From Kineosporiaceae bacterium (GTDB lineage: Bacteria > Actinomycetota > Actinomycetes > Actinomycetales > Kineosporiaceae): DNA of 64,000 bases. A model generated the notes under the pieces. It did not search any database. It worked only from the letters and a program-made list of their open reading frames with translations, and was not told the DNA's origin. Of the stretch, positions 1 to 64,000 are shown in pieces; position 1 is the first letter of the stretch, and each line of letters begins with the position of its first letter. The translations under genes and the position numbers were made by a program. The DNA is taken from contig JAEUJN010000039.1 in assembly GCA_016794595.1 (NCBI GenBank), positions 1 to 64,000 on the forward strand, written 5' to 3'.

Positions 1-20
1 CTCGCCCCGTGCAACGACAA

Positions 21-55
21 AGCCCCAGGTCAACTGAGTCAACTGACCTGGGGCT
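21..55 (-). terminator. Hairpin downstream of tRNA-Leu
   Basis: Perfect 12-bp inverted repeat (arms 21-32 and 44-55, arm AGCCCCAGGTCA) with an 11-nt loop. It lies six bases past the 3' end of the tRNA read on the minus strand. On that strand the stem is followed by TTTGTCGTT, a weak U-tract, so it is most likely the intrinsic terminator of the tRNA transcript. Confidence 0.75.
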
Positions 56-60
56 GTTGT

Positions 61-143
61 GCGCGAGGGGGGAGTTGAACCCCCATGCCCTTTCGGGCAC
101 ACGGACCTGAACCGTGCGCGTCTGCCTATTCCGCCACTCGCGC
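61..143 (-). tRNA. tRNA-Leu (CAG anticodon)
   Basis: The reverse complement folds as a class II tRNA. The 7-bp acceptor stem pairs GCGCGAG with CTCGCGC, the anticodon stem CACGG/CCGTG carries the loop TTCAGGT (anticodon CAG), a long variable arm TGCCCGAAAGGGCA is present, and the T-loop is GTTCAAC. The long variable arm and CAG anticodon identify tRNA-Leu reading CUG. The 3' CCA is not encoded. The gene is transcribed away from the fhaA operon. Confidence 0.97.
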
Positions 144-443
144 GAGCGGTACGAAGGCTAGCACGCGATGCCCGGTGCCCGACGACCACCACCGCCCGGC
201 CAACCGCCCGGCCGACCGTACCTGCCGACCGTCCGGCCAGAGTTCAGCAGCGGATCGAATCGAGCCGGGGACTCACCGAGGAGGCGTCCAGGTCACCGGC
301 ACGGTTAGGCTGGCCACGCACGCAGCGGCACGTCGTCGGCACGTGATCGGTCCGCCGGGGGTTCGGCCCGGCACCCGCCCCGGTCGGACGCCGCGGCGCT
401 GATTCGCGGCAGCGCCGCACAGCTCAGAAGGAGGTGAGGCGGC
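144..443. other. Intergenic region between tRNA-Leu and fhaA
   Basis: 300 bp between divergently oriented tRNA-Leu and fhaA, which must hold both promoters. A TAGGCT at 306-311 fits the actinobacterial minus-10 pattern TANNNT for fhaA, but no convincing minus-35 is visible. A strong Shine-Dalgarno, AGAAGGAGGTGAGG, sits at 426-439 just before the fhaA GTG. No gene is seen here. Confidence 0.4.
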
Positions 444-1322
444 GTGGGGGTTCTCGACAGGTTCGAGAAGGGCATCGAGCGCGCCGTCAACGGTGCCTTC
501 GCCAAGGCGTTCCGCAGCGAGGTCCAGCCGGTCGAGATCGCCAGTGCGTTGCGTCGCGAGTGCGATGACAAGGCGGCGATCGTCGCCCGCGACCGCACCA
601 TCGCGCCGAATGCGTTCGTGGTCGAGCTCGGCCCGGCCGATCACCAACGCCTCGGGCAGTGGGAAGAGGCCCTCGGCGACGAACTCGGTGCGGTGGTCGC
701 CGATCACGCCCGCCAGCAGCGCTATCACCTGCCCGGGCCGGTGAAGGTGGTCTTCGAGGAGGCCGAGGACCTGGACACCGGTCTCTTCCGGGTGCGCAGC
801 CGCACCTCGAAGGGGGACGCTTCTCCCGGACGCCGCGCGGCCGGCCCGCCCGTGCCCGCTCCCCCCGACCTGCCGCCATCCGCCTCCGGTGGTCGCCGGA
901 CCGCTCCGCCTCTGCCACCCGCGGGCGGATGGGTGGCCCCGCCACCCCCCGCCCCGGAGGCGCCCCGCGCCTCCGTTCCCCCTGCCTGGGCGGGCGGACG
1001 GACGAGGCCCAGTCTCGACCTCGGCGGGCAGATCTTCGAGATCTCGCGCCCGGTGACGGTGATCGGGCGCGGGACCGACGCGGACGTCATCCTCGACGAC
1101 ACCGGCGTCTCCCGCCGTCACGCCGAGATCCACATCACCGACGGCCGGGCCCGGATCATCGACCTCGGCTCGACCAACGGCACGTTCGTCGACGGGGCCA
1201 AGCGTCCGGTGACCACCCTGGTCGACGGCAGCGTGATCACGATCGGCCGCACGCGCATCATCTTCCGAACCGGCGACCTGGACACCGTGACCCCGGAGCG
1301 CCCCGACGGCCGGTCGTGGTGA
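444..1322 (+). CDS. fhaA: FhaA: DUF3662 and FHA domain protein
   Basis: First gene of the growth/kinase operon. Residues 1-115 match the FhaA N-terminal domain (DUF3662), 120-188 are a Pro/Ala/Gly-rich linker, and 190-280 form an FHA phosphothreonine-binding domain with the expected signature: GRG at 208-210, SRRHAE at 223-228 and GSTNGT at 242-247. In mycobacteria FhaA binds phosphorylated partners such as the pseudokinase MviN and tempers peptidoglycan synthesis; that role is inferred here from architecture and context. The GTG start is set by the very strong upstream AGAAGGAGGTG. FhaB follows after 10 bp. The 292-aa length is shorter than mycobacterial FhaA (about 500 aa) because the linker is short. 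Confidence 0.95.
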   Translation: MGVLDRFEKGIERAVNGAFAKAFRSEVQPVEIASALRRECDDKAAIVARDRTIAPNAFVVELGPADHQRLGQWEEALGDELGAVVADHARQQRYHLPGPVKVVFEEAEDLDTGLFRVRSRTSKGDASPGRRAAGPPVPAPPDLPPSASGGRRTAPPLPPAGGWVAPPPPAPEAPRASVPPAWAGGRTRPSLDLGGQIFEISRPVTVIGRGTDADVILDDTGVSRRHAEIHITDGRARIIDLGSTNGTFVDGAKRPVTTLVDGSVITIGRTRIIFRTGDLDTVTPERPDGRSW

Positions 1323-1332
1323 CCGCCGCGCG

Positions 1333-1857
1333 ATGAGCGAACTCACCCTGACCCTGCTCCGCCTGGGCTTCCTGGGCCTGCTGTGGGTCCTCGTGCTGGG
1401 AGTGGTCGCCGTCCTGCGTCGTGACCTGTTCGGTACCCAGGTGCGCCGCAAGGAGACTGCGGCCGCCGCCGGCAGATCGCGGCTGGCCCGGGCCCGGGCG
1501 GCGGTACCCGTCCGCGCCGGCGGTGGCGGGGCCTCGCCTCAGCCCTCCGGCCGGGGACTTGCCGGCAGCGGTCTGCACCTGGTGGTGACCGCGGGGTCGT
1601 TGAAGGGCACCTCGATCGCGCTGGCCCAGGCGCCGATCCTGATCGGCCGCGCGCCGGAGTGCACCCTGGTGGTCGAGGATGACTACGCCTCCAACCGTCA
1701 TGCCCAGTTGTCCCTGCGCGACGGGGTGTGGGTGGTGGAGGATCTGGGTTCGACGAACGGCACGTTCATCGGGCGCACGAGGCTCAGCGCGCCCACCGCG
1801 GTCGACGCCGGGACGAGTTTCCGGATCGGCCGCACCACCATCGAGTTGCGGAGGTAG
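1333..1857 (+). CDS. fhaB: FhaB (FipA): membrane-anchored FHA protein
   Basis: 174 aa. One hydrophobic N-terminal segment (about residues 5-29) followed by a short basic linker and a C-terminal FHA domain (about 80-172) with GR at 105-106, S-NRHAQ at 120-125 and GSTNGT at 139-144. FhaB homologues are phosphorylated by PknA/PknB and link kinase signalling to septal wall synthesis. Position between fhaA and the PP2C gene is the canonical actinobacterial order. A GGAGG near its 3' end (1850-1854) overlaps its TAG stop and serves as the ribosome binding site of pstP, so the two are tightly coupled. Confidence 0.94.
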   Translation: MSELTLTLLRLGFLGLLWVLVLGVVAVLRRDLFGTQVRRKETAAAAGRSRLARARAAVPVRAGGGGASPQPSGRGLAGSGLHLVVTAGSLKGTSIALAQAPILIGRAPECTLVVEDDYASNRHAQLSLRDGVWVVEDLGSTNGTFIGRTRLSAPTAVDAGTSFRIGRTTIELRR

Positions 1858-1862
1858 CCGGA

Positions 1863-3437
1863 TTGGCGATCGCGTTGCGTTACGCGGCCCGCTCCGACGT
1901 CGGCCTGGTTCGCGCCAACAACCAGGACTCCGCCTATGCAGGGCCCAATCTCCTGGTGGTCGCGGACGGCATGGGCGGCCACGCCGGCGGGGACGTCGCG
2001 TCGTCCCTGGCCATCGGCGAGATGGCCCCGCTGGACGACGAGTCGCACGGCGCCGATGCGCTGGAGCACCTGTCCGAGGCGGTACACGCCGCTCACCGGG
2101 AACTGCTCGACCGGGTCGACCTGGAGCCGGCGCTGGCCGGGATGGGCACGACCGTCACGGCCCTGCTGCGATCCGGGAGCCGGCTGGCGTTGGCCCACAT
2201 CGGTGACTCGCGCGCCTACCTGTTGCGCGAGGGGGCCCTGGTGCAGATCACCAAGGACCACACGTTCGTGCAGACCCTGGTCGACGAGGGGCGGATCACC
2301 GCCGCCGAGGCGGAGCACCACCCGCAGCGCAGCGTGGTCATGCGGGTGGTCAGCGACGTGGTGGACGACGTCGAGCCCGATCTGTCGATGCGCGAGGCGC
2401 GGATCGGTGACCGGTACCTGCTGTGCTCGGACGGCCTGTCCGGGGTGGTCAGCCTCGAGACCATGCAGCAGACCATGGCCGCATTGCAGGATCCGGTGAC
2501 CACCTGCGAGAACCTGGTCCACCTGGCACTGCGCGCCGGGGCCCCCGACAACGTCACCTGCATCGTGGCCGACATCGTCGAGGACACCGCGCGCGACGAC
2601 CTCTCCCCGTGCGTCGTGGGTGCGGCGTCCCTGCACCAGCCCCGTCGCGGCCTGCCGGGCCGCCGGGGCCGGGAGTCCTCCGCCGCCGAACGAGCGGCCG
2701 CCCTCACCGCCGTCGGTGACGGCGACGAGGAGGACTCACAAGTCCCCTCCCCTTCCCCTGACCGGCGCCGGGTGATCGGTGGCAGCCTGCTGGTGGTGCT
2801 GTTGCTGATCGGCGGTGGGTTCGGGGCCTGGCGCTGGGTCGCCGCCCAGATCTTCGTCGGCGACAGCGACGGGACGGTGGCGGTGTTCAACGGCCTGCCG
2901 CAGGATCTCGGCCCGGTCAGCCTGTCCCGCCTGCGCTCGGTCGCCGACGTCCAACTGGTCGACCTGCCGGATTACGCCCGCACCCGCATCGTGGAGGGCA
3001 TCCCGGCGGACGACCAGGCCGGAGCCGATGCCATCGTGACCCGCTACCGCGAGCTGGCAGCCCGGTGCCTGGCCCTGCGGGCCGCCTCCAGCGCCACGCT
3101 GACCCCGGGCCCGTCGCCGTCCGGCGCGCTCACCCCGACCGCCACCGTGACCGCCACCGTGACCGTCACCCCGGCCGCCACCGGCACCCAGGGCACGCCC
3201 GCCGACCCCAGCGGGTCGGCTTCGACCGTCATCGGTTCGGCAGTGGCCTCGGGCCCTGTGGCATCCGGCTCGGCAGCGCCCTCGGTGTCGCCGACCTCCG
3301 ACCCCCTCTCACCGGCGGCCACCCCGCCCGCCACCCCCGAGGCGGGCCTGACCCCCACTCCGATCCCCACTCCGATCCCCTCGGACCTCGACTGTGGCGA
3401 TCTCACCCCCGCGACCCTGTCCGCGAGCGGGAGTTGA
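1863..3437 (+). CDS. pstP: PstP: PP2C Ser/Thr protein phosphatase
   Basis: Reverses the phosphorylation made by PknA/PknB. The cytoplasmic PP2C domain occupies about residues 1-240, with the metal-binding DGMGGHAGG motif at 35-43 and a C-terminal DNVTCIVAD motif. A single membrane helix lies at about 303-325, followed by an extracytoplasmic domain and a Pro/Thr/Ser/Ala-rich tail from about 420. I chose the TTG at 1863 because GGAGG (1850-1854) is 8 nt upstream and homologues start about ten residues before the conserved SDVGLVR-NNQD; the frame stays open further upstream, where it overlaps fhaB implausibly. Predicted length is 524 aa. rodA follows after 3 bp. Confidence 0.93.
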   Translation: MAIALRYAARSDVGLVRANNQDSAYAGPNLLVVADGMGGHAGGDVASSLAIGEMAPLDDESHGADALEHLSEAVHAAHRELLDRVDLEPALAGMGTTVTALLRSGSRLALAHIGDSRAYLLREGALVQITKDHTFVQTLVDEGRITAAEAEHHPQRSVVMRVVSDVVDDVEPDLSMREARIGDRYLLCSDGLSGVVSLETMQQTMAALQDPVTTCENLVHLALRAGAPDNVTCIVADIVEDTARDDLSPCVVGAASLHQPRRGLPGRRGRESSAAERAAALTAVGDGDEEDSQVPSPSPDRRRVIGGSLLVVLLLIGGGFGAWRWVAAQIFVGDSDGTVAVFNGLPQDLGPVSLSRLRSVADVQLVDLPDYARTRIVEGIPADDQAGADAIVTRYRELAARCLALRAASSATLTPGPSPSGALTPTATVTATVTVTPAATGTQGTPADPSGSASTVIGSAVASGPVASGSAAPSVSPTSDPLSPAATPPATPEAGLTPTPIPTPIPSDLDCGDLTPATLSASGS

Positions 3438-3440
3438 CGG

Positions 3441-4799
3441 ATGGTCGTCGTCGCCCCGGTGATCACCCGCACCCGACGCAACGTCGAACTGGTCCTGCTG
3501 CTGGTCGCACTGGCGATCGGGCTGGGTGCGTACGCCCTGGTGGGCATCGCCGAGAAGGGGACGATCCCGGCCGACATGGCCACCTATGGCGGCGCGATGG
3601 CGCTGCTCGCGCTGGCCGTCCACGTCGTCCTGCGAGTACGTGCGGCCTATGCCGACCCGGTCATCCTGCCGATCGTGACGGTGCTCAACGGGTTGGGGCT
3701 GGTGATGATCCACCGGATCGACCTGGCCAAGGGCCGCGAGGTGGGCGAGTCCCTCGCGTTGCGCCAGCTGATCTGGACGACGCTGGGCGTCGCCGCCGCG
3801 ATCGTGGTCCTGATGATCCTGCGCGACCACCGAGGGCTCTCGCGGTACACCTACACCGCGATGGCCGGCGCCATCGCCCTCCTGCTGCTGCCACTGGTGC
3901 CGTTCGTCGGGCGTGAGATCAACGGCGCCCGGATCTGGATCCGGTTGGGCCCCATGTCGTTCCAGCCCGGTGAGATCGCCAAGATCGCGCTCGCGGTGTT
4001 CTTCGCCGGCTACCTGGTGATCGCGCGGGACTCGCTGTCCCTGGTCGGGCGCAAGGTGCTGGGGCTCCAGCTGCCCCGCGCGCGAGACCTCGGGCCGATC
4101 CTGGTGGTCTGGATGGTCAGCCTGGGAGTGCTGGTCTTCCAACGCGATCTCGGGACGTCGCTGCTCTTCTTCGGCCTCTTCGTCGCCCTGCTGTACGTGG
4201 CCACCGAACGGACCAGCTGGATCGTCATCGGCATGGGGCTGTTCGTCGGCGGGGCGTTCACCGCCTCCCTCGCCTTCTCCCACGTCGGCCGCCGCGTCGA
4301 CGCCTGGCTGCACACCTTCGACCCGTCGGTCTCGGCCTACCAGTTGCAGCAGGGGCTGTTCGGCATGGCCAGCGGAGGGCTGCTCGGCACCGGTCTGGGC
4401 CAGGGCCGGCCGGACATCGTGCCGTTCTCCGAGAGCGACTTCATCATCGCCTCGATCGGTGAGGAGCTCGGACTGACCGGGCTGTTCGCCGTCCTGACGC
4501 TCTACCTGGTGCTGGTCGAGCGCGGGCTGCGGACGGCGATCGGCGTCCGCGACGGGTTCGGCAAGTTGTTGTCGGCCGGGCTGGCCTTCTCCCTCGGGCT
4601 GCAGGTCTTCGTCGTGGTCGGCGGCGTCACCCGGGTGATCCCGCTGACCGGCCTGACCACGCCGTTCCTCGCCTACGGCGGATCCTCCCTGCTGTCGAAC
4701 TGGATCATCGCGGCGCTGCTGCTGCGGATCTCGGACTCCGCGCGCCGTCCGCGGGCCGCCTCGCCGGACACTGCACCGACCGAGGTGGTGCCGGCGTGA
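3441..4799 (+). CDS. rodA: RodA/FtsW-family SEDS peptidoglycan glycosyltransferase
   Basis: 452 aa, about ten to twelve hydrophobic segments. The SEDS signature region GREINGARIWIRLG (around residues 158-171) followed by QPGEIAKIA is present, as is the C-terminal FLAYGGSS motif typical of RodA/FtsW/SpoVE. These proteins polymerise lipid II into glycan strands with a cognate class B PBP. Here that partner is encoded immediately downstream, with the stop and next start overlapping as GTGA. By synteny this is the RodA-type copy of the mycobacterial pstP-rodA-pbpA order. The ATG at 3441 is three bases after pstP. Confidence 0.95.
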   Translation: MVVVAPVITRTRRNVELVLLLVALAIGLGAYALVGIAEKGTIPADMATYGGAMALLALAVHVVLRVRAAYADPVILPIVTVLNGLGLVMIHRIDLAKGREVGESLALRQLIWTTLGVAAAIVVLMILRDHRGLSRYTYTAMAGAIALLLLPLVPFVGREINGARIWIRLGPMSFQPGEIAKIALAVFFAGYLVIARDSLSLVGRKVLGLQLPRARDLGPILVVWMVSLGVLVFQRDLGTSLLFFGLFVALLYVATERTSWIVIGMGLFVGGAFTASLAFSHVGRRVDAWLHTFDPSVSAYQLQQGLFGMASGGLLGTGLGQGRPDIVPFSESDFIIASIGEELGLTGLFAVLTLYLVLVERGLRTAIGVRDGFGKLLSAGLAFSLGLQVFVVVGGVTRVIPLTGLTTPFLAYGGSSLLSNWIIAALLLRISDSARRPRAASPDTAPTEVVPA

Positions 4800-6250
4800 A
4801 CACCCCGCTGCGCCGCCTGGCGGCCGTTGTCGCCGTGCTGTTCGCCTCGCTGTTCGGCGCGGCCACCTACGTGCAGTTCGTCCGGGCGTCCTGGCTGGAG
4901 GACCGCCCGGGCAACGCCCGCACGCTGTACAAGAACTTCGGCCGGGAGCGGCAACCGATCATCCTCGCCGGGCGTCAGATCGCGGTGTCGAAGTCGGCGA
5001 ACGACGCCTACAAGTTCCAGCGCAGCTATCCCGAGGGCCCGCTCTACAGTGCCGTGACCGGGTTCTACTCGATCGTCTACGGCGCCACCGGGATCGAGGC
5101 CGCCGAGGGGCCGCTGCTGTCCGGCACGGCCGACCAGCTGTTCTATCGCCGCATCCAGGACCTGCTGACCGGCAAGCCGGCCAAGGGCGCCACGGTGGAG
5201 CTGACCATCCAGCCCAAGGCGCAGCAGGCCGCCTGGGACGCGCTCGGCGATCAGCGCGGTGCCGTGGTGGCCCTCGACCCGCGCACGGGCGACGTCCTGG
5301 CCATGGTCAGCAAGCCCGCCTACGACCCCAACCGGCTGGCGTCGCACGATGCGGCCGCGGTCAAGAAGGCGTACACCGAGCTGACCGACGACGAGAACCG
5401 CCCGCTGGAGAACCGGGCGATCGCGGGCCGGCTCTATCCGCCGGGCTCGACGTTCAAGCTGGTCACGGCGGCGGCGGCGCTGGAGAGCGGCAACTACGAG
5501 ATCGACACCGAGGTCGACGGCCCGGCACGGCTCGACCTGCCACAGACCGAGACGACGTTGCCGAACGACTTCTCCGGGGCCTGCTCGCCCACCGGGAAGA
5601 TCACCCTGAAGGATGCGCTGCGGATCTCGTGCAACACCGCTTTCGGCGCCGTCGGGATGGCCCTGGGCGGGGATGCCCTGAACGAACAGGCGCGCGCGTT
5701 CGGCTTCGGTGAGCAGCTGCGGATCCCGCTGGCGGTGACCCCCAGCCAGTTCCCGGCCGATCCGAGCCCGGCCCAGGTCGCCCAGTCCGCGATCGGGCAG
5801 TTCGACGTGCGGGTCAGCCCGCTCCAGATGGCGATGGTCTCCGCGGCGATCGCGAACGAGGGAGTCGTGATGAAGCCGCGGCTGGTCAACCGGATCCTGG
5901 CCGAGGACCTGACGGTGATGTCCCGGCCGCAGACCGAGGAACTCGGCCGGGCGGTCTCGCGGGACACCGCCCGCACGCTCACCGAGATGATGGAGGCCGT
6001 GGTCACCTCCGGTACGGGCACCCGCGCGCAGCTGGACGGCGTCCGGGTGGCCGGTAAGACGGGCACGGCCGAGCACGGCGCCCGGCGACCGCCCCACGCA
6101 TGGTTCACTGCGTTCGCCCCAGCGGATGATCCGGTGGTGGCGATCGCGGTCGTGGTGGAGGACGGTGGGACGTTCGGTGATGCGGCATCGGGTGGCAAGG
6201 TGGCGGCCCCGATCGCCAAGAAGGTCATGGAAGCGGTGATCAGTCAGTGA
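4796..6250 (+). CDS. pbpA: PbpA: class B penicillin-binding transpeptidase
   Basis: 484 aa with an N-terminal membrane anchor (about residues 8-28), a dimerisation region and a transpeptidase domain containing all three active-site motifs: STFK at 218-221 (nucleophile Ser218), SCN at 278-280 and KTGTAEH at 421-427. It cross-links peptidoglycan made by the preceding SEDS protein. The GTG start overlaps the rodA stop, and its own stop overlaps the GTG of pknA, so rodA-pbpA-pknA are probably translationally coupled. The length matches mycobacterial PbpA (about 490 aa). Confidence 0.96.
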   Translation: MNTPLRRLAAVVAVLFASLFGAATYVQFVRASWLEDRPGNARTLYKNFGRERQPIILAGRQIAVSKSANDAYKFQRSYPEGPLYSAVTGFYSIVYGATGIEAAEGPLLSGTADQLFYRRIQDLLTGKPAKGATVELTIQPKAQQAAWDALGDQRGAVVALDPRTGDVLAMVSKPAYDPNRLASHDAAAVKKAYTELTDDENRPLENRAIAGRLYPPGSTFKLVTAAAALESGNYEIDTEVDGPARLDLPQTETTLPNDFSGACSPTGKITLKDALRISCNTAFGAVGMALGGDALNEQARAFGFGEQLRIPLAVTPSQFPADPSPAQVAQSAIGQFDVRVSPLQMAMVSAAIANEGVVMKPRLVNRILAEDLTVMSRPQTEELGRAVSRDTARTLTEMMEAVVTSGTGTRAQLDGVRVAGKTGTAEHGARRPPHAWFTAFAPADDPVVAIAVVVEDGGTFGDAASGGKVAAPIAKKVMEAVISQ

Positions 6251-7896
6251 GCGTGCGCGCGGGGACGCGGATCAACGGTCGCTACCGGCTCAGCGAGCGG
6301 ATCGCGGTCGGTGGGATGGGCGAGGTCTGGCGCGCCACCGACGAGGGCCTCGGCCGCTCGGTGGCGGTCAAGATCCTGCGCGCCGAGCTGGCCGAGGACG
6401 AGGCGTTCCGCAAGCGGTTCCGGGCCGAGGCCCGCACCGCGGCCAGCCTTCCCCACAACGGCATCGCCGCGGTGTTCGACTACGGCGAGACGACCGTCGG
6501 TCCGGACGGCGTCTCCCCCTCGGCGGATCCGGTGCAGGGCGACGGCATCGCCTATCTGGTGATGGAACTGGTTCCCGGAGAAGCGCTCTCGGCGATCCTC
6601 ACCCGGGGCGCCCTGGGCATCGAGCGCACCCTGTCGCTGCTGGCCCAGGCGGCTCGTGCGCTGCACGCCGCGCACGCCAAGGGCGTGATCCACCGGGACG
6701 TCAAGCCGGCCAACCTCATGGTCACTCCCGAGGGACGGATCAAGGTGACCGACTTCGGGATCGCCCGGCCGGTCGACCACGAGCCCCTGACGATGACCGG
6801 CCAGGTGATGGGGACGGCGCACTACCTGGCCCCCGAGCTGGCCCGTGGCCAGGAGGCCAGCCCGCTGTCCGACGTGTACGCGCTCGGGGTGGTGGCCTAC
6901 GAGTGTCTCGCCGGTCACCGGCCGTTCGAGGGAGACAACCAGGTCCTGGTGGCCACCGCCCACCTCAGCCAGCAGCCACCCCCGCTGCCCGGCACGATCC
7001 CGCCCGACGTGGTGGCCGCGGTGGACGCCGCGATGGAGAAGGACCCCCTCGACCGGGTGCGGTCCGCCGAGGCGTTCGCGATCGCGCTGGAGAAGCTGCT
7101 GGCGCACGACCCGAGCGCCCGGGACAGCCTGCGCGGCTCGCGGGAGACCCCGGGGCACCACCACCACCTGCAGAGTGCCCAGGCACCGGTGATCGGGCCG
7201 TCCGGGGTGGCCGCGGCGCGGTCCGGTCGGCACTCGGCCGCGGGCGAGGCGCCGGGCGCTGCGGACGGCGCACCGCCGACCGTGGCGGCCCCCCGCCGGG
7301 TGGCGGACGCCGGCGCCTGGCCGAGCGTGGCCACCGCCCCCGCGGGGGTACCGCTCACCCGGCGCCAGGGGGGCGGGGCATCGGGCGGCGACGGCTTCGA
7401 CCCGCTGGGCCCTTCGCTGCGCCGTCGGGAGCAGAAGCCGGTGCTCTCACCCACCTGGTTGCTGATCGGCGGCCTGGTGCTGGTGATCGCGGTGGTGGCG
7501 GTCCTGATCGCACTCACCCGGGGAGGCGGCGGCACGGTCATCGACGACGAGCCGACGCCCGGCCCGGTCGTGCCCACGGCGTCCTCAGGTGCCGGCCTGC
7601 TGCCGAGCGCCCTGGCCACCGGCAGCGCCAGCCCCACCCCGAGCCGGTCGACCCCGCGCCGCTCGGTCACCCGGTCGCCGTCGGTCTCGGCCTCGGTCAC
7701 CGGCTCACCCACCGGGTCGCCGACCGCCTCGGTGTCCAGCCCCCCTGCCTCGAGCCCACCGGCGTCCAGCCCGAACCCGAGCACCCCCGACCCGTCCACC
7801 CCGGTGCCCAGCAGCCCGGCGGTGTCCGAGCCACCCACCCCGAGCGTGGGCCCGCCCAGCCTGGGTGGCGGCGCACTCGTCGCTCCCGGCGCCTAG
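6247..7896 (+). CDS. pknA: PknA: transmembrane Ser/Thr protein kinase
   Basis: 549 aa. Kinase domain about 10-270 with glycine-rich loop VGGMGEV, ATP-binding Lys42 (VAVK), catalytic HRDVKPAN with Asp151 and DFG Asp169. A long Ala/Pro/Gly-rich juxtamembrane region and one membrane helix (about 403-425) are followed by a short external tail dominated by Ser/Pro/Thr with no PASTA domains, as in mycobacterial PknA. It phosphorylates division and wall-synthesis proteins, including FHA adaptors such as those encoded upstream. GTG start overlaps the pbpA stop. The external SPS/TPS repeats look like a wall-spanning linker. Confidence 0.94.
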   Translation: MSVRAGTRINGRYRLSERIAVGGMGEVWRATDEGLGRSVAVKILRAELAEDEAFRKRFRAEARTAASLPHNGIAAVFDYGETTVGPDGVSPSADPVQGDGIAYLVMELVPGEALSAILTRGALGIERTLSLLAQAARALHAAHAKGVIHRDVKPANLMVTPEGRIKVTDFGIARPVDHEPLTMTGQVMGTAHYLAPELARGQEASPLSDVYALGVVAYECLAGHRPFEGDNQVLVATAHLSQQPPPLPGTIPPDVVAAVDAAMEKDPLDRVRSAEAFAIALEKLLAHDPSARDSLRGSRETPGHHHHLQSAQAPVIGPSGVAAARSGRHSAAGEAPGAADGAPPTVAAPRRVADAGAWPSVATAPAGVPLTRRQGGGASGGDGFDPLGPSLRRREQKPVLSPTWLLIGGLVLVIAVVAVLIALTRGGGGTVIDDEPTPGPVVPTASSGAGLLPSALATGSASPTPSRSTPRRSVTRSPSVSASVTGSPTGSPTASVSSPPASSPPASSPNPSTPDPSTPVPSSPAVSEPPTPSVGPPSLGGGALVAPGA

Positions 7897-7906
7897 GAGA
7901 ACTGCG

Positions 7907-7984
7907 ATGACCACGACCTGGCTCCCCGCCCCGACCCCGGATCGCCGGTGGTGGGGCGGCCGGACCGATGGGGGGCACTCGTGA
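7907..7984 (+). CDS. Possible 25-aa leader peptide ahead of pknB
   Basis: An ATG at 7907 preceded by AGGAGA (7895-7900, spacing 6) opens a 25-codon frame (MTTTWLPAP...) whose TGA overlaps the pknB GTG as GTGA. It is Trp/Arg/Gly-rich (three Trp) and resembles no family I know. The good ribosome binding site and exact overlap suggest a translated upstream frame coupled to pknB. A chance frame in GC-rich DNA is the alternative. Confidence 0.35.
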   Translation: MTTTWLPAPTPDRRWWGGRTDGGHS

Positions 7985-9882
7985 ACGACAGCCCACGGGT
8001 GCTCGGCAACCGCTACGAGGTCGGCGACCTGCTGGGCCGTGGCGGGATGGCCGAGGTCCACCTGGGCCGGGACGCCCGCCTCGGTCGCGTGGTGGCGATC
8101 AAGCTGCTGCGCACCGACCTGGCCCGGGACCCGATCTTCCAGGCCCGCTTCCGCCGGGAGGCCCAGTCCGCTGCGGCACTGAACCACCCGGCGATCGTCG
8201 CCGTCTACGACACCGGCGAGGAGCAGCTCGTGGACGCCGCGGGCAGCCTGATCTCGTTGCCCTACATCGTCATGGAGTACATCGAGGGCCGGACCCTGCG
8301 TGAGCTGCTGCGTGACGGGCGGCCGCTCGACGTCCGCCAGGCCGTGGAGCTGACCATCGGCGTGCTCTCGGCGCTGGAGTACAGCCACCGCTCCGGCATC
8401 GTTCACCGGGACATCAAGCCGGCCAACGTCATGCTCACCCCGGACGGCGACGTGAAGGTGATGGACTTCGGCATCGCCCGGGCCCTGGCCGACGTCTCGA
8501 CCACGATGACCCAGACCCAAGCGGTCATCGGCACCGCGCAGTACCTGTCCCCCGAGCAGGCGCGCGGTGAGACCGTCGATGCGCGCAGCGATCTGTACTC
8601 GGCCGGCTGCCTGCTGTTCGAGCTGCTCACCGGGCGCCCGCCGTTCGTGGCCGACTCCCCGGTGGCCGTGGCCTACCAGCACGTCCGCGAGGCCCCCCCG
8701 ATCCCGAGCTCGCTCAACCCGGCCATCGGCGAGAGCCTGGACCGGGTCCTGCTGCACTCCCTGGCCAAGGACCGCGAGAGCCGATACCAGAGCGCCGCGG
8801 AATTCCGTGCGGACCTGGAGAACGTGCGCTCCGGGCGTCCGGTGCTGGCGCCGTCGGCGTTGGTCGGTGGCGGGGCGTCGGCGTCCCAGGTGGCCACCGA
8901 GGCGCTCGGCACCCCGGCGACGGCGACCCGGCCGATGACCACCCAGATGCCACCGCCCCCGGTGGGAGCCGGTAACCAGGTCGGCGCTGCCTACGGCGCC
9001 TACGGTTCACCGGAGTTGTCCTACGGCTACTCCGACACCCAGGGCTATCGGCGAGGGGAGGACCCCTCGGGACGGCGCGGCGGGCGCGGCTTCGGGTATG
9101 TGCTGCTGGGCCTGGTGGCCGTGGCGGTGTTCGCCGCCGTGGGCTACCTCGCCTACTCGCTGGTCGGTGGGGGGTCCTCGGGCAAGGTCACGGTGCCGGC
9201 GGTGGCCGGGTTGGGCCGCTCCGATGCCACGGCCAAGGTCGAGGCGCTGAAGCTCGTGGTGAAGGTGGTCGAGCAGCCGAGCGAGACCGTCCCCGAGGAC
9301 ACCGTGATCGAGCAGAACCCGACCTCGGGCACCCGGGTCGAATCGGGGACCGAGGTGCTGCTCACGGTCTCCACCGGCTCCTCGAGCGTCCAGGTGCCCG
9401 ACGTCCGCAACCTGAGTGAGAGCGAGGCGCGGGCGGAGTTGACCGCGGCCGGACTGACCGTGGCCGGGACCAAGTCGGTCGACAACCAGCCCAAGGTCGA
9501 CAAGGGCAACGTCGCGGGCACCGACCCCAAGGCCACGTCCTCGGTGAAGAAGGGCTCCGGGGTCACGTTGCTGATCTCGAGTGGCCTGGTCGAGGTGCCG
9601 GACGTGACCAACAAGTCCCTGGCGGACGCCGAGGCCGTGCTCAATGGTCTGGGCCTGAGCCGGACGGTGATCCCGGAGGTGAGCGAGGACCAGCCCGAGG
9701 GAACGGTGCTGAGGCAGGACCCGCCCAAGGGGGAGAAGGTCGACGCCGCCAGCACCACGGTGACCCTGCACGTGGCCACGCCCCCGGAGCCGTCACCGTC
9801 GGAGAACCCGTCGCCGTCGGAGAACCCGCCGCCGTCCGGGGAACCGAGCCCGCAGCCGGAGCCCTCACCGCAACCCAGCTGA
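7981..9882 (+). CDS. pknB: PknB: PASTA-domain Ser/Thr protein kinase
   Basis: 633 aa from the GTG at 7981, preceded by GGGGGG at 7970-7975; an upstream in-frame GTG at 7948 lacks such a site. Kinase domain 1-275: glycine loop LGRGGMAEV, Lys41, HRDIKPAN with Asp144, DFG Asp162. One membrane helix at about 371-394. Three extracellular PASTA repeats follow (about 399-466, 467-534, 535-598), each with the VPDV or VPAV opening, then a Pro/Ser/Glu tail (EPSPS-type repeats). PASTA domains sense muropeptides or lipid II and the kinase controls growth and division. Mycobacterial PknB has four PASTA domains, so one fewer here. Confidence 0.95.
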   Translation: MNDSPRVLGNRYEVGDLLGRGGMAEVHLGRDARLGRVVAIKLLRTDLARDPIFQARFRREAQSAAALNHPAIVAVYDTGEEQLVDAAGSLISLPYIVMEYIEGRTLRELLRDGRPLDVRQAVELTIGVLSALEYSHRSGIVHRDIKPANVMLTPDGDVKVMDFGIARALADVSTTMTQTQAVIGTAQYLSPEQARGETVDARSDLYSAGCLLFELLTGRPPFVADSPVAVAYQHVREAPPIPSSLNPAIGESLDRVLLHSLAKDRESRYQSAAEFRADLENVRSGRPVLAPSALVGGGASASQVATEALGTPATATRPMTTQMPPPPVGAGNQVGAAYGAYGSPELSYGYSDTQGYRRGEDPSGRRGGRGFGYVLLGLVAVAVFAAVGYLAYSLVGGGSSGKVTVPAVAGLGRSDATAKVEALKLVVKVVEQPSETVPEDTVIEQNPTSGTRVESGTEVLLTVSTGSSSVQVPDVRNLSESEARAELTAAGLTVAGTKSVDNQPKVDKGNVAGTDPKATSSVKKGSGVTLLISSGLVEVPDVTNKSLADAEAVLNGLGLSRTVIPEVSEDQPEGTVLRQDPPKGEKVDAASTTVTLHVATPPEPSPSENPSPSENPPPSGEPSPQPEPSPQPS

Positions 9883-9906
9883 CCAACCCAGCCGACCAAC
9901 CCAGCC

Positions 9907-9982
9907 GGCGGCCCGGCTGACCAACCCAGCCGAGCAGCCCGGCCGGCGGCCCGGCTGACCGACCCAGCCGAGCGGCCGGCTC
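9907..9982. repeat. Two tandem 38-bp minisatellite units
   Basis: Units at 9907-9944 and 9945-9982 are near-identical, both opening GGCGGCCCGGCTGACC and containing ACCCAGCCGAGC. Two shorter GACCAACCCAGCC copies precede them at 9881-9906. The array fills the gap between convergent pknB and trpG and its last unit reaches the trpG stop codon. It may serve as a spacer or bidirectional terminator. Confidence 0.75.
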
Positions 9983-10631
9983 AGCGGCGGACGAGCGGAG
10001 CCAGCCCGTGCGAGCGGGCGACGGCGTCCGGTGAACCGCACAGCTCGAGCCAGTTCGCCAGCAGGCGGTGCCCGCCCTCGGTGAGCACCGACTCAGGGTG
10101 GAACTGGACGCCGTGCAGCGGCAGCGTGCGGTGCTGCAGGCCCATGACCACGCCGTCCTCGGTCCAGGCGGTGACCTCGAGGGCGTCCGGCACGGTGTCG
10201 GCGACGACCGCCAGGGAGTGGTACCGGGTCGCGGTGAACGGGGAGGCCAGCCCGTCGAGTACCCCCTGACCCCGGTGGAAGACCTCGGAGGTCTTGCCGT
10301 GCATCAGTTCCGGGGCGTGGGTGACGGTGCCCCCGAAGACCTCGCCCAGCCCCTGGTGGCCCAGGCACACGCCCAGCATCGGCTGGGCGCGTTCGGCGCA
10401 GTGCTCGATCATGGCGGGGCACACCCCGGCCTGTGACGGCGTGCCCGGGCCGGGTGAGAGCAGCACCCCGTCGTAGGGGTCGGCGTCCGAGGTGCCCACC
10501 TCGTCGTTGCGCCGGACGTCGCAGCGCGCCCCGAGCTGGGCGAGGTAGCCGACGATCGTCCAGACGAAGCTGTCGTAGTTGTCGACGACGAGGATGCGGG
10601 TGGAGCCGGCGGGGTCGGTCACGGCGTCCAT
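9981..10631 (-). CDS. pabA: Glutamine amidotransferase, PabA/TrpG type
   Basis: 216 aa class I glutamine amidotransferase, the small subunit of aminodeoxychorismate or anthranilate synthase, supplying ammonia from glutamine. Visible motifs: VVDNYDSF at 15-22, oxyanion-hole SPGPGTP, nucleophile Cys89 in LGVCLGHQ and the HPE dyad His178/Glu180. The gene facing pknB is typical of actinobacteria, where it is annotated trpG or pabA. With no large subunit alongside, folate versus tryptophan use cannot be decided and it may serve both. It converges on pknB. Confidence 0.93.
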   Translation of the reverse strand: MDAVTDPAGSTRILVVDNYDSFVWTIVGYLAQLGARCDVRRNDEVGTSDADPYDGVLLSPGPGTPSQAGVCPAMIEHCAERAQPMLGVCLGHQGLGEVFGGTVTHAPELMHGKTSEVFHRGQGVLDGLASPFTATRYHSLAVVADTVPDALEVTAWTEDGVVMGLQHRTLPLHGVQFHPESVLTEGGHRLLANWLELCGSPDAVARSHGLAPLVRR

Positions 10632-10714
10632 GGTGTCATCCCGGACCGGTGACCGCGCCGGGGTATCGCGCCGGGTGGCGCCTGGGGTGTCCCGGCTGTC
10701 GCGTGGGCGCTTGC

Positions 10715-11479
10715 TCAGTCGAGCGGTACCGCGTGGTCCAGCCGGGGCGCGACGGCGTGCGCGGGCAGGGTCTGCACCCCGGAGTCGCGCACCTGGAAGC
10801 CCAGCCCGACCTGGTCGACGTAGGCGCGGTACAGGCCCACCTCGGGCGAGGCGTCGAGGGCCCGGCGCAGGGTGCCCGGTTCGCCGAGGGCGACCACCAC
10901 GTAGGGCGGGGAGTACAGCGTGTCGCCCAGCAGCAGGGTGTTGCCCACGCAGCGCACGGCGGTGGTCGCGATCACGCGACGTCCCATGATGGTCATCGCT
11001 CCTGCGCCACCGGCCCAGAGGGCGTTCACCACCGCCTGGAGATCCTGCTGGTGCACCACCAGCTCGTCCGGCCGGAAGCCCGCGCGGACCCGCCCGGGCG
11101 GTGCGTCGTCGAGGGTGACGGTCAGGGTCGGGCCGGCGACCGCCGACATGCCCGCCGCGGTGGCCAGCTCGGCGGCTCGCGCGCGCAGCCCGGCGACGCT
11201 GCTGTTGCCCTCGGAGGCGGTCAGGTCCTCGATCCGGCGGGACAGGTCGCCCACGCGCTCGGCGGCGGCGACCTGTCGGGAGAGCTCACTGGTGTACAGG
11301 GCCGAGCTGTCGGTCGGGTCCGCCCGGAATCCGTCCCGGGCATCGTGGGCGCTGGTCACGAACAGCAGGCCGGCGATCGCCAGGACGGCGGCCGGCGACC
11401 AGGACCGGCCCGTGCGGCCGCCCGCGGGGTGCCCGGAGAGGCGAGCTGCCGGGCGAGAGGGCGGTGCCTCGTGGCTCAC
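10715..11479 (-). CDS. DUF881 family protein
   Basis: 254 aa with an N-terminal hydrophobic segment (about residues 28-42), a short coiled-coil-like stretch (about 65-100) and a DUF881 domain with the characteristic DELVVHQQDLQAVVNALWAG segment. DUF881 proteins sit next to trpG/pknB or crgA in most actinobacteria; the function is not established, though the locus points to division or envelope. The GTG start is preceded by GGAGGGG, spacing about 5. It is divergent from crgA. Confidence 0.88.
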   Translation of the reverse strand: MSHEAPPSRPAARLSGHPAGGRTGRSWSPAAVLAIAGLLFVTSAHDARDGFRADPTDSSALYTSELSRQVAAAERVGDLSRRIEDLTASEGNSSVAGLRARAAELATAAGMSAVAGPTLTVTLDDAPPGRVRAGFRPDELVVHQQDLQAVVNALWAGGAGAMTIMGRRVIATTAVRCVGNTLLLGDTLYSPPYVVVALGEPGTLRRALDASPEVGLYRAYVDQVGLGFQVRDSGVQTLPAHAVAPRLDHAVPLD

Positions 11480-11637
11480 CGTCGGCCCCTCCGCTCGTCT
11501 GGTTCGGGGCTCCCGAGCGGGGCCGGTTCTGCCCCTGGTGCCCGCTGTGTCTCCGTCAGGTCAGCTCGCCGCTTACGCTAGGTACTGGAGTGATGGTGAG
11601 CCACCGATTCCGTCGATGACCGGCCGAGGAGCCCGAC

Positions 11638-11886
11638 ATGCCCGAATCCCCGGTGCGCCGCAAGGCGCCGTACACACCGCCGCCGGGGAAGGCTGCCGCC
11701 CCCAAGCCCAACCCGCGATGGTTCGTCCCCCTGATGGTCGGCCTGCTCGTGCTGGGATTGGTCTACCTGGTGGTGAGCTACCTGGCCGAGTTCCGGTACC
11801 CGGTCCCGGGGATCGACTACTGGAACCTGGGGATCGGGTTCGCGATCCTGATGGCCGGGTTCGTGATGACCACCCGCTGGCGCTGA
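11638..11886 (+). CDS. crgA: CrgA: cell division membrane protein
   Basis: 82 aa. A basic Pro-rich N-terminus (RRKAPYTPPPG, a CrgA hallmark) precedes two membrane helices (about 29-50 and 60-78) joined by a loop with the conserved PVPG and YWNLGIG residues. CrgA is a small actinobacterial division regulator that contacts FtsZ, FtsQ, FtsI and wall synthesis proteins. It stands alone between DUF881 (divergent) and the TspO-like gene. GAGGAG about 10 nt upstream supports the ATG. Confidence 0.95.
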   Translation: MPESPVRRKAPYTPPPGKAAAPKPNPRWFVPLMVGLLVLGLVYLVVSYLAEFRYPVPGIDYWNLGIGFAILMAGFVMTTRWR

Positions 11887-11993
11887 GCACCGGCCGGTAC
11901 TGAGCCCGATCTCCGACCCTCCCCTCTCCCTGCTCCCCTGACCGCCCGGTCGCGCCTTGCGCGTGGCCGGGCGGTGCGTCGTTCGGCACCGCA

Positions 11994-12068
11994 CGTCCAC
12001 AGGGTTGGCCACAGCCTGTGGGAAGTCACAGACCTGGAATTACACAGCTGTGAGTAACCCTGTGGACG
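11994..12068. repeat. Nested CACAG/CTGTG dyads with DnaA-box-like ends
   Basis: A perfect 13-bp inverted repeat (CGTCCACAGGGTT at 11994-12006; its complement at 12056-12068) encloses CCACAG-C-CTGTGG (12009-12021) and CACAGCTGTG (12043-12052). The outer ends include ACGTCCACA and TGTGGACGC, each 7/9 matches to the actinobacterial DnaA box TTGTCCACA. It lies between the 3' ends of crgA and the TspO-like gene. Confidence 0.6.
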
Positions 12069-12131
12069 CCGACCGTCCGGCCCGACGACGGCAGCGGTTG
12101 GTGGTGGTTCGCCCGCATCTCCGGGCACTGC

Positions 12132-12923
12132 TCAGCCGACGGCGACCGGGGTCCGCAACCTCCCGCGACGCGACGCGGCACCGTGGGCCAGCGCGATGAC
12201 ACCAGCGGCAGCGAGGGCTGCGGAGGCGGTCGCCGTCGACTCCGGCTCGTCGCTGATCCGACCGACCGCGATCCACGCCAGCCCCCAGATCATGGCGCCC
12301 GCGATCGCCCACCGAGAGAAGGCCCGCGCCACGACGACTCCGACGAGGGCCACCACCACCAGCACCGCGATCGCCACGGTGGTGGCCACGGGGGGCGTGG
12401 GTTGTACTCCCTCGGCGACGAGAGTGGCCGTGATGTTGGCGCAGGTGGCCACGGCGACCCAGCCCAGGTACAGGCCGAAGGTGGTGTCGACAACGAGGCC
12501 CTCCACCAGCGTGGGCCGGGCGAGCCGGGCGACCGCAGTGGCGAGCAGGACCAACACCGCCAGCAGTGCAACGATCACCGCCACGCTCGCCCAGAGCCAG
12601 TTCTGCTGGGTGACCAGCAGCCAGAGAGCGTTCAGCACCATGGAGGCGGAGGCGAGCACGCGGGTCCCGCGGGCGCGATCGCCGCGGTCGGGGCCTGGGA
12701 TCCACTGCCAGACGGTGTAGGCGGCGAGGCCGAGGTAGATCACCGACCAGATCGAGAAGGCAGGTCCTGCCGGCGCCAGCAGAGTGGCGTCCGCGGCCAG
12801 CGCGCCGCCGGAGGACTCCTGAACGCGCGTTCCCAGAACCCCCACCCCGACCAGGGTTCCCACCACACAGAACAGCTCGGCAAGGGTCACCAGAACCTGG
12901 TGTACCCGCAACGACCTCACCAT
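12132..12923 (-). CDS. TspO/MBR-like tryptophan-rich membrane protein
   Basis: 263 aa, about seven hydrophobic segments, rich in Trp within helices. The segment FSIWSVIYLGLAAYTVWQW and ALWLLVTQQNWLW resemble the TspO/MBR (tryptophan-rich sensory) family, whose members bind tetrapyrroles or related ligands. The ATG at 12923 is chosen because GGGAGGAA lies at the right distance; the open frame further upstream has no such site. It is longer than minimal TspO (about 160 aa), in line with the extended actinobacterial branch. Ligand unknown. Confidence 0.72.
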   Translation of the reverse strand: MVRSLRVHQVLVTLAELFCVVGTLVGVGVLGTRVQESSGGALAADATLLAPAGPAFSIWSVIYLGLAAYTVWQWIPGPDRGDRARGTRVLASASMVLNALWLLVTQQNWLWASVAVIVALLAVLVLLATAVARLARPTLVEGLVVDTTFGLYLGWVAVATCANITATLVAEGVQPTPPVATTVAIAVLVVVALVGVVVARAFSRWAIAGAMIWGLAWIAVGRISDEPESTATASAALAAAGVIALAHGAASRRGRLRTPVAVG

Positions 12924-13044
12924 CGCGCGCTTCCTCCCTCGGCTGCCATGGTGTGCACGGGCCGGCCGCGCGCGCACGTCGAACACCACCGCCGTGTGCC
13001 CACTGGCGCGGTTCGAGGTCCCTGAGCAGCACCACCGGCGCAGG

Positions 13045-14508
13045 TCACCCCTCGACAGCCGGACCCATGGCCAGCGAGGCCCGGTCGGCGGCCAGACGCC
13101 CCGAGTGCCAGCCCTCGGCATCCGTGGCCGATCCCAGGCTGCGCGAGCGCAGGCCCGCGGGGAACAGCGCCTCGAAGGCGGCCTCCACCGCCTCCTCCCG
13201 ATGCTGCAGCACGGGAACCAGGTCGCGCCCACCGGTCCGGCTCACGTCGGCGGCTGCCGCCTCGGTCTCGGCGCTGGCCACCTCGGTGAGCCGCTCACCG
13301 ATCCGGTGGGCGTAGGAGGTCAGGAACGAGGAACGGAACGCCCGGGTCCGGGAGCGGCCGTAGCGGTCACTGCGCGACCCCTCGCGACCCAGGGCCGCCA
13401 TCGCCTGCACCAACAGCGAGGTGAACAGGGTCTCGACGGCCGCCAGGTCGCCCGGGTGCCCGACCACGGTGGCGAACCCGAACGGCTGTGACCAGGCCGT
13501 GCGGCACCGGTTCGGCCCGGCCACCACCACGAGCAGCAGCATCTTGGCCTGCTCGTACGGGGCGTCGATGCCGATCCGCTGCGCGACCGGCTCCTCTGTG
13601 CTGCCCCCGGCCGCGGCGTCCGCGGCGGCCAGCAGGGCGGTGTCGATGCTGTGCCGGGCCATCAGCGCCTGGGCGCCCGCGGTGAACGTCTCGGCCTCCG
13701 CCGCGCACGGCGTCGACTCGGCCTTGGCCAGCAGCGCCCGCACCCGGCTCAGGATCCGCTCGTCGACCTGCGGCCGCTCCGGCTCCGGACGCGAGGTGGC
13801 CGTGCCGGGCGCCGCACCGACCCGCTGGATCCTCGGCAGCCGCAGCAGCAGGTGCGCCACCTCGAGCGCGGCCCCGAGCCGCGCCGTCCAGCCCGGCCCG
13901 AGCCCGGCCGCCGACAGCGGCAACTCTCCGGCGGGCCACCACACCCGGGCCTCGAGCTCGTCGAGCTGCCCGGGCCAGCGCGGGTCGAGGGTCGCCGTGG
14001 CGTAGCGGGTGAGCTGGCGGGCCATCAGGTCGTGCAGCACCGCCACGTGCTCGGCGCGGGCCGAGCGCACCACCAGCCGGTGCAGATCCGCCGGCTCCCA
14101 CGCTTGGGACCAGGCCAGTTCGAACCCGGCGTCGACGGTGGCGATCACTGCCCGCTCGACGTCGCGGCGCTGGGTGGGCGATCCGGCGAGCTCGGACAGC
14201 GCGTCCAGCCGCTGGGCCACCCGCAGGTCGAGCGGGCCGGCGCCGTACCTCATCCGCCCCGCCTGGTCGACGTCGAGGATGTCGAGCACCTCGCTGATCA
14301 GCTGGTCGGCCCGCTGGGTGAGCGTCACGGGCGCGGGGGGCGGCACGTCGTCCAGGACGTCGTCGAACCCGAGGTCGTCGAACGCGAACAGGTCGTCGGG
14401 GAACGACGATCCCGACGCCCGCTGACCCTGCCGTGCCGCGTACTCGCGTGCGGCCCGTGACCGCTGTTTCGCCCTCGCCGCCCGCCGCTGCCGGTTGTTC
14501 ACTCCCAC
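13045..14508 (-). CDS. DUF2786 domain protein
   Basis: About 487 aa (GTG at 14508, GAGGG 7 nt upstream; a second GTG two codons later is possible). A basic N-terminus (NRQRRAARAKQR) leads to a long Leu/Arg/Ala-rich helical region, then a DUF2786 segment at about 248-290 (ILSRVRALLAKAEST...ALMARHSID) and a C-terminal region with FRSSFLTSYAHRIGERL. DUF2786 proteins are widespread in actinobacteria and phages with no established activity. It is monocistronic and convergent-free: divergent from the hydrolase downstream. No catalytic motif is evident. Confidence 0.75.
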   Translation of the reverse strand: MGVNNRQRRAARAKQRSRAAREYAARQGQRASGSSFPDDLFAFDDLGFDDVLDDVPPPAPVTLTQRADQLISEVLDILDVDQAGRMRYGAGPLDLRVAQRLDALSELAGSPTQRRDVERAVIATVDAGFELAWSQAWEPADLHRLVVRSARAEHVAVLHDLMARQLTRYATATLDPRWPGQLDELEARVWWPAGELPLSAAGLGPGWTARLGAALEVAHLLLRLPRIQRVGAAPGTATSRPEPERPQVDERILSRVRALLAKAESTPCAAEAETFTAGAQALMARHSIDTALLAAADAAAGGSTEEPVAQRIGIDAPYEQAKMLLLVVVAGPNRCRTAWSQPFGFATVVGHPGDLAAVETLFTSLLVQAMAALGREGSRSDRYGRSRTRAFRSSFLTSYAHRIGERLTEVASAETEAAAADVSRTGGRDLVPVLQHREEAVEAAFEALFPAGLRSRSLGSATDAEGWHSGRLAADRASLAMGPAVEG

Positions 14509-14625
14509 GGGCAGACCCTCGCACCCGGCACCGACAAGCTGCCCGGGCGACGCGAGGATCGGCTCGAGCGAACCAGATCCGGCGCCCGGATGACCGCCCC
14601 TCGCCCGGTCGTCCACCGTTGCCGC

Positions 14626-14631
14626 TAACGT
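14626..14631 (+). promoter_or_regulatory. Minus-10 box of a probable leaderless gene
   Basis: TAACGT ends 6 nt before the ATG at 14638, and no Shine-Dalgarno is present, so transcription probably begins at or next to the start codon. Confidence 0.5.
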
Positions 14632-14637
14632 GCCCGG

Positions 14638-15459
14638 ATGAGCGAGCGGCTCGACGTCCAGGGCGTGTCCGTGCAGGTCGACGGCACCGGACCGACGGTG
14701 GTCATGCTGCACGGCTGGCCGGACACCGCCGCGGTGTGGGACGGCACGGTGGCCGCGTTGCGCGACGGCTGTCGCTGCGTGCGGTTCACGCTGCCGGGCT
14801 TCGACGTCGACGCCCCGCCCCGGTCGGTCTCGGTGGCTCAGGCGAGCGCGCTGATCGCCGCCGTGGTCGACGCCGTCAGCCCGCAGCAGCCGGTCACCCT
14901 GCTGCTGCACGACTGGGGCTGCATGTTCGGCGGCGCTTACGCCGCCGCCCACCCCGAGCGGGTGCGCCGCGCCGTGGTCACCGACATCGGGGACGCCGGC
15001 TCGCGCGCCCACACCCAGGGGCTCACCCGCAGGCAGCAGGCGATGATCGTCGGCTACCAGGTGCCGCTGGCCCTGGCCTGGGTGCTCGGCCGGTGGCTGC
15101 CCGGGCCGGCCACCGCGATCACCCGCCGGATGGCGCGAGCGCTGCGCTGCCCGGTTCCACCGGAGCGGATCGGCTGGCAGCTCAACTACCCGTACGCGAT
15201 GCAGTGGCTGCGCGCCCTGGGTGGCCTGCGCGGCATGGCCCGGCTCGACAAGGTCTTCGGCGCCGACATCCCGGTGCAATTCTGCTACGGCCGGCGCAAG
15301 CCGTTCATGTTCCACTCCGAGCAGTGGCTGGCGAGGTTGCAGGCCACGCCGGGCTGCGCCGTCCGGGGCTTCGACACCGGGCACTGGGTGATGCTGGACG
15401 CGCCCGCGGAGTTCCACCAGGCCGTGCGCGACTGGCTGGACGACGAGCGGCAGGGGTAG
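14638..15459 (+). CDS. Alpha/beta hydrolase with Asp nucleophile
   Basis: 273 aa alpha/beta-hydrolase fold protein. The HGWPD motif (25-29) is the HGxP oxyanion motif of epoxide hydrolases and haloalkane dehalogenases. The nucleophile elbow is HDWGC with Asp92, and the catalytic His is His249 in GHWVMLDAP. An Asp nucleophile points to an epoxide hydrolase or dehalogenase mechanism rather than a serine esterase. The substrate cannot be read from sequence. The message is probably leaderless. It faces the rhomboid gene across a 124-bp gap. Confidence 0.82.
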   Translation: MSERLDVQGVSVQVDGTGPTVVMLHGWPDTAAVWDGTVAALRDGCRCVRFTLPGFDVDAPPRSVSVAQASALIAAVVDAVSPQQPVTLLLHDWGCMFGGAYAAAHPERVRRAVVTDIGDAGSRAHTQGLTRRQQAMIVGYQVPLALAWVLGRWLPGPATAITRRMARALRCPVPPERIGWQLNYPYAMQWLRALGGLRGMARLDKVFGADIPVQFCYGRRKPFMFHSEQWLARLQATPGCAVRGFDTGHWVMLDAPAEFHQAVRDWLDDERQG

Positions 15460-15583
15460 CGCCAGAGCACGGCTGCGCACGAGGACACGCGGGTCGCATT
15501 CATCGGGCCGAGGCCTGTTCGAACTCAACCGGACGGCTTGCGGGACTCTCGGCTCGCCGATCACGTGCCGCCTCGCCGGTCAG

Positions 15584-16486
15584 CTACATCAACAGCTGCG
15601 CGGGAACCGTGGCCACCTTCGTGATCACCAGGACGAGCAGCAGGACGGCGATCCCGGCCAGGCCGACCGGGTGCAGCACCGACCGGCGCTCCCGCGGAAC
15701 GTAGGCCAGCACCGCGCCGGCCAGGATGCCGGTGAGCAGGCCACCCAGATGGGCCTGCCAGGCGATCGACAGCCCGGGGAAGAAGCCGATGGCGGTGTTG
15801 ATCAGCAGCAGGGCGATCATGCCGCCGTTGTCCCGGCCGAGCCGGCGGTTGAACACCATGATGGCGCCCCACAGGCCGAAGACCGCCCCGGAGGCCCCGA
15901 CCGCGCCCGTCCACCAGCTCCTGGACGCCTCGCCGGGGACGGCGAGCAGGAACACCCCGACCGAGCCCCCGACCGCGCTCAGCAGGTACAGCCCGAGGAA
16001 CCGGGCCCTGCCGAGCAGACTCTCCAGGTACGGGCCGCCGAGCCACAGGGCGTACATGTTGAACGCGATGTGCAGCACGAAGTTCGGCGAGTGCAGGAAC
16101 GCCGCGGTGAGGAAGGTCCAGGGCTCGGCGATGGCGAAGGCCGGCACGAACATGAACTGACGGGTGACCGCGCCGCCGCCCAGCCACTGCAGGGCGTAGA
16201 CGGCGACGCACAGGCCGATCAGGGCGGTGGTGGCGTTGAGCCCGCCCCGCTGCACCTGGCCACCGAAGGTGGTGCGCGCCGTCCGCATGGTCTTGGCCTG
16301 GGCGGCGACACAGTCGACGCACTGGAATCCCACCGGAGCCGACCGCTGGCACTCCGGGCAGACCGGGCGATCGCAGCGCTGGCACCGGATGTAGGACTCG
16401 CGGTCCGGGTGCCGCGGGCAGACCGGAGCACCGCCCGCCGACGGCAGACCGAAGGCAGGCGGCCCGGACGGCGGCAGCTGGGTCAC
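15584..16486 (-). CDS. Rhomboid-family intramembrane serine protease
   Basis: 300 aa. A cytosolic N-terminus (residues 22-60) carries eight Cys/His zinc ligands in a B-box-like arrangement ([21 protein letters not shown]), common in actinobacterial rhomboids. About seven membrane helices follow, with the catalytic pair Ser199 in GASGAVFG and His246 in HLGG and the HIAFN oxyanion motif. It cleaves substrates within the membrane; targets unknown. The GTG start overlaps the stop of the cyclophilin gene as GTGA, so the two form a coupled operon, as in many actinobacteria. Confidence 0.93.
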
Positions 16487-17031
16487 TCGCGCTCGATGCT
16501 CACACTGGTGATGGTCACCGGGTCGGCCGGACGGTCGGAGCGGTCGGTGGCGGTGTTCGCGATGGCGTCGACCACCTCACGGCTCGGGGCGTCGGCGACG
16601 ACCCCGAAGACGGTGTGCTTGCCCTGCAGGTGCGGGGTCGGCCCGACGGTGATGAAGAACTGGGACCCGTTGGTGCCGCGGCCCATCCGCTTGCCGGCGT
16701 TGGCCATGGCGAGCACGTAGGGCTTGGCGAAATTGAGCTCGGGGTGGATCTCGTCGTCGAAGTCGTATCCCGGGCCGCCGGAGCCGGTGCCGAGGGGGCA
16801 GCCACCCTGGATCATGAACCCGGCGATCACGCGGTGGAAGCCGAGGCCGTCGTAGAACCGGGCCGTGGTCCGCTGCCCGGAGCGCGGGTCCTTCCACTCA
16901 CGGGTGCCCTCGGCGAGCTCGACGAAGTTGGCCACCGTCTTGGGCGCGTGGTTGCCGAAGAGCTGCAACCGGATGTCGCCGCGGTTCGTGTGCAGCGTGG
17001 CCTTCAGGGTGGCGAGAGAGGCGTCGTTCAC
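16483..17031 (-). CDS. ppiA: Cyclophilin-type peptidyl-prolyl isomerase
   Basis: 182 aa, one cyclophilin domain with [23 protein letters not shown] and HTVFG motifs. No signal peptide, so cytoplasmic: it catalyses cis-trans isomerisation of X-Pro bonds. The GTG at 17031 is taken because AAGGAG precedes it and residues before it are not cyclophilin-like. It is the first gene of the operon with the rhomboid protease. This matches PpiA near the origin in mycobacteria. Confidence 0.94.
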
Positions 17032-17205
17032 CGGAGGTACTTCTCCTTGATCGGGACGGGGAGGGGTCAGGGGGAGCAAGTGGAGCGACTCATCCTCGCA
17101 CGGTGCCCTGCCCGCTGGCGTGCCGTGGCTCCCGTGACCAGGATGGTTGGTGAACGGGGGTCCGGTCGGTGATCCGGACCTGTTCAGGACACGGTCGAGG
17201 ATGGG

Positions 17206-17889
17206 GTGAACACGGTGGGGATCAAGCCAGGCATCCAGATCGCGACGGGAAGGATCCGCGTTCCCGAGCGCGCGCGTCGCCTGCCCGAGACGGTGAGGCA
17301 ACTGCCCGACCCCTCTCACCTGCCCGCGCGAGCACGGGACGTGGCGGGCGAGGTGTCCGAGGGGGTGGCTCACCTCGTGCAGACGGTGACCTCCCGGGTC
17401 GAGGACGCCGCCCGTCCTGCCCGGCGTCGTCGTCGCCGCCGGATCACGACGCTGCTGTGGCTGGCCGGGCTCGCCGCCGCGGCGGGGGCGACGGCGGCGG
17501 CGTGGGCCCAGCGGTCTCGGACGGCTCACTGGCAGGACGTCCCCACCTTGGTCCCGCCCGCGGGTGAGCCGACCGAGTTGCCGGTGGGGGTGCCTGCGGG
17601 CACGCCGGTGGTGCCGCAGGACGGGGTGACCGAGGGAATGCTGCCGGAAGATCTCGCGGATGCCGACGGATCGGACAGCTCGCGCGGAGCCGGGCCGGCG
17701 CCGTCCGGGGTGGCATCGGCAGATCAGGCGGGCGTGACCGAAGCCGGCGTCACCGAGGACGCGAGTGAGGACGCCACGGATCCGGCTGCCCCGATCACCG
17801 GGGCCACCACCGCGGAAGCGGCCGGAGCCGCCGACAGCGACGAGCCGGGCACGACCCAGATCCCGGTCAGGGGGGACGCGCAGTCCTGA
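17206..17889 (+). CDS. Single-pass membrane protein, unknown function
   Basis: 227 aa, not recognised. A basic N-terminal region (residues 1-78) containing a run of Arg (RRRRRRR at about 72-79) is followed by one Ala-rich membrane helix (about 80-100), then an acidic low-complexity external tail (Glu/Asp/Ala/Thr/Gly). Topology is probably type II or N-in. GAGGATGG precedes the GTG; another GTG lies three codons in. It is upstream of the Tad-like cluster in the same direction but separated by 207 bp, so membership is uncertain. Confidence 0.6.
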
Positions 17890-17962
17890 GCGTGATGGGC
17901 GTCTGAAGACCGGGGAGTGGCCTGCGCCCGCTCCGGGAGAGCGGGCGGCGCCCGCCATCCTC

Positions 17963-18003
17963 ATTGCCCCGAAACTGTCCGATCTGATCAATTGCCCCGA
18001 AAC
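17963..18003 (+). promoter_or_regulatory. Paired 13-bp direct repeat upstream of Tad cluster
   Basis: ATTGCCCCGAAAC occurs perfectly at 17963-17975 and 17991-18003, 28 bp apart start to start, with GTCCGATCT between (also found at 22956-22964 before tadB). It is AT-rich for this genome and sits 94 bp before the SAF-domain gene, so it looks like a tandem operator or activator site. Confidence 0.5.
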
Positions 18004-18096
18004 GTCACCGAGTTCGCCGCTACCGTGGGGCGGCGGCGACGAAAGGGAACACAGGGTGACGAATCGGTCTGGGGCGGCGACGTCCGGAGACGCAGC

Positions 18097-18939
18097 GTGA
18101 CCGAGATCAGGCCTGGGTCCGAATCGCCACCGGCACCCCTGAGCAACCCCTTCGCCGGCATCGTCCCGGGGACCCCGGCCCCCACCATGCCGACGAGGTC
18201 GGCGACCGCGCCCACGCCCACGGCTCGTCGTCCGGCTCCGCGGCCCGACCCGCCGCCGCCCGGCCGCCGAGGGACCCTCGCCGGCACCCGGTCGAGGGCC
18301 GTGCCAGGCACCCAGGAGGCCCCGGGCCTCACCCCGCCCCCGCGGCTGCGCCGCCGCCCGCTGTTCCTGGCCCTCGGAGTGCTCGCCGTGACCCTCGGCG
18401 CCCTGCTGACCACCTGGCTGGTGACGACGGTGGGCCACACCCAGGCGGTGCTCGCCGTCCGGGAGTCGGTCGACCGGGGTGAGGTGATCACCGAGCGCAA
18501 CCTGATGACCGTCTCGATCACCGTCGACCCGGCCCTGCGGGCGATTCCTGCCGACCGGATCACCTCGGTGGTCGGCCAGCGCGCGGTCACCGACCTGCCT
18601 GCCGGTGGCCTGGTCGTCGCGGACTCCTTCGCCACCGCACCGCTGCCGGTGGCGGGGCAGTCCCTGGTCGGCGTCTGGCTCGCCGGGGGGCAGTTCCCCG
18701 GGCAGCCCCTGCGTTCGGGTGACCGGGTGCGTGTGGTGGGCACCCCGCCCGAGCGTGCGAGTGCCACCGACACCGATGCCCAGCCCCCGGTGCTGGCGGC
18801 CACCGTGGTCTCCTCGGCCCAGGCCCCCGACGGGCACACCCTGGTGACGGTCAGCGTTCCCGCCGCCGTGGCGCCCGACCTGTCGGCGATGGTGGCCACC
18901 GGCCGCATCGCCCTCGTGCTCGACTCCTCCGCCCGGTGA
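18097..18939 (+). CDS. SAF-domain (CpaB/RcpC-like) pilus assembly protein
   Basis: 280 aa. A Pro/Arg/Thr-rich N-terminus (1-85), one membrane helix (about 87-111), then an SAF domain (about 115-185; [18 protein letters not shown] and a [16 protein letters not shown] segment). This architecture matches CpaB/RcpC-type proteins of Tad secretion systems, thought to act at the envelope. GGAGA lies 6 nt before the GTG at 18097. It starts a run of three tightly packed genes with the CpaE- and CpaF-like ATPases. Confidence 0.75.
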
Positions 18940-18949
18940 GGTGGCGCCG

Positions 18950-19774
18950 GTGAGCCTGACCGTTCTCACCTCGGCCTCCGGGGCGCCCGGGGTGACCACC
19001 ACCGCCCTCGGCCTGGCGATGAGCTGGCCGCGTCCGGTCCTGCTGATCGATGCCGACCCGGCAGGCGGCTCACCGATCCTCGCGGGCTGGTTCCACGGCC
19101 GGCCACCGCACCACCGGGGGCTGCTCGATCTGGCCATGGCGCACGCCTACGGCGACCTGCGGACGGCGATCCAGGACGTCGTGATCCCCGTTCCGGACAC
19201 CCAGGTCACCCTGGTCTCCGGGGTCAGGTCGCCCACCCACGCTCCCGCGGTGGCGGCGCTCTGGCCGGAGCTGGCCCGCGTGCTGGTGGGCCTGGACCGC
19301 ACGGGCCCGGATGTGATCGTGGACGCCGGCCGGCTGGGTGCCTCCCAGGCGCCCCAGCCGATTCTCGAGGCCGCGGACGCCGTCCTGCTGGCCTGCCGCA
19401 GCACGCTGCCGGCCATCTCGACCGCGCGCGGATGGGCCCGCGACCTGCACGACCGGTTCTCTGCGGTGGGTGGCGGGCACCACCTGGGCCTGCTGGTGAT
19501 CGGTCCCGGCCGCCCGTTCGGGACCGCCGAGGTCAAGGGTGCGCTCGGCGTGCCCGTGCTGGGCGCCCTGCCCTGGGACGTCCGGACGGCGCAGGCGATC
19601 CACCTGGGCGAGGCCTCGCGCCGGCTCACTCACGGGCCACTGGCCAGGGCGTTGCGCCCGACGGCCGAGGCAATCGCGTCCTTCGCCGCGGGCAACCGTG
19701 CCCGGCTGGCCTCCGCCTCGGTCTCCGGTGACCGGGCGCCCGAGCTCGCCGACGATCAGGCGGGTCGGCGATGA
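18950..19774 (+). CDS. CpaE/MinD-like P-loop protein, degenerate Walker A
   Basis: 274 aa with a MinD/ParA-like fold: [13 protein letters not shown] at about 8-20 in place of the deviant Walker A KGGx[13 protein letters not shown] as Walker A-prime/B region, and VIVDAGRLG. The position of the signature Lys is not Lys, so ATP hydrolysis may be altered. Such proteins accompany CpaF in actinobacterial Tad-like clusters and probably place the machinery. GGTGAGG gives an 8-nt spacing to GTG 18950, preferred over GTG 18941. The stop overlaps the cpaF ATG. Confidence 0.72.
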
Positions 19775-21429
19775 CCGGGCCCGGACGCCGTCCCCAGCCG
19801 GCACCGCCGATCGAGCTGAGCACCCTGCCGCTGTTCACCGACGACGATCCGCCGCTGCGCCCCCTCCCGGCGGACGCCGCGCCCATCGGCCGGACAGCAC
19901 CACTCACACCGCCATCCACACCACCACTCACGCCGCCATCCACACCGCCACGCACTCCGCCACTGACACCGGCCCTGGCACCGGCCCTGGCACCGGCCCC
20001 CGCACCGCCACCGCTACCCGCCCCACCCACCGTCCACGGTCAGGTCGTCCCCGAGACCGGGCAGTGGCCCGCGCGTCACCGGGCGCCGGTGATCGACTGG
20101 ACCCTGGTGAACACGTTGCGGGTCAAGGCATCTGACCGGCTCACCACGGCGATGCAGGAGCGAGCCCTGGCGCTGGACGCCGCCGGGCAGCGCGAGCTGG
20201 GGCGCACGATCATCGTCGACCTGCTCGAGGAGGAGGCCCGCACGGCGCTGACCTCCGGCGGGTTCCCGCTCGAGGCCTCGGGGCAGCGGCTGCTGGCCCG
20301 CGCGGTGTACGACGCCCTGTTCGGCCTGGGACGGCTGCAGCCGCTGGTGGACGACGACCGGGTGGAGAACATCGAGGTCAACGGTTTCGATCGGGTCCGG
20401 CTGCAGTTCGCCGACGGTTCGCGGGTGGCCGGGCCCGCGGTGGCGGACTCGGACGAGGAGCTGCTCGACTTCCTGGCGTTCATCGCCTCGCGCAGTACGG
20501 GGAATGCCCGCCCGTTCAGTCCCTCCCGGCCGAGTCTGCACATGACCCTGGACGGCGGGGCGCGCCTGGCCGCCACGGCCTGGATCACGCCGCGTCCGGT
20601 GGTGGTGATCCGCCGGCACCGGTTGCGCCGGGTGCGCCTGGGGGACCTGGTCGAGCGGGGGATGCTCAGCCCGCTGGCGTCCTCGTTCCTGGCGGCGGCG
20701 ATCCGGGCGCGCCGGTCGGTGGTGGTCTCCGGACCGCAGGGGGCGGGCAAGACCACCATGATCCGCGCCCTGGCCGAGGAGTTGCCGGTCTGGGAGCGGG
20801 TCGGCACGTTCGAGACCGAGTACGAGCTGTTCCTGCACGAGCTCGACGAGCGCGCCGGGTCGGTGACCGCCTGGGAGGCCCGGCCAGGCTCGGGGGAGCG
20901 CGGCCCGGACGGCCGCCAGGCCGGCGAGATCACGCTCGACGACTGTCTCTACGACAGCTTCAGGTTCAACCTGGATCGCCAGATCGTCGGTGAGGTGCGC
21001 GGTCGCGAGGTGCTGGCGATGTTCAAGGCCATGCAGTCCGGTGCGGGCTCGATGTCCACCACCCACGCCGCCAGTGCCGTGGGGGCGATCCGCAAGCTGG
21101 TGACCTGCGCGCTGGAGGCGGGTCCGCAGGTGACCGTCGACTACGCCCAGCGGGTCGTGGCCGAGCACATCGACCTGATCGTCCAGCTCGGCATGGACGT
21201 GCTCGAGCGCCCGGACGCCGACCCCCTGCGGCGGCGGTACGTGAGCGAGATCGTGGCCGTGCAGCCGGGTGAGGACGGCCCGGCGCACACCCACGTCTTC
21301 CGCTCGGGCACGATCGGCGACGGCCACCCGGGGGCTGTCCCCGGGGTGCTGCCGGACGAGTACCGGGCCCTGGCCGCGCACGGGTTCGACCTGGACGGCT
21401 ACACCCGGGCCACGCTGAGCGTGCGGTAG
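19771..21429 (+). CDS. cpaF: CpaF/TadA secretion ATPase
   Basis: 552 aa type II/IV secretion ATPase that powers Flp pilus or Tad secretion. Residues 45-80 form a Pro/Thr/Leu repeat linker (TPPSTPPLTPP-like) encoded by ACC/CCA-rich repetitive DNA. The all-alpha domain and N-terminal domain follow, then Walker A GPQGAGKTT (321-329, Lys327), an Asp box FETEYEL, Walker B-like QIVGEVRG and the His box STTHA. It overlaps the CpaE-like gene by ATGA. Its last 31 bp overlap the antisense carboxyltransferase gene; tadB and tadC lie beyond that gene. Confidence 0.9.
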   Translation: MTGPGRRPQPAPPIELSTLPLFTDDDPPLRPLPADAAPIGRTAPLTPPSTPPLTPPSTPPRTPPLTPALAPALAPAPAPPPLPAPPTVHGQVVPETGQWPARHRAPVIDWTLVNTLRVKASDRLTTAMQERALALDAAGQRELGRTIIVDLLEEEARTALTSGGFPLEASGQRLLARAVYDALFGLGRLQPLVDDDRVENIEVNGFDRVRLQFADGSRVAGPAVADSDEELLDFLAFIASRSTGNARPFSPSRPSLHMTLDGGARLAATAWITPRPVVVIRRHRLRRVRLGDLVERGMLSPLASSFLAAAIRARRSVVVSGPQGAGKTTMIRALAEELPVWERVGTFETEYELFLHELDERAGSVTAWEARPGSGERGPDGRQAGEITLDDCLYDSFRFNLDRQIVGEVRGREVLAMFKAMQSGAGSMSTTHAASAVGAIRKLVTCALEAGPQVTVDYAQRVVAEHIDLIVQLGMDVLERPDADPLRRRYVSEIVAVQPGEDGPAHTHVFRSGTIGDGHPGAVPGVLPDEYRALAAHGFDLDGYTRATLSVR

Positions 21430-22940
21430 CGCGCGAGCCGGTCGCGCAGCCGCCGGGAGGGGTCCATCCCGAGCAGCCGTGCGAGCTCGTACTGCAGCAC
21501 GTGCGACATCCGCGCGCAGAACTCGGCCGGTTCGTCGGCGGCGTCCGGGTACTCGGGGACGACCCGGTCCACGATGCCGGCGGCGAGCAGGTCGGATGAT
21601 CGAACCCCTTGGGCCGCAGCCAGTTCTGGGGCGCGGGCAGGATCGCGGTGCAGGATCGCGGCCGCTCCCTCCGGTGGCAGCGGCGACAACCACGAGTGCT
21701 GGGCGCAGATCACCTTGTCGGCCGGCATCAGCGCCAGTGCCCCGCCGCCGGTGCCCTCCCCGAGCAGCACGCAGATGGTGGGCGCCTCGAGCATCACGAG
21801 TTCGGCCAGGCACCGGGCGATCTCCCCGGCCAGCCCGCCCTCCTCGGCCTCGCGTGACAATGCCGCCCCCGCGGTGTCGATCACACTGACCAGCGGCAGC
21901 TTCAGGTCGGCCGCCAGCCGCATGCCCCGCCGCGCCGCGCGCAGCCCGGACGGCGTCAGTGGGCGCTCCACGCTCTGGCCGCGCCGGTTCTGGCCGAGCA
22001 CCACGCAGGCCGCCCCGCCGAAGCGGGCCAGTGCCAGCATCAGCGCCGGGTCGTACTCGCCCTGATTGGTGCCGTGCAGCGGAACCACATCTGTCGCACC
22101 GAGTTTGAGCAGCGCACGCACGCTGGGGCGCTGCGGACGGCGCGAGCGCACGATCGATTCCCAGGCCGGGACGTCGGGGAGCGGCTCGCGCGGCAGCTCG
22201 AACACCTCAGGGTGTTCCTCGCGGGGGGCGGACAGCAGGTTCAGGGTGCGGGCGGCGATGTCGGCCAGGCCCTCGACCGGCAGGACGGCGTCGATCAACC
22301 CCCGGGCGTGCAGGTTCTCGGCGGTCTGGACGCCGTCCGGGAACGGGTGGCCGTACAGGGCCTGGTAGACCCGGGGACCCAGGAACCCCACCAGCGCGCC
22401 GGGTTCGGCCACGGTGACGTGTCCCAGCGATCCCCACGACGCGAACACCCCGCCGGTGGTCGGGTGGCGCAGGTAGACCAGGTAGGGCAGTCCGTCGGCC
22501 TTGAACGCGGCCACCGCGGCGGAGATCTTGACCATGTCCACGAATGCCGGTGTGCCCTCCTGCATCCGGGTGCCACCGGAGGCGGGAGCGGCCACCATCG
22601 GCAACCCCTCCCGCCGGGCGCGCTCGAAGGCCGACACGATCCGCTCGGCGGCGGTGGCGCCGATCGAGCCGGCCAGGAAGGCGAACTCACCGGCGATCAC
22701 CGCCACTCGGCGTCCACGGATGCGGGCCTGGCCGGTGATCACCGCCTCGTCGGTGCCCGCCCGCCGCGCGGCCCCGTCCAGCTCGGCGGCGTAGGCGCTG
22801 CCGGGTGCGGCCACCGGCAGGGGCGGTTGATCCCAGCCGATCCAGCTGCCCGGGTCCACCACCAGTTCGAGCAAGTCCCGGGCCCCGGGACGCCGGGGAC
22901 GCGTGGTCGCGCGCTCGCCGCCGCCGTCGCGCTCGTTCAT
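21399..22940 (-). CDS. Acetyl/acyl-CoA carboxylase carboxyltransferase, fused beta-alpha
   Basis: 513 aa from ATG 22940 (a GTG four codons earlier is possible). Two crotonase-type halves: an AccD-like N-terminal half with SGGTRMQEG (oxyanion region) and VYLRHPTTGGVFASWGSLGH, and an AccA-like C-terminal half with DTAGAALSREAEEGGLAGEIAR and LGEGTGGGALAL. It transfers the carboxyl group from carboxybiotin to acetyl-CoA or a related acyl-CoA for fatty acid synthesis. The Cys4 zinc finger of bacterial AccD is missing. It is antisense inside the Tad cluster between cpaF and tadB, overlapping cpaF by 31 bp. No biotin carboxylase partner is adjacent. Confidence 0.87.
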   Translation of the reverse strand: MNERDGGGERATTRPRRPGARDLLELVVDPGSWIGWDQPPLPVAAPGSAYAAELDGAARRAGTDEAVITGQARIRGRRVAVIAGEFAFLAGSIGATAAERIVSAFERARREGLPMVAAPASGGTRMQEGTPAFVDMVKISAAVAAFKADGLPYLVYLRHPTTGGVFASWGSLGHVTVAEPGALVGFLGPRVYQALYGHPFPDGVQTAENLHARGLIDAVLPVEGLADIAARTLNLLSAPREEHPEVFELPREPLPDVPAWESIVRSRRPQRPSVRALLKLGATDVVPLHGTNQGEYDPALMLALARFGGAACVVLGQNRRGQSVERPLTPSGLRAARRGMRLAADLKLPLVSVIDTAGAALSREAEEGGLAGEIARCLAELVMLEAPTICVLLGEGTGGGALALMPADKVICAQHSWLSPLPPEGAAAILHRDPARAPELAAAQGVRSSDLLAAGIVDRVVPEYPDAADEPAEFCARMSHVLQYELARLLGMDPSRRLRDRLARYRTLSVARV

Positions 22941-22957
22941 GCCACACCCCACAGGGT

Positions 22958-23007
22958 CCGATCTCGGGTCTGTCCGAGGCGTCTGATCTCGGGTCTATCC
23001 GAGGCGT
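22958..23007. repeat. Two tandem 25-bp units with internal dyads
   Basis: Units at 22958-22982 and 22983-23007 differ at two positions only. Each holds CTCGG-GTCTRT-CCGAG, an inverted repeat with a 6-nt centre. The pair lies between the divergent carboxyltransferase and tadB genes, exactly where both promoters must be, so it is a good operator candidate. Confidence 0.65.
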
Positions 23008-23068
23008 GCCCTCGGCCACCCGGGCCAAACGGCTGCGATTCGTCCCGCCGCGACGCAATGATCCGGAT

Positions 23069-24001
23069 ATGACACCCCTGCTGGCGGCACTGGGCGGCGC
23101 CCTGCTGGTCGCGGGCCCGCTGCTGATCGTCGCCGGCCTGCACCCCACCCCCGTGACCGACGGGCCGGGACGCGGGTCGGCCGCCGCCAGGCTGGCCCGC
23201 CGGGCGCGGACTCTGACCGGCGGTCCTCCGGTGGCGGGTACCGGCGGACCGCACCACCCCCGGGCCCATGCCGCCCGGACCCGCCGCACCTGGACCCTGG
23301 CCGTTCTCGGCGCCATCACGGGACTGGTGATCGCCGCCACCACCGGCTGGGTGATCGCCGCCGTCCTGATCCCGGTGGCCGCCGCCGGCCTGCCGCTGTT
23401 GCTCGCCCCGGCCAGCACGGTGCCGATCGAGCGGCTGGAGGCACTCGAGGAGTGGACCCGTTCGCTGGCCGGGGTGCTCACCGTGGGCGTCGGGCTGGAG
23501 CAGGCGCTGATGGTCACCCTGCGAGCGGCGCCGGGTCCGATCCGGGCCGAGGTCGCGACCCTGGTCAGCCGGCTGCACGCCCGCTGGCCGACGGAGGAGG
23601 CCCTGCGCGCCTTCGCCGACGATCTGGACGACGCCACCGGCGACCTGATCGCCGCCGAACTGGTCCTGGCCTCGCGGCGCCGGGGCCCCGGGCTGGCCGC
23701 CGTCCTCGAGGGCCTGGCCGAATCGGTGGCGGCCGACGTCCGCACCCGGCGGCAGGTCGAGGCGGACCGGGACAAGCCGAGGGCGACCGTCCGCTGGGTC
23801 ACCGTGATCACCCTGGGCGCGCTGGTGCTGTTCGCGGTCAACACCAGCTACATCACGCCCTACAAGTCCCCGTTGGGGCAGGTGCTGCTCGCCCTGCTGC
23901 TCGGCCTGGACGCCGCGTGCCTGGTCTGGATGCGGGTGATGACCCGTTCCCCGCGCAGCGCGCGGTTCATCGGCCGCTCGGTGCGCGCGGCCGGACGATG
24001 A
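23069..24001 (+). CDS. tadB: TadB-like T2SSF membrane protein
   Basis: 310 aa inner-membrane platform protein of a Tad system. Two N-terminal hydrophobic segments (about residues 5-25 and 75-115), a cytoplasmic T2SSF domain (LEEWTRSLAGVLTVGVGLEQAL ... LAAVLEGLAESVA) and two C-terminal helices. The ATG at 23069 has no clear Shine-Dalgarno; the frame is open upstream but starts at the first hydrophobic run in TadB relatives. The stop overlaps the tadC ATG (ATGA), so the two are coupled. It continues the cluster interrupted by the antisense carboxyltransferase gene. Confidence 0.82.
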   Translation: MTPLLAALGGALLVAGPLLIVAGLHPTPVTDGPGRGSAAARLARRARTLTGGPPVAGTGGPHHPRAHAARTRRTWTLAVLGAITGLVIAATTGWVIAAVLIPVAAAGLPLLLAPASTVPIERLEALEEWTRSLAGVLTVGVGLEQALMVTLRAAPGPIRAEVATLVSRLHARWPTEEALRAFADDLDDATGDLIAAELVLASRRRGPGLAAVLEGLAESVAADVRTRRQVEADRDKPRATVRWVTVITLGALVLFAVNTSYITPYKSPLGQVLLALLLGLDAACLVWMRVMTRSPRSARFIGRSVRAAGR

Positions 24002-24903
24002 GCGCGGTCGTGCTCGCCGGGCTGGCCGGCGCCCTGCTGGGGCTGGGGGCGGTGCTCATCGCCGGGCGGTTCGTCCCGGTGCACCCCGACCTGGCAGGGG
24101 CCCTGGACGGGCTGGATCCCGACCGCAGCCTGGCCGAGGACCTCGGGTCCGGCCCGATCGTGCCCGGCGCCCGGGGAGTGCCCGATCAGGTCGGGCACTG
24201 GGCGAGCCGTCACCTGCCGCTGCCGGCGCCGCCGACGCGCGATCTGGCGCTGCTCGCCCTGCCGGTGCACCGCTTCGTCGGGCAGAAGCTCTTGTACGCC
24301 GGGTTCGGTCTGCTCTTCCCGCTGGTGCCGGCCACCCTGGTGCTGCTGATCGGCGTCGACGTGCCGGTGGCCCTGACCGGGGGTGCCTCCGTGCTGACCG
24401 CGGTGGCGCTCAGCTTCCTTCCCGACCACAACGTCCGCTCGGACGCCGCCCAGGCGCGGGAGGAGTTCACCCGGGCGTTGAGCGCCTACATCGACCTGCT
24501 GGCGCTCGAGCGACTGTCCGGTGCGGGGCCGCGCCAGGCGATGGAGTCGGCGGCCGCCGTCGGGGACACCTGGCCGTTCCGCCGCCTGGCCGAGGAACTC
24601 GCCCGCTCCCGCTGGTCGGGGGTGCCGCCCTGGGACGCCATGGCGCGCCTGGCCGCCGACCTGGACCTGAGCCCGTTGGCCGACCTGGCCGACATCATGC
24701 GGCTGTCAGGCGAGGAGGGGGCTGCGATCTACCAGACCCTGCGCGCCCGATCGGCCGCCATCCGGGCCGCGCTGGTCACCGAGGACCTGGCGCGGGCGAA
24801 CCGGGCCGGGGAGCGGCTGACCCTGCCGGGCGCCGTCCTGGCCCTGACCTTCGCGGTGCTGCTGACTGCCCCGGCACTGTTGCGCCTGCTCTTCGACTCC
24901 TGA
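23998..24903 (+). CDS. tadC: TadC-like T2SSF membrane protein
   Basis: 301 aa, the second platform protein, with the same topology as TadB: N-terminal helix (about 3-22), a paired hydrophobic region (about 95-140), a T2SSF domain with REEFTRALSAYIDLLALERLSGAGPRQAME and a C-terminal helix ending just before the stop. TadB and TadC together form the platform driven by CpaF. No TadE/TadG pseudopilin, Flp pilin or prepilin peptidase follows: the stop codon is the first arm of a 52-bp palindrome. Confidence 0.83.
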   Translation: MSAVVLAGLAGALLGLGAVLIAGRFVPVHPDLAGALDGLDPDRSLAEDLGSGPIVPGARGVPDQVGHWASRHLPLPAPPTRDLALLALPVHRFVGQKLLYAGFGLLFPLVPATLVLLIGVDVPVALTGGASVLTAVALSFLPDHNVRSDAAQAREEFTRALSAYIDLLALERLSGAGPRQAMESAAAVGDTWPFRRLAEELARSRWSGVPPWDAMARLAADLDLSPLADLADIMRLSGEEGAAIYQTLRARSAAIRAALVTEDLARANRAGERLTLPGAVLALTFAVLLTAPALLRLLFDS

Positions 24904-24952
24904 CCCGTGATCATGCACTTTCGACCAGTCGAAAGTGCATGATCACGGGTCA
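24901..24952. terminator. Perfect 52-bp palindrome, bidirectional terminator
   Basis: Two perfectly complementary 25-bp arms (24901-24925 and 24928-24952, arm opening TGACCCGTGATCATGCAC) with only CA between them. The first three bases are the tadC TGA and the last three are the TGA of the opposing HDOD gene. The RNA from either strand would fold into a long stem. A two-base loop is sterically tight, so the true loop would be about four to six bases. Confidence 0.85.
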
Positions 24953-26238
24953 GGAGGCGGCGACGACGGCGCTGGCCTGGGTGCTCCAGGCCAGCGCGGC
25001 CAGGTAGGCCGTGGCGACGTCCGCGGTGCGCACTCCGAGGGCGTTCAGCTCCTCGAGCTTGCCCTGCTCGTAGAGCCGCACGGCGTCCAGCACGGTGCGC
25101 AGGCTGTTGGGGGTCCCGGCGAGAGCGGCGTCCAGCTCGGCGCCCAGCGGCGGCAGGCTGCCCTTCATCGCGGCGATCCCGATCCCCAGGGTGGACGCGA
25201 TGCCGTCCAGCAGGCCGAGGGTGAAGGCGGTCTCGGGATCGATCCGGGGCGGTCGGGTGGCGCCCGGCACGACCCGATGGGACGACTTGTCGCCCAGGAT
25301 GCGGGCCAGCTGCTCGCAGGTGTGTGCCCGGGTCAGGGCCACCGAGGTGTCGACGCCCCGGGTCTGGGACTCCGACAGCGTGATCAGGACCATCCAGGCG
25401 CGCAGCCGCTTGAGGCCGATCAGCATCACCGCGTCGGTGATGGTCGAGACGGTGCGGGTCAGGCCGTTGGCCGCGCTGTTGGCCACCCGCATCAGGCGCA
25501 GCACCATGCCGGGGTCGCTGCGCATGATCGACTCGATGTCCCGGATCGCGACGTCCTCGTGGGACAGCCGGGCCAGCAACTGCACCGCCAGCAGGTGATC
25601 GGAGGAGATCGACCCGGTGCTCATGGTCTGCGGCTGACCCAGGTGGTAGCCCTGGAACAGGGTGAAGCCGACGTCCTTGCACCGCTGGTGCATCTCGGCG
25701 TCCTCGACCCGCTCCGCCAGGAGTTCCAGTCCCGGCCGGCGGCAGTGCCGGACCGTGGCCATGACCTCGTCCCACTCCTGGCCGAGCACATCGATCTTGA
25801 CGATCGAGGCGATCTCCAGCAGGGGGTCGGCGGCCAGGTCGTAGACGAAGTCGTCCAGGGCGATCCGATAGCCCCGCTCGTGCAGGGCCCGGACGCCGAG
25901 GACCACCTCCTCTCGAGCCGGACCGTCTCGAGCACCTCCAGCACGGCCAGGTCGGGCTCGAACGGGACGGGCAGTTCACCGGTCAGGAACGCCCGGGTGA
26001 GATTGACGAAGCCGGGGAGCCCGCCGAGCAGGTCGTGGGCGTCGAACTCCGAGAAGGCGGCCAGAATCGTGCTGGTGGTCGCCTGATCGGCGTCCTCGAC
26101 GGTGGCGGAGACCGCGTGCGCGGCATCGCGGAACAGCAGCTCGTAGGCCTGGACGCGTCCGTCCAGGCCGTGGATGGGCTGGCGCCCGACGTGGACGGTG
26201 CGCGCCAGCTGCCCGGATGTCACGGCGCCGATGCTCAC
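24950..26238 (-). pseudogene. EAL/HDOD signalling protein with a frameshift
   Basis: Two overlapping frames together make one YuxH-like protein of about 430 aa. The 5' part (from about 26238 down to 25910) encodes GRQPIHGLDGRVQAYELLFRD through AVLEVLETVRLE, the start of a degenerate EAL domain. The 3' part (from about 25912 to 24950) resumes in another frame at EVVLGVRALHERGYRIALDDF and carries the rest of EAL plus a C-terminal HDOD domain (SSDHLLAVQLLARLSHEDVAIRDIE onwards). Restoring one base in the GAGAGGAGG run near 25908-25915 joins them. It is a real disruption, a sequencing error or, less likely, programmed frameshifting. HDOD proteins act in nucleotide second-messenger signalling. Confidence 0.75.
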
Positions 26239-26335
26239 CACGGTCCCTTCCCCTGTTCCCCTACTCACAGGAGTGTCGGCGCCGACACCGGACGGGTTGA
26301 GCGCCCTCACCCTGCCCGGACCCTGCCCGGGCGGC

Positions 26336-27784
26336 TCAGGACCGGCCGACGACCTTGGTGAACAGGTCGGGCAGCCGGCCATCGGGGTCGTAGCGCTGCT
26401 TGACCTCGGGATAGGTCTGCCCGCCGTAGCGGGTCCAGAAGTCGTCCTCGGTGTAGTAGGCGTCGGAGTACAGCGACTTGTGGCCGTGGTGGTCGCTGAC
26501 CGCCTGCTCGACCAGCCGGTTGACGTCCCCGTCACTGCGGCCGGGCTCGATGGGCACCGTCCCCCAGAACCCGACGTTGACGTAGGTCGCCCCCGGTGGC
26601 AGCGGGTACAGCGACCAGGTGCCCTGACCGACCAGCGGGCAGAGCCAGACCGGCGTCATCGGGACGTGATCGAGATACCACCGCAGGAAGCTCGCCGTCC
26701 GCTCGAGCGGGACCTCGATGTCCTGGACGACGCGCTCGCGCGCCGGCAGGCCACGTCGCCGATCGATCCGGGCGGCCACGTGATAGCGGTTCTCCAGCCC
26801 GACCAGCCGGTGGTAGACGTCGCTGCGACGCAGAGCGGCCGGCCACAGGCGGCGCACGGTGGGGTTCTGGGCGCCGAAGGCCCGCGAGCACCAGAACCAG
26901 TCGGTGTCCCACCGCCAGAGGTAGTCCAGCACGGTGAGCGCGTCGGTGGGCCGCTCGGGCAGGGAGCGGTAGTAGACCTGCCCGCCGGTGTAGTCCGACA
27001 GCCGCGCGGCGGTGTGCCGGTCGTTCGCCCAGCTGCCCAGCACGAGGTAGGACTCCTCCGCGGAGAACATCACCCCGTCCAGGAAGTCCACCGGATCGTC
27101 GTGCCAGCTGCGGGTGGCGACGATCGCACCGATCGCCTCGGTCAGCTCCTCCAGCGAGCCGAAGCGGAGGTTCCTGGTCCGGACGTAGGGCTGGACCGGG
27201 TCGAGCTCGATCCGTAGGCGGGTGGCATACCCCAACGTGCCGTAGGAGTTCGGGAAGGCGCCGAACAGGTCGGCGTGCTCGCCGTCCGGGGTCGTGGTGA
27301 CCACCCGGCCGTCCCCGGTGAGGACGTCGAGCTCGCGCACCGACTCGTGCGGCAACCCGTTGCGGAACGAACTGGACTCGATGCCCAGCCCGGTGACAGC
27401 GCCGCCGAGGGTGATCGTGCGCAGCTGGGGGACGACCCGGGGCATGTGGCCGTGGGCCAGCGTGGTGGCCACCAACCGCTCGTAGGTGCACATGCCCTGG
27501 ACGTCGGCGGTGGGCCCGTCGGGATGATCGAGGTCGAGGCTGATCACGTCACCCAGGCCTGTCACGTCCAGCCCGGGCGTGGCCGAGGCCGCACGCGGGC
27601 GGAACAGGTTGGACGTCCGTTTGGCCAGGCGGATCGGGGAGCCCTCGGGGACGGCACGGTAACTGGCCTGCAGCCGGTCCACCGCCGCCCGGTGCGCCAT
27701 GGCGCCCACCGGAGAGGCGGTCATCGGCGCCACCCGGGAGGTGGTCAGTACGGTGCCGTCGGCGCGGACATGGGTCGCGGTCAT
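26336..27784 (-). CDS. FAD-linked oxidoreductase, DHCR24-like
   Basis: 482 aa flavoprotein of the VAO/FAD-PCMH superfamily. The FAD-binding half includes YERLVATTLAHGHMPRVVPQLRTITLGGAVTGLGIESSSF, whose GG-V-GLG-SS pattern is typical, and GTLGYATRL. The C-terminal half has W/Y-rich substrate-binding segments. Overall it resembles actinobacterial relatives of delta24-sterol reductase; a D-lactate or aldonolactone-type oxidase is also possible, and the substrate is unknown. GGAGGC precedes the ATG. It lies 12 bp after the DUF1015 gene on the same strand, so probably co-transcribed. Confidence 0.75.
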   Translation of the reverse strand: MTATHVRADGTVLTTSRVAPMTASPVGAMAHRAAVDRLQASYRAVPEGSPIRLAKRTSNLFRPRAASATPGLDVTGLGDVISLDLDHPDGPTADVQGMCTYERLVATTLAHGHMPRVVPQLRTITLGGAVTGLGIESSSFRNGLPHESVRELDVLTGDGRVVTTTPDGEHADLFGAFPNSYGTLGYATRLRIELDPVQPYVRTRNLRFGSLEELTEAIGAIVATRSWHDDPVDFLDGVMFSAEESYLVLGSWANDRHTAARLSDYTGGQVYYRSLPERPTDALTVLDYLWRWDTDWFWCSRAFGAQNPTVRRLWPAALRRSDVYHRLVGLENRYHVAARIDRRRGLPARERVVQDIEVPLERTASFLRWYLDHVPMTPVWLCPLVGQGTWSLYPLPPGATYVNVGFWGTVPIEPGRSDGDVNRLVEQAVSDHHGHKSLYSDAYYTEDDFWTRYGGQTYPEVKQRYDPDGRLPDLFTKVVGRS

Positions 27785-27796
27785 CGGCGCCTCCGA

Positions 27797-29053
27797 TCAG
27801 GCCGTGAACCGGTGGACGAACAGTCCGCTGCGCAGTTTCGGTTCGAACCAGGTCGATTTCGGGGGCATGTCGCGCCCGGTGGCCGCCACGGCGACCAGCT
27901 CGGCGACCGAGGTCGGGAACAGCGCGAAGGCTGCGGCCCAGGTGCCCGAGTCGACCAGCCGTTCGAGCTCGGCTGTCCCTCGGATGCCGCCCACGAAGGC
28001 CAGCCGGGTGTCCGTGCGGGGGTCGGAGATCAGCAGGCCGGGTGCGAACACGAGATCCTGGAGCAGCGAGACGTCCAGTCCCGCAACGGGATCCGCCAGC
28101 CGTGCGGGCTCGGCCACCCCGTCGCGCAGTCGGAGTCGATGCCACTGCCCGGCGCAGTACATGGCGAACTCGCGCCGTCCGGTCGGCTCGATTCCCGGTG
28201 TTCCTGCCGGGCCGAGGGCGGTGACGTCGAACACGGTGGCCAGGTCGGCGAGCCACTGCGGGACGTCGCGGCCGCCGAGGTCGGCGATCACCCGGTTGTA
28301 GGGCAGGATCGTCAACTCCTCACCGGGAAAGACCACCACGGGGAAGGCGTCGCTGCCACCGGCGCCGCCCAGCTGCTGGGCGACCCGAGCGGCCGCGGCG
28401 CTGCGGTGGTGGCCGTCGGCGACGAACAGTTCGGGCAGGCCGGCGGCGGCCGCCGCGATCTCGGCGACCTCGCCGGGATCGTCCACCCGCCAGAGGGTGT
28501 GGCCGATGTCGTCATCCGCCACCAGGTCGATCAGGGGCGATCGCGCCGTCACCCGGGCGATCAGGTCGGCCACCGGCTTCCAGGCCGCCTCGTCCGGTGC
28601 GGTGAGCAGGAAGACCGGCTCGTCGTGGGCGGCCAGGCCGAGCAGGTGGTTGACCCGATCCGTCTCCTTGTCCACCCGGGTCTGCTCGTGCGTCTTGATC
28701 AGCTTGCCGGTGTAGTCGGTCACGGCGGCGCAGGCGACCAGACCGGTCTGCACGTGGTCACCGCGCCGCTGCCGGTAGACGGAGTAGGTGGGTGTGGGGT
28801 CGAGCACGAACGTCCCGCGGGCCAGCAAGTGGTTCAAGGCCTGCCGCCCGGCCGCGTGCACCGCCTCGCTGTCGCCGCGGGTGCCGTCCGGGAAGGCGAT
28901 CTCGGGACGGCTGATCTGCAGGAACGACTCGGGGTTGTCCGCCGTCAACGCCCTGGCCTCGGCCACGTCGACCACGTCGTAGGGGGGTGAGGCCACCCGG
29001 GCGGCGAGGTCCACGCGCGGGCGCAGGGCACGGAAGGGTCGCAGGTCCGCCAT
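27797..29053 (-). CDS. DUF1015 family protein
   Basis: 418 aa. The N-terminal signature [12 protein letters not shown]...VASPPYDVV, a central [16 protein letters not shown] and the [15 protein letters not shown] motif define the DUF1015 family, found across bacteria and archaea and lacking a settled function. The conserved His/Arg/Lys residues suggest an enzyme acting on a phosphorylated or anionic substrate; this is inference. GGGGGAGGA lies 8 nt before the ATG. It is divergent from the P-loop kinase gene and followed at 12 bp by the FAD oxidoreductase. Confidence 0.88.
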
Positions 29054-29099
29054 GGGCCCATCCTCCCCCACCGTGCTGCCGGCTCGTGCACGCCGGCGA

Positions 29100-29105
29100 T
29101 ACCGT
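29100..29105 (+). promoter_or_regulatory. Minus-10 box of a probable leaderless gene
   Basis: TACCGT ends 6 nt before the GTG at 29112; no Shine-Dalgarno is present. Confidence 0.5.
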
Positions 29106-29111
29106 CCTGGG

Positions 29112-29750
29112 GTGAGCCTTGTCCCTGCGCCGGTGTGGGTGCTGGCCGGGGCTCCGGGGTCGGGCAAGTCGACGGCGGCCGGTGCGCTGCTGCGGCGCCT
29201 GCGCCCACCAGCGGCCCTGCTGGACAAGGACACGTTGTTCAACGGCCTGGTCGGTGCCGTCCTGGCCGCGCACGGCCGTCCCCATGGCGAGCGCGAGGGC
29301 CCCTGGTACGACGCCCAGGTGAAGGTGCACGAGTACGCAGCGCTGACCGCGGCGGCCCGCCAGATCCGCAGCACCGGGTGCCCGGTCCTGCTGGACGCAC
29401 CGTTCACCGGCCAGATCCGCGACCCGGAGGCGTGGGCCGCCTGGGTGACCGCGCTGGGTGGCGAGCCGGTCCGGCTGGTCTGGGTGCGATCGGACGCCGC
29501 CACCCTGCGCCGTCGCCTGCAGGCCCGGGGGGACCCGCGGGATGCCGGCAAGCTGGCGCCGGCTGCCTTCGCCGCTTTCGTCGAACGGATGCAGCCGGAC
29601 GTGCCGCCTCCGGTCGCGCATCTCGAACTCGACAACCGGGACGGCGCTGCCTCGCTGGAGAGCCAACTCGACGCCATCCGGGGCGGGCTGCCCGGTGGTG
29701 CCGATGACCTGCCGTGCCCGCCCGGGGAGCCCTGGGGAGCGGGCGCGTGA
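29112..29750 (+). CDS. P-loop (AAA/zeta-type) small-molecule kinase-like protein
   Basis: 212 aa. Walker [10 protein letters not shown] at residues 11-19, [10 protein letters not shown] (a substrate-side Asp as in gluconate kinase or zeta-toxin relatives), PVLLDAPF as Walker B and a lid with [12 protein letters not shown]. It resembles the AAA_33 group of nucleotide-dependent small-molecule kinases; the substrate is not inferable. The GTG start follows the minus-10 box by 6 nt. The stop overlaps the GTG of the TetR gene, so the pair forms an operon. The neighbouring FGGY kinase is on the opposite strand. Confidence 0.7.
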
Positions 29751-30466
29751 GCACCCAGGACTGGCTCGATCAGCCGTGCCCGGGGTTGCGCAAGAACCCG
29801 CAGCAGTCCCGGAGCAGGGCACGGGTTCTCGCGGTGCTGGCCGCCGCCGAACGTCTCATCGTGCGCGAGGGCCTCGACGGACTGACCATCCGCGCTCTCG
29901 CCGACGAGGCCGGGGTGCCCATCGGCACCGTGTACCAGTTCTTCGTCGACAAGGCAGGGGTGATCGACACCCTGGTCCACCGACACGGCCTGGCGATGCG
30001 CGAAATGCTCGCCACCCTCGACGGATCGCCCGACCTCCCGCGCCGCCCCTGGCCCGCGCTGGTCGACGAGGTGTTCTCCCACCAGGTGCGCCGGCTGCGA
30101 GAGGACCCTGCCTACGTGACCATCTGGGTGGAACGGCAGCTCAGCCCGACCGCCCAGCGAGAGGACGATCACGACGTCGAGCGTCTGGCCGAGCTGCTGT
30201 GCCGGCTGCTGGTCGAGCAGGAGCCACTGGCCGATTCACCCGTCCTGCGCGGCCTGTGCCGGGTGGCCACTCAGTCCGCGGACTCCTTGCTGCACTTGGC
30301 GTTCCGTCTCGATCCAGGCGGTGATCCGGCCACCCTGCACGAGGCGCTGCACATGGTGCACCTCTACCTGGCCGACATCGTCGCCAACCCGGCCCACCGC
30401 ACCGGGTCGGGCCGAGGCTCGGCTCAGCCGTTGAGCCGGCGGAACATCCCCTTGGCGCCGGAGTAG
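29747..30466 (+). CDS. TetR-family transcriptional regulator
   Basis: 239 aa. The N-terminal helix-turn-helix [17 protein letters not shown]...[20 protein letters not shown] (about 28-78) is a typical TetR domain; the C-terminal ligand domain is unassigned. GGGGAG at 29733-29738 supports the GTG at 29747, which overlaps the stop of the preceding kinase. Its 3' end overlaps the FGGY kinase gene antisense by 43 bp. The dyad at 33441-33459 upstream of the PLP decarboxylase operon is a plausible target because the regulator ends against that operon; this is inference. Confidence 0.88.
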
Positions 30467-31980
30467 AGCCCGGGGAACTCCGCGAACATCCGCTCGTGGA
30501 TCGCCCTGTTGGCCGGGTCGGGGGTGAACACGGCATCGATCGGCACCAGGCGCGCGAGCTCCGTCCGGCTCACCGTGTGCAGGCACAATCCGGCCCACAG
30601 CGCGGCCCCGCGCACCCCGGCCATGGTGGGATCGGCCACCCGGTGCACCGTGCGGCTCGTGGTGTCGGCCAGGATCTGACACCACAGGTCGTGGCGCGCG
30701 GCTCCCCCGAGCACCCGGACCGAGTCCACCCGGTGCCGGATGACCCGCTCGACCCCGGTGAGCAGCCACCGGGTGTTCAGCCCAACCCCCTCCATCACTG
30801 CCCGGGCGAGTTCGCCGCGGCCGGTGTCGAGCGAGACGTTGTGGAACCCGCCCCGCGCCGCCCGGTCGTCGATCGGGCTGTGCTCGCCGGTGAGCCACGG
30901 CGTGAACAGCACCCCTCCTGATCCGGCCGGCGCCGCCGCGGCGAGAGCCAGCAGGGCGCGGTGGTCCAGGTCCGGCGCGATCGCCTGGTGGAACCAGTCC
31001 AGCGCCCGGCCCCCGTTGTCCTGACCGTTGATCAGCTGGTAGCCGGCCTCGCCGATCCCGGGCACCGAGGCCATCTGCCAGCGCACGCTGGACACCTTGC
31101 TCGGCACCGGACAGCTGACCCAGCTCGACGTGCCGAGCCCGAGGTGGGTCTCGTAGGAGCCCAGGGCGCCGGAGGCGATCGCGGCGTTGTGGATGTCGGG
31201 CAGGCCGGGGACCACCGCGGTGGTGAGTGGGATGCCCAGCTCGCCGGCGACGTCCGCGCGGACCGTACCGATCACCGACTCGGCGGGCACGAGGGGAGGG
31301 AGGCGTGCGGGGTTGATGCCCGCCCGCGCCACCAGCACGGGGTCGTAGCCGGCCGCCCCAGGGACCCGGTTGTCGATCAGCCACGACGGGAACATCGACA
31401 GCACGGTCGCCGCCGCAATCCCGGTGAACCGCATGGTCAGGTAGTCCACCGGTTCGAGGTACCACCGCAGCCGATCGTGCAACTCCGGCCGGTCGCGGTC
31501 CAGGTGCAGCATGTGCGAGACCGGGTCGGCCCCGCTGGGACTGGGAATGCCGCCCGAGCGCCGCAGCCAGGTGAGGGCATTGCGCGGGGCGTATCCGAGC
31601 GCCGGCCCGGCGAAGCGCTCACGCGAGTGACCGATGCCCTGGGTGTCGTTCCACATCAGGCACGGCCCTACCGGCCGGCCCTCGGCGTCCACCGGTACCG
31701 TGCTCGACCACTGGCCGGTCACTGCCACCGCGATCACCCGCTCGCGAGCGGCTGTCGCCTCCAGCCCGTCGCGCACCGCGCGGGTGATCGTCGTCCACCA
31801 GCGCTCGGCATCCTGCTCGGTCGAGGAATGGACGGCGTCGCGGCGTTCGGCCCAGGACCAGAGGATCTCACCGGTGAGCGTGACCAGGCCGACCTTCGCT
31901 CCCCCGCTGCCATGGTCGACGGCAATCACCAGGTCGCGCTCGGAGGAGGTCCACTCGGAGGGTGTCCGCCCGGACGTCAT
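30424..31980 (-). CDS. FGGY-family carbohydrate kinase
   Basis: 518 aa, xylulokinase-like sugar kinase: N-terminal phosphate-binding IAVDHGSGGAKVGLV, VTGQWSSTVPVD, catalytic-region PGLPDIHNAAIASGA (Asp as catalytic base), GLGTSSWVSC and C-terminal VLGGAARHDLWCQILADTT adenosine motif. It phosphorylates a sugar, polyol or related compound; the exact substrate is unclear and the GSGGAK loop differs from the usual GTTxxR. The ATG overlaps the stop of the PLP decarboxylase gene (ATGA), so the two are co-translated and probably work in one pathway. Confidence 0.87.
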   Translation of the reverse strand: MTSGRTPSEWTSSERDLVIAVDHGSGGAKVGLVTLTGEILWSWAERRDAVHSSTEQDAERWWTTITRAVRDGLEATAARERVIAVAVTGQWSSTVPVDAEGRPVGPCLMWNDTQGIGHSRERFAGPALGYAPRNALTWLRRSGGIPSPSGADPVSHMLHLDRDRPELHDRLRWYLEPVDYLTMRFTGIAAATVLSMFPSWLIDNRVPGAAGYDPVLVARAGINPARLPPLVPAESVIGTVRADVAGELGIPLTTAVVPGLPDIHNAAIASGALGSYETHLGLGTSSWVSCPVPSKVSSVRWQMASVPGIGEAGYQLINGQDNGGRALDWFHQAIAPDLDHRALLALAAAAPAGSGGVLFTPWLTGEHSPIDDRAARGGFHNVSLDTGRGELARAVMEGVGLNTRWLLTGVERVIRHRVDSVRVLGGAARHDLWCQILADTTSRTVHRVADPTMAGVRGAALWAGLCLHTVSRTELARLVPIDAVFTPDPANRAIHERMFAEFPGLYSGAKGMFRRLNG

Positions 31981-33398
31981 GGCCCGGTCTCGGTGACCGG
32001 CGGCAGCGACTGCTGGGTGTCGAGCATCGCGTTCATGAAGGCGGCGATGAACGCCTCGCTCTCCCGGGTGAGCCCACCCTCGACGCCGCCGTAGACCGCC
32101 CCGAGCTGGGGGTGGGCCCCGGCGGCGTGCTGCTGCCTGGCGTACCCGACCGCCTCGGCCAGATCTGCCGTGAACGCGGCGACCACGCCGGGCCGGGTCT
32201 GGGGTCGGGTGACCGCCATGTGGATGGCGTTGGGATACTGCTGGCCGTTGAACCGCCACCCGTGCGGGCGCATGAAGTCGGCGACGTGGTAGATGTCGAA
32301 GTCATTGCTGGTGAAGGAGAAACAGAACGTGGGCCGCCCCATCAGGCGCAGTTCGGGGTGAGCGGTGACAGCGGCCCTCATCGCTGCCGCGGTGGTCAGG
32401 ATCTCTGCGGCGTGGCGCCGGTACCCTTCCCGGCCGTACTGCACCAGGGCTGCCCAGGTGGCTGCGAGCAGGCCCCCCGAGCGTGACCCGTCCATGCCGG
32501 GGGACATGTACTTCCCGCCCGACCAGCCGACCAGGTGGAAGTACTGCGCCGTGCGCAGCGCCTTGTCCCGGAACAGCAGCACCGAGGAACCCTTGGGTGC
32601 GTAGCCGTACTTGTGAGTGTCGATCGAGATCGAGGTGACCCCCGGGACGCGAAAGTCGAACAGGGCCACCGGATGTCCCAGTTCGTTCGCGAAGGCCAGG
32701 ATGAAGCCGCCCAGACAGGCGTCGACGTGCAGCCCGACGCCGCGCTCGGCCGCCAGCTCGCCGAGGGCCTCGATCGGGTCGACGGTGCCGTAGGGGTAGC
32801 TGCCGGCCGAGCCGATGACGGCGATCGTGTTCTGATCGATCTGCGCCGCGACGTCGGCGGGGCTCACCAGGGTGGTTTCCGGATCGACGGGCACCGTGCG
32901 GGCCTCGATGCCGAACAGGTGGCACCCCTTGTCGAAAGCGGCGTGTGCCGTCTCGGGCTTGACGATGTTCGGGATGGTGATGCCACGCGTGGCGCGGGCA
33001 TGCTCGCGGTAGGCCAGGAGTGCGTGCAGGATGCTGCCGGTACCCCCGCTGGTCACCAGTCCCGCGGGCTCGATGCCCGGGTCGGCCTCGGTCACCGCCT
33101 CGGCGTGCATGAGGTCCAGGACCATCGCGATGATCTCGCCCTCGAACCGGGTCATGGACGGGCAGAGGTCGCGTTGCAGGGCGTTGACGTGGGCAAAGCG
33201 GCCGTATGCCTGGGTGAGGAAGGCGTAGTGCTCGGCGTCCCCACTGTAGATCGTCCCCGAGATGCGGCCGCCGGCCCAGGTGTCGTCCTCCTCGGCGGCG
33301 ATGACGGCGAGCTCGTCGAGGATCTCCTGGCGCGGGCGGCCCTGCTCCGGGAGTCGACGGTTCACCGGGAAGCGGTCGGCGTACGGGAACTCGCTCAC
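31977..33398 (-). CDS. PLP-dependent decarboxylase/aldolase (group II, S1P-lyase-like)
   Basis: 473 aa fold-type I PLP enzyme. The signature SISIDTHKYGYAPKGSS places the Schiff-base Lys at about residue 263. VTSGGTGSILHALLAYRE (cofactor phosphate region) and HVDACLGGFILAF (Asp under the pyridine ring) are present. This combination resembles sphingosine-1-phosphate lyase and archaeal-type tyrosine/aspartate decarboxylases more than bacterial GadB. Since an FGGY kinase is coupled downstream, a route that phosphorylates a polyol or amino alcohol and then cleaves it is possible but unproven. GTG start, AGGCAGG upstream; dyad operator beyond. Confidence 0.83.
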   Translation of the reverse strand: MSEFPYADRFPVNRRLPEQGRPRQEILDELAVIAAEEDDTWAGGRISGTIYSGDAEHYAFLTQAYGRFAHVNALQRDLCPSMTRFEGEIIAMVLDLMHAEAVTEADPGIEPAGLVTSGGTGSILHALLAYREHARATRGITIPNIVKPETAHAAFDKGCHLFGIEARTVPVDPETTLVSPADVAAQIDQNTIAVIGSAGSYPYGTVDPIEALGELAAERGVGLHVDACLGGFILAFANELGHPVALFDFRVPGVTSISIDTHKYGYAPKGSSVLLFRDKALRTAQYFHLVGWSGGKYMSPGMDGSRSGGLLAATWAALVQYGREGYRRHAAEILTTAAAMRAAVTAHPELRLMGRPTFCFSFTSNDFDIYHVADFMRPHGWRFNGQQYPNAIHMAVTRPQTRPGVVAAFTADLAEAVGYARQQHAAGAHPQLGAVYGGVEGGLTRESEAFIAAFMNAMLDTQQSLPPVTETGP

Positions 33399-33440
33399 GG
33401 GACCTGCCTTCGGGGCTGCACGGTGAGGTGCAGCGAGGGT

Positions 33441-33459
33441 ACATGAATCAGGTTCATGT
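33441..33459. promoter_or_regulatory. TetR-type operator candidate
   Basis: ACATGAA-N5-TTCATGT, a perfect 7-bp inverted repeat 42 bp before the PLP decarboxylase start. It is AT-rich against the local background and has the length and symmetry of a TetR or GntR operator. No repeat of it is seen elsewhere in the window. Confidence 0.5.
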
Positions 33460-33569
33460 TCGCTGGTGGCGAGCGAGTGCCGGAGGGCGCCGCGAGGCGG
33501 CGGAACGTGTCCCTCGGCGCCGCGGCTCGGTGCCCCAGTTCGGCGCTCGGGGTTCGCCATGCCGGGGAG

Positions 33570-35240
<1,671 letters not shown>

Positions 35241-35309
35241 GGAGCTGTCCCTTCGCCACCACTGTCCCCGGGTCGTGCCGCCGATGCGGCCCGCTCGGAG
35301 GCTAACGCC

Positions 35310-35327
35310 CTGCAGGGGTGCCTGCAG
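35310..35327. promoter_or_regulatory. Inverted repeat between pgm and HipA-like gene
   Basis: CTGCAGG-GGTG-CCTGCAG, perfect 7-bp arms, in the 210-bp divergent interval. It lies 70 bp upstream of pgm and could be an operator. Function unknown. Confidence 0.35.
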
Positions 35328-35437
35328 CGTCCGGCTGCTCACATTTCCCGGGTGTCGATCACCGGGGCGGCGAACGGCGACGCCGAGGTCAGCGGCCTGC
35401 CGCCACCCGGCGGGCACCCCACCGCCGGAGCACCGCC

Positions 35438-35443
35438 TACAGT
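35438..35443 (+). promoter_or_regulatory. Minus-10 box of a probable leaderless gene
   Basis: TACAGT ends 7 nt before the GTG at 35451; no Shine-Dalgarno is present. Confidence 0.5.
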
Positions 35444-35450
35444 CGAGCGC

Positions 35451-36275
35451 GTGCCCCCGCTGCGCACGGTCCGTGCCACCGCCTACGTGACTCCCCTGCG
35501 CGAGGGAGGCTCGCTCCCGGCTCTGATGGAGGCCGATGACGACGGCATCTACGTGACCAAGTTCCGGGGAGCGGGTCAGGGCACAGCGTCCCTGGTGGCC
35601 GAGGTGATCGTCGCCGGGGTCGCGGCGCGGCTCGGGGTCCGGGTCCCCGAACTCGTCGTCGTCGACCTCGACGAGGCGATCGCCCCGCGCGAGGCCGACG
35701 AGGAGGTGCAGGACCTGCTCAGGGCCAGCACCGGGACCAACCTCGGGATGGACTACCTGCCCGGTTCGACGGGCTACGACGGCCGCGGGTCCTGGACCCC
35801 CGACGTCGACGACGCCGTCCGGGTGCTCTGGCTGGATGCGTTCACCGGCAACGTGGACCGCACCTGGCGCAACCCCAACCTGCTGGTCTGGCACCGGCGG
35901 CTGTGGGCCATCGACCACGGGAGCGCGCTGGTGTTCCAGCACGCCTGGCCCGACCCGGCGACCTGGGCCGGCCGCGTCTACGACCTCGGCCGCCATGTCC
36001 TGCTGCCGGTCGCCGAGCGATTCGGCGCCTCGGCCTGGGCCGCGCTGGACGCCGAACTCGCCGCCCGGCTGGACCCTGCGACCGTGCGTGAGGTGGTCGA
36101 GGCCGTGCCCGGGGAGTGGCTGCTGGCGATGAACTCGGCCCGCTCCCGCGAGCAGGCTGCCCGGGATGCCGGCGATCCCGTGCCGAGTGCTGCGGACTGG
36201 CGGGAGCGGTACGTCAGCCAGCTGCTGGCCCGGCTGACCGGTGAGCGGCCCTGGCGCGACGGACTCCTCCCGTGA
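35451..36275 (+). CDS. HipA-like kinase family protein
   Basis: 274 aa. ATP-binding region [20 protein letters not shown], catalytic-loop segment [17 protein letters not shown] (Asp and Asn as in HipA/PI3K-like kinases) and the metal-binding [10 protein letters not shown]. It lacks the HipA N-terminal domain and no HipB antitoxin is adjacent. This short HipA-like group is found in actinobacteria and others paired with a DUF3037 gene, as here (GTGA overlap). It probably phosphorylates a protein; toxin activity is not established. The GTG at 35451 is supported by the minus-10 box. Confidence 0.78.
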
Positions 36276-36697
36276 GCGGCGGCACGACCCGCGGCACGCC
36301 CGCCGCGCCCTTCCAGTACGCCGTGGTGCGCGCCGTCCCGCGGGTGGAGCGCGGGGAGTGCGTCAACGTGGGGATCGTGCTCTACCGGCACGCGACCGCG
36401 GCCGTGGACGCCGTCGTGGTGGCCGGGATCCACCTCGACGAGGCCCGGTTGCGCGCGCTCGACCCCGAGGTGGACCTGGAGTCGGTCCGGGCCGCCCTCG
36501 ACGGCATCCGCGCCGTCTGCGACCAGGGCCGACTCCCGGTGGGGGACACCGACCAGCCGACGTGGACGGCGGGCGAGCGCTTCGGGTGGCTCACCGCCCC
36601 CCGCAGCACCGTGGTCCAAACCGGTCCGGTGCACTCGGGCCTGACCGAGGACCCAGTGAGAACCCTCGACCGGCTGCTCACCCGGCTGGTCCGCTGA
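36272..36697 (+). CDS. DUF3037 family protein
   Basis: 141 aa. [23 protein letters not shown] is the DUF3037 signature, followed by an Arg/Asp-rich helical region and a [28 protein letters not shown] segment. Function unknown. Its start overlaps the HipA-like kinase stop, and the recurring pairing of these families implies a functional partner, for example a substrate, inhibitor or adaptor. It converges with the subtilase gene 37 bp downstream. Confidence 0.83.
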
Positions 36698-36734
36698 CTC
36701 GTGTCGACCCCGGCCGCTGACGCAGCTGCCGGGT

Positions 36735-38060
36735 TCAGGTCTGCAGGGGGGCGGCGGTCTGCTCGGGAAAGGCGAAACCCTCCGGCCTGGCTGTCCCCGG
36801 CAGCACCGGGATCAGCTGGCCGTACCCCGGCAACCCCGACTTCCCGGCGATCAGCGCGGCATAGGCCTGGCGCGGCGTCCAGCCCTGATCACGGTTGGCC
36901 TGCACCAGTCGGGCCACGGCCCCGGCGACCTGCGGCGCGGCGAACGAGGTGCCGGTCCACATCGCCCAGGAATCGGGGCCGAAGGTGCTGCTGCCGCCCT
37001 GGGTGGCCTCGGTCCCGTCGACGAAGGTCGAGACGATGCCCTCCCCGACGGTGGAGCAGTCGATCCAGTCCCCGCGGCTGGACCACTCGGCTCCCCGCCC
37101 GTCGGCGGTCAGCGCCGCGACCGCCACCACGTTCTTGAACGCCGCCGGCCACATCGGGGTCTCGGTGCCGTCGTTGCCGGCAGCTGCGATCACCAGCACG
37201 TCGGGGTGGGCCACGGCCAGCCGGCGCATCGCCTGGCGCAGGGCGAGTGGGGGTTCGCCGTCCGCGGTGGTGGTGCCCAGGGACAGCACGATGATCTCCT
37301 GGCCGCCCTCGGCGGCCTCGATCAGGGTGTCGGCCAGCAGGTCCTCCCGGCCCACACCGTCGGTGTCGAGGGCGCGGTAGGCCGTGATCCGGGCGCTCGG
37401 GCACACCTGCTGCACGATCCCGGCGACGAACGTGCCGTGCCCGGCGCCCAGGTCGAGCAGGGTGTCGGTGTCGCGGGCCGAGTCCAGCTCGTCGATGTTG
37501 CCCGGCTGGTCCTCGGTGTCGGGCCGACGGATCAGGCCCGCCAGCCACTGGTCGCGGCGGACCTCGGCGGTCACCCCGGTGTCGATCACGGCGACCCGCG
37601 CCGGCTCGGACTCGGCGAGGTCGGCGACGATCCGGTCGCTGAAGGCCAGGCGGCGATCGGTCGGCTCGGGTGAGCTGTCTCCCTTGATCACCGAACGGCC
37701 CTGGCAGACGACGTGGATCGGGGCCAGCTCCGTGGTCGCGTTGCGCCGCCGCTGGTAGAAGTCGGCCTCGGCCGCCTCCGCCCGGTCGACGCCGAACCAG
37801 GCGATGCCCTCGCCGTCGAGGGCGTGGACCAGCCGCTCGTCCTTGACGTAGGCGGGCTCGTTCACGACCCCCTCGAACGAGACGATGTCGAACCGGGAGG
37901 GCTGGTCGCGGCGTCGGGCCGCGTTGCGCTGCATGGTGAATCGCTCGGTGTGGCCGAGCGCGGTCAGCTGGCGGCCGAGCAGGTCGCGTTCGGCCTCGGC
38001 GATCGCCTGCTGCTCGGGTGGGTAGGAGTAGTCCTGGGGGCGGATCTGGTGCCCGCTCAT
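36735..38060 (-). CDS. S8 subtilisin-family serine peptidase, cytoplasmic
   Basis: 441 aa. A 150-residue N-terminal region without a signal peptide or membrane helix precedes a subtilase domain with the full triad: Asp160 (VIDTGV), His208 (GHGTFVAGI), oxyanion Asn296 (AAGND) and Ser372 (GTSFAAPQVAG). The N-terminal region (SFEGVVNEPAYVKDERLVHAL, then DFYQRRRNAT) is not a standard propeptide. A leaderless subtilase divergent from a TPR-CHAT protein is an arrangement that recurs in actinobacteria and suggests a paired intracellular protease module. Substrate unknown. Confidence 0.88.
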   Translation of the reverse strand: MSGHQIRPQDYSYPPEQQAIAEAERDLLGRQLTALGHTERFTMQRNAARRRDQPSRFDIVSFEGVVNEPAYVKDERLVHALDGEGIAWFGVDRAEAAEADFYQRRRNATTELAPIHVVCQGRSVIKGDSSPEPTDRRLAFSDRIVADLAESEPARVAVIDTGVTAEVRRDQWLAGLIRRPDTEDQPGNIDELDSARDTDTLLDLGAGHGTFVAGIVQQVCPSARITAYRALDTDGVGREDLLADTLIEAAEGGQEIIVLSLGTTTADGEPPLALRQAMRRLAVAHPDVLVIAAAGNDGTETPMWPAAFKNVVAVAALTADGRGAEWSSRGDWIDCSTVGEGIVSTFVDGTEATQGGSSTFGPDSWAMWTGTSFAAPQVAGAVARLVQANRDQGWTPRQAYAALIAGKSGLPGYGQLIPVLPGTARPEGFAFPEQTAAPLQT

Positions 38061-38158
38061 CGTGTGCCTTTCCTCGGGTGTTCCGGGCCGGTGGTGCGGT
38101 GGATCGGGTCTCTACGATGTGGGTGCAGTCTGGTTCCCCGGCAGAGGCGGTTTCGGCC

Positions 38159-40879
38159 ATGGTCCCCACCCCCGCACCGGCGGCGTGGGGCCCGAGCCTG
38201 CTGCGCCGAGCCGAGCTGGCATACGAGGGAGCAGTTTCCGACCCTGGTTCGTACAGCTCGCGGACCAGGTTGTTGATCGAGGAGTGCCGCCGCGCCGGGG
38301 ACCACGAGGCGCACGTCGTGGCTCTGCACGCGCTGGGCTGGATCGAGCACCTGCTGGTCGGCAATCATGCCGCGCGCCAGCGGCTGGACGTGGCCGTTCG
38401 GCTCGCCCAGCGTCACGGCATCCACCACCGGCTGCCCGAGCTGCTGGCCAGCCGCGCGGCGGTGAACCAGGAGCTGGGCCGGATGACGGCCGCCCACGCC
38501 GACCTCGATCGGGCGCTGACCTGGGCGGCCCGGTACGGCGCCGCCGAGGACGCCGGGACCTGGTCGCGGATCGCTCATCAGCAGGCCGTCCTGCGCCACA
38601 ACCAGGGCGACCTGGCCCAGGCCCAGCAGCTCTACCGCACCCTGCTGGACCGACCCGGCTGCCCGGCGTCCGTGCACGCCAAGGCGGGTAACAATCTCGG
38701 CCACCTGCTCGCCATGTGCGGCCACGCCGAGGAGGGGCTGGGTTTCGTGGACGCCGCGCTCGCCGAGGCGCAGGCGCTCGGGGCGGGGCTGGCCGCCGCG
38801 GTGGCCCAGACCCGGGCGTGGGTGCTGATGCAGCTCGGCCGGCTGCCGGAGAGCATGCACGCCTTCGAGGACGCCGAGAAGCGCTTCGCCGAGGCAGGGC
38901 TGCCCACGGCGGACTTCTCCCTGGAGTACGCCGACGCGCTGGTCGACCTGCGCCTGGTCCGGGAGGCGGCCGAGGTCACCCAGCGCGCCGTCGGGGATCT
39001 GGAACGCCTCGGTGCCCCCCTGGTGTCGGCCGAGGCCCGGCTGCGTCGGGCCCGGCTGTCGATGCTGGCCGGGGAACCGGCCCAGGCGCTGGCCCAGATC
39101 GACACCGCGGTCGCCGCCCTGCGCCGTCAGCGCCGCCCGACCTGGGTGGCCGGCGCGCTGGTCACCCGGGCCGAACTCGTGATGGAGCTGGATGCGGCCA
39201 CCGGCGAGGACCTGCGGACGATCCGGCGGGCGGCCCGCACGCTGGAGCGCTGGCAGATGACCTCGGCGGTGGAGGCTCACCTGGTCGCCGGCCGGCTGGC
39301 CGTCCGGTTGGATCGGGGCTCGGTGGCCAGGCAGTCCTGGGCCCGCGCCCACGACCTGGCCCGCACCCGCCCGGTGCTGGTCCGGCTGCGCGGGCAGCTG
39401 GCCGCCGCGTCGGCCGCCGAACTGGACGGCGCCCCGCGCGAGGTGCTGCGGCACGCCCGGCGGGGGCTGGACGACCTGGCTCGTCACCGGGCGGCCCTGC
39501 CCTCGATGGAGTTGCGCGCCCTGGCCTCCGGCCACGGCGAGGAGCTCGGGGTGCTCGGCCTGCGTGCGTTGGTCCCCTCGGCTCCCCCCGCACAGGTCCT
39601 CACCTGGCTCGAGCGCACCCGGGCCGCGGCGATGGTGCTCGTGGACCCTCCCCCGGCGCCGGAACTCCAGCAGGACCTGGCCACCCTGCGCGGCCTGGAG
39701 ATGGACCTGCGTGAGGCCCGCCGCACCGCCGCGCGCGAATCCCAGGAGCTGCTCGCCCGGGTGCGCACCCTGGAGGGCCGGATCCGCCGGGCGGCCTGGT
39801 CGAGCCTGTCCCCGACGGCCGCCGGATCGGCCCGGTTGCCGGACGTCGGCGCGCTGCGGGCGGGCCTGGACGGCGCCGCCCTGGTCGAGTTCGCCGTCCT
39901 GGACGGCACGCTGCTGGCTGTGGTGATGGGTCCACGGCGTACCCGGATGGTCCGGCTGGGCAGCTACCGGGACGTGGCCGTCGAGCGGGAGGCCCTGCGG
40001 TTCTCGGTCCGCCGGCTGGGCCGCGGGGGCAGCGCGGCCCGGGCGTCCCTGAGGTCGGCCATGTTCGTGGTGGACCGCCTGCGCGAGTTGCTGATCCGGC
40101 CGTTGGGGGTGGCCCCGGACGCTCCTGTGGTGGTGGTCCCGGCCCGCGGGCTGCACGGCGTCCCGTGGTCGGCCCTGCACGATGCGCCGGTGAGCGTGGC
40201 GCCGTCCGCGGCGGTGTGGCTGCGCACCCGGGCCGAGGCGCGGCTGCCGCTCGGTGCGGGTCTCGCCGGGGACGGACGCTCTGCCGTCGGGGACGTCGTC
40301 CTGGTGGCCGGACCCGACCTGCCCGGCGCGCTGGCCGAGGTCACCCGGCTCCGGGAGACCCATCGTGCGGCCCGTGGCCCGGGTGGTGCCCGGGTGATGC
40401 TGCCCCCGGCGAGCACGGTCCCGGCGGTGATCGAGGCGCTGTCCTCGGCCCGGTTGGCCCACCTGGCCTGCCACGGTTACCTGCGCACCGACAACCCGAC
40501 CTTCTCCTCGTTCCAGCTCAGCGACGGCCCGCTGACCGTGCAGGAGCTGGCCGCCTCGCACCGGCTGGTGCACCGGGTGGTGCTGGCCGCGTGCCGCTCG
40601 GGTGCGCAGGTCACCTACGCCGGTGAGGAGGTGCTCGGCTTCGTCAGTGCCTTCCTGGCCCGCGGGACGGCGGGCATGGTCGCCTCGACCGTGCCGGTAC
40701 CGGACGGCGAGAGCGTGCCGCTGATGACCGCGCTGCACGAACGGATCGCCGCCGGGGACACCCTGGCGGTGGCGCTGTCCGCGGCGCGAGCCAGGCTCGG
40801 GACGTCCGCCCGGGACTTCGCCGACCGCCCGGTGGACTTCATGGCCTGGTTCGCCTACACCGCCTACGGCGCCGCCTGA
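38159..40879 (+). CDS. TPR-repeat CHAT-domain (caspase-like) protein
   Basis: About 906 aa from ATG 38159 (an in-frame ATG at 38117 lies within TACGAT, a likely minus-10 at 38113-38118, so I prefer the later one). Residues 15-480 are alpha-helical TPR-like repeats (ELLASRAAVNQELGRMTAAHADLDRAL and similar). A short coiled coil (about 500-555) leads to a C-terminal CHAT domain with catalytic His772 (HLACHGYL) and Cys812 (LAACRSG). CHAT proteins are caspase/separase-like proteases, and in Craspase a TPR-CHAT subunit is activated by RNA sensing. No CRISPR component is seen here. It is divergent from the S8 peptidase. Confidence 0.87.
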   Translation: MVPTPAPAAWGPSLLRRAELAYEGAVSDPGSYSSRTRLLIEECRRAGDHEAHVVALHALGWIEHLLVGNHAARQRLDVAVRLAQRHGIHHRLPELLASRAAVNQELGRMTAAHADLDRALTWAARYGAAEDAGTWSRIAHQQAVLRHNQGDLAQAQQLYRTLLDRPGCPASVHAKAGNNLGHLLAMCGHAEEGLGFVDAALAEAQALGAGLAAAVAQTRAWVLMQLGRLPESMHAFEDAEKRFAEAGLPTADFSLEYADALVDLRLVREAAEVTQRAVGDLERLGAPLVSAEARLRRARLSMLAGEPAQALAQIDTAVAALRRQRRPTWVAGALVTRAELVMELDAATGEDLRTIRRAARTLERWQMTSAVEAHLVAGRLAVRLDRGSVARQSWARAHDLARTRPVLVRLRGQLAAASAAELDGAPREVLRHARRGLDDLARHRAALPSMELRALASGHGEELGVLGLRALVPSAPPAQVLTWLERTRAAAMVLVDPPPAPELQQDLATLRGLEMDLREARRTAARESQELLARVRTLEGRIRRAAWSSLSPTAAGSARLPDVGALRAGLDGAALVEFAVLDGTLLAVVMGPRRTRMVRLGSYRDVAVEREALRFSVRRLGRGGSAARASLRSAMFVVDRLRELLIRPLGVAPDAPVVVVPARGLHGVPWSALHDAPVSVAPSAAVWLRTRAEARLPLGAGLAGDGRSAVGDVVLVAGPDLPGALAEVTRLRETHRAARGPGGARVMLPPASTVPAVIEALSSARLAHLACHGYLRTDNPTFSSFQLSDGPLTVQELAASHRLVHRVVLAACRSGAQVTYAGEEVLGFVSAFLARGTAGMVASTVPVPDGESVPLMTALHERIAAGDTLAVALSAARARLGTSARDFADRPVDFMAWFAYTAYGAA

Positions 40880-40917
40880 CCCCACCCCCACCCTCCCCAA
40901 CCCAACCCCCCAACCAC

Positions 40918-41021
40918 CAACCCGCTCATGCTCCCTGGGCGACCCGCCATGCTCCGCCGATATCGGTACACAGCTCACGTATCGACCCCAATCACCGGCA
41001 CCTGCGGAGCATGATCGGGTT
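40918..41021. repeat. Palindromic intergenic element, copy 1
   Basis: Left arm AACCCGCTCATGCTCC, a second CATGCTCC 17 nt on, a variable centre, and right arm CTGCGGAGCATGATCGGGTT. It begins 38 bp after the TPR-CHAT stop, after a C-rich run, and ends 33 bp before the glycosylase ATG. Confidence 0.85.
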
Positions 41022-41054
41022 CAGCTCGGTCGGGCGCTCGGGCAAACTGGGCCC

Positions 41055-41939
41055 ATGCCCGAGTTGCCCGAGGTGGAGGCCCTGGCCGGCTTCCTGCGGG
41101 AGCGTGCCGTCGGTCTGGTGATCGCCGGGGTCGAGGTGGGCACGATCAACGTGCTGAAGACCTTCGATCCGCAGCCGAGCGCGCTGGGCGGCATGACCAT
41201 CGACGGCGTCGCTCGGCACGGCAAGTTCCTCGACCTGGACGTCGGCGGGCTGCACCTGGTGTTCCACCTCGCCCGCGCCGGATGGTTGCGCTGGTCCGAT
41301 GCCCTGGCCGCCACGGTGATCCGGCCCGGCAAGGGGCCGATCGCCCTGCGGGTGCGCCTGGCCGACCCGGACGCGCTCGACGGCGCCGGCTCGCCGGGGT
41401 TCGACCTCACCGAGGCGGGCACCCAGAAGCGGTTGGCCGTCTACGTGGTGCGCTCGGCCTCCGAGGTGCCCGGAATCGCCGCTCTGGGTCCGGACCCGCT
41501 CGGCCCGGGCTTCGACCGGGAGGCGTTGGCCGCGCTGCTCGCCGGCAAGCGGCAACAGGTCAAGGGCCTGCTGCGCGATCAGGCGGTGATCGCGGGGGTG
41601 GGCAACGCCTACAGTGACGAGGTGTTGCATGCTGCCCGGCTCTCGCCGTTCGCGATCGCGGCCACCCTGCAGGACGGCGAGGTCGACCGGCTGTACGCCG
41701 CGCTCCGGGAGGTGCTGACCTCGGCCGTCGCCGCGGCGTCCGGCAAGCCCGCCAAGGAGCTCAAGGACGCCAAGCGCGCCGGGATGCGGGTGCACGCCCG
41801 CACCGGGCAGCCCTGCCCGGTCTGTGGGGACGTCGTGCGCGAGGTCTCCTTCGCCGACTCCTCGCTGCAGTACTGCGCCACCTGCCAGACCGGGGGCAAG
41901 GTGCTCGCCGACCGACGTATGTCCCGGTTGCTCAAGTGA
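41055..41939 (+). CDS. Fpg/Nei-family DNA glycosylase
   Basis: 294 aa. N-terminal PELPE with the catalytic Pro2, H2TH motif IAGVGNAYSDEVLHAARLSP and a C-terminal zinc finger with Cys254, Cys257, Cys274 and Cys277. It excises oxidised bases (for example 8-oxoguanine or pyrimidine lesions) and nicks the strand. ELPE and the sequence fit Fpg (MutM)-like enzymes, though it is not obviously the housekeeping MutM of the rpmF-rnc locus. CAAACT ends 6 nt upstream of the ATG, so probably leaderless. It overlaps the FAH-family gene by GTGA. Confidence 0.9.
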   Translation: MPELPEVEALAGFLRERAVGLVIAGVEVGTINVLKTFDPQPSALGGMTIDGVARHGKFLDLDVGGLHLVFHLARAGWLRWSDALAATVIRPGKGPIALRVRLADPDALDGAGSPGFDLTEAGTQKRLAVYVVRSASEVPGIAALGPDPLGPGFDREALAALLAGKRQQVKGLLRDQAVIAGVGNAYSDEVLHAARLSPFAIAATLQDGEVDRLYAALREVLTSAVAAASGKPAKELKDAKRAGMRVHARTGQPCPVCGDVVREVSFADSSLQYCATCQTGGKVLADRRMSRLLK

Positions 41940-42790
41940 GCGGCGGGCCGGGGCGAGGTGCTGCGGGTGCAGGGTCCGACGGGCTGGACCCTGCCCGGCC
42001 GGACCTGGCCCAGCCGGACCCGGTCGAGGCCTGGGCCGAGCGCATCTGGACGGCGCGCACCACGGGAGCGCTGCTCGATCCCCCGAGCGCGGCCACAGGG
42101 TCGCCCGGCCCGCTGGATCTGGAGGCGGCCTACGCCGTCCAGGAATTGCTGTTCCGGCGGCGCCTGGCACGTGGGGAGCATCCTGCCGGGTTCAAGTTGG
42201 GCTACACCTCGGCGGCCATGCGGGCCCAGATGGGCATCGACGAACCGAACAGCGGCCCGCTGACCGAGCCGATGATCCTGGCCGCGGCAGGCCCCGGGTC
42301 GGTGGTGCGGTTGCCCGGCGACCTGCGCCAGCCCCGGGTCGAGCCCGAGGTTGCCCTCGTGCTCGGCCGTGACCTGACCGAGGGTGCCCCGGACGCCGTC
42401 CGGGCCGCGGTGACGGGGGCGCGGGCCGCGCTCGAGGTGGTCGACAGCAGTTGGCACGACTACCGCTTCACCCTGGCCGACAACACGGCGGACGGCTCGT
42501 CGGCGGCGTATGTCGTTCTGGGCGAACAGATCCCGCTGGACCGGGTGGACCGGCTGCCGGTGCGGCTGGTGGTCGGTGACACGGTGGCCGAAGCAGACAG
42601 TTCGGCGGCCATGGGCTCGCCCTGGACGGCGCTCGGGTGGCTGGCCGACCATCTCGCGGCCCGGGGGCAGGTGGTCCCGGCAGGCTCGGTGGTGATCACC
42701 GGCGGGTTGACCGCGGCCATCCCGGTGGCGCCGGGCCAGAGGGCGACCGCGGTCTTCGGTGAGGCCTTCGAGGTCGCCCTGACCCGCTGA
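41936..42790 (+). CDS. FAH-family hydratase/decarboxylase (2-keto-4-pentenoate type)
   Basis: 284 aa. An unusual 30-residue Gly/Pro/Asp-rich N-terminus, then a domain with GFKLGYTSAAMRAQMGI, PRVEPEVALVLG (metal-binding Glu residues) and GSPWTALGWLADHL, as in 2-keto-4-pentenoate hydratase (MhpD/XylJ) and 4-oxalocrotonate decarboxylase (XylK). It would act in meta-cleavage of aromatic compounds, but no other pathway gene is nearby, so hydratase versus decarboxylase is open. The GTG overlaps the glycosylase stop; a later start is possible because the N-terminus is unlike the family. Confidence 0.8.
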   Translation: MSGGPGRGAAGAGSDGLDPARPDLAQPDPVEAWAERIWTARTTGALLDPPSAATGSPGPLDLEAAYAVQELLFRRRLARGEHPAGFKLGYTSAAMRAQMGIDEPNSGPLTEPMILAAAGPGSVVRLPGDLRQPRVEPEVALVLGRDLTEGAPDAVRAAVTGARAALEVVDSSWHDYRFTLADNTADGSSAAYVVLGEQIPLDRVDRLPVRLVVGDTVAEADSSAAMGSPWTALGWLADHLAARGQVVPAGSVVITGGLTAAIPVAPGQRATAVFGEAFEVALTR

Positions 42791-42840
42791 GGCCGCAGGT
42801 CGGGCGGCCTTGGCCCCCGGCGCCCGGCGGGGGCCGAGAG

Positions 42841-42846
42841 TAGGTT
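42841..42846 (+). promoter_or_regulatory. Minus-10 box of a probable leaderless gene
   Basis: TAGGTT ends 7 nt before the GTG at 42854; no Shine-Dalgarno is present. Confidence 0.5.
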
Positions 42847-42853
42847 CGCTCGC

Positions 42854-43999
42854 GTGGGCTCGGTGGTCGTGCAGCGTGGCACCCCGGCGGCGGGCGTGGT
42901 GAGTGCCCTGCCGTCCGGTGAGTCGGCCGTGGACCTGATGGGGCTGCCGATGAGCACGGACCTGGCGCCGGAGGCCACCATCGGGCAGTGCCTGTCCCTG
43001 CTCGATGCCGACGCCTTCCTGGTGCTGCGCGACGGCGTCCTGGTCTGTGAGGAGTACGGCACGCCCGAGGCCGAGCACACCCCGCACCCGCTGATGTCGG
43101 TGACCAAGTCGGTCGTGGGCTGCCTGGCCGGGATGCTGATCGCCGACGGTCTGCTCGACCCGGACGCCGCGGCGTCCGGCTATGTGCCCGACCTGGCCCG
43201 CGGCGGGTACGCGAGGGCGACCGTACGCGACCTGCTCGACATGCGGACCGGCGGCGACTATCGCGAGACCTACGACGACCCGGCCGGTGAACTCGGTCGG
43301 CTGGGTCAGATCTGCGGGTGGTGGCCCCGCACCGAGCCCGACCTGCCCGGGGCGGTGCGCCCGTGGCTGGCCACGATCGATCGACCGGCGACCCCCGGGG
43401 GGCCGTTCGCCTACCGGTCGGCCGACACCGAGGTCCTGGGCTGGGTGATCGAGACGATCACCGGGACGGCGCTGCCGGAACTGGTGGGCCGGCGCCTGCT
43501 GTCCCCGATCGGGGCCGAGGCGGACGGCGTGTTCGAGGTGGATCCGGCCGGGGACGCTCTGGCCTCGGGCGGGCTCGCCCTGGTGCCCCGCGACGTCGTC
43601 CGGTTGGGCCGGCTGGTGCTGGACGGCGGGGCGGTCGGGGAGCATCAGGTGCTGCCCTCCCGGTTCCTCAAGGACACCTGGACCGGCCAGCCGGACTCGG
43701 TGGCTGCCTTCCACCACCGGGTCGGGGCGGCGGTGGGTCAGGATGCCCCGTACCCCCCGAAGGGCTTGTACCGCAACCAGTTCTGGGTGCTCGAGCAGGG
43801 GCGGCGCCGGCTGCTGGCGCTGGGTGTGCACGGCCAGTTACTGCTCGTGGACGGCGACGCGCGAGTGGTCGTCGTCCTGCTGTCGAACTGGCCGGTGCCG
43901 CAGGATCCCCGCCGGTTCGACACCGGCCTGGCCGTGGCCCTGCAGGTGACTCGCGCGATCGGCGAGCACCCCGAGCACGGGCTGTCGCTGCACGGCTGA
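42854..43999 (+). CDS. Class C beta-lactamase-like (NylB-type) serine hydrolase A
   Basis: 381 aa, no signal peptide. Active-site SVTK at 82-85 (Ser82, Lys85), a YRSADTEVLGW motif in place of YSN, and GVHGQ as the third motif. SxxK, Tyr and HGQ together resemble 6-aminohexanoate-oligomer hydrolase NylB and related amide or ester hydrolases rather than true beta-lactamases. It is the first of two such genes bracketing an ATP-grasp ligase gene; the other (45841-47124) shares the same motifs, including the HGQ and NQFW segments. Substrate unknown, but hydrolysis of an amide or peptide is a reasonable guess. Confidence 0.85.
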   Translation: MGSVVVQRGTPAAGVVSALPSGESAVDLMGLPMSTDLAPEATIGQCLSLLDADAFLVLRDGVLVCEEYGTPEAEHTPHPLMSVTKSVVGCLAGMLIADGLLDPDAAASGYVPDLARGGYARATVRDLLDMRTGGDYRETYDDPAGELGRLGQICGWWPRTEPDLPGAVRPWLATIDRPATPGGPFAYRSADTEVLGWVIETITGTALPELVGRRLLSPIGAEADGVFEVDPAGDALASGGLALVPRDVVRLGRLVLDGGAVGEHQVLPSRFLKDTWTGQPDSVAAFHHRVGAAVGQDAPYPPKGLYRNQFWVLEQGRRRLLALGVHGQLLLVDGDARVVVVLLSNWPVPQDPRRFDTGLAVALQVTRAIGEHPEHGLSLHG

Positions 44000-44109
44000 G
44001 CCTGTCGGGGGATCTGCCGAGAGGGGCTGGGCGTGGATGCCCCACTTCGGGCAAGATGTGCGGGCCCGTCCACCCGAGCCGACCCCGGACCCGCCGGAAG
44101 GAAGATCGC

Positions 44110-45792
44110 ATGAGCCGCAAGGGTGCGACCAAGGTCAGTACGACCAAGGCGACCACGTCCGTGAAATCCGGTAAGGCCACCAAGGCCGCGAAATCTGCCA
44201 AGGCTGCCAAGCAGAGCAAGGCCGGCAAGGCCGGCAAGGCCGGCAAGGCTGTGCGAGAGGCCAAGGCGGTGAAGGCGGGCAAGGCTGCCTCTCGCCCGGC
44301 CAAGGACCTGCTCGCCGACCGCAGCGGCAAGGACGGGCGGATCCGGTTGCGCAACATGTCCGAGGTGCGCACCTTCTTCCGGACCAACGAGACGCCGATC
44401 GTGTTCATCGGTCCGACCGCCTTCAACCTGCTGGGTATCGACCGCTGGGTGCGCAACTTCTCGTTCGTGACCTTCTACGACTCCTGGGACGGCTACCACC
44501 CCCGGGTCTACTGCCCGCCGCAGATCGAGCACCCGGAGTTCACCTGTGGTGAGGACATCAACAACTACCTGCTGACCCACCCGGCGGTGCGCGAGCACAT
44601 CGCCGCCCAGGTCCACCGTCCGGGTGATCGCCCCAAGGTGGCGATGGTGTTCTTCGACGAACGCACCGAGCAGATCTGTGCCGAGGCCGGCTACGACCTG
44701 ATCCTGCCGCCGTACGCCCTGCGGAACCACCTGGACTCCAAGATCACGACCACGCGGCTGGGCGCCGAGGCGGGGGCCCCGAGCGTGCCGAACATCCTCA
44801 CCACGGTGGAGTCCTGGGAGGACCTGGTGGCCCAGGCCGAGCGCGCCGGGTTGGGGCGGGACCTGGTGCTGCAGAAGGCCTATGGCGACTCGGGCAAGAC
44901 CACGTTCTTCGTTGCCTCGCGGGCGGACTGGAACAAGTGCGCCACCGCGGTGGTCGGCGAGCAGGTCAAGGTGATGAAGCGGATCACCAACCGTGCGATC
45001 GCCGTGGAGGCGGTGAACACCCGGCACGGCACCATCGTGGGCCCGTTCATGACCGACCTGACCGGTTACCCCGAGCTGACCCCCTACCGCGGTGGTTGGT
45101 GCGGCAACGACCTGTTCCCGGAGGCGCTCAACCCGGATCAGCGGGCGCGCGCCGTCCGGCACGTGCGCCGCCTGGGCGACCGGCTGCGCAAGGAGGGCTA
45201 CCGCGGCTTCTTCGAGATCGACGTCCTGGTCGACCTGGACACCGACGAGGTGTACTTGGGCGAGCTGAACCCGCGGGTCTCGGGGGCCAGTTCGATGACC
45301 AACGTGACCGCCGGGGCCTACGCCGACGTGCCGCTGTTCCTGTTCCACCTGTTGGAGTTCCTGGACGTCGACTACTCCGTCGATGTCGACGAGATCAACG
45401 AGCGGTGGCTCGAGCTGGCGGCAGTGGACGTCTGGAGCCAGCTGATCATGAAGATCCCGGACGGCGAGGTGCGGCGGATCAACCGGGCCCCGGAGACCGG
45501 CATCTACCGGTTGCGCAGCGATGGCAGCCTGCAGTTCGTGCGTCCCACGCTGGACTGGCACTACCTGGCCGACGCCGACGAGGCGTTCTTCCTGCGGGTG
45601 TACGGCCCGGGGGACTACCTGTTCAAGGGTGCCGACATCGGGATCCTGGTGTCCAAGGCGCGCATGCAGACCGACGACCCGGACCTGACCGAGAAGTGCC
45701 GCAGCTTCATCGAGGGCATCCACGCCGAGTACGAGACCTCGGCGATCCGCGCCAAACCCAAGCCCATCAGCCACCTCGCCTACCTCAAGTAG
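44110..45792 (+). CDS. ATP-grasp ligase with Lys/Ala-rich histone-like N-terminal tail
   Basis: 560 aa. Residues 1-70 are a low-complexity basic tail (KAAKSAKAAKQSKAGKAGKAGK and similar) like histone H1 or the tails of HupS/Lsr2-type proteins. An ATP-grasp region follows at about 200-470, with VLQKAYGDSGKTTFF and the metal-binding ELNPRVSGASS. A C-terminal 80 residues end in a basic segment. It resembles proteins labelled biotin carboxylase, but no biotin-carrier domain or carboxyltransferase is nearby, so a different ATP-dependent ligation (amide, peptide or carboxylate activation) is equally possible. AAGGAAG precedes the ATG. Flanking serine hydrolases may act on its product. Confidence 0.78.
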   Translation: MSRKGATKVSTTKATTSVKSGKATKAAKSAKAAKQSKAGKAGKAGKAVREAKAVKAGKAASRPAKDLLADRSGKDGRIRLRNMSEVRTFFRTNETPIVFIGPTAFNLLGIDRWVRNFSFVTFYDSWDGYHPRVYCPPQIEHPEFTCGEDINNYLLTHPAVREHIAAQVHRPGDRPKVAMVFFDERTEQICAEAGYDLILPPYALRNHLDSKITTTRLGAEAGAPSVPNILTTVESWEDLVAQAERAGLGRDLVLQKAYGDSGKTTFFVASRADWNKCATAVVGEQVKVMKRITNRAIAVEAVNTRHGTIVGPFMTDLTGYPELTPYRGGWCGNDLFPEALNPDQRARAVRHVRRLGDRLRKEGYRGFFEIDVLVDLDTDEVYLGELNPRVSGASSMTNVTAGAYADVPLFLFHLLEFLDVDYSVDVDEINERWLELAAVDVWSQLIMKIPDGEVRRINRAPETGIYRLRSDGSLQFVRPTLDWHYLADADEAFFLRVYGPGDYLFKGADIGILVSKARMQTDDPDLTEKCRSFIEGIHAEYETSAIRAKPKPISHLAYLK

Positions 45793-45840
45793 CCCCCCCG
45801 CCCAACCAGTGAGCAGGTTGGGGTGGGCCTGGGCGAGCGA

Positions 45841-47124
45841 TCAGCCGGACGACAGGGCGCGCCCGATCGCGTGGAAGGCGGCGATCGTCGCCTGCAGTCG
45901 CGGCGCGTCCTGCGGCAGGGACCAGCTCGACAGCTTGACCCCGACCAGCTCGCGGGCCGGGTCGACGTAGATCATCTGCCCGTGGATGCCCAGGCAGAGC
46001 AGAACCGGCCCGGCGTCCCCCGGGACGAACCAGAACTGGTTGCGGTACCAGCCCCCGGGCAGGTAGGGCTCGTTCTCGCTGCGCGCGAACGCATCCCGGA
46101 CGTCGGCCGGCGGCGAGAAGGCAGTCTCCAACCAGGACGACGGGATCACCTGGTGCGCACCCACGGTGCCGCCGTCCAGCAGCATCAGCCCGAACCGGCC
46201 GAGGTCGCGAGTGGTGGCCGACAGCCCGCCGTCGTGGATCGCCGAGCCGAGTGGGTCGACCGTGATCTCGGCATCGTGGTAGGCGCCCATGGGCTGCCAG
46301 ATCCGCTGGCTGATCAGGTCTGCCATGCGCAGCCCGGCCGCGCGTTCACAGACCCAGCCCAGGGTGTCGGTGTCGATCGAGCGGTAGACGAAGGTTCCGT
46401 CGTGCTCGCTCTCGCCGGCGATGGTCAGGATGTAGGGGTACATGCCCAGGGGGTCCCCGTGGTTGCGCGGCGCCCAGCCCATGGAGCGTTCCATCACCCG
46501 GACCTCGGAGGAGGGGTCGAGGTAGGTCTCGTGGAACCGGATGCCCGAGCGCATGTCGAGCAGGGTGCGCACCCGGGCGGAGGCGTACCCGCAGCCGGCC
46601 AGCTCGGGCACGTAGGTCTCGGCGGGGGCCTCGGGGTCGAGCAAGCCGTCGGCGCTCAGGCTCGCCGCGACGCAGGAGACCACGGACTTGGTCACCGACA
46701 TCACCAGGTGTCGCCGCCGGGGGATCATCGTGCCGAGGTAGCGCTCCTCGACGATCTCCCCGCGGTGCAGCACCAGGAAGGAGTCGGTGTCGGTCGCCGC
46801 GATGACCTCTTCCACCGTGTCGACACCGAGCAGGGCCGGGGCCTCCTCCACCCGCACGGCGCCGAGATTCTGTGGCTGCACGGGCAGGACGCGGGGGGAC
46901 TCCGTGCCGTCGATCACGTGACTGGGCATCAGCTCGCGCATGTGCTGGAACGCCCAGTGGTGGTGCGGGCTCTCCTGCCAGTTGGCCAGCGTGATCAGCG
47001 GGTGACCAGGGGCGATGATCGTGCCCCACTCGTCGACGTGCGCCCAGGCGGTCCCCGGCTGGGCCTGGTAGTAGGGGTGCCCGCTCGGGGGCACGGACAC
47101 GACGTCGGCGACTGGTTCGGACAC
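45841..47124 (-). CDS. Class C beta-lactamase-like (NylB-type) serine hydrolase B
   Basis: 427 aa paralogue of the hydrolase at 42854, with SVTK at 143-146, FVYRSIDTDTLGW and GIHGQ. A longer N-terminal region (1-80) contains HHHWAFQHMRELMPSHVI. It has no signal peptide. It converges on the ATP-grasp gene (48-bp gap). The two hydrolases are diverged, so this is an old duplication rather than a recent one. TAGGAT ends 6 nt before the GTG, so the transcript is probably leaderless. Confidence 0.85.
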   Translation of the reverse strand: MSEPVADVVSVPPSGHPYYQAQPGTAWAHVDEWGTIIAPGHPLITLANWQESPHHHWAFQHMRELMPSHVIDGTESPRVLPVQPQNLGAVRVEEAPALLGVDTVEEVIAATDTDSFLVLHRGEIVEERYLGTMIPRRRHLVMSVTKSVVSCVAASLSADGLLDPEAPAETYVPELAGCGYASARVRTLLDMRSGIRFHETYLDPSSEVRVMERSMGWAPRNHGDPLGMYPYILTIAGESEHDGTFVYRSIDTDTLGWVCERAAGLRMADLISQRIWQPMGAYHDAEITVDPLGSAIHDGGLSATTRDLGRFGLMLLDGGTVGAHQVIPSSWLETAFSPPADVRDAFARSENEPYLPGGWYRNQFWFVPGDAGPVLLCLGIHGQMIYVDPARELVGVKLSSWSLPQDAPRLQATIAAFHAIGRALSSG

Positions 47125-47130
47125 GAACCG

Positions 47131-47136
47131 ATCCTA
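47131..47136 (-). promoter_or_regulatory. Minus-10 box of a probable leaderless gene
   Basis: TAGGAT on the minus strand ends 6 nt before the GTG of the serine hydrolase B gene; no Shine-Dalgarno is present. Confidence 0.45.
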
Positions 47137-47301
47137 GTCCCGGGGCTCGCCGGGCACCCCTGGTGATCATGCACGGCCAGGTCACATCGTCCCCGCTCCG
47201 CTCCGCTCCGCCCCGCCCCGCCCCGGCCGCCCGCCCTGCCCCGCCGCCCCGCCCCGACCCCGGCCGTGCCTCCGCAGCTCGATCGGCAACCCTGGCACTC
47301 A

Positions 47302-47407
47302 CCAACCCGCTCATGCTCCCCAGGTGACCGGCCATGCTCCCCCCAGATCAGGACATACCGCCCATGGGTCGAGCATCGCGCGTCACCTGCGGAGCATGAC
47401 CGGGTTT
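47302..47407. repeat. Palindromic intergenic element, copy 2
   Basis: CCAACCCGCTCATGCTCC, second CATGCTCC at 47333-47340, then GAGCAT and CTGCGGAGCATGACCGGGTT on the right. This is the one copy not next to a stop codon: it lies between the divergent serine hydrolase B and CAP genes. Confidence 0.85.
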
Positions 47408-47519
47408 GTCAGTCGGCCGGCAACTCGGGGCTCCCAGCTCAGGATCCCTTCAGCATCTCCTGACCCCGAGATGAGGACCTGGGGTCGACACTGGCCCTCA
47501 CCGCTCGAAGGACGGCCTC

Positions 47520-48347
47520 ATGGCAAAGCACCACCACGAGAGTGGACCTCACAGACCTCACAGCTGGGGCCGGGTGTCGACGCTCGTGGCGACAGGTGCT
47601 GCCACCCTGCTCGCGACCGGCGCATTGTGGTGGACCCTGCTCCCGGTGCTGGGTCAAGGGCATGGCCACACACCGTGGAGCGCTGACGGCGTCACGACCC
47701 TGACGAGCGAGCCGGGCGACGCAACTGTCGGTGGCGAACCCCCGCGGACGGAGGCGCCCACATCGTCGGTACGCCCCTTCCAGCCCACGAGATCGCAGTC
47801 CACGCGGGCGACGCAGCGCACGCAGTCGACGCCGAGGTTGTCGGCGAGCAGCGCCGTCCCCAGCATGGAGCGCAGCCGGTACGGTCCGGCCCCGGACACC
47901 TCCTTGGTGCGGGGCACTGGCCGTCCCACGTCATCCCCTCAGGCGTCCAGGCGTCCCGTGAACTCCGTCACGACGACGACTCAGCCCCAACCTCCGCCGA
48001 CGAGGACGACGGCCGTTGACGGGGTGAAGTTCCGTCGGGAGTTCGTGACTGCTCTGAACAGCCGCCGCTCGGCGCTCGGGCTGCCCGCGGTCACGTTCAG
48101 CCAAGAGCTCTCGGACGCCGCCGCGGAGTGCTCGGCCAAGAGTCTGGAACTCGGCAGACTCGAACACTGCGGTCACGAGGTGCTCTGGATGGGCGGAGCC
48201 GGCGGCAGTGTCGAGAACGTGCTCGACGCCTGGTTCAACAGCCAGGGACACCTCACCGCGTTGACGTACGGCTCCTCACGCAACGCCGGTGGGGCGTTCG
48301 TGGTCCGGGGCAACACCGCGGTGGCCGCCATCACCATCGACTACTGA
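47520..48347 (+). CDS. CAP (SCP/PR-1-like) domain protein, secreted or membrane-anchored
   Basis: 275 aa. A His-rich N-terminus and one hydrophobic segment (about 18-40) suggest an uncleaved signal anchor. A long Ser/Thr/Arg/Pro-rich linker (50-165) leads to a C-terminal CAP domain (about 172-275): FVTALNSRRSALGLPAVTFSQEL, an HCGHEV segment, ENVLDAWFNSQGH and GAFVV. CAP proteins bind envelope lipids or act in defence; the role here is unknown. Bases are somewhat less GC-rich than in neighbouring genes, and it is flanked on both sides by copies of the palindromic element, so recent gain is possible. Confidence 0.78.
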   Translation: MAKHHHESGPHRPHSWGRVSTLVATGAATLLATGALWWTLLPVLGQGHGHTPWSADGVTTLTSEPGDATVGGEPPRTEAPTSSVRPFQPTRSQSTRATQRTQSTPRLSASSAVPSMERSRYGPAPDTSLVRGTGRPTSSPQASRRPVNSVTTTTQPQPPPTRTTAVDGVKFRREFVTALNSRRSALGLPAVTFSQELSDAAAECSAKSLELGRLEHCGHEVLWMGGAGGSVENVLDAWFNSQGHLTALTYGSSRNAGGAFVVRGNTAVAAITIDY

Positions 48348-48393
48348 TCCATCGGCACCCTGACCGGGCTTCGACATCCCGCCGACATCCACC

Positions 48394-48502
48394 CCAACCC
48401 CGCTCATGCTCCTCAGGGACCAGTGATGCTCCGCGGACGACGCATCCCACGCGTCATCCCCGGAGCATGACCAGTCAGCAGCGGAGCATGAGCCGGTTTG
48501 GG
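48394..48502. repeat. Palindromic intergenic element, copy 3
   Basis: CCAACCCCGCTCATGCTCC with a second (G)ATGCTCC on the left; CGGAGCATGA and GCGGAGCATGAGCCGG on the right. It lies between convergent CAP and glutaryl-CoA dehydrogenase genes, 47 bp after one stop and 11 bp after the other, and probably terminates both. Confidence 0.85.
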
Positions 48503-48512
48503 CGGGGGTGGG

Positions 48513-49709
48513 TCAGCGGTAGGCGGGGATGCCGGTGAGGGCCTGGCCGATCATCAGGGTGTGCATCTCGACGGTGCCCTCGTAGGTCAGCACCGACTCC
48601 AGGTTGTTGGCGTGCCGCATCACCGGGAACTCGCCGCTGATCCCGTTGGCGCCCAGGATGGTTCGCGCCGTCCGGCAGATCTCGAGCGCCTTGGTGACGT
48701 TGTTGTACTTGCCCAGGCTCACCTGGTCGGGACGCAGGCCGACCTCGTCCTTGCGCCGGCCGAGGTGCAGCGCCAGCAGCTGACCGTTGATCAGCTCGAC
48801 CGCCATGTTCGCCAGCTTCGCCTGGGTCAGCTGGAAGCCTGCGATGGGCCTGCCGAACTGCTCGCGCTCCATCGAGTACCGCCGCGCCGCCTCGAACGCC
48901 GACCGGCCGGCCCCGAGGGCGCCCCAGACGATCCCGTAGCGCGCCTCGTTCAGGCACGACAGCGGGCCCTTGAGCCCGCGCACCTCCGGCAGGATCGCCG
49001 ACCCCGGCAGCCGCACACCCTCGAGCACCAGTTCGCTCGTGATCGAGGCCCGCAGGGACATCTTGTGCTTGATCTTCGGGGCCGAGAACCCGGGCACCGA
49101 GGTCGGCACGACGAACCCGCGGATCCCGCCGTTCTCCTCCCCGGCGTTCGCCCACACCACGGCCACGTCGGCGATGGACCCGTTGGTGATCCACATCTTC
49201 GCCCCGTCGAGCACCCAGTCGCCGCCGTCGCGCCGGGCCGTCGTCCGCATCGAGCCGGGGTCGGAGCCGAAGTCGGGCTCGGTGAGCCCGAAGCACCCGA
49301 TCGCCTCGCCCGTCGCCAGTTGCGGCAGCCACTCGGTCTTCTGCTCCTCGCTGCCCCAGCGCCAGATGGCGAACATGGCCAGCGAGCCCTGCACCGAGAC
49401 CAGGCTGCGGATGCCCGAGTCGCTCGCCTCGAGCTCGAGGCAGGCCAGGCCGTAGTCGACCGCGCTCATCCCCGCACAGCCGTAGCCTTCGAGGTGCATC
49501 CCGAGCAAGCCGACCTTGCCGAACTCCCTCGCCAGTTCACGGGCAGCGGGCAGCTCGCCGGACTCGTACCACTGCGCGATCGAGGGCTCGACGGCGTCGT
49601 CACAGACCTGGCGGACGGCCTCGCGGACGGCCTTCTCCTCGGCGGTGAGCAGCGAGTCGAGGTCGGCGAGGTCCTGCGGGTTGGTGGTGCGGCTGCTGGT
49701 CGTCTTCAT
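48513..49709 (-). CDS. gcdH: Glutaryl-CoA dehydrogenase-like acyl-CoA dehydrogenase
   Basis: 398 aa. The acyl-CoA dehydrogenase fold with GCFGLTEPDFGSDP, MWITNGSIADVAVVWA and the catalytic Glu377 in TYEGTVEMHTLMIGQALTG. The VQGSLAMFAI and catalytic region match GcdH, which oxidises and decarboxylates glutaryl-CoA to crotonyl-CoA in lysine, tryptophan or glutarate catabolism. The family III CoA-transferase gene just upstream (81 bp) would activate glutarate, which strengthens the call. A weaker alternative is another short-chain acyl-CoA dehydrogenase. Confidence 0.86.
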   Translation of the reverse strand: MKTTSSRTTNPQDLADLDSLLTAEEKAVREAVRQVCDDAVEPSIAQWYESGELPAARELAREFGKVGLLGMHLEGYGCAGMSAVDYGLACLELEASDSGIRSLVSVQGSLAMFAIWRWGSEEQKTEWLPQLATGEAIGCFGLTEPDFGSDPGSMRTTARRDGGDWVLDGAKMWITNGSIADVAVVWANAGEENGGIRGFVVPTSVPGFSAPKIKHKMSLRASITSELVLEGVRLPGSAILPEVRGLKGPLSCLNEARYGIVWGALGAGRSAFEAARRYSMEREQFGRPIAGFQLTQAKLANMAVELINGQLLALHLGRRKDEVGLRPDQVSLGKYNNVTKALEICRTARTILGANGISGEFPVMRHANNLESVLTYEGTVEMHTLMIGQALTGIPAYR

Positions 49710-49790
49710 CGGGTCACTCTCGGGTCGAAGGGGTTTCGGGTCGCTGGAGCGCTGTGGTCGGGGGCCGGGTCGGTTGCCTGCCAGGGCGGA

Positions 49791-51005
49791 TCAGCGGACG
49801 TCGGGCTGACGCAACCAGGCGCGGACGGCGGCGTCGTGCTCGCCCAGGGCGGGTGGCGGGCTGGGGTCGGCGGTGCGATAGGCGTTCCAGCGCACCGGAT
49901 GGCGGAGCTGGCGGGTCCGGGGGGGCCCTCCGGACGCCGCGCCAGAGGTGCCGCTCACGTCGACCACCGGGTCCAGGCCGAGCCGCTCGGCGAGTGCGAC
50001 GCCGTCCAGGATGGTGCCGACCCGCCCAGCCGGCACGTCGGCGGCGGTCAGGGCCCCCACCCAGGCGTCCGCGGTGTCGATCGACAGCAGCGCCTCCAGC
50101 CGCTCGACCAGCGCCTCCCGATGCCCGACCCGGGCTGCGTTCGTCGCGTAGTCCGGATCGGCGGACAGCGCGGCATCCCCGAGAACCGTTGCCATCCGGG
50201 CGAACTGGCCGTCGTTGCCGCACGCCACGGCGATCAGCGCGTCCTTGCAGTGCAGCGTCTCGTAGGGCGCGATGCTCGGGTGCCGATTGCCCAGGCCGGA
50301 CGGCGCGCGCCCGGTCTCCAGGGCGGCCTGGCCCTGGTTGACCATCGCCGCCAGGGAGGAGGTGAGCAGGCTGACCTCGATTCGCTCGCCGCGGCCGGTG
50401 CGGGCCCGGGCTGCGAGGGCCGCCAGGATGCCGATGGTGGCGTCCTTGCCGGTCAGCACGTCCACCAGAGCGACACCGGCCTTGGTGGGCTCGCCCGGGG
50501 CCCCGGTGATGCTCATCAGCCCGCCGACGGCCTGCACGACGAAGTCGTACCCGAGCAGGTCCGCTCCGGCTCCCGAGCCGAAACCGTTGATCTCGCAATA
50601 GATCACGGCAGGATTGACGGCGCACAGGTGGTCGTAGCCCAGGCCCAGCCGATCCATGGTGCCGGGCTTGAAGTTGGAGATCACCACGTCGGCCCGGCGG
50701 GCCAGCTCGAACGCCAGTGCCCGGTCGCCCCCCTCGGAGGTGTCGCCCAGGTCGAGGGCGACCGACTCCTTGGTGCGGTTGATCGACTCGAAGTAGGTGC
50801 TGGCGGCAGGGGGGTGGGTCGAGTAGGGCGGTCCCCAGGAGCGGGTCTCGTCGCCCACTCCCGGGCGTTCCACCTTGATCACTCGGGCGCCGAGGTCGGC
50901 CAGGGTCATCGTGGCCAGCGGCCCGGCGAGCACCCGGCTGAAGTCGGCGACCAGCACCCCGTCCAGCGGCCGGCCCGCCGCCCCGCGATCGTCGTGGTCA
51001 CTCAC
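49791..51005 (-). CDS. CaiB/BaiF family III CoA-transferase
   Basis: 404 aa from GTG 51005, chosen because TACCGT ends 7 nt upstream (leaderless); a GTG three codons earlier is possible. N-terminal LDGVLVADFSRVLAGPLATMTLADLGARVIKVE, the DVLTGKDATIGILAALAAR segment with the catalytic Asp (family III CoA-transferases use an Asp), and a C-terminal LGEHD motif. It probably moves CoA between succinyl-CoA and glutarate, feeding GcdH encoded downstream, as in SUGCT-type enzymes. It is divergent from the PucR-type regulator, which probably controls it. Confidence 0.85.
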   Translation of the reverse strand: MSDHDDRGAAGRPLDGVLVADFSRVLAGPLATMTLADLGARVIKVERPGVGDETRSWGPPYSTHPPAASTYFESINRTKESVALDLGDTSEGGDRALAFELARRADVVISNFKPGTMDRLGLGYDHLCAVNPAVIYCEINGFGSGAGADLLGYDFVVQAVGGLMSITGAPGEPTKAGVALVDVLTGKDATIGILAALAARARTGRGERIEVSLLTSSLAAMVNQGQAALETGRAPSGLGNRHPSIAPYETLHCKDALIAVACGNDGQFARMATVLGDAALSADPDYATNAARVGHREALVERLEALLSIDTADAWVGALTAADVPAGRVGTILDGVALAERLGLDPVVDVSGTSGAASGGPPRTRQLRHPVRWNAYRTADPSPPPALGEHDAAVRAWLRQPDVR

Positions 51006-51012
51006 ACCCGCC

Positions 51013-51018
51013 ACGGTA
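51013..51018 (-). promoter_or_regulatory. Minus-10 box of the CoA-transferase/gcdH operon
   Basis: TACCGT on the minus strand ends 7 nt before GTG 51005. The minus-35 region overlaps the short divergent interval shared with the PucR gene. Confidence 0.45.
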
Positions 51019-51077
51019 GGCGGTCCTGGCGGCTGCCGTCTCGGGGCAGTTCATCCACTGATCGCCATGACCATGGA

Positions 51078-51083
51078 TATTCT
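51078..51083 (+). promoter_or_regulatory. Minus-10 box of the PucR regulator gene
   Basis: TATTCT ends 9 nt before the ATG at 51093. Only 59 bp separate it from the opposing minus-10 box, so the two promoters share one control region. Confidence 0.4.
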
Positions 51084-51092
51084 GCCCAGATC

Positions 51093-52607
51093 ATGCCCAC
51101 CCTTCGCCGCCTCGTGCGAGCCCTGCCCGGTGACCTGGTGCCGGTCTCTGCCCCCCACCTGGACGTCGAGGTCAGCGCGGTCCACGTCAGCGAGCTGCTC
51201 GATCCCACCCCGTACCTGGACGGCGGTGAGTTGCTGCTCACCACCGGCCTCGGGCTCACCGGCCAGATCACCCAGGCCCGGGCGTACGCCACCCGGCTGG
51301 CGGAGCGTGGCCTGGCGGGGCTGGCCGTCGGCCTGGGGCCGGTGCACTCCGAGGTGCCGCCGGCGCTGATCTCGGCGTGCGCGGCGGCCGGGCTGCCGCT
51401 GCTGGCGGTGCCGATCCCGACCCCGTTCCTGGCGGTGACCCGCGCCTACTGGACGCTGCTCACCGCCGACGGCCACGCCGAACTCAGCGCCGCCCTGGGC
51501 GCCCACCGTGATCTGGCCCGGGCGGCGACCACCCGAAACCCGGTCTCGGCGGTGGTCCGGGTGCTGGCGGGGTCGGTGCAGGGCTGGGCGGCGCGGCTGG
51601 GTCCGGACGGTGTGCCGATCGAGGTCTGGCCGCAGCGCCGGCATGCGGTGGCCCGGCGCCTGCGCGCGGACGTCGAGCGGTTGCGCGCCGCCGGCCCGCA
51701 CGCCTCGGCCACGCTCTCGCTCGACAGCGACGAGGTGATCGTCCACCCGCTGACCCGCACGGTGGCCACGGCGTCCGGCACGGGGGCCTCCAGCCTGGTC
51801 GGGTTCGTGGCGATCGGCAGCGAGCGGCCGATGCGGCCGCCCGATCGCGGCGTGGTGCTGACGGCCTGCACCCTGCTGTCGGCGGTGCTCGACCACGGCC
51901 TGGCCAGAACCGCGGCCCGCCGCGCCGAGCGCAGCTGCGCCGTCCGGCTGGTGCTCGCCGGACGGGTGGACGCCGCCCGGGATCTGGCCGCCCAGCTCGG
52001 CGAGGACGCCCTGCCGCACCGGGCACAGGTGGTGCTGGTGACCGGGACCGACCCGCTGACCGCCGATGAGGTGCTCGACCGGCTGGAGGAGGAGCGCGGC
52101 GGCGCCGTCCGGAGGGTGTGGGCCTGGACCGATCCGGACGCGCTGACGGCATTGACCCTTCTGGTGCCGGACGGCGTCGCCGAGCCGCTCGAGCGGGCGC
52201 TGCTGCGCCTTCGGGACGGCGCCACGTCCGGGCTGCGAGCGGTCGCCTCACCGCCGGCCCCTCTCGGTTCGACCCCGCTCGACCCGCTGCGCGCCGCCGT
52301 GCTGGCCGCCGTCCCGGGGACGGTGGCGGTGAACCCGTCCGCGGTGCCGGCCGGCGAGGCAGGAGTGGTCGCGCGCGATCAGCTCGCCCGGCTGGCGGCC
52401 TACCGGCGGGCGCCGTTGGTGCCCTCGGTGGTCGCCTACCTGCGCCACCGCGGCAACTGGGAGCAGGCCGCCAATTCCCTTGGCGTGCACCGGAACACGC
52501 TTCGTCAGCGGATCGCCACCGCCACGCGCGTGGCCGAGGCCGACCTCGACGACCCGGACGTCGCGGCCCACTTGTGGCTGGCCCTGCGCGCCACCGCGCG
52601 CGCCTGA
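51093..52607 (+). CDS. PucR-family transcriptional regulator
   Basis: 504 aa. An N-terminal PucR ligand-binding domain (about 1-120: VSELLDPTPYLDGGELLLTTGLGL is its signature), a central GAF-like region (about 150-275) and a C-terminal CdaR-type helix-turn-helix with VVAYLRHRGNWEQAANSLGVHRNTLRQRI. It is divergent from the CoA-transferase/GcdH operon, the usual location of a pathway-specific activator; the ligand is perhaps glutarate or a related acid. The ATG 51093 lies 9 nt after a minus-10 box and lacks a Shine-Dalgarno. Confidence 0.9.
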   Translation: MPTLRRLVRALPGDLVPVSAPHLDVEVSAVHVSELLDPTPYLDGGELLLTTGLGLTGQITQARAYATRLAERGLAGLAVGLGPVHSEVPPALISACAAAGLPLLAVPIPTPFLAVTRAYWTLLTADGHAELSAALGAHRDLARAATTRNPVSAVVRVLAGSVQGWAARLGPDGVPIEVWPQRRHAVARRLRADVERLRAAGPHASATLSLDSDEVIVHPLTRTVATASGTGASSLVGFVAIGSERPMRPPDRGVVLTACTLLSAVLDHGLARTAARRAERSCAVRLVLAGRVDAARDLAAQLGEDALPHRAQVVLVTGTDPLTADEVLDRLEEERGGAVRRVWAWTDPDALTALTLLVPDGVAEPLERALLRLRDGATSGLRAVASPPAPLGSTPLDPLRAAVLAAVPGTVAVNPSAVPAGEAGVVARDQLARLAAYRRAPLVPSVVAYLRHRGNWEQAANSLGVHRNTLRQRIATATRVAEADLDDPDVAAHLWLALRATARA

Positions 52608-52763
52608 GTGCGCGCCTGAGTCCGGTGCCGGTCGACCGGCCGGCCCCGACGCGGGAATGGCGGCACCGGTCGAGGTCGTTCGACGAGTCACCGACGCTGC
52701 GGCGTCCGAGCCGGGTCACGACGCGGTCGCCCGCGCCGTCCTCCCTCCACAGAAAGGTCCCCC

Positions 52764-53342
52764 ATGTCCGTTCTCCCCGAGGTGCTCGCCGCCAATGCCG
52801 CCTATGCCGCCGACTTCGGTGACAAGGGGTCGCTGGCGCTGCCGCCGGCCCGCGGCTTCGCCGTCCTGACCTGCATGGACGCCCGGCTGGACCCGGCGCG
52901 GTACGCCGGGCTGGCCGAGGGTGACGCCCACGTGATCCGCAATGCCGGTGGCCGGGCCAGCGACGATGCGATCCGCTCGCTGGTGATCTCCTACAAGCTG
53001 CTCGGCACCAAGGAGTGGTTCGTGATCCACCACAGCGACTGTGGCATGGAGTTCTTCACCGACGAGGTGATGCGCGGCCTGCTGGCGAGCAGCCTCGAGA
53101 CCGCTCGGCTGGGTCCGGACGGGTTCACCGACATCGGTACCGGGCCGGGATCGCGGGAGGGCGACTACATCGACTGGCTGACCATCGCGGACAACCCGTC
53201 GAGCGTGACTGCGGACGTCACCCGGATCCGCAATCACCCGCTGGTGCCCGGCTCGATCCCCATCCACGGCTTCATCTACGACGTGCGGACGGGGCGTCTG
53301 ATCGAGGTGCCCGAGGCCACGGAGGCCGGCCGTGCTCGCTGA
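52764..53342 (+). CDS. Beta-class carbonic anhydrase
   Basis: 192 aa. Zinc ligands Cys37 (CMDARLD), His90 and Cys93 (HHSDCG) and the catalytic Asp39/Arg41 dyad are intact. It interconverts CO2 and bicarbonate in the cytoplasm, probably supporting carboxylases such as the acetyl-CoA carboxylase subunit encoded elsewhere in the window. AGAAAGG precedes the ATG. The stop codon is the first three bases of a 16-bp tandem repeat. Confidence 0.94.
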
Positions 53343-53371
53343 GGCGCCGGTTCTCTGAGGCGCCGGTTCTC
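53340..53371 (+). repeat. Two tandem 16-bp units overlapping a stop codon
   Basis: TGAGGCGCCGGTTCTC at 53340-53355 and 53356-53371, followed by two partial TGAGGCG copies. The first unit supplies the carbonic anhydrase TGA; GGCGCC makes each unit partly self-complementary. It probably arose by slippage. Confidence 0.7.
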
Positions 53372-53447
53372 TGAGGCGCGCTGAGGCGGGTCACTGCCAC
53401 TGCGCGGCTCACCGAGGCGGGGCGGGCCACCCGTGCCCTTGGTCACC

Positions 53448-53490
53448 GCGTAACCTACGCGAGCGTAAGTTACGCTGGCGTAGGTTATGC
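53448..53490. promoter_or_regulatory. Nested palindromic operator upstream of nitronate monooxygenase
   Basis: Outer 13-bp arms (GCGTAACCTACGC at 53448-53460 and GCGTAGGTTATGC at 53478-53490, one mismatch) surround a perfect AGCGTAA-G-TTACGCT dyad (53462-53476). It resembles TetR-type operators of actinobacterial lipid and acyl-CoA genes (TTACGC/GCGTAA half sites). It lies 29 bp before the ATG, so it could block transcription. Confidence 0.65.
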
Positions 53491-53518
53491 GGGGCCGCGC
53501 CCCGCCCGAGGAGGCGTC

Positions 53519-54967
53519 ATGATCGGCACCGGCACCCTTCCGCAGATCATCCAGGGCGGGATGGGTGTGGCAGTCTCCGACTGGCATCTCGCCCGCGCCG
53601 TCTGCCAGGCAGGCCAGCTCGGGGTGGTCTCGGGGACGGCGCTCGAGGTGGTGTGCACGCGCCGGCTGGCGGACGGCGACCCGGGCGGTGACGTCCGGCA
53701 GGCGCTCGCCGCCTTCCCGGTGCCGGAGGTCGCCCGCTGGATCGTCGAGTCCTACTTCGTCGAGGGCGGGATCGCCCCCGGAGCGGCCTACCGGCAGGTG
53801 CCCCGGCACACCCTGACCTCCTCGCGCAGGCTGCTCGAGCTCACCGCGGCGGCCAACTTCGTCGAGGTGTACCTGGCCAAGCAGGGTCACCAGGGGCCGG
53901 TCGGGATCAACTACCTGCGCAAGATCGAGCTTCCGCTGCCGGCCGCGCTGTACGGCGCGATGCTGGCCGGGGTCGACTACGTGCTGGTGGGTGCCGGCAA
54001 TCCCGGCGAGATGCCCGCCTTGACCCGAGCGCTGGCCGCGCACCGGCCGGTCACCCTGTCGGTGCGCGTGCAGGGTGCCCGATCGGGAGATGGCCTGGGG
54101 GACATGCAGTTCGACCCTGCCCAGGTCGCTCCCGACCTGGCCGCCGCGGGCGCCGCGCTGCCCGTGCCCGGGGTGCTCGCGATCGTCGCCTCGAATGACC
54201 TGGCGCGAGCCCTGGCTGAGGATCCCGCCACGCGTCCAGCCGGCTTCGTGGTCGAGGGTGCGGACGCCGGCGGGCACAACGCGCCGCCGCGTGGCCCCCG
54301 CCGGGTGGACCCGATCGGCCAGCCGATCTACGACGAGCGCGACCAGGTGGACGTGCCCGGTCTGCTCGCCCACGGCCTGCCGGTCTGGTTGGCCGGGGCC
54401 TACGGGTCCCCGGCCCGGTTGCGCGAGGCGCTGGCCGCCGGGGCGGCCGGCGTCCAGGTCGGTACCGCCTTCGCCTACTGCAACGAGTCGGGGTTCGACC
54501 CGGCGATCAAGGGGCAGGTGCACGCCGCGGTGTCCGCGGGTGAGCTGACCGTGCGCGCCGACTGGCGTGTCTCACCGACCGGTTTCCCGTTCCACGTCGC
54601 CGAGGTGCCCGGCACCCTGACCGACCCGGAGGTGGTCGGGGCCCGGACGCCGGTCTGCGACCTCGGTGCCCTGCGCTCCCCGTACGTCACGGCGGACGGC
54701 GAGGTCGACTACCGCTGCCCGGCCGAGCCGGCCAAGGCCTACCTGCGCAAGGGTGGCCGGGAGGTGAACATGCAGGGCAGGGTCTGCCTGTGCAACGCCC
54801 TGTTCGCCAGCGCCGGTTATGCCCAGCGCCGTCCGCACGGGGCGGTCGAACCCCCGTTGGTGACCTCGGGCGATGACCTCGAGGCGGTCCGGGTGTTGCT
54901 GGAACGCCGTGGTGGCCAAGGCTATTCGGCTCGGGACGTGGTCGACTACCTGCTCGGCGACGGCTGA
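53519..54967 (+). CDS. Nitronate monooxygenase-like FMN enzyme, PfaD-related
   Basis: 482 aa TIM-barrel flavoprotein: PQIIQGGMGVAVSDWHLARAV, VEGADAGGHNAPP (FMN phosphate-binding region) and VQVGTAFAY. The family includes 2-nitropropane dioxygenase/nitronate monooxygenase and the PfaD enoyl reductases; the length (over 450 aa) and C-terminal CLCNALFASAGYAQ region resemble the PfaD-like group. Substrate unassigned. GAGGAG lies 8 nt before the ATG, beyond the palindromic operator. Its 3' end overlaps the OmpA-like gene antisense by 22 bp. Confidence 0.82.
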   Translation: MIGTGTLPQIIQGGMGVAVSDWHLARAVCQAGQLGVVSGTALEVVCTRRLADGDPGGDVRQALAAFPVPEVARWIVESYFVEGGIAPGAAYRQVPRHTLTSSRRLLELTAAANFVEVYLAKQGHQGPVGINYLRKIELPLPAALYGAMLAGVDYVLVGAGNPGEMPALTRALAAHRPVTLSVRVQGARSGDGLGDMQFDPAQVAPDLAAAGAALPVPGVLAIVASNDLARALAEDPATRPAGFVVEGADAGGHNAPPRGPRRVDPIGQPIYDERDQVDVPGLLAHGLPVWLAGAYGSPARLREALAAGAAGVQVGTAFAYCNESGFDPAIKGQVHAAVSAGELTVRADWRVSPTGFPFHVAEVPGTLTDPEVVGARTPVCDLGALRSPYVTADGEVDYRCPAEPAKAYLRKGGREVNMQGRVCLCNALFASAGYAQRRPHGAVEPPLVTSGDDLEAVRVLLERRGGQGYSARDVVDYLLGDG

Positions 54968-55506
54968 GGCGTCGGCGCGCCGCGCTGGACGGCGATGATC
55001 ACCCGCCGGTTGGCCCGGCGGTTCTGCTCGGTGTCGTTCGGCATGGCCGGCAAGGCCTCACCGACGGGGATCACCTGGATCCGGGCGCGGTCGAGGTGGC
55101 CATGATCGACCAGCCACCGCGCGACCGTGGAGGCCCTGGCCAGCGCCAGTTCGAGGTTGTACTGCTCCGATCCCACGTCGTCGGTGTACCCCTCGACCCG
55201 GATCGTTCCGCGCAGGCCGGCCGTCTCCACCTCGGCGAGGATCGCTCGCAGCAGCGGGGCGGCCTCGGGGTTCAGAGCCGCTGAGTCGTGGTCGAACAGG
55301 ATGCCCGAGGGCGCGGTGTACACCGTCGAGTCGGGGTCTCGGGCGAGCGGGCCGGAGGGCCAGTCGGACGCCGGCAGCGTGGGTGAGCGCAGCGCCGTCC
55401 AGGCCCAGCCGGCCCCGATCACCAGGGCGAGTACGCCCACCGCGAGGGTGAGCGTGGTCCGGGTCGACCGCCGACCCCCCGTCGGCGTCGTGAGTGCATG
55501 CGTCAC
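54946..55506 (-). CDS. OmpA-like (PAL) domain membrane protein
   Basis: 186 aa. One membrane helix (about 20-42) and a C-terminal OmpA/MotB-type peptidoglycan-binding domain: GTIRVEGYTDDVGSEQYNLELALARASTVARWLV and NRRANRRVIIAV. It probably anchors to the wall outside the membrane. GGAGGGG precedes the GTG by about 8 nt. It converges on the nitronate monooxygenase gene with a 22-bp overlap and is divergent from the AraC gene. Confidence 0.86.
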   Translation of the reverse strand: MTHALTTPTGGRRSTRTTLTLAVGVLALVIGAGWAWTALRSPTLPASDWPSGPLARDPDSTVYTAPSGILFDHDSAALNPEAAPLLRAILAEVETAGLRGTIRVEGYTDDVGSEQYNLELALARASTVARWLVDHGHLDRARIQVIPVGEALPAMPNDTEQNRRANRRVIIAVQRGAPTPQPSPSR

Positions 55507-55571
55507 AAGCCACCCCTCCCCAGTGGATCAACGCGATCGTACGCCTCGCCGGCTCCTGCCAGACTCTCGGT

Positions 55572-56126
55572 ATGAGCTCCACGTCCCTGCCGCCGAGCCG
55601 TCACCTGGTGCGGGCCAAGGACCTTGCCGATGCCCGCTACGCCGAGCCGATCACGGTGGCCGACATGGCGGCCGCGGCGATGCTCTCACCCGCGCACTTC
55701 AGCCGGCAGTTCGCGCGGGCCTTCGGTGAGAGCCCGCACCGGTACCTGCTCAGTCGTCGGCTCGAGCGGGCAGCGACGCTGCTGCGGGCCACGGACTGGC
55801 CGGTGGCGCGGGTGTGCATGTCGGTGGGGCTGAGCAGTGTGGGATCGTTCACCTCCAGCTTCAGCCGGATGTTCGGGCTCTCCCCGGCCGCCTACCGGGC
55901 CGCCAATCCCCCCGCCGCCCAGCTGGCCCGGGTGCCCGCGTGTGTGCTGCGGGTGTACGGCCGGCCGGTGGTCCGGACGGCGCGCGCCGGGCAGGCGCAC
56001 AGGGCAGAGCAGGTGAGCACGATTCGAGAAGACGCCGGTCCCACACCACCCGTAGAACTGGTGACCACCAGTCGGCGGGCCGGAGAACAGGGGCCCGCCC
56101 ACCCCGTACCCGAGGAGTCCCGATGA
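55572..56126 (+). CDS. AraC-family regulator, short
   Basis: 184 aa, consisting of an AraC helix-turn-helix pair (about residues 15-115: ARYAEPITVADMAAAAMLSPAHFSRQF and SVGLSSVGSFTSSFSRMFG) followed by a basic, Pro-rich tail with no sensor domain. CAGACT ends 6 nt upstream of the ATG. The stop overlaps the ATG of a VOC protein gene (ATGA), so regulator and VOC protein form one operon. Confidence 0.87.
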   Translation: MSSTSLPPSRHLVRAKDLADARYAEPITVADMAAAAMLSPAHFSRQFARAFGESPHRYLLSRRLERAATLLRATDWPVARVCMSVGLSSVGSFTSSFSRMFGLSPAAYRAANPPAAQLARVPACVLRVYGRPVVRTARAGQAHRAEQVSTIREDAGPTPPVELVTTSRRAGEQGPAHPVPEESR

Positions 56127-56551
56127 TCCGCATCACCACGACGCAGCTGTGGGTTCACGACCAGGACGAGGCCCTGGCCTTCTACACCGACAAGGTCGGC
56201 ATGGAGGTCAAGGAGGACGTCACCGTGCCCGAGATGGGCAACTTCCGGTGGTTGACGGTGGCTCCGCCCGGGCAGGACGACATCGCGATCGTGCTGATGG
56301 CGATCCCCGGGCCGCCGATCGCCGACCAGGCCATGGGCGAGGCGATCCGCGACCTGATGGGCAAGGGCATGGCCGGCGCGGTGTTCCTGACCACCGATGA
56401 CTGCGAGAAGGCCTACGAGGAGATGTCAGCCCGCGGCGTGGAGTTCACCGAACCACCGCAGCGGCAGCTCTACGGCATCGACTGCGGGTTCCGCGACCCG
56501 TCCGGAAACACCCTGCGGCTGACCCAACCGGACACCTCGTTCGGGAAGTGA
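56123..56551 (+). CDS. VOC-superfamily (glyoxalase/bleomycin-resistance) protein
   Basis: 142 aa, one VOC domain: TTTQLWVHDQDEALAFYTDKVGM, AGAVFLTTDDCEKAYEEM and FRDPSGNTLRLTQP. Members include glyoxalase I, dioxygenases and antibiotic-binding proteins, so a specific activity is not assignable. GAGGAG lies 7 nt before the ATG. Coupled with the AraC gene, it is probably its regulated target. Confidence 0.87.
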   Translation: MIRITTTQLWVHDQDEALAFYTDKVGMEVKEDVTVPEMGNFRWLTVAPPGQDDIAIVLMAIPGPPIADQAMGEAIRDLMGKGMAGAVFLTTDDCEKAYEEMSARGVEFTEPPQRQLYGIDCGFRDPSGNTLRLTQPDTSFGK

Positions 56552-56588
56552 GCCTCCGTGAGCCCTGGGGTCGCATCGGCATGACCGG

Positions 56589-57320
56589 ATGAACGTCTCC
56601 AGTGAGGTTCGGGCGCTCGATGAGTCGATCCGGCAGGCCGGCCGACCCGAGCGGGCCGAGGGCGAGCGGCGCTACCTGAAGAGCGAGCTGGTGCACTACG
56701 GCTCGGCCGTGCCGGTGCTCCGGACGGCGGTGCGCGGCTTCCTCCGGAGCCGGCCCGACCTCGAGCACGACCAGCTCATCAGCCTGGCCACCGAGCTGTG
56801 GTGCCGACCGGAGACGGCGCCGGTGCACGAGCGGCGCCTGGCCGCCGTCCTGCTTCTGGCCCAGCGGGTTCGGCTGCTCGGTCCGGACGACGTGCCGTTG
56901 CTCGAGCAGCTGATCCGGCAGGGGCGTACCTGGGCCTTGGTCGACCCGCTGGCCACGGATGTCGCCGGACCGCTGCTGGATCAACAGGATTGGGCCGATC
57001 CGGTGCTGGAGAGGTGGGCCGGCGACGCGGACTTCTGGATTCGGCGAGCCGCCCTGCTGGCCCACCTGCGCCCGCTACGAGCCGGGGAGGGCGACCTCGA
57101 CCGCTTCCTGAGGCTGGCCGACGGCATGCTGGAGGAGCGGGAGTTCTTCATCCGCAAGGCGATCGGGTGGGTGCTGCGCGAGACCGGCCGCCGCCGTCCG
57201 GACGAGGTTCTCGCCTGGTTGCTTCCCCGGGCCCGCCGAGCCAGCGGTCTCACCCTGCGCGAGGCCACGAGACACCTCCCCGACGCCGCTCGCACCAACC
57301 TGCTCATGCTCCGCGGGTGA
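56589..57320 (+). CDS. AlkD-like HEAT-repeat DNA alkylation repair protein
   Basis: 243 aa of HEAT-like helices with the AlkD-type segments GERRYLKSELVHYGSAVPVLR and FFIRKAIGWVLRETGRRRPDEV. These enzymes remove bulky or positively charged alkylated bases without base flipping. The last eight codons and the TGA (TNLLMLRG) are encoded by the left arm of palindromic element copy 4, so the element has set the C-terminus of this protein. A HEAT-repeat protein without glycosylase activity is the alternative. Confidence 0.8.
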   Translation: MNVSSEVRALDESIRQAGRPERAEGERRYLKSELVHYGSAVPVLRTAVRGFLRSRPDLEHDQLISLATELWCRPETAPVHERRLAAVLLLAQRVRLLGPDDVPLLEQLIRQGRTWALVDPLATDVAGPLLDQQDWADPVLERWAGDADFWIRRAALLAHLRPLRAGEGDLDRFLRLADGMLEEREFFIRKAIGWVLRETGRRRPDEVLAWLLPRARRASGLTLREATRHLPDAARTNLLMLRG

Positions 57321-57411
57321 CCGGCGATGATCGGACAGTGGTGACGAATGCGGCGAACTGACAGTCAGCTGCGGAGCATGAGCAGTCGGCCGAGGAGCAT
57401 GACCTGGTGGG
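57295..57411. repeat. Palindromic intergenic element, copy 4
   Basis: Left arm CAACCTGCTCATGCTCCGC overlaps the end of the AlkD-like gene; right side CTGCGGAGCATGAGC followed by CGAGGAGCATGACC and a G-rich run. It separates the AlkD-like gene from the broken S1-domain gene. Confidence 0.8.
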
Positions 57412-57707
57412 GAAGGACTGGCGGGAGGGTGGTGAGCCGCCTCCTGCTGGGGGTCCGTGTCAGCTGATCCCCCACCTGGACGACGCAGCCTGGGCCCGTT
57501 TCTCGGCCACCCACACCGTGGGTGAACTTGGTGGACGGGCAGGTGATCGAGCTCGTGCCGTTCGGGGCATTCGTCCGGGTCGACGGTGTCGACGGGCTGG
57601 CTCCCGGGAGCGAGTGGCCCACCACTCCTGAGACCGGCAATCGGCTTCGGGCTCGGATCCTGGCCATCGACCCGGTGCTCCGGCGGTTCAGTCTCGGGCT
57701 GGCCTGA
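57407..57707 (+). pseudogene. S1-type RNA-binding domain gene, frameshifted remnant
   Basis: One frame encodes WARFSATHTVGE (57491-57526); the next frame resumes VDGQVIELVPFGAFVRVDGVDGLAPGSEW through RRFSLGLA and stop at 57707. Joined, they form a normal S1/OB segment; one extra base in the CTTG at 57527-57530 explains the shift. The whole would be about 100 aa, upstream limit uncertain. It could be an authentic pseudogene, a sequencing error, or a short S1 domain started at the GTG at 57522. Confidence 0.6.
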
Positions 57708-57822
57708 CCCTGATGGCCATCGGGGCCCGCTGCCGTCCGCCATGGGCGGCGGCGGGTCCCGGTGACCGCGGGCGGCAGTCGAGCGTGGTGCCCGGCAGGC
57801 AGAGGGATGCCATGCTCGTCGG

Positions 57823-58272
57823 ATGACCCTCTACGAAGCGGCCGGCGGCGACGCGGGGTTGTTGCGCCTGGCCGAGGCGTGGCATCGACGGGTGATGGCC
57901 GACGAGGTCGTGTCGCATGCGTTCGGTCACGGCTTCCGTCCCGATCACACGCCTCGATTGGCGGCCTACTGGGCCGAGGCGCTCGGCGGTCCGGCGGCCT
58001 ACTCCCAGACCTACGGCGACGAGAGCCTCGTCGTGCGGTTGCACAGCGGCAACGGGGTCCACGAGGAGATGGACCAGAGAGCGATCGCGTGTTTCGACGC
58101 GGCTCTGGGGGATGCCGGTCTGGCGGACGACGAACGCGTCAGGGCCGCCCTGCACGACTACTTCGCCTGGGCCACCATGACGTCGATGGCCGGGTACCCC
58201 CACTCGCCGGACGACGTCCCCGAGGGTCTGCAGATCCCCCGGTGGGGCTGGGACGGCCTGCAGTCCGGCTGA
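57823..58272 (+). CDS. Group II truncated haemoglobin
   Basis: 149 aa 2-on-2 globin: FGHGFRPDHTPRLAAYWAEALGGPAAYS, then VVRLHSGNGVHEEM with the likely proximal His74, and FAWATMTSM near the C-terminus. It resembles actinobacterial globins related to trHbO but does not fit canonical GlbO exactly; it probably binds oxygen or NO. CATGCT ends 6 nt before the ATG, so probably leaderless. Copy 5 of the palindromic element follows 15 bp after the stop. Confidence 0.82.
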   Translation: MTLYEAAGGDAGLLRLAEAWHRRVMADEVVSHAFGHGFRPDHTPRLAAYWAEALGGPAAYSQTYGDESLVVRLHSGNGVHEEMDQRAIACFDAALGDAGLADDERVRAALHDYFAWATMTSMAGYPHSPDDVPEGLQIPRWGWDGLQSG

Positions 58273-58286
58273 CTGCTCCGGTTCCG

Positions 58287-58401
58287 AAACCCGCTCATGC
58301 TCCGCAGCTGACGACTCGTGATCAGACAAATGGGATTTATCGGACGGATGGACAGTCGCCTGCGGAGTATGGCCGGGCGGCTGCGGAGCATGAGCGGGTT
58401 G
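58287..58401. repeat. Palindromic intergenic element, copy 5 (best-preserved)
   Basis: Perfect 21-bp terminal arms at 58288-58308 and 58380-58400 (arm opens AACCCGCTCATGCTCC), with a further CTGCGGAGTATG at 58360-58371. It lies between the haemoglobin and S9 peptidase stops (15 and 10 bp away) and reads into the G-rich run before the peptidase stop. Confidence 0.9.
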
Positions 58402-58410
58402 GGGTGGGGG

Positions 58411-60297
58411 TCAGGTGGGGGGTTGGGTTCGGCCGCCGAGGTGTTCGGCCAGGAATGCCTCGGCGGCGGCGTACATGCGCTCGCGGTTCTGCGGCTTGGC
58501 CAGGCCGTGGCCCTCGTCCTCGAACAGCAGGTAGGAGTGCGGTAATCCCTTCTCGCGCAACGCTTCCACGATCTGTTCGGCCTCAGACTGCTTGACCCGG
58601 GGGTCGTTGGCGCCCTGCACGATCAGCAGCGGGATCCGGATCCGGTCGACGTGGGTCAGCGGGGACGCCTCACGCACCAGGTCGGCCTCGGTCTCGGGAT
58701 TGCCCACGCGCTGGTGCATCATCGCGAGCAGTGGCTTCCAGTACTCGGGCACCGAGGCCAGCAGGGTGGCGATGTTCGAGGGGCCGACGATGTCCACCCC
58801 GCACCGGTACAGCTCCGGGGTGAACACCGCACCGGCGAGCACTGCGTACCCGCCGTAGGAGCCGCCGTAGATCCCCACCCGCGCCGGGTCGACCCAGCCC
58901 TGGTCGACCACGAACGCCACCGCGTCGGTCAGGTCGTCCTGCATCGCCCGACCCCACTGCTTGTCCCCGGCGTTCAGGAACGCCTTGCCGTACCCGGTCG
59001 AGGCGCGGAAGTTCACCTGCACGCACACGTAGCCGCGGTTGGCCATCCACTGCGCCTCGGCGTGGAAGCCCCAGTGATCGCGGGCCCACGGCCCACCGTG
59101 CACGTTCAGGACGGCGGGCAGCCCGGCGCGCTCCACCCCCGGTGGGAAGGTCAGGTACCCGTGGATCTCCAGCCCGTCCCGGGCGGTGAACGAGAACGGC
59201 TCCATCGGGGCCAGCGTGCCGGGGTCCAGCTCCGCCAGCTGTCGGCGGTGGGGGAACAGGAAGCGGGCGGTCCCGCTCTCGGCGTCGTACAGGTGGTAGG
59301 CGATGGCGGCGTCACTGGGCGCCACGCTGACGATCCACCAGCGCCCGGTGCGCTCGCGCCGTCCGACGTGCAGGTCGCCGTCGCCCACCGCACGCAGCCG
59401 ATCGAGGTGGACGGCGAGCGCGGCGTCCAGCACCTGGAGCTCCTGCCGGTCGCGGATCACCTCCACCGCCTGCACCTCGCCGGTGGCCGGATCCTGCCAG
59501 ACCCCGCCGATGTCGTAGGCGTCATCGGCGGCCAGAACCTCAACCCGCGCAACGGGTTCGCCGCCCCCGGCGCTCGCCGGCAACTCGTGCCGCTCCAACC
59601 GGGTCGCGTTGACGCCCACGCTGGACAGCACCAGCAGCGCCCCGCTGCGGGTGAACCCCAGCACGCCGGACGACGATGCGTCGTCCGGGGGGATCTCGAG
59701 ATAGGGCCGGTAGTCCCCGTCACGGCCGAGGTGGATCGTGGTCGACCCGTCCGGGTTCATGGTGGTTCCCCCGCGCACGGTCAGGTCGGTGTCGATCTGC
59801 CAGTCCACGAAACCGGGGTTCTCGGCCACCAGGCTCAGCTCACCGGTGAGCAGGTCGAACCGATGGACGTCGTGCAACTGCGGCACCCGGTTGTTGAGCG
59901 CGATCAGGACGGTGGTCGGGTGCCACCGGTTGTGGCCCAGGATTCGGGCCTGGATCCCGTCGCCCGGGGTGATCAGGCGCGGCTCGGTGGCCCCCGCTGC
60001 CGGATCGGCAGTCAGGTCGAGCAGGTACAACCGCCAGTTCTCGTCGCCGTCCCGGTCCTGGGCGTAGAGCAGGTGCCGGTCGTCATGGCAGAACAGGTAG
60101 TCGCGCACGCCGCGATCCCGGTCGTGGGTGACCGCCCGAGCCGGTGAGGAACCGTCACGCGGTGCGACCCAGAGGTTGAGCACACCCTCCTCGGGCGCGA
60201 CCCATCCCAGCTGAGAGCCGTCGGGAGAGACCGTGGGGGAGAGGTGGTCCGGGTTGCCGAACAGGACCGACCGCTGGATGAGTTGGGGGAGTGCCAT
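58411..60297 (-). CDS. S9 family prolyl oligopeptidase-type peptidase
   Basis: 628 aa. An N-terminal beta-propeller region ([25 protein letters not shown] and similar) and a C-terminal alpha/beta hydrolase with Ser480 (GGSYGG), Asp565 (GANDPRV) and His597 (EGHGL). These enzymes hydrolyse short peptides or acyl-peptides. No signal peptide, so cytoplasmic. TAGGGT ends 6 nt before the ATG, so the transcript is probably leaderless. The message reads towards palindromic element copy 5. Confidence 0.92.
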
Positions 60298-60303
60298 CGT
60301 CCG

Positions 60304-60309
60304 ACCCTA
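60304..60309 (-). promoter_or_regulatory. Minus-10 box of the S9 peptidase gene
   Basis: TAGGGT on the minus strand ends 6 nt before the ATG at 60297; no Shine-Dalgarno is present. Confidence 0.45.
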
Positions 60310-60382
60310 GTCGGCCCAGGCAGAGCCAGTGGACGGGCTCGCTGCGCCGGCTGTTCGCGGCCATCACTCGAGCACCCGCCGC

Positions 60383-61228
60383 TCACCGCCGGCGCTGACA
60401 CCGCCCGCACCAGAACAGGGAGCGTCCGGCCAGCAGCTGGGTGCGGATCCGCGAGCCGCACACCGGGCAGGGTTGGCCGGCCCGCTTGTAGACCGACGAT
60501 GCCCGGGGGCCGGCGCCGATCCGTCCGGTGGCGGCCAGTTCGGCGCGTGCGGCCTCGACATCGGCGGGCACGGTGATGATGCGGCCCGAGGCCACCCCGA
60601 GCGGCATCAGCGCGACCAGGTCATCCCAGACCGCCTGCCAGCTGGCCGGTTTGACCTCGGTGCCGGCAGTGAACGGGTTGAGCCGCAGCCGGAACAGCAC
60701 CTCGCAGCGGTACACGTTGCCGACCCCGGCGATGATCGACTGGTCCATCAGCAGTTCGGCGATCGCCCGCCGGCTGCGCCGGATCCGCTCCCAGGCCGGG
60801 GCCGGGTCCGCGTCCGGCTGCAGCGGATCGGGCCCGAGCCGGCCTCGAACGGTGGCCGCCTCCTGCGCGGTGATCACGGCACACAGCGTCGGCCCGCGCA
60901 GGTCGGCCAGGTGGGTCTCGTTGACCAGCCGCAGCCTCACCTGCCCGGTACGCGGGACGTCGTCCCAGGCCTGCCGCGGCAGGGGCCGGGCGAAGCGGGT
61001 CACCGAGAACGAGCCGATCAGGCCCAGATGGACGTTGAGGTAGAGCTCGTGATCGAAGGCCATCAGCAGGTGCTTGCCGTGGGCCTCGACCCGTAGCACC
61101 CCGTGCCCGTCGAGCAGGGCGGCACCCTCGGCGAACCGGCCCTGGGGGCTGGTGACTCGCGGGGTGCTGCCGGCGAAGGCGGAGTCCAGATCGCGGGCCA
61201 GCGCGTGCAGAGTGTGGCCTTCGGGCAT
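60383..61228 (-). CDS. nei: Nei-type (endonuclease VIII-like) DNA glycosylase
   Basis: 281 aa. N-terminal PEGH with Pro2, the H2TH motif IIAGVGNVYRCEVLF and a C-terminal zinc finger with Cys254, Cys257, Cys274 and Cys277. The PEG N-terminus and KHLLMAFD region match actinobacterial Nei2-type enzymes that remove oxidised pyrimidines. Together with the Fpg-like enzyme at 41055 there are two such enzymes in the window. It is separated from the S9 gene by 85 bp and from HMG-CoA lyase by a repeat-containing gap. Confidence 0.9.
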   Translation of the reverse strand: MPEGHTLHALARDLDSAFAGSTPRVTSPQGRFAEGAALLDGHGVLRVEAHGKHLLMAFDHELYLNVHLGLIGSFSVTRFARPLPRQAWDDVPRTGQVRLRLVNETHLADLRGPTLCAVITAQEAATVRGRLGPDPLQPDADPAPAWERIRRSRRAIAELLMDQSIIAGVGNVYRCEVLFRLRLNPFTAGTEVKPASWQAVWDDLVALMPLGVASGRIITVPADVEAARAELAATGRIGAGPRASSVYKRAGQPCPVCGSRIRTQLLAGRSLFWCGRCQRRR

Positions 61229-61317
61229 GCGCCGACCCTCTCATGCACCCCACGTGGGCACCCCACTCACCTCTCACGCACCCAGCGGTCGCCGCGGGCC
61301 CTTCGGGTGATCACCGT

Positions 61318-61408
61318 GAAGATCACGGTGAGGGATTCGTGACACTGCGAAGATCACGGTGAGGAGTTCGTGTGCTCGGGCATCGACGATACCCTCACCG
61401 TGATCTTC
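61318..61408. repeat. Hairpin with duplicated GATCACGGTGAGG arms
   Basis: GAAGATCACGGTGAGG occurs at 61318-61333 and 61349-61364, and its exact reverse complement at 61393-61408. The second copy and the inverse form a 16-bp stem with a 28-nt loop. Lying in the 287-bp gap before the Nei start and after the HMG-CoA lyase stop, it may be a terminator or a remnant of another mobile palindrome. Confidence 0.7.
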
Positions 61409-61515
61409 AACGATCCGGGGCGGCAGTGGTCCCCGGGCGATCCCCCGGGCGATCCCCCGGCGGGCGGCCCTCGGTGAGCCACGGTCTTGGGCGCCCGGGC
61501 GTCCCCGAGCGGCAC

Positions 61516-62439
61516 TCAGCGGGGGAATCCCCCGGCGTGCCCCAGCAGGGCAGGAGTGGGCCGGCCGAGCGCCTCACCGATCCACAGCCCGGTCTCGGCC
61601 AGTCCCCCCAGATCCAGCCCGGTCCGGAACCCGCTGCGCTGCAACAGGTACTGCAGGTCCTCGGTGGCGATGTTGCCGGTCGCGTTCGGCGCGAAGGGGC
61701 ACCCGCCGACGCCGCCGATCGAGGCGTCGAGCACGTGTACCCCGGCCTGTACGGCGGCGATCGCGTTGGCGTAACCGGTGTTGCGGGTGTTGTGGAAGTG
61801 CGCCCGCACCCGCAGCCGGTCATCGATCGACCGCATCCCGGCCACCAGGTCGGTGACCTGCGCGGGCACCCCCACGCCGATGGTGTCCGCAATGGCGATC
61901 TCGCGATAGCCGGCCTCGACCAGTGCCCTGACCGTGTCGAGCACCTGCGCCGGCGCCACCTCGCCGTCGAACGGGCAGCCGAAGCAGGTGGTGATCACCA
62001 CGGACGCCGCCAGCCCCGCAGCGCGCGCTCGCTCGGCGAGGTCGGCGGCGGCCGCGAGCAGTTCGGCTCGTGAGGCGTTCTGGTTGCGCCGGGCGAACCC
62101 CTCGCTGGCCGAGACCACCACGTTCACCTCGTCGACCCCGGCCGCGACCGCCCGGTCGAACCCGCGGGGGTTGAGCACCAGCCCGATGAACGACACCGCG
62201 TCGGGGTCGGCCACCCCGGCCAGGAAGGACGGCTCACGGACGGCGGCCATCACGTCCTCGGCGTCCGCCATCTGGGGCACCAGCCGGGGGTGGACGAAGC
62301 TGACCGCCTCGATCCGCCGGACGCCGGCCGCCAGCGCCCGCCGGATCAGCTCTACCTTGACCGTCGTCGGCAGCACGACGGCCTCGTTCTGCAGGCCGTC
62401 GCGCGGCCCCACCTCGACGATCTGGACGTCGCCGGGCAC
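61516..62439 (-). CDS. Hydroxymethylglutaryl-CoA lyase
   Basis: 307 aa from GTG 62439, preceded by GGGGTGA and matching the family N-terminus (VQIVEVGPRDGLQNE). Motifs: GPRDGLQNE with the catalytic Asp, HFHNTRNTGY metal ligands and GGVGGCPFAPNATGN with the catalytic Cys. It cleaves HMG-CoA to acetyl-CoA and acetoacetate in leucine catabolism. The frame runs upstream to an ATG at 62544 through four in-frame GTG-AAC-GGT-type codons in a 12-bp repeat, so longer forms are possible. It is divergent from a membrane protein. Confidence 0.9.
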   Translation of the reverse strand: MPGDVQIVEVGPRDGLQNEAVVLPTTVKVELIRRALAAGVRRIEAVSFVHPRLVPQMADAEDVMAAVREPSFLAGVADPDAVSFIGLVLNPRGFDRAVAAGVDEVNVVVSASEGFARRNQNASRAELLAAAADLAERARAAGLAASVVITTCFGCPFDGEVAPAQVLDTVRALVEAGYREIAIADTIGVGVPAQVTDLVAGMRSIDDRLRVRAHFHNTRNTGYANAIAAVQAGVHVLDASIGGVGGCPFAPNATGNIATEDLQYLLQRSGFRTGLDLGGLAETGLWIGEALGRPTPALLGHAGGFPR

Positions 62440-62553
62440 CGGATCGCTCACCCCACCGTTCACGCCACTGTTCACGCCACCGTTCACGCGACCATTCACG
62501 CGACCACTGTGGCGGGTGGCCTCAGCGGGCGCCAGGTGGGGCATGCTCGGGGC

Positions 62554-63024
62554 GTGACCACCTCGGGCACGCCGACCCCGCGACCGGGCCCCGCCCCGGG
62601 AGCGAGCGCTGCCCCGCGGCCGGTGACGGTGCGCGTGCTGGCCGCCCTGCTGCTGGTGGAAGCGGCCACGGCGTCCGTGCTGACCGCGCTGGCGCTCGTC
62701 GCGGCGGCGATCACCTGGTTCCGACGCAGCTCGGGCGACTGGAGCGATCTCGCCCTGGCGGTGCTCGGGCTGCTCGCCCTGGTCGGCGGCGTCCTGGCCG
62801 TGATCGACGTCAGCGGCTGGGTCGCGCTGCGTCGTCGGCGACGGCGGGCGGCCACCGTGCTGAGCCTGCTCGCGCACCTGGTGCCGGTGCTCGCCCTGAG
62901 CTGGATGGTCGGCCGCGACATCAGCGGCCGCACCGGCACCCTGATCGTCGCCGGGCTGGTGGCCGTCCTCGGGGTGACCCTGACGCTCGCCGCCCCCACC
63001 CGGCGTTGGCTGGCAGGCTCCTGA
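62554..63024 (+). CDS. Small four-helix membrane protein
   Basis: 156 aa, not recognised. A Pro/Ala-rich N-terminus is followed by four hydrophobic segments (about residues 27-50, 62-85, 104-120 and 128-146) with an RRRRR cluster on the cytoplasmic side. Reminiscent of short actinobacterial membrane proteins without known function. CATGCT ends 6 nt before the GTG. It converges with the gamma carbonic anhydrase gene (22-bp gap) and is divergent from HMG-CoA lyase. Confidence 0.7.
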   Translation: MTTSGTPTPRPGPAPGASAAPRPVTVRVLAALLLVEAATASVLTALALVAAAITWFRRSSGDWSDLALAVLGLLALVGGVLAVIDVSGWVALRRRRRRAATVLSLLAHLVPVLALSWMVGRDISGRTGTLIVAGLVAVLGVTLTLAAPTRRWLAGS

Positions 63025-63046
63025 CCCGGTCTGGGCTCGACGGCGA

Positions 63047-63562
63047 TCAGCGGGGCTGAGCCTGGGCGTGCACCCCGCGCAGCGCTCGGTAGTGCTCGGC
63101 GTTGCGCCGGATGCGCTCGACCTCCTCCTCGGAGGTCGCCCGACGCACCCGTCCCGGCTGGCCGAGCACCAGCGAGCGTGGCGGCACCACGACCCCCTCG
63201 GCAACCAGGGCTCCGGCGCCGATCAGGCTGCCGGTGCCGATCACGGCCCCGTTCATCACGATCGCCCCGATCCCGACCAGCACGTCGTCCGCGATCGTGC
63301 ACCCGTGCAGCACCGCCCGGTGACCGACGACCACCCCGGCGCCCAGGGTGCAGGGGAAGCCCGGGTCGGCGTGCAGCACCGACCCGTCCTGCAGGTTGCT
63401 GCCCGCCCCCACCCGGATCGCCTCGGTGTCGGCCCGCACCACGGCCCCGTACCACAGGCTCACCTCGGCGCCCAGGACGGCATCCCCGGCCACCGTGGCC
63501 GATGGCGCCACCCAGGCCGTGGGGTCGATCCGTGGTCGCCGCGAACCCAGCTCGATGATCAT
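63047..63562 (-). CDS. Gamma carbonic anhydrase-like hexapeptide protein
   Basis: 171 aa left-handed beta-helix of hexapeptide repeats (AVLGAEVSLWYGAVVRAD, NLQDGSVLHAD, GHRAVLHGCTI), with the three zinc-ligand His positions in the expected places. The trimeric family includes Cam and CaiE/PaaY-like proteins; activity as a carbonic anhydrase is plausible but not certain. GGAGGGG lies 8 nt before the ATG. With the beta-class enzyme at 52764 the window encodes two carbonic anhydrase families. Confidence 0.85.
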   Translation of the reverse strand: MIIELGSRRPRIDPTAWVAPSATVAGDAVLGAEVSLWYGAVVRADTEAIRVGAGSNLQDGSVLHADPGFPCTLGAGVVVGHRAVLHGCTIADDVLVGIGAIVMNGAVIGTGSLIGAGALVAEGVVVPPRSLVLGQPGRVRRATSEEEVERIRRNAEHYRALRGVHAQAQPR

Positions 63563-63608
63563 CAGCGGCGCCCCTCCGATCGAGAACCCTCGGCGCGCCG
63601 ATTGTGCC

Positions 63609-64000
63609 TCAGCCCGGCAGGCCACCGGGAGGGAGAAGGCCGAGCAACGCGGTCCAGCGGGCGATCTGGCAGCCGTTCTCCAGGCTGAGCTGGGAGTCGA
63701 CCTTCTTGCCGCGCCAGGTCCCGGTGAGCTTGGCTTTCTGCGGGCCGCCGTACTGCTCGGTGCAGGCGGTGGTGGGAGAGGGCTCGGGCAGCGCCGTGGC
63801 GCCCTTGGCGCCCAGTACCCCACATGCCGCCGCCGGGTCGGGGTGGGTGCCGCCGTCCGGGTCGCAGGTCAGGGTCCACGTGGTCCGGACGCCGAACCCG
63901 TCGTCCAGCAGGACCGTCAGCCGGGCCGTCCCCGAGGTGCCCTTGGGGAGACCGGCCGCGCTGGGCATGGCGCTGACGTCCCACGGCACCGGCGCCCCTG
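63609..64000 (-). CDS. Subtilisin inhibitor-like (SSI) protein, 5' truncated
   Basis: The frame ends at 63609 and runs off the window. Visible: TLTCDPDGGTHPDPAAACGVLG, PSPTTACTEQYGGPQKAKLTG and the C-terminal LENGCQIARW, which are the conserved Cys, YGGP and NGC features of Streptomyces subtilisin inhibitor-type proteins. These are secreted inhibitors of serine proteases; the signal peptide would lie outside the window. Some residues follow the Cys-containing core (ALLGLLPPGGLPG), longer than classic SSI. Confidence 0.8.
   Translation of the reverse strand, partial: GAPVPWDVSAMPSAAGLPKGTSGTARLTVLLDDGFGVRTTWTLTCDPDGGTHPDPAAACGVLGAKGATALPEPSPTTACTEQYGGPQKAKLTGTWRGKKVDSQLSLENGCQIARWTALLGLLPPGGLPG

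Follow-up and report, generated by a model that had tools for sequence, protein, structure and literature searches.

The closest described systems are given in four accounts. REPINs are inverted doublets of REP sequences (PMC3116915); CGTC-tagged REPs form a second such class (PMC3733652); the insertion sequence IS621 uses the REPs of E. coli as landing sites (PMC11208160); and REP-targeting insertion sequences have been described in Pseudomonas and Sinorhizobium (Tobes and Pareja, PMC1525189). The family analysed here resembles REPINs, as outlined in PMC3116915, in having two inverted conserved arms and a spacer, and in being extragenic, dispersed and foldable. It differs from them in that no Y1/RAYT transposase was found, a second block lies within the arm, lengths fall into two bands separated by about one helical turn, no length class was seen to contain near-identical independent copies, and only about 76 places are occupied. 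The explanation we prefer, held at slightly below even odds (about 0.47), is a REPIN-like repeat with putative protein-bound arms that delimit gene ends, and an IS110 guide adapted to those arms.

A preliminary description had recognised five copies in the window, the whole 64,000-nt stretch of DNA that was analysed. All five are present, and their limits were refined so as to run from AACC to GGTT:

Copy 1: 40919..41021, plus strand, 103 bp; A1 at 40927-40934, A2 at 40948-40955 and A1' at 41006-41013; starts 39 bp past the stop codon of a gene ending at 40879 and is followed by a gene with Fapy-DNA glycosylase domains (41055-41939).
Copy 2: 47304..47406, plus strand, 103 bp; four blocks; of the five, this copy alone was assigned to a gap between divergent genes.
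Copy 3: 48397..48498, minus strand, 102 bp; four blocks, one pair at 20-bp spacing; converging genes on both sides, a CAP-domain gene (47520-48347) and an acyl-CoA dehydrogenase gene (48513-49709).
Copy 4: 57297..57409, minus strand, 113 bp; GATCAT subclass; a TGA inside the arm is the stop codon of a DNA-alkylation-repair gene (56589-57320).
Copy 5: 58288..58400, minus strand, 113 bp; GATCAT subclass; perfect 21-bp ends, as first described; with a globin-like gene (57823-58272) on one side and a prolyl-oligopeptidase-like gene (58411-60297) on the other.

The window contains 14 occurrences of CATGCTCC, where 2.84 would be expected, and none of 100 shuffles reached 14. A family profile trained on 63 copies, these five among them, recovered the five with best-strand E values from 3.5e-21 to 9.6e-20, and no other match was better than E 0.65; since its matches in the window are limited to the five, the first 40 kb has no copy, as had been stated. 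The gap between the 8-mers, given earlier as about 9-20 nt, is in fact 12-13 nt in the window copies, corresponding to a 21-bp period, with 20 bp between the second right-hand block of 48397 and its partner. The four-block pattern, in which the side with the stronger second block was taken as left, is complete in part of the copies; 40919 lacks a recognisable second right-hand block, and 57297 and 58288 have GATCAT-like letters at that block. The proximity to stop codons attributed to four copies holds, in that four of the five contain a stop or have one at most 39 bp away, the exception being 47304. Rfam gave 0 matches at gathering score on the 64-kb window.

Profile and motif searches found the family at no fewer than 76 places in the 4.95-Mb assembly (a draft of 123 contigs, 99.44% complete, with 73% GC). 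It is dispersed, as had been proposed, and neither confined to five copies nor devoid of conserved spacing. The suggested local clustering was also recovered: eight neighbour gaps are below 2 kb, against 2.29 expected (p 0.0012); the 12 background stretches, chosen away from the listed copies, are uninformative on density. Paired-arm matches numbered 53 in this genome, the sole representative of its genus among the genomes compared, and none of 395 other genomes from the same order had more than one. Nine single half-site matches in the genome_contigs set (best profile score 23.2 bits, against 78.9 for the top family copy), five paired matches in the viral_contigs set (where the profile gave 0 matches) and one profile match in each of two of 12 other genomes of the bacterial family (E 0.004-0.005) were regarded as chance, and plasmid and phage sequences gave no match to the one family copy used as query. 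Among the papers listed by literature searches, none dealt by its title with such repeats in actinobacteria, and among the matches listed by a text search for the arm letters the titles concern other subjects. Judged from its sequence, this is a REPIN-like dispersed repeat, so far known from this genome alone.

The family layout is AACCYGCT-CATGCTCC-N13-NATGCTCC-centre-(GGAGCATN)-N13-GGAGCATG-AGCRGGTT, and the conserved 16-mer arms, AACCYGCTCATGCTCC and GGAGCATGAGCRGGTT, form a dispersed, extragenic inverted doublet. An initial set of 66 copies was reduced to 64 by dropping the match at 13742 of the window (8 mismatches, spurious) and L113 (equal to L112 including the 30-nt flanks); four later copies brought the set to 68, and 63 copies of length 102, 103 or 113 were used for the fixed-register and fold tests. 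Eight of the 76 places stand outside the 68-copy statistics (the second C54 copy, C120:16275, C120:20254, C76, C93:20343, C122:169303, C39:22540 and C109:23214). Within the 90-134 bp permitted by the search, the 68 lengths fall into two narrow bands, 101-104 and 112-114 bp (101 bp, 1 copy; 102, 37; 103, 19; 104, 1; 112, 1; 113, 7; 114, 2), about one helical turn apart, with the arm centres separated by 78-79 or 89 bp, which corresponds to some 7.5 or 8.5 turns. Because the 113-bp copies share centre homology (inner-centre identity 0.49), few independent events underlie the one-turn step; its independent support comes from the 112-bp copy and the two 114-bp copies, one of which (L107) has a degenerate end.

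The second block is placed some 21 bp inward of the first, on one side or both. A 21-bp spacing of the left blocks was a requirement of the search that yielded 60 of about the first 64 copies; where the search imposed none, the spacing was 21 bp in 12 of 20 right sides and 20-22 bp in 19 of 20, with one at 16. The arms are near-invariant (A1 and A1' identity 0.94-1.00 in the 68 copies, the left-arm value being inflated because copies were found via their arms, and the right arm having been required only loosely), whereas the centres have strongly diverged, with inner-centre identities of 0.34 in the 102 class and 0.32 in the 103 class, where composition predicts 0.27 and 0.28. The closest two copies of any length class are at most 84% alike, a C54 pair with identical flanks excepted. 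Since near-identical independent copies were not seen, the copies may well be old, and selection on arms and spacing would have persisted after their spread.

When the copies were mapped against gene ends, a preference for 3' ends was found, convergent pairs above all. Among 64 copies, 58 have a stop codon within 60 bp (0.18 under random placement), and 32 of the 60 that could be classified lie between converging genes (about 0.09 under random placement); three genes terminate inside an arm at an identical TGA. In the first 10 flanking nucleotides the left side has a C content of 0.71 and the right side a G content of 0.60, compared with C 0.40 and G 0.31 in the 40 nt past 20 converging stops without an element.

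The placement at gene 3' ends, and the C-rich tails that set these copies apart from the 20 other converging gene ends, would also suit the main rival, an RNA element, namely a bidirectional terminator or a hairpin that stabilises mRNA 3' ends, perhaps with Rho also at work on the tails of the two transcripts, which are rich in C and poor in G. We consider this possible but doubtful. All five window copies form hairpins stronger than those of shuffled sequences (z -2.2 to -7.2), but this strength stems mostly from each arm holding one and the same sequence, since the variable positions mirrored between left and right show no overall covariation (1497 pairs against 1481 when dealt, s.d. 12.4; 213/2000). 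Sequence is kept more than pairing. There is tolerance for C.A mismatches and for independent G/C changes, the strongest within-arm dependence is between neighbouring positions, and a local hairpin within each arm showed no covariation (619 pairs formed against 626 when dealt). Position 4 does pair above chance (35 vs 26.4, p 0.017), as do the outer 16 positions jointly (983 vs 972.8, 32/2000), and true pairs of left and right halves fold slightly better than halves dealt anew in two classes (102, -61.4 vs -59.1, p 0.004; 103, -67.2 vs -63.7, p 0.005) and no better in the third (113, p 0.85); this advantage points to some selection for a hairpin, or to common ancestry of the ends. A fixed-register covariation scan stayed under the null maximum in the 102 class (20.6 vs 20.8) and the 113 class (7.1 vs 7.4) and in the 103 class came just over its 20 shuffles (13.7 vs 13.4), with the signal at flank positions -11 to -7. 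When the centre was fold-tested by itself, the 102 and 113 classes gave no significant result, and the 103 class, cut in two ways, gave p 0.03 and 0.08. A terminator role had been envisaged earlier; as regards an intrinsic terminator, none of the five window copies has a T-tract match, and the two matches between 40800 and 58600, where 3.0 are expected, both lie away from the elements. Nor would an RNA hairpin have an evident use for lengths confined to narrow bands or for blocks set 20-22 bp apart.

A non-autonomous mobile element of REPIN- or MITE-like type, whose arms would be the sites of a transposase now lost or of unrecognised type, and whose insertion gene ends would merely tolerate with no host function needed, is in our judgement unlikely. 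Inverted arms of set size, restriction to one lineage, the clustering of copies and a layout shared with REPINs (PMC3116915, as outlined there) are what it would lead one to expect, and the three genes ending at the same TGA give the impression that the element was acquired at that spot. However, the REP-associated Y1 transposase for which a search had first been suggested was not detected (PF01797 gave nothing at E 0.001 in this assembly, which is 99.44% complete, against matches in five of 14 controls), and no target-site duplication of the DDE-type MITE kind was seen, direct flank matches being at chance (8 vs 8.3 for k=1, and 0 for k=2-9). The ceiling of 84% on likeness and the undecayed arms beside decayed centres also speak against it. 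Inspected by eye, the exact arm matches listed from the 123-contig draft had a near partner or lay in a half-element (C120:20336), and no longer same-ended element was noticed among them. None of the 136 arms, each taken as 27 nt, carries the GTAG tag that REP/RAYT sequences have at the foot of a small hairpin. Like the CGTC-tagged REPs outlined in PMC3733652, the copies are for the most part inverted dimers, placed between unidirectional or converging genes, and have no known dedicated transposase; unlike those, which have 8-9 pairs, a 4-5-nt loop and an unpaired tag, they carry CGTC in a minority of arms (48 of 136), and the drawable stem is smaller (6 positions) and the loop larger (9 nt). 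Overall, the dispersed family, the preference for gene 3' ends and the clustering in the preliminary description have stood; a Y1 transposase, a T-tract terminator at the five window copies and target-site duplications were not found.

Integron-like attC sites, which are folded single-strand recombination sites bounded by AAC..GTT, are very improbable here: the outer AAC...GTT, the length of about 100 bp and some pairs that flank single genes at a distance of about 1 kb would fit, but none of 14 matches to the integron-integrase model TIGR02249 reaches the cut-off (nor does any of the 14 control genomes), and the copies are dispersed, mainly between converging genes.

The link to an insertion sequence is new and was absent from the earlier reading. 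The insertion sequence found in family arms belongs to the IS110 family by PF01548, PF02371 (DEDD recombinase) and NF033542, and is inserted at one fixed arm bond, between AACCYG-CT and CATGCTCC; its copies in C12, C13, C55 and C94 are broken in the draft assembly. The junctions are:

Right-end junctions in C12, C13 and C120: CAGGGCAA joined to CTCATGCTCC in all three.
Left-end junction in C55: AACCCGCT joined to CACTGG.
Left-end junction in C94: CCACCTGCT joined to CACTGG.

Its leader carries ACCTGCT and GCATGAG, both matching the arm, and 92 of the 97 exact guide-type sites (ACCYGCTCATGC) in the genome fall in family places. In a predicted fold of six leaders both guides lie in a single internal loop, with double changes in 6 of 35 pairs; Rfam gave no match on the leader. 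Over 12 junctions of eight insertion sequences (L180 omitted, its left end not being seen), guide and target agreed at 50 of 84 letters, compared with a mean of 36 when dealt, and 30 of 20000 deals were as high. In the C120 insertion the left flank fits the guide at only 2/7 letters; for the arm's C-variant, the guide of G255 is a better fit (5/7) than the element's own (4/7). On sequence and a predicted fold, the leader appears to hold target guides matching the insertion site. The own left guide differs from those in the genomes of six relatives, whose left flanks end in TCG or TCCG at seven of nine junctions. As outlined for IS621 (PMC11208160), an IS110-family recombinase is combined with a CT core and left-end target guides, and insertion occurs at one site within a palindromic repeat family, although a different repeat family is targeted here. 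As with the insertion sequences of Tobes and Pareja (PMC1525189, as outlined there), palindromic repeats are hot spots for particular insertion sequences; unlike in those cases, the genome has 73% GC and belongs to another group, and a matching guide can be read in the leader.

Among the roles offered in the preliminary description, that of a protein-binding site, with a putative protein, fits best, and the family is probably a DNA element of this kind that bounds gene ends. In this preferred reading of a protein-bound repeat, the arms would be double-stranded sites for a sequence-specific protein, which would assemble across the spaced sites; the assembly would mark or insulate the ends of transcription units as a roadblock or 3' boundary, and the hairpin would be a by-product or secondary aid. 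The left target guide of the IS110 bridge RNA would have been altered to use the arms as gene-sparing landing sites. A more specific proposal, advanced tentatively and itself doubtful, is a new class of chromosomal boundary elements in which a dedicated putative protein would occupy two to four helically spaced half-sites at gene ends, convergent ones above all. The resulting nucleoprotein structure, of fixed shape, would halt transcription or keep conflicts in check, and the left guide of IS110 would have evolved onto these sites because landing there is safe.

If the spaced-site reading is true, a high-GC bacterium marks its gene ends with repeated protein-bound DNA, which departs from the usual views of REP-like repeats, where these are taken either for RNA hairpins or for the debris of transposons. 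The IS110 finding would provide a natural case of a bridge-RNA guide that differs from those of relatives and fits a lineage-private repeat, and, besides IS621 and the E. coli REPs, a further example of palindromic repeats as RNA-guided landing sites.

All five palindromic copies of the preliminary description were present in the window, and their limits were now set from AACC to GGTT:

40919-41021, palindromic element
47304-47406, palindromic element
48397-48498, palindromic element
57297-57409, palindromic element
58288-58400, palindromic element

The layout is AACCYGCT-CATGCTCC (outer block of the left arm, A1), 13 nt, NATGCTCC (inner block, A2), the centre, GGAGCATN (the inverted counterpart A2', frequently missing), 13 nt, GGAGCATG (A1') and AGCRGGTT. 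CATGCTCC occurs 14 times in the window against 2.84 expected, and a chance origin of these occurrences is excluded. The 21-bp spacing of A1 and A2 was built in on the left, because the search pattern behind most copies fixed it; in all four copies recovered via the arms alone, the best A2 also lay at 21 bp. On the right, where spacing was unconstrained, A2' was found with at most one mismatch in 20 of 68 copies, at 21 bp in 12, 22 bp in five, 20 bp in two and 16 bp in one. With 90-134 bp allowed, the 68 copies measured 102 bp (37), 103 bp (19), 113 bp (7), 114 bp (2), and 101, 104 and 112 bp (one each). The centres of A1 and A1' are about 78-79 or 89 bp apart in the main length classes, distances that by arithmetic correspond to roughly 7.5 and 8.5 turns at 10.5 bp per turn. 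The seven 113-bp copies have similar centres and were treated as a single subfamily, and a GATCAT-type A2' could be recognised in six; the 112-bp copy differs from them in its centre, and the two 114-bp copies are weakly alike, one (L107) having a degenerate end and hence an uncertain length.

Identity between copies was 0.94-1.00 in A1 and A1', a conservation that the search partly built in on the left and required loosely on the right. In the inner centre it was 0.34 in the 102 class (0.27 from composition), and 0.32 in the 103 class (0.28); the 113 subfamily reached 0.49. Since the inner centres of the 102 and 103 classes are near composition-level identity and the most similar cores within a length class, one pair excepted, reach 84%, the copies look old, judging by their sequences, and their arms and length have nonetheless drifted little. 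The excepted pair, L112 and L113 (contig C54 of the 4.95-Mb draft assembly that holds the window, G000, at 3287-3389 and 50088-50190), consists of two copies that, their 30-nt flanks included, are identical but lie in opposite orientations; the cause is either an inverted duplication or an artefact of assembly.

The suspicion that the five copies belong to a dispersed family was borne out. A profile built from 63 copies, the window five among them, recovered those five in the window, where no other match was better than E 0.65; on both strands of the whole assembly it gave 152 matches, and the 150 listed correspond by our count to 76 places, to be read as at least 76 since scoring was limited to the best candidates. 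The half-site pattern matched 87 times there, compared with six for the reversed control, and the paired pattern at 53 places, compared with none or one per genome among 395 others of the order (a single match in 15 of them). Two of 12 other genomes of the bacterial family gave one profile match each (E 0.004-0.005). Nine single matches in genome_contigs and five in viral contigs, collections that may omit the source organism's own records, appear to be chance hits, to judge from their context and from the profile, and a search of plasmids and phages with one copy as query gave no match. The element may be private to its own genome, which could mean private to the genus, one genome of which was searched.

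Copies at the ends of contigs C12 and C13 and within C120 are interrupted at one position by one sequence, a 1,534-bp insertion sequence (IS) whose protein matched DEDD_Tnp_IS110, Transposase_20 and the IS110 RNA-guided transposase model. Its right-end junction reads CAGGGCAA / CT-CATGCTCC in all three cases (C12, C13, C120). The left end is preceded by AACCCG-CT (C55) and CCACCTG-CT (C94), and deviates in C120 (CCCGCAA-CT). The IS leader contains ACCTGCT, followed by a small hairpin and then GCATGAG, the complement of CTCATGC. The published scheme (PMC11208160) has the left guide pairing with the bottom strand, and hence reading like the top strand, and the right guide pairing with the top strand; both leader segments fit this scheme. 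Sites matching ACCYGCTCATGC numbered 97 in the assembly, as against seven for the reversed control, and 92 of the 97 lie inside family places. Junctions and guide letters together show, at the level of sequence, that the arms are a target of the IS110 element.

Relatives of this IS (55-70% identity) were found at ten loci in six other genomes among 396 searched. Their leaders align well, the left-guide stretch being a variable block; in a consensus fold of six leaders both guides share one internal loop, and double changes are preserved in 6 of 35 pairs. Between each guide and its own target, 50 of 84 letters agreed; dealing the guides out among the eight ISs gave 36, with 30 of 20,000 deals as high, several IS boundaries being set from motif only. 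Some results run counter to this: agreement was poor (2 of 7 letters each) at the left flank in C120 and at locus L178, and the guide from genome G255 fitted the C-variant of the arm slightly better than did the guide of the IS described here. Among the relatives (L171-L180), the left flank ends TCG or TCCG at 7 of 9 junctions and the right flank starts CTCAT in all seven seen; because CTCAT is the complement of ATGAGCGA, these elements may tend to insert at the starts of genes. One relative (L175, genome G073, contig C8) carries two leader copies in tandem, at 926 and 1177, and the later copy appears to be fused to the end of the earlier one.

As first described for four window copies, the elements adjoin stop codons: 58 of 64 lie within 60 bp of one, compared with 18% for a random 102-bp piece in background gene gaps. 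By a codon-usage caller, 32 copies lie between converging genes, 24 between tandem and four between divergent genes, with four lacking a call; converging placement (32 of 60) compares with 9% for the random piece, the background gaps (37 of 274 converging, over 304 kb) having been called at a stricter score threshold. Among the tandem copies the upstream stop is closer in 16 and the downstream start in eight. The flanks, rich in C to the left and in G to the right, differ from 20 converging gene ends lacking the element. At window 57297, L077 and L098 the gene stop falls inside the arm at one same distance, that of the arm's TGA; the genes ending there are window 56589-57320, one at L077 and L098:573-2129, the frame before the TGA closing with NLLMLRG in the window and NLLMLRR in L098. 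The local clustering noted earlier also held, with eight neighbour gaps below 2 kb where 2.29 were expected (p 0.0012). Pairs 0.7-1.4 kb apart occur at window 47304-48498 and 57297-58400 and in C57, C78, C39 and C120; each window pair encloses one small gene (CAP-domain and globin, respectively), and the C120 pair spans most of a 348-aa reading frame that has no Pfam match.

A second, unrelated repeat forms a near-perfect hairpin around GTGATCATGCACTTTCGA, with four copies across the 304 kb scanned and none in locus L145:

window 24894-24959, GTGATCATGCACTTTCGA hairpin
L161:4286, GTGATCATGCACTTTCGA hairpin
L168:181, GTGATCATGCACTTTCGA hairpin
L168:16682, GTGATCATGCACTTTCGA hairpin

The window copy (z -11.1 against shuffles) lies between two reading frames, one with its end at 24903 (+) and the other at 24950 (-), and two of the four copies follow converging genes; this repeat is a candidate bidirectional terminator family.

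The palindromic element resembles a REPIN in layout, and the preliminary description had likened it to REP families. The Y1 (RAYT) transposase gene that defines REP/REPIN was sought in the assembly and not found, and the arms matched neither the defining GTAG tag nor the combination of tag, stem and loop that defines CGTC-REP; on these outcomes we call the element REPIN-like.

Most likely, the arms would be duplex DNA sites bound by a putative protein, at near-fixed spacing and at gene ends. The main rival is an RNA terminator or stabiliser. The RNA hairpins of the five window copies beat shuffles (z -2.2 to -7.2), and exchanging right halves among copies weakened folding in the 102 class (by 2.3 kcal, p 0.004) and the 103 class (by 3.6 kcal, p 0.005), with no such effect in the 113 class. 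Mirrored variable positions over the outer 29 pairs showed no covariation (1497 versus 1481, sd 12.4; 213 of 2000 shuffles as high); the outer 16 were slightly above chance (983 versus 972.8; 32 of 2000), as was mirrored position 4 in pairing. On these covariation and half-swap results, the sequence is conserved more tightly than the pairing, and a small pairing residue remains. The strongest dependence within the arm is between neighbouring letters (20-21, 21-22, 17-18), as expected from duplex recognition or from subfamilies. A terminator in the sense of a hairpin plus T tract, one of the roles proposed at first, is not upheld in the window, where none of the five copies has a T tract. An RNA role could nevertheless coexist with that of a protein-bound duplex site.
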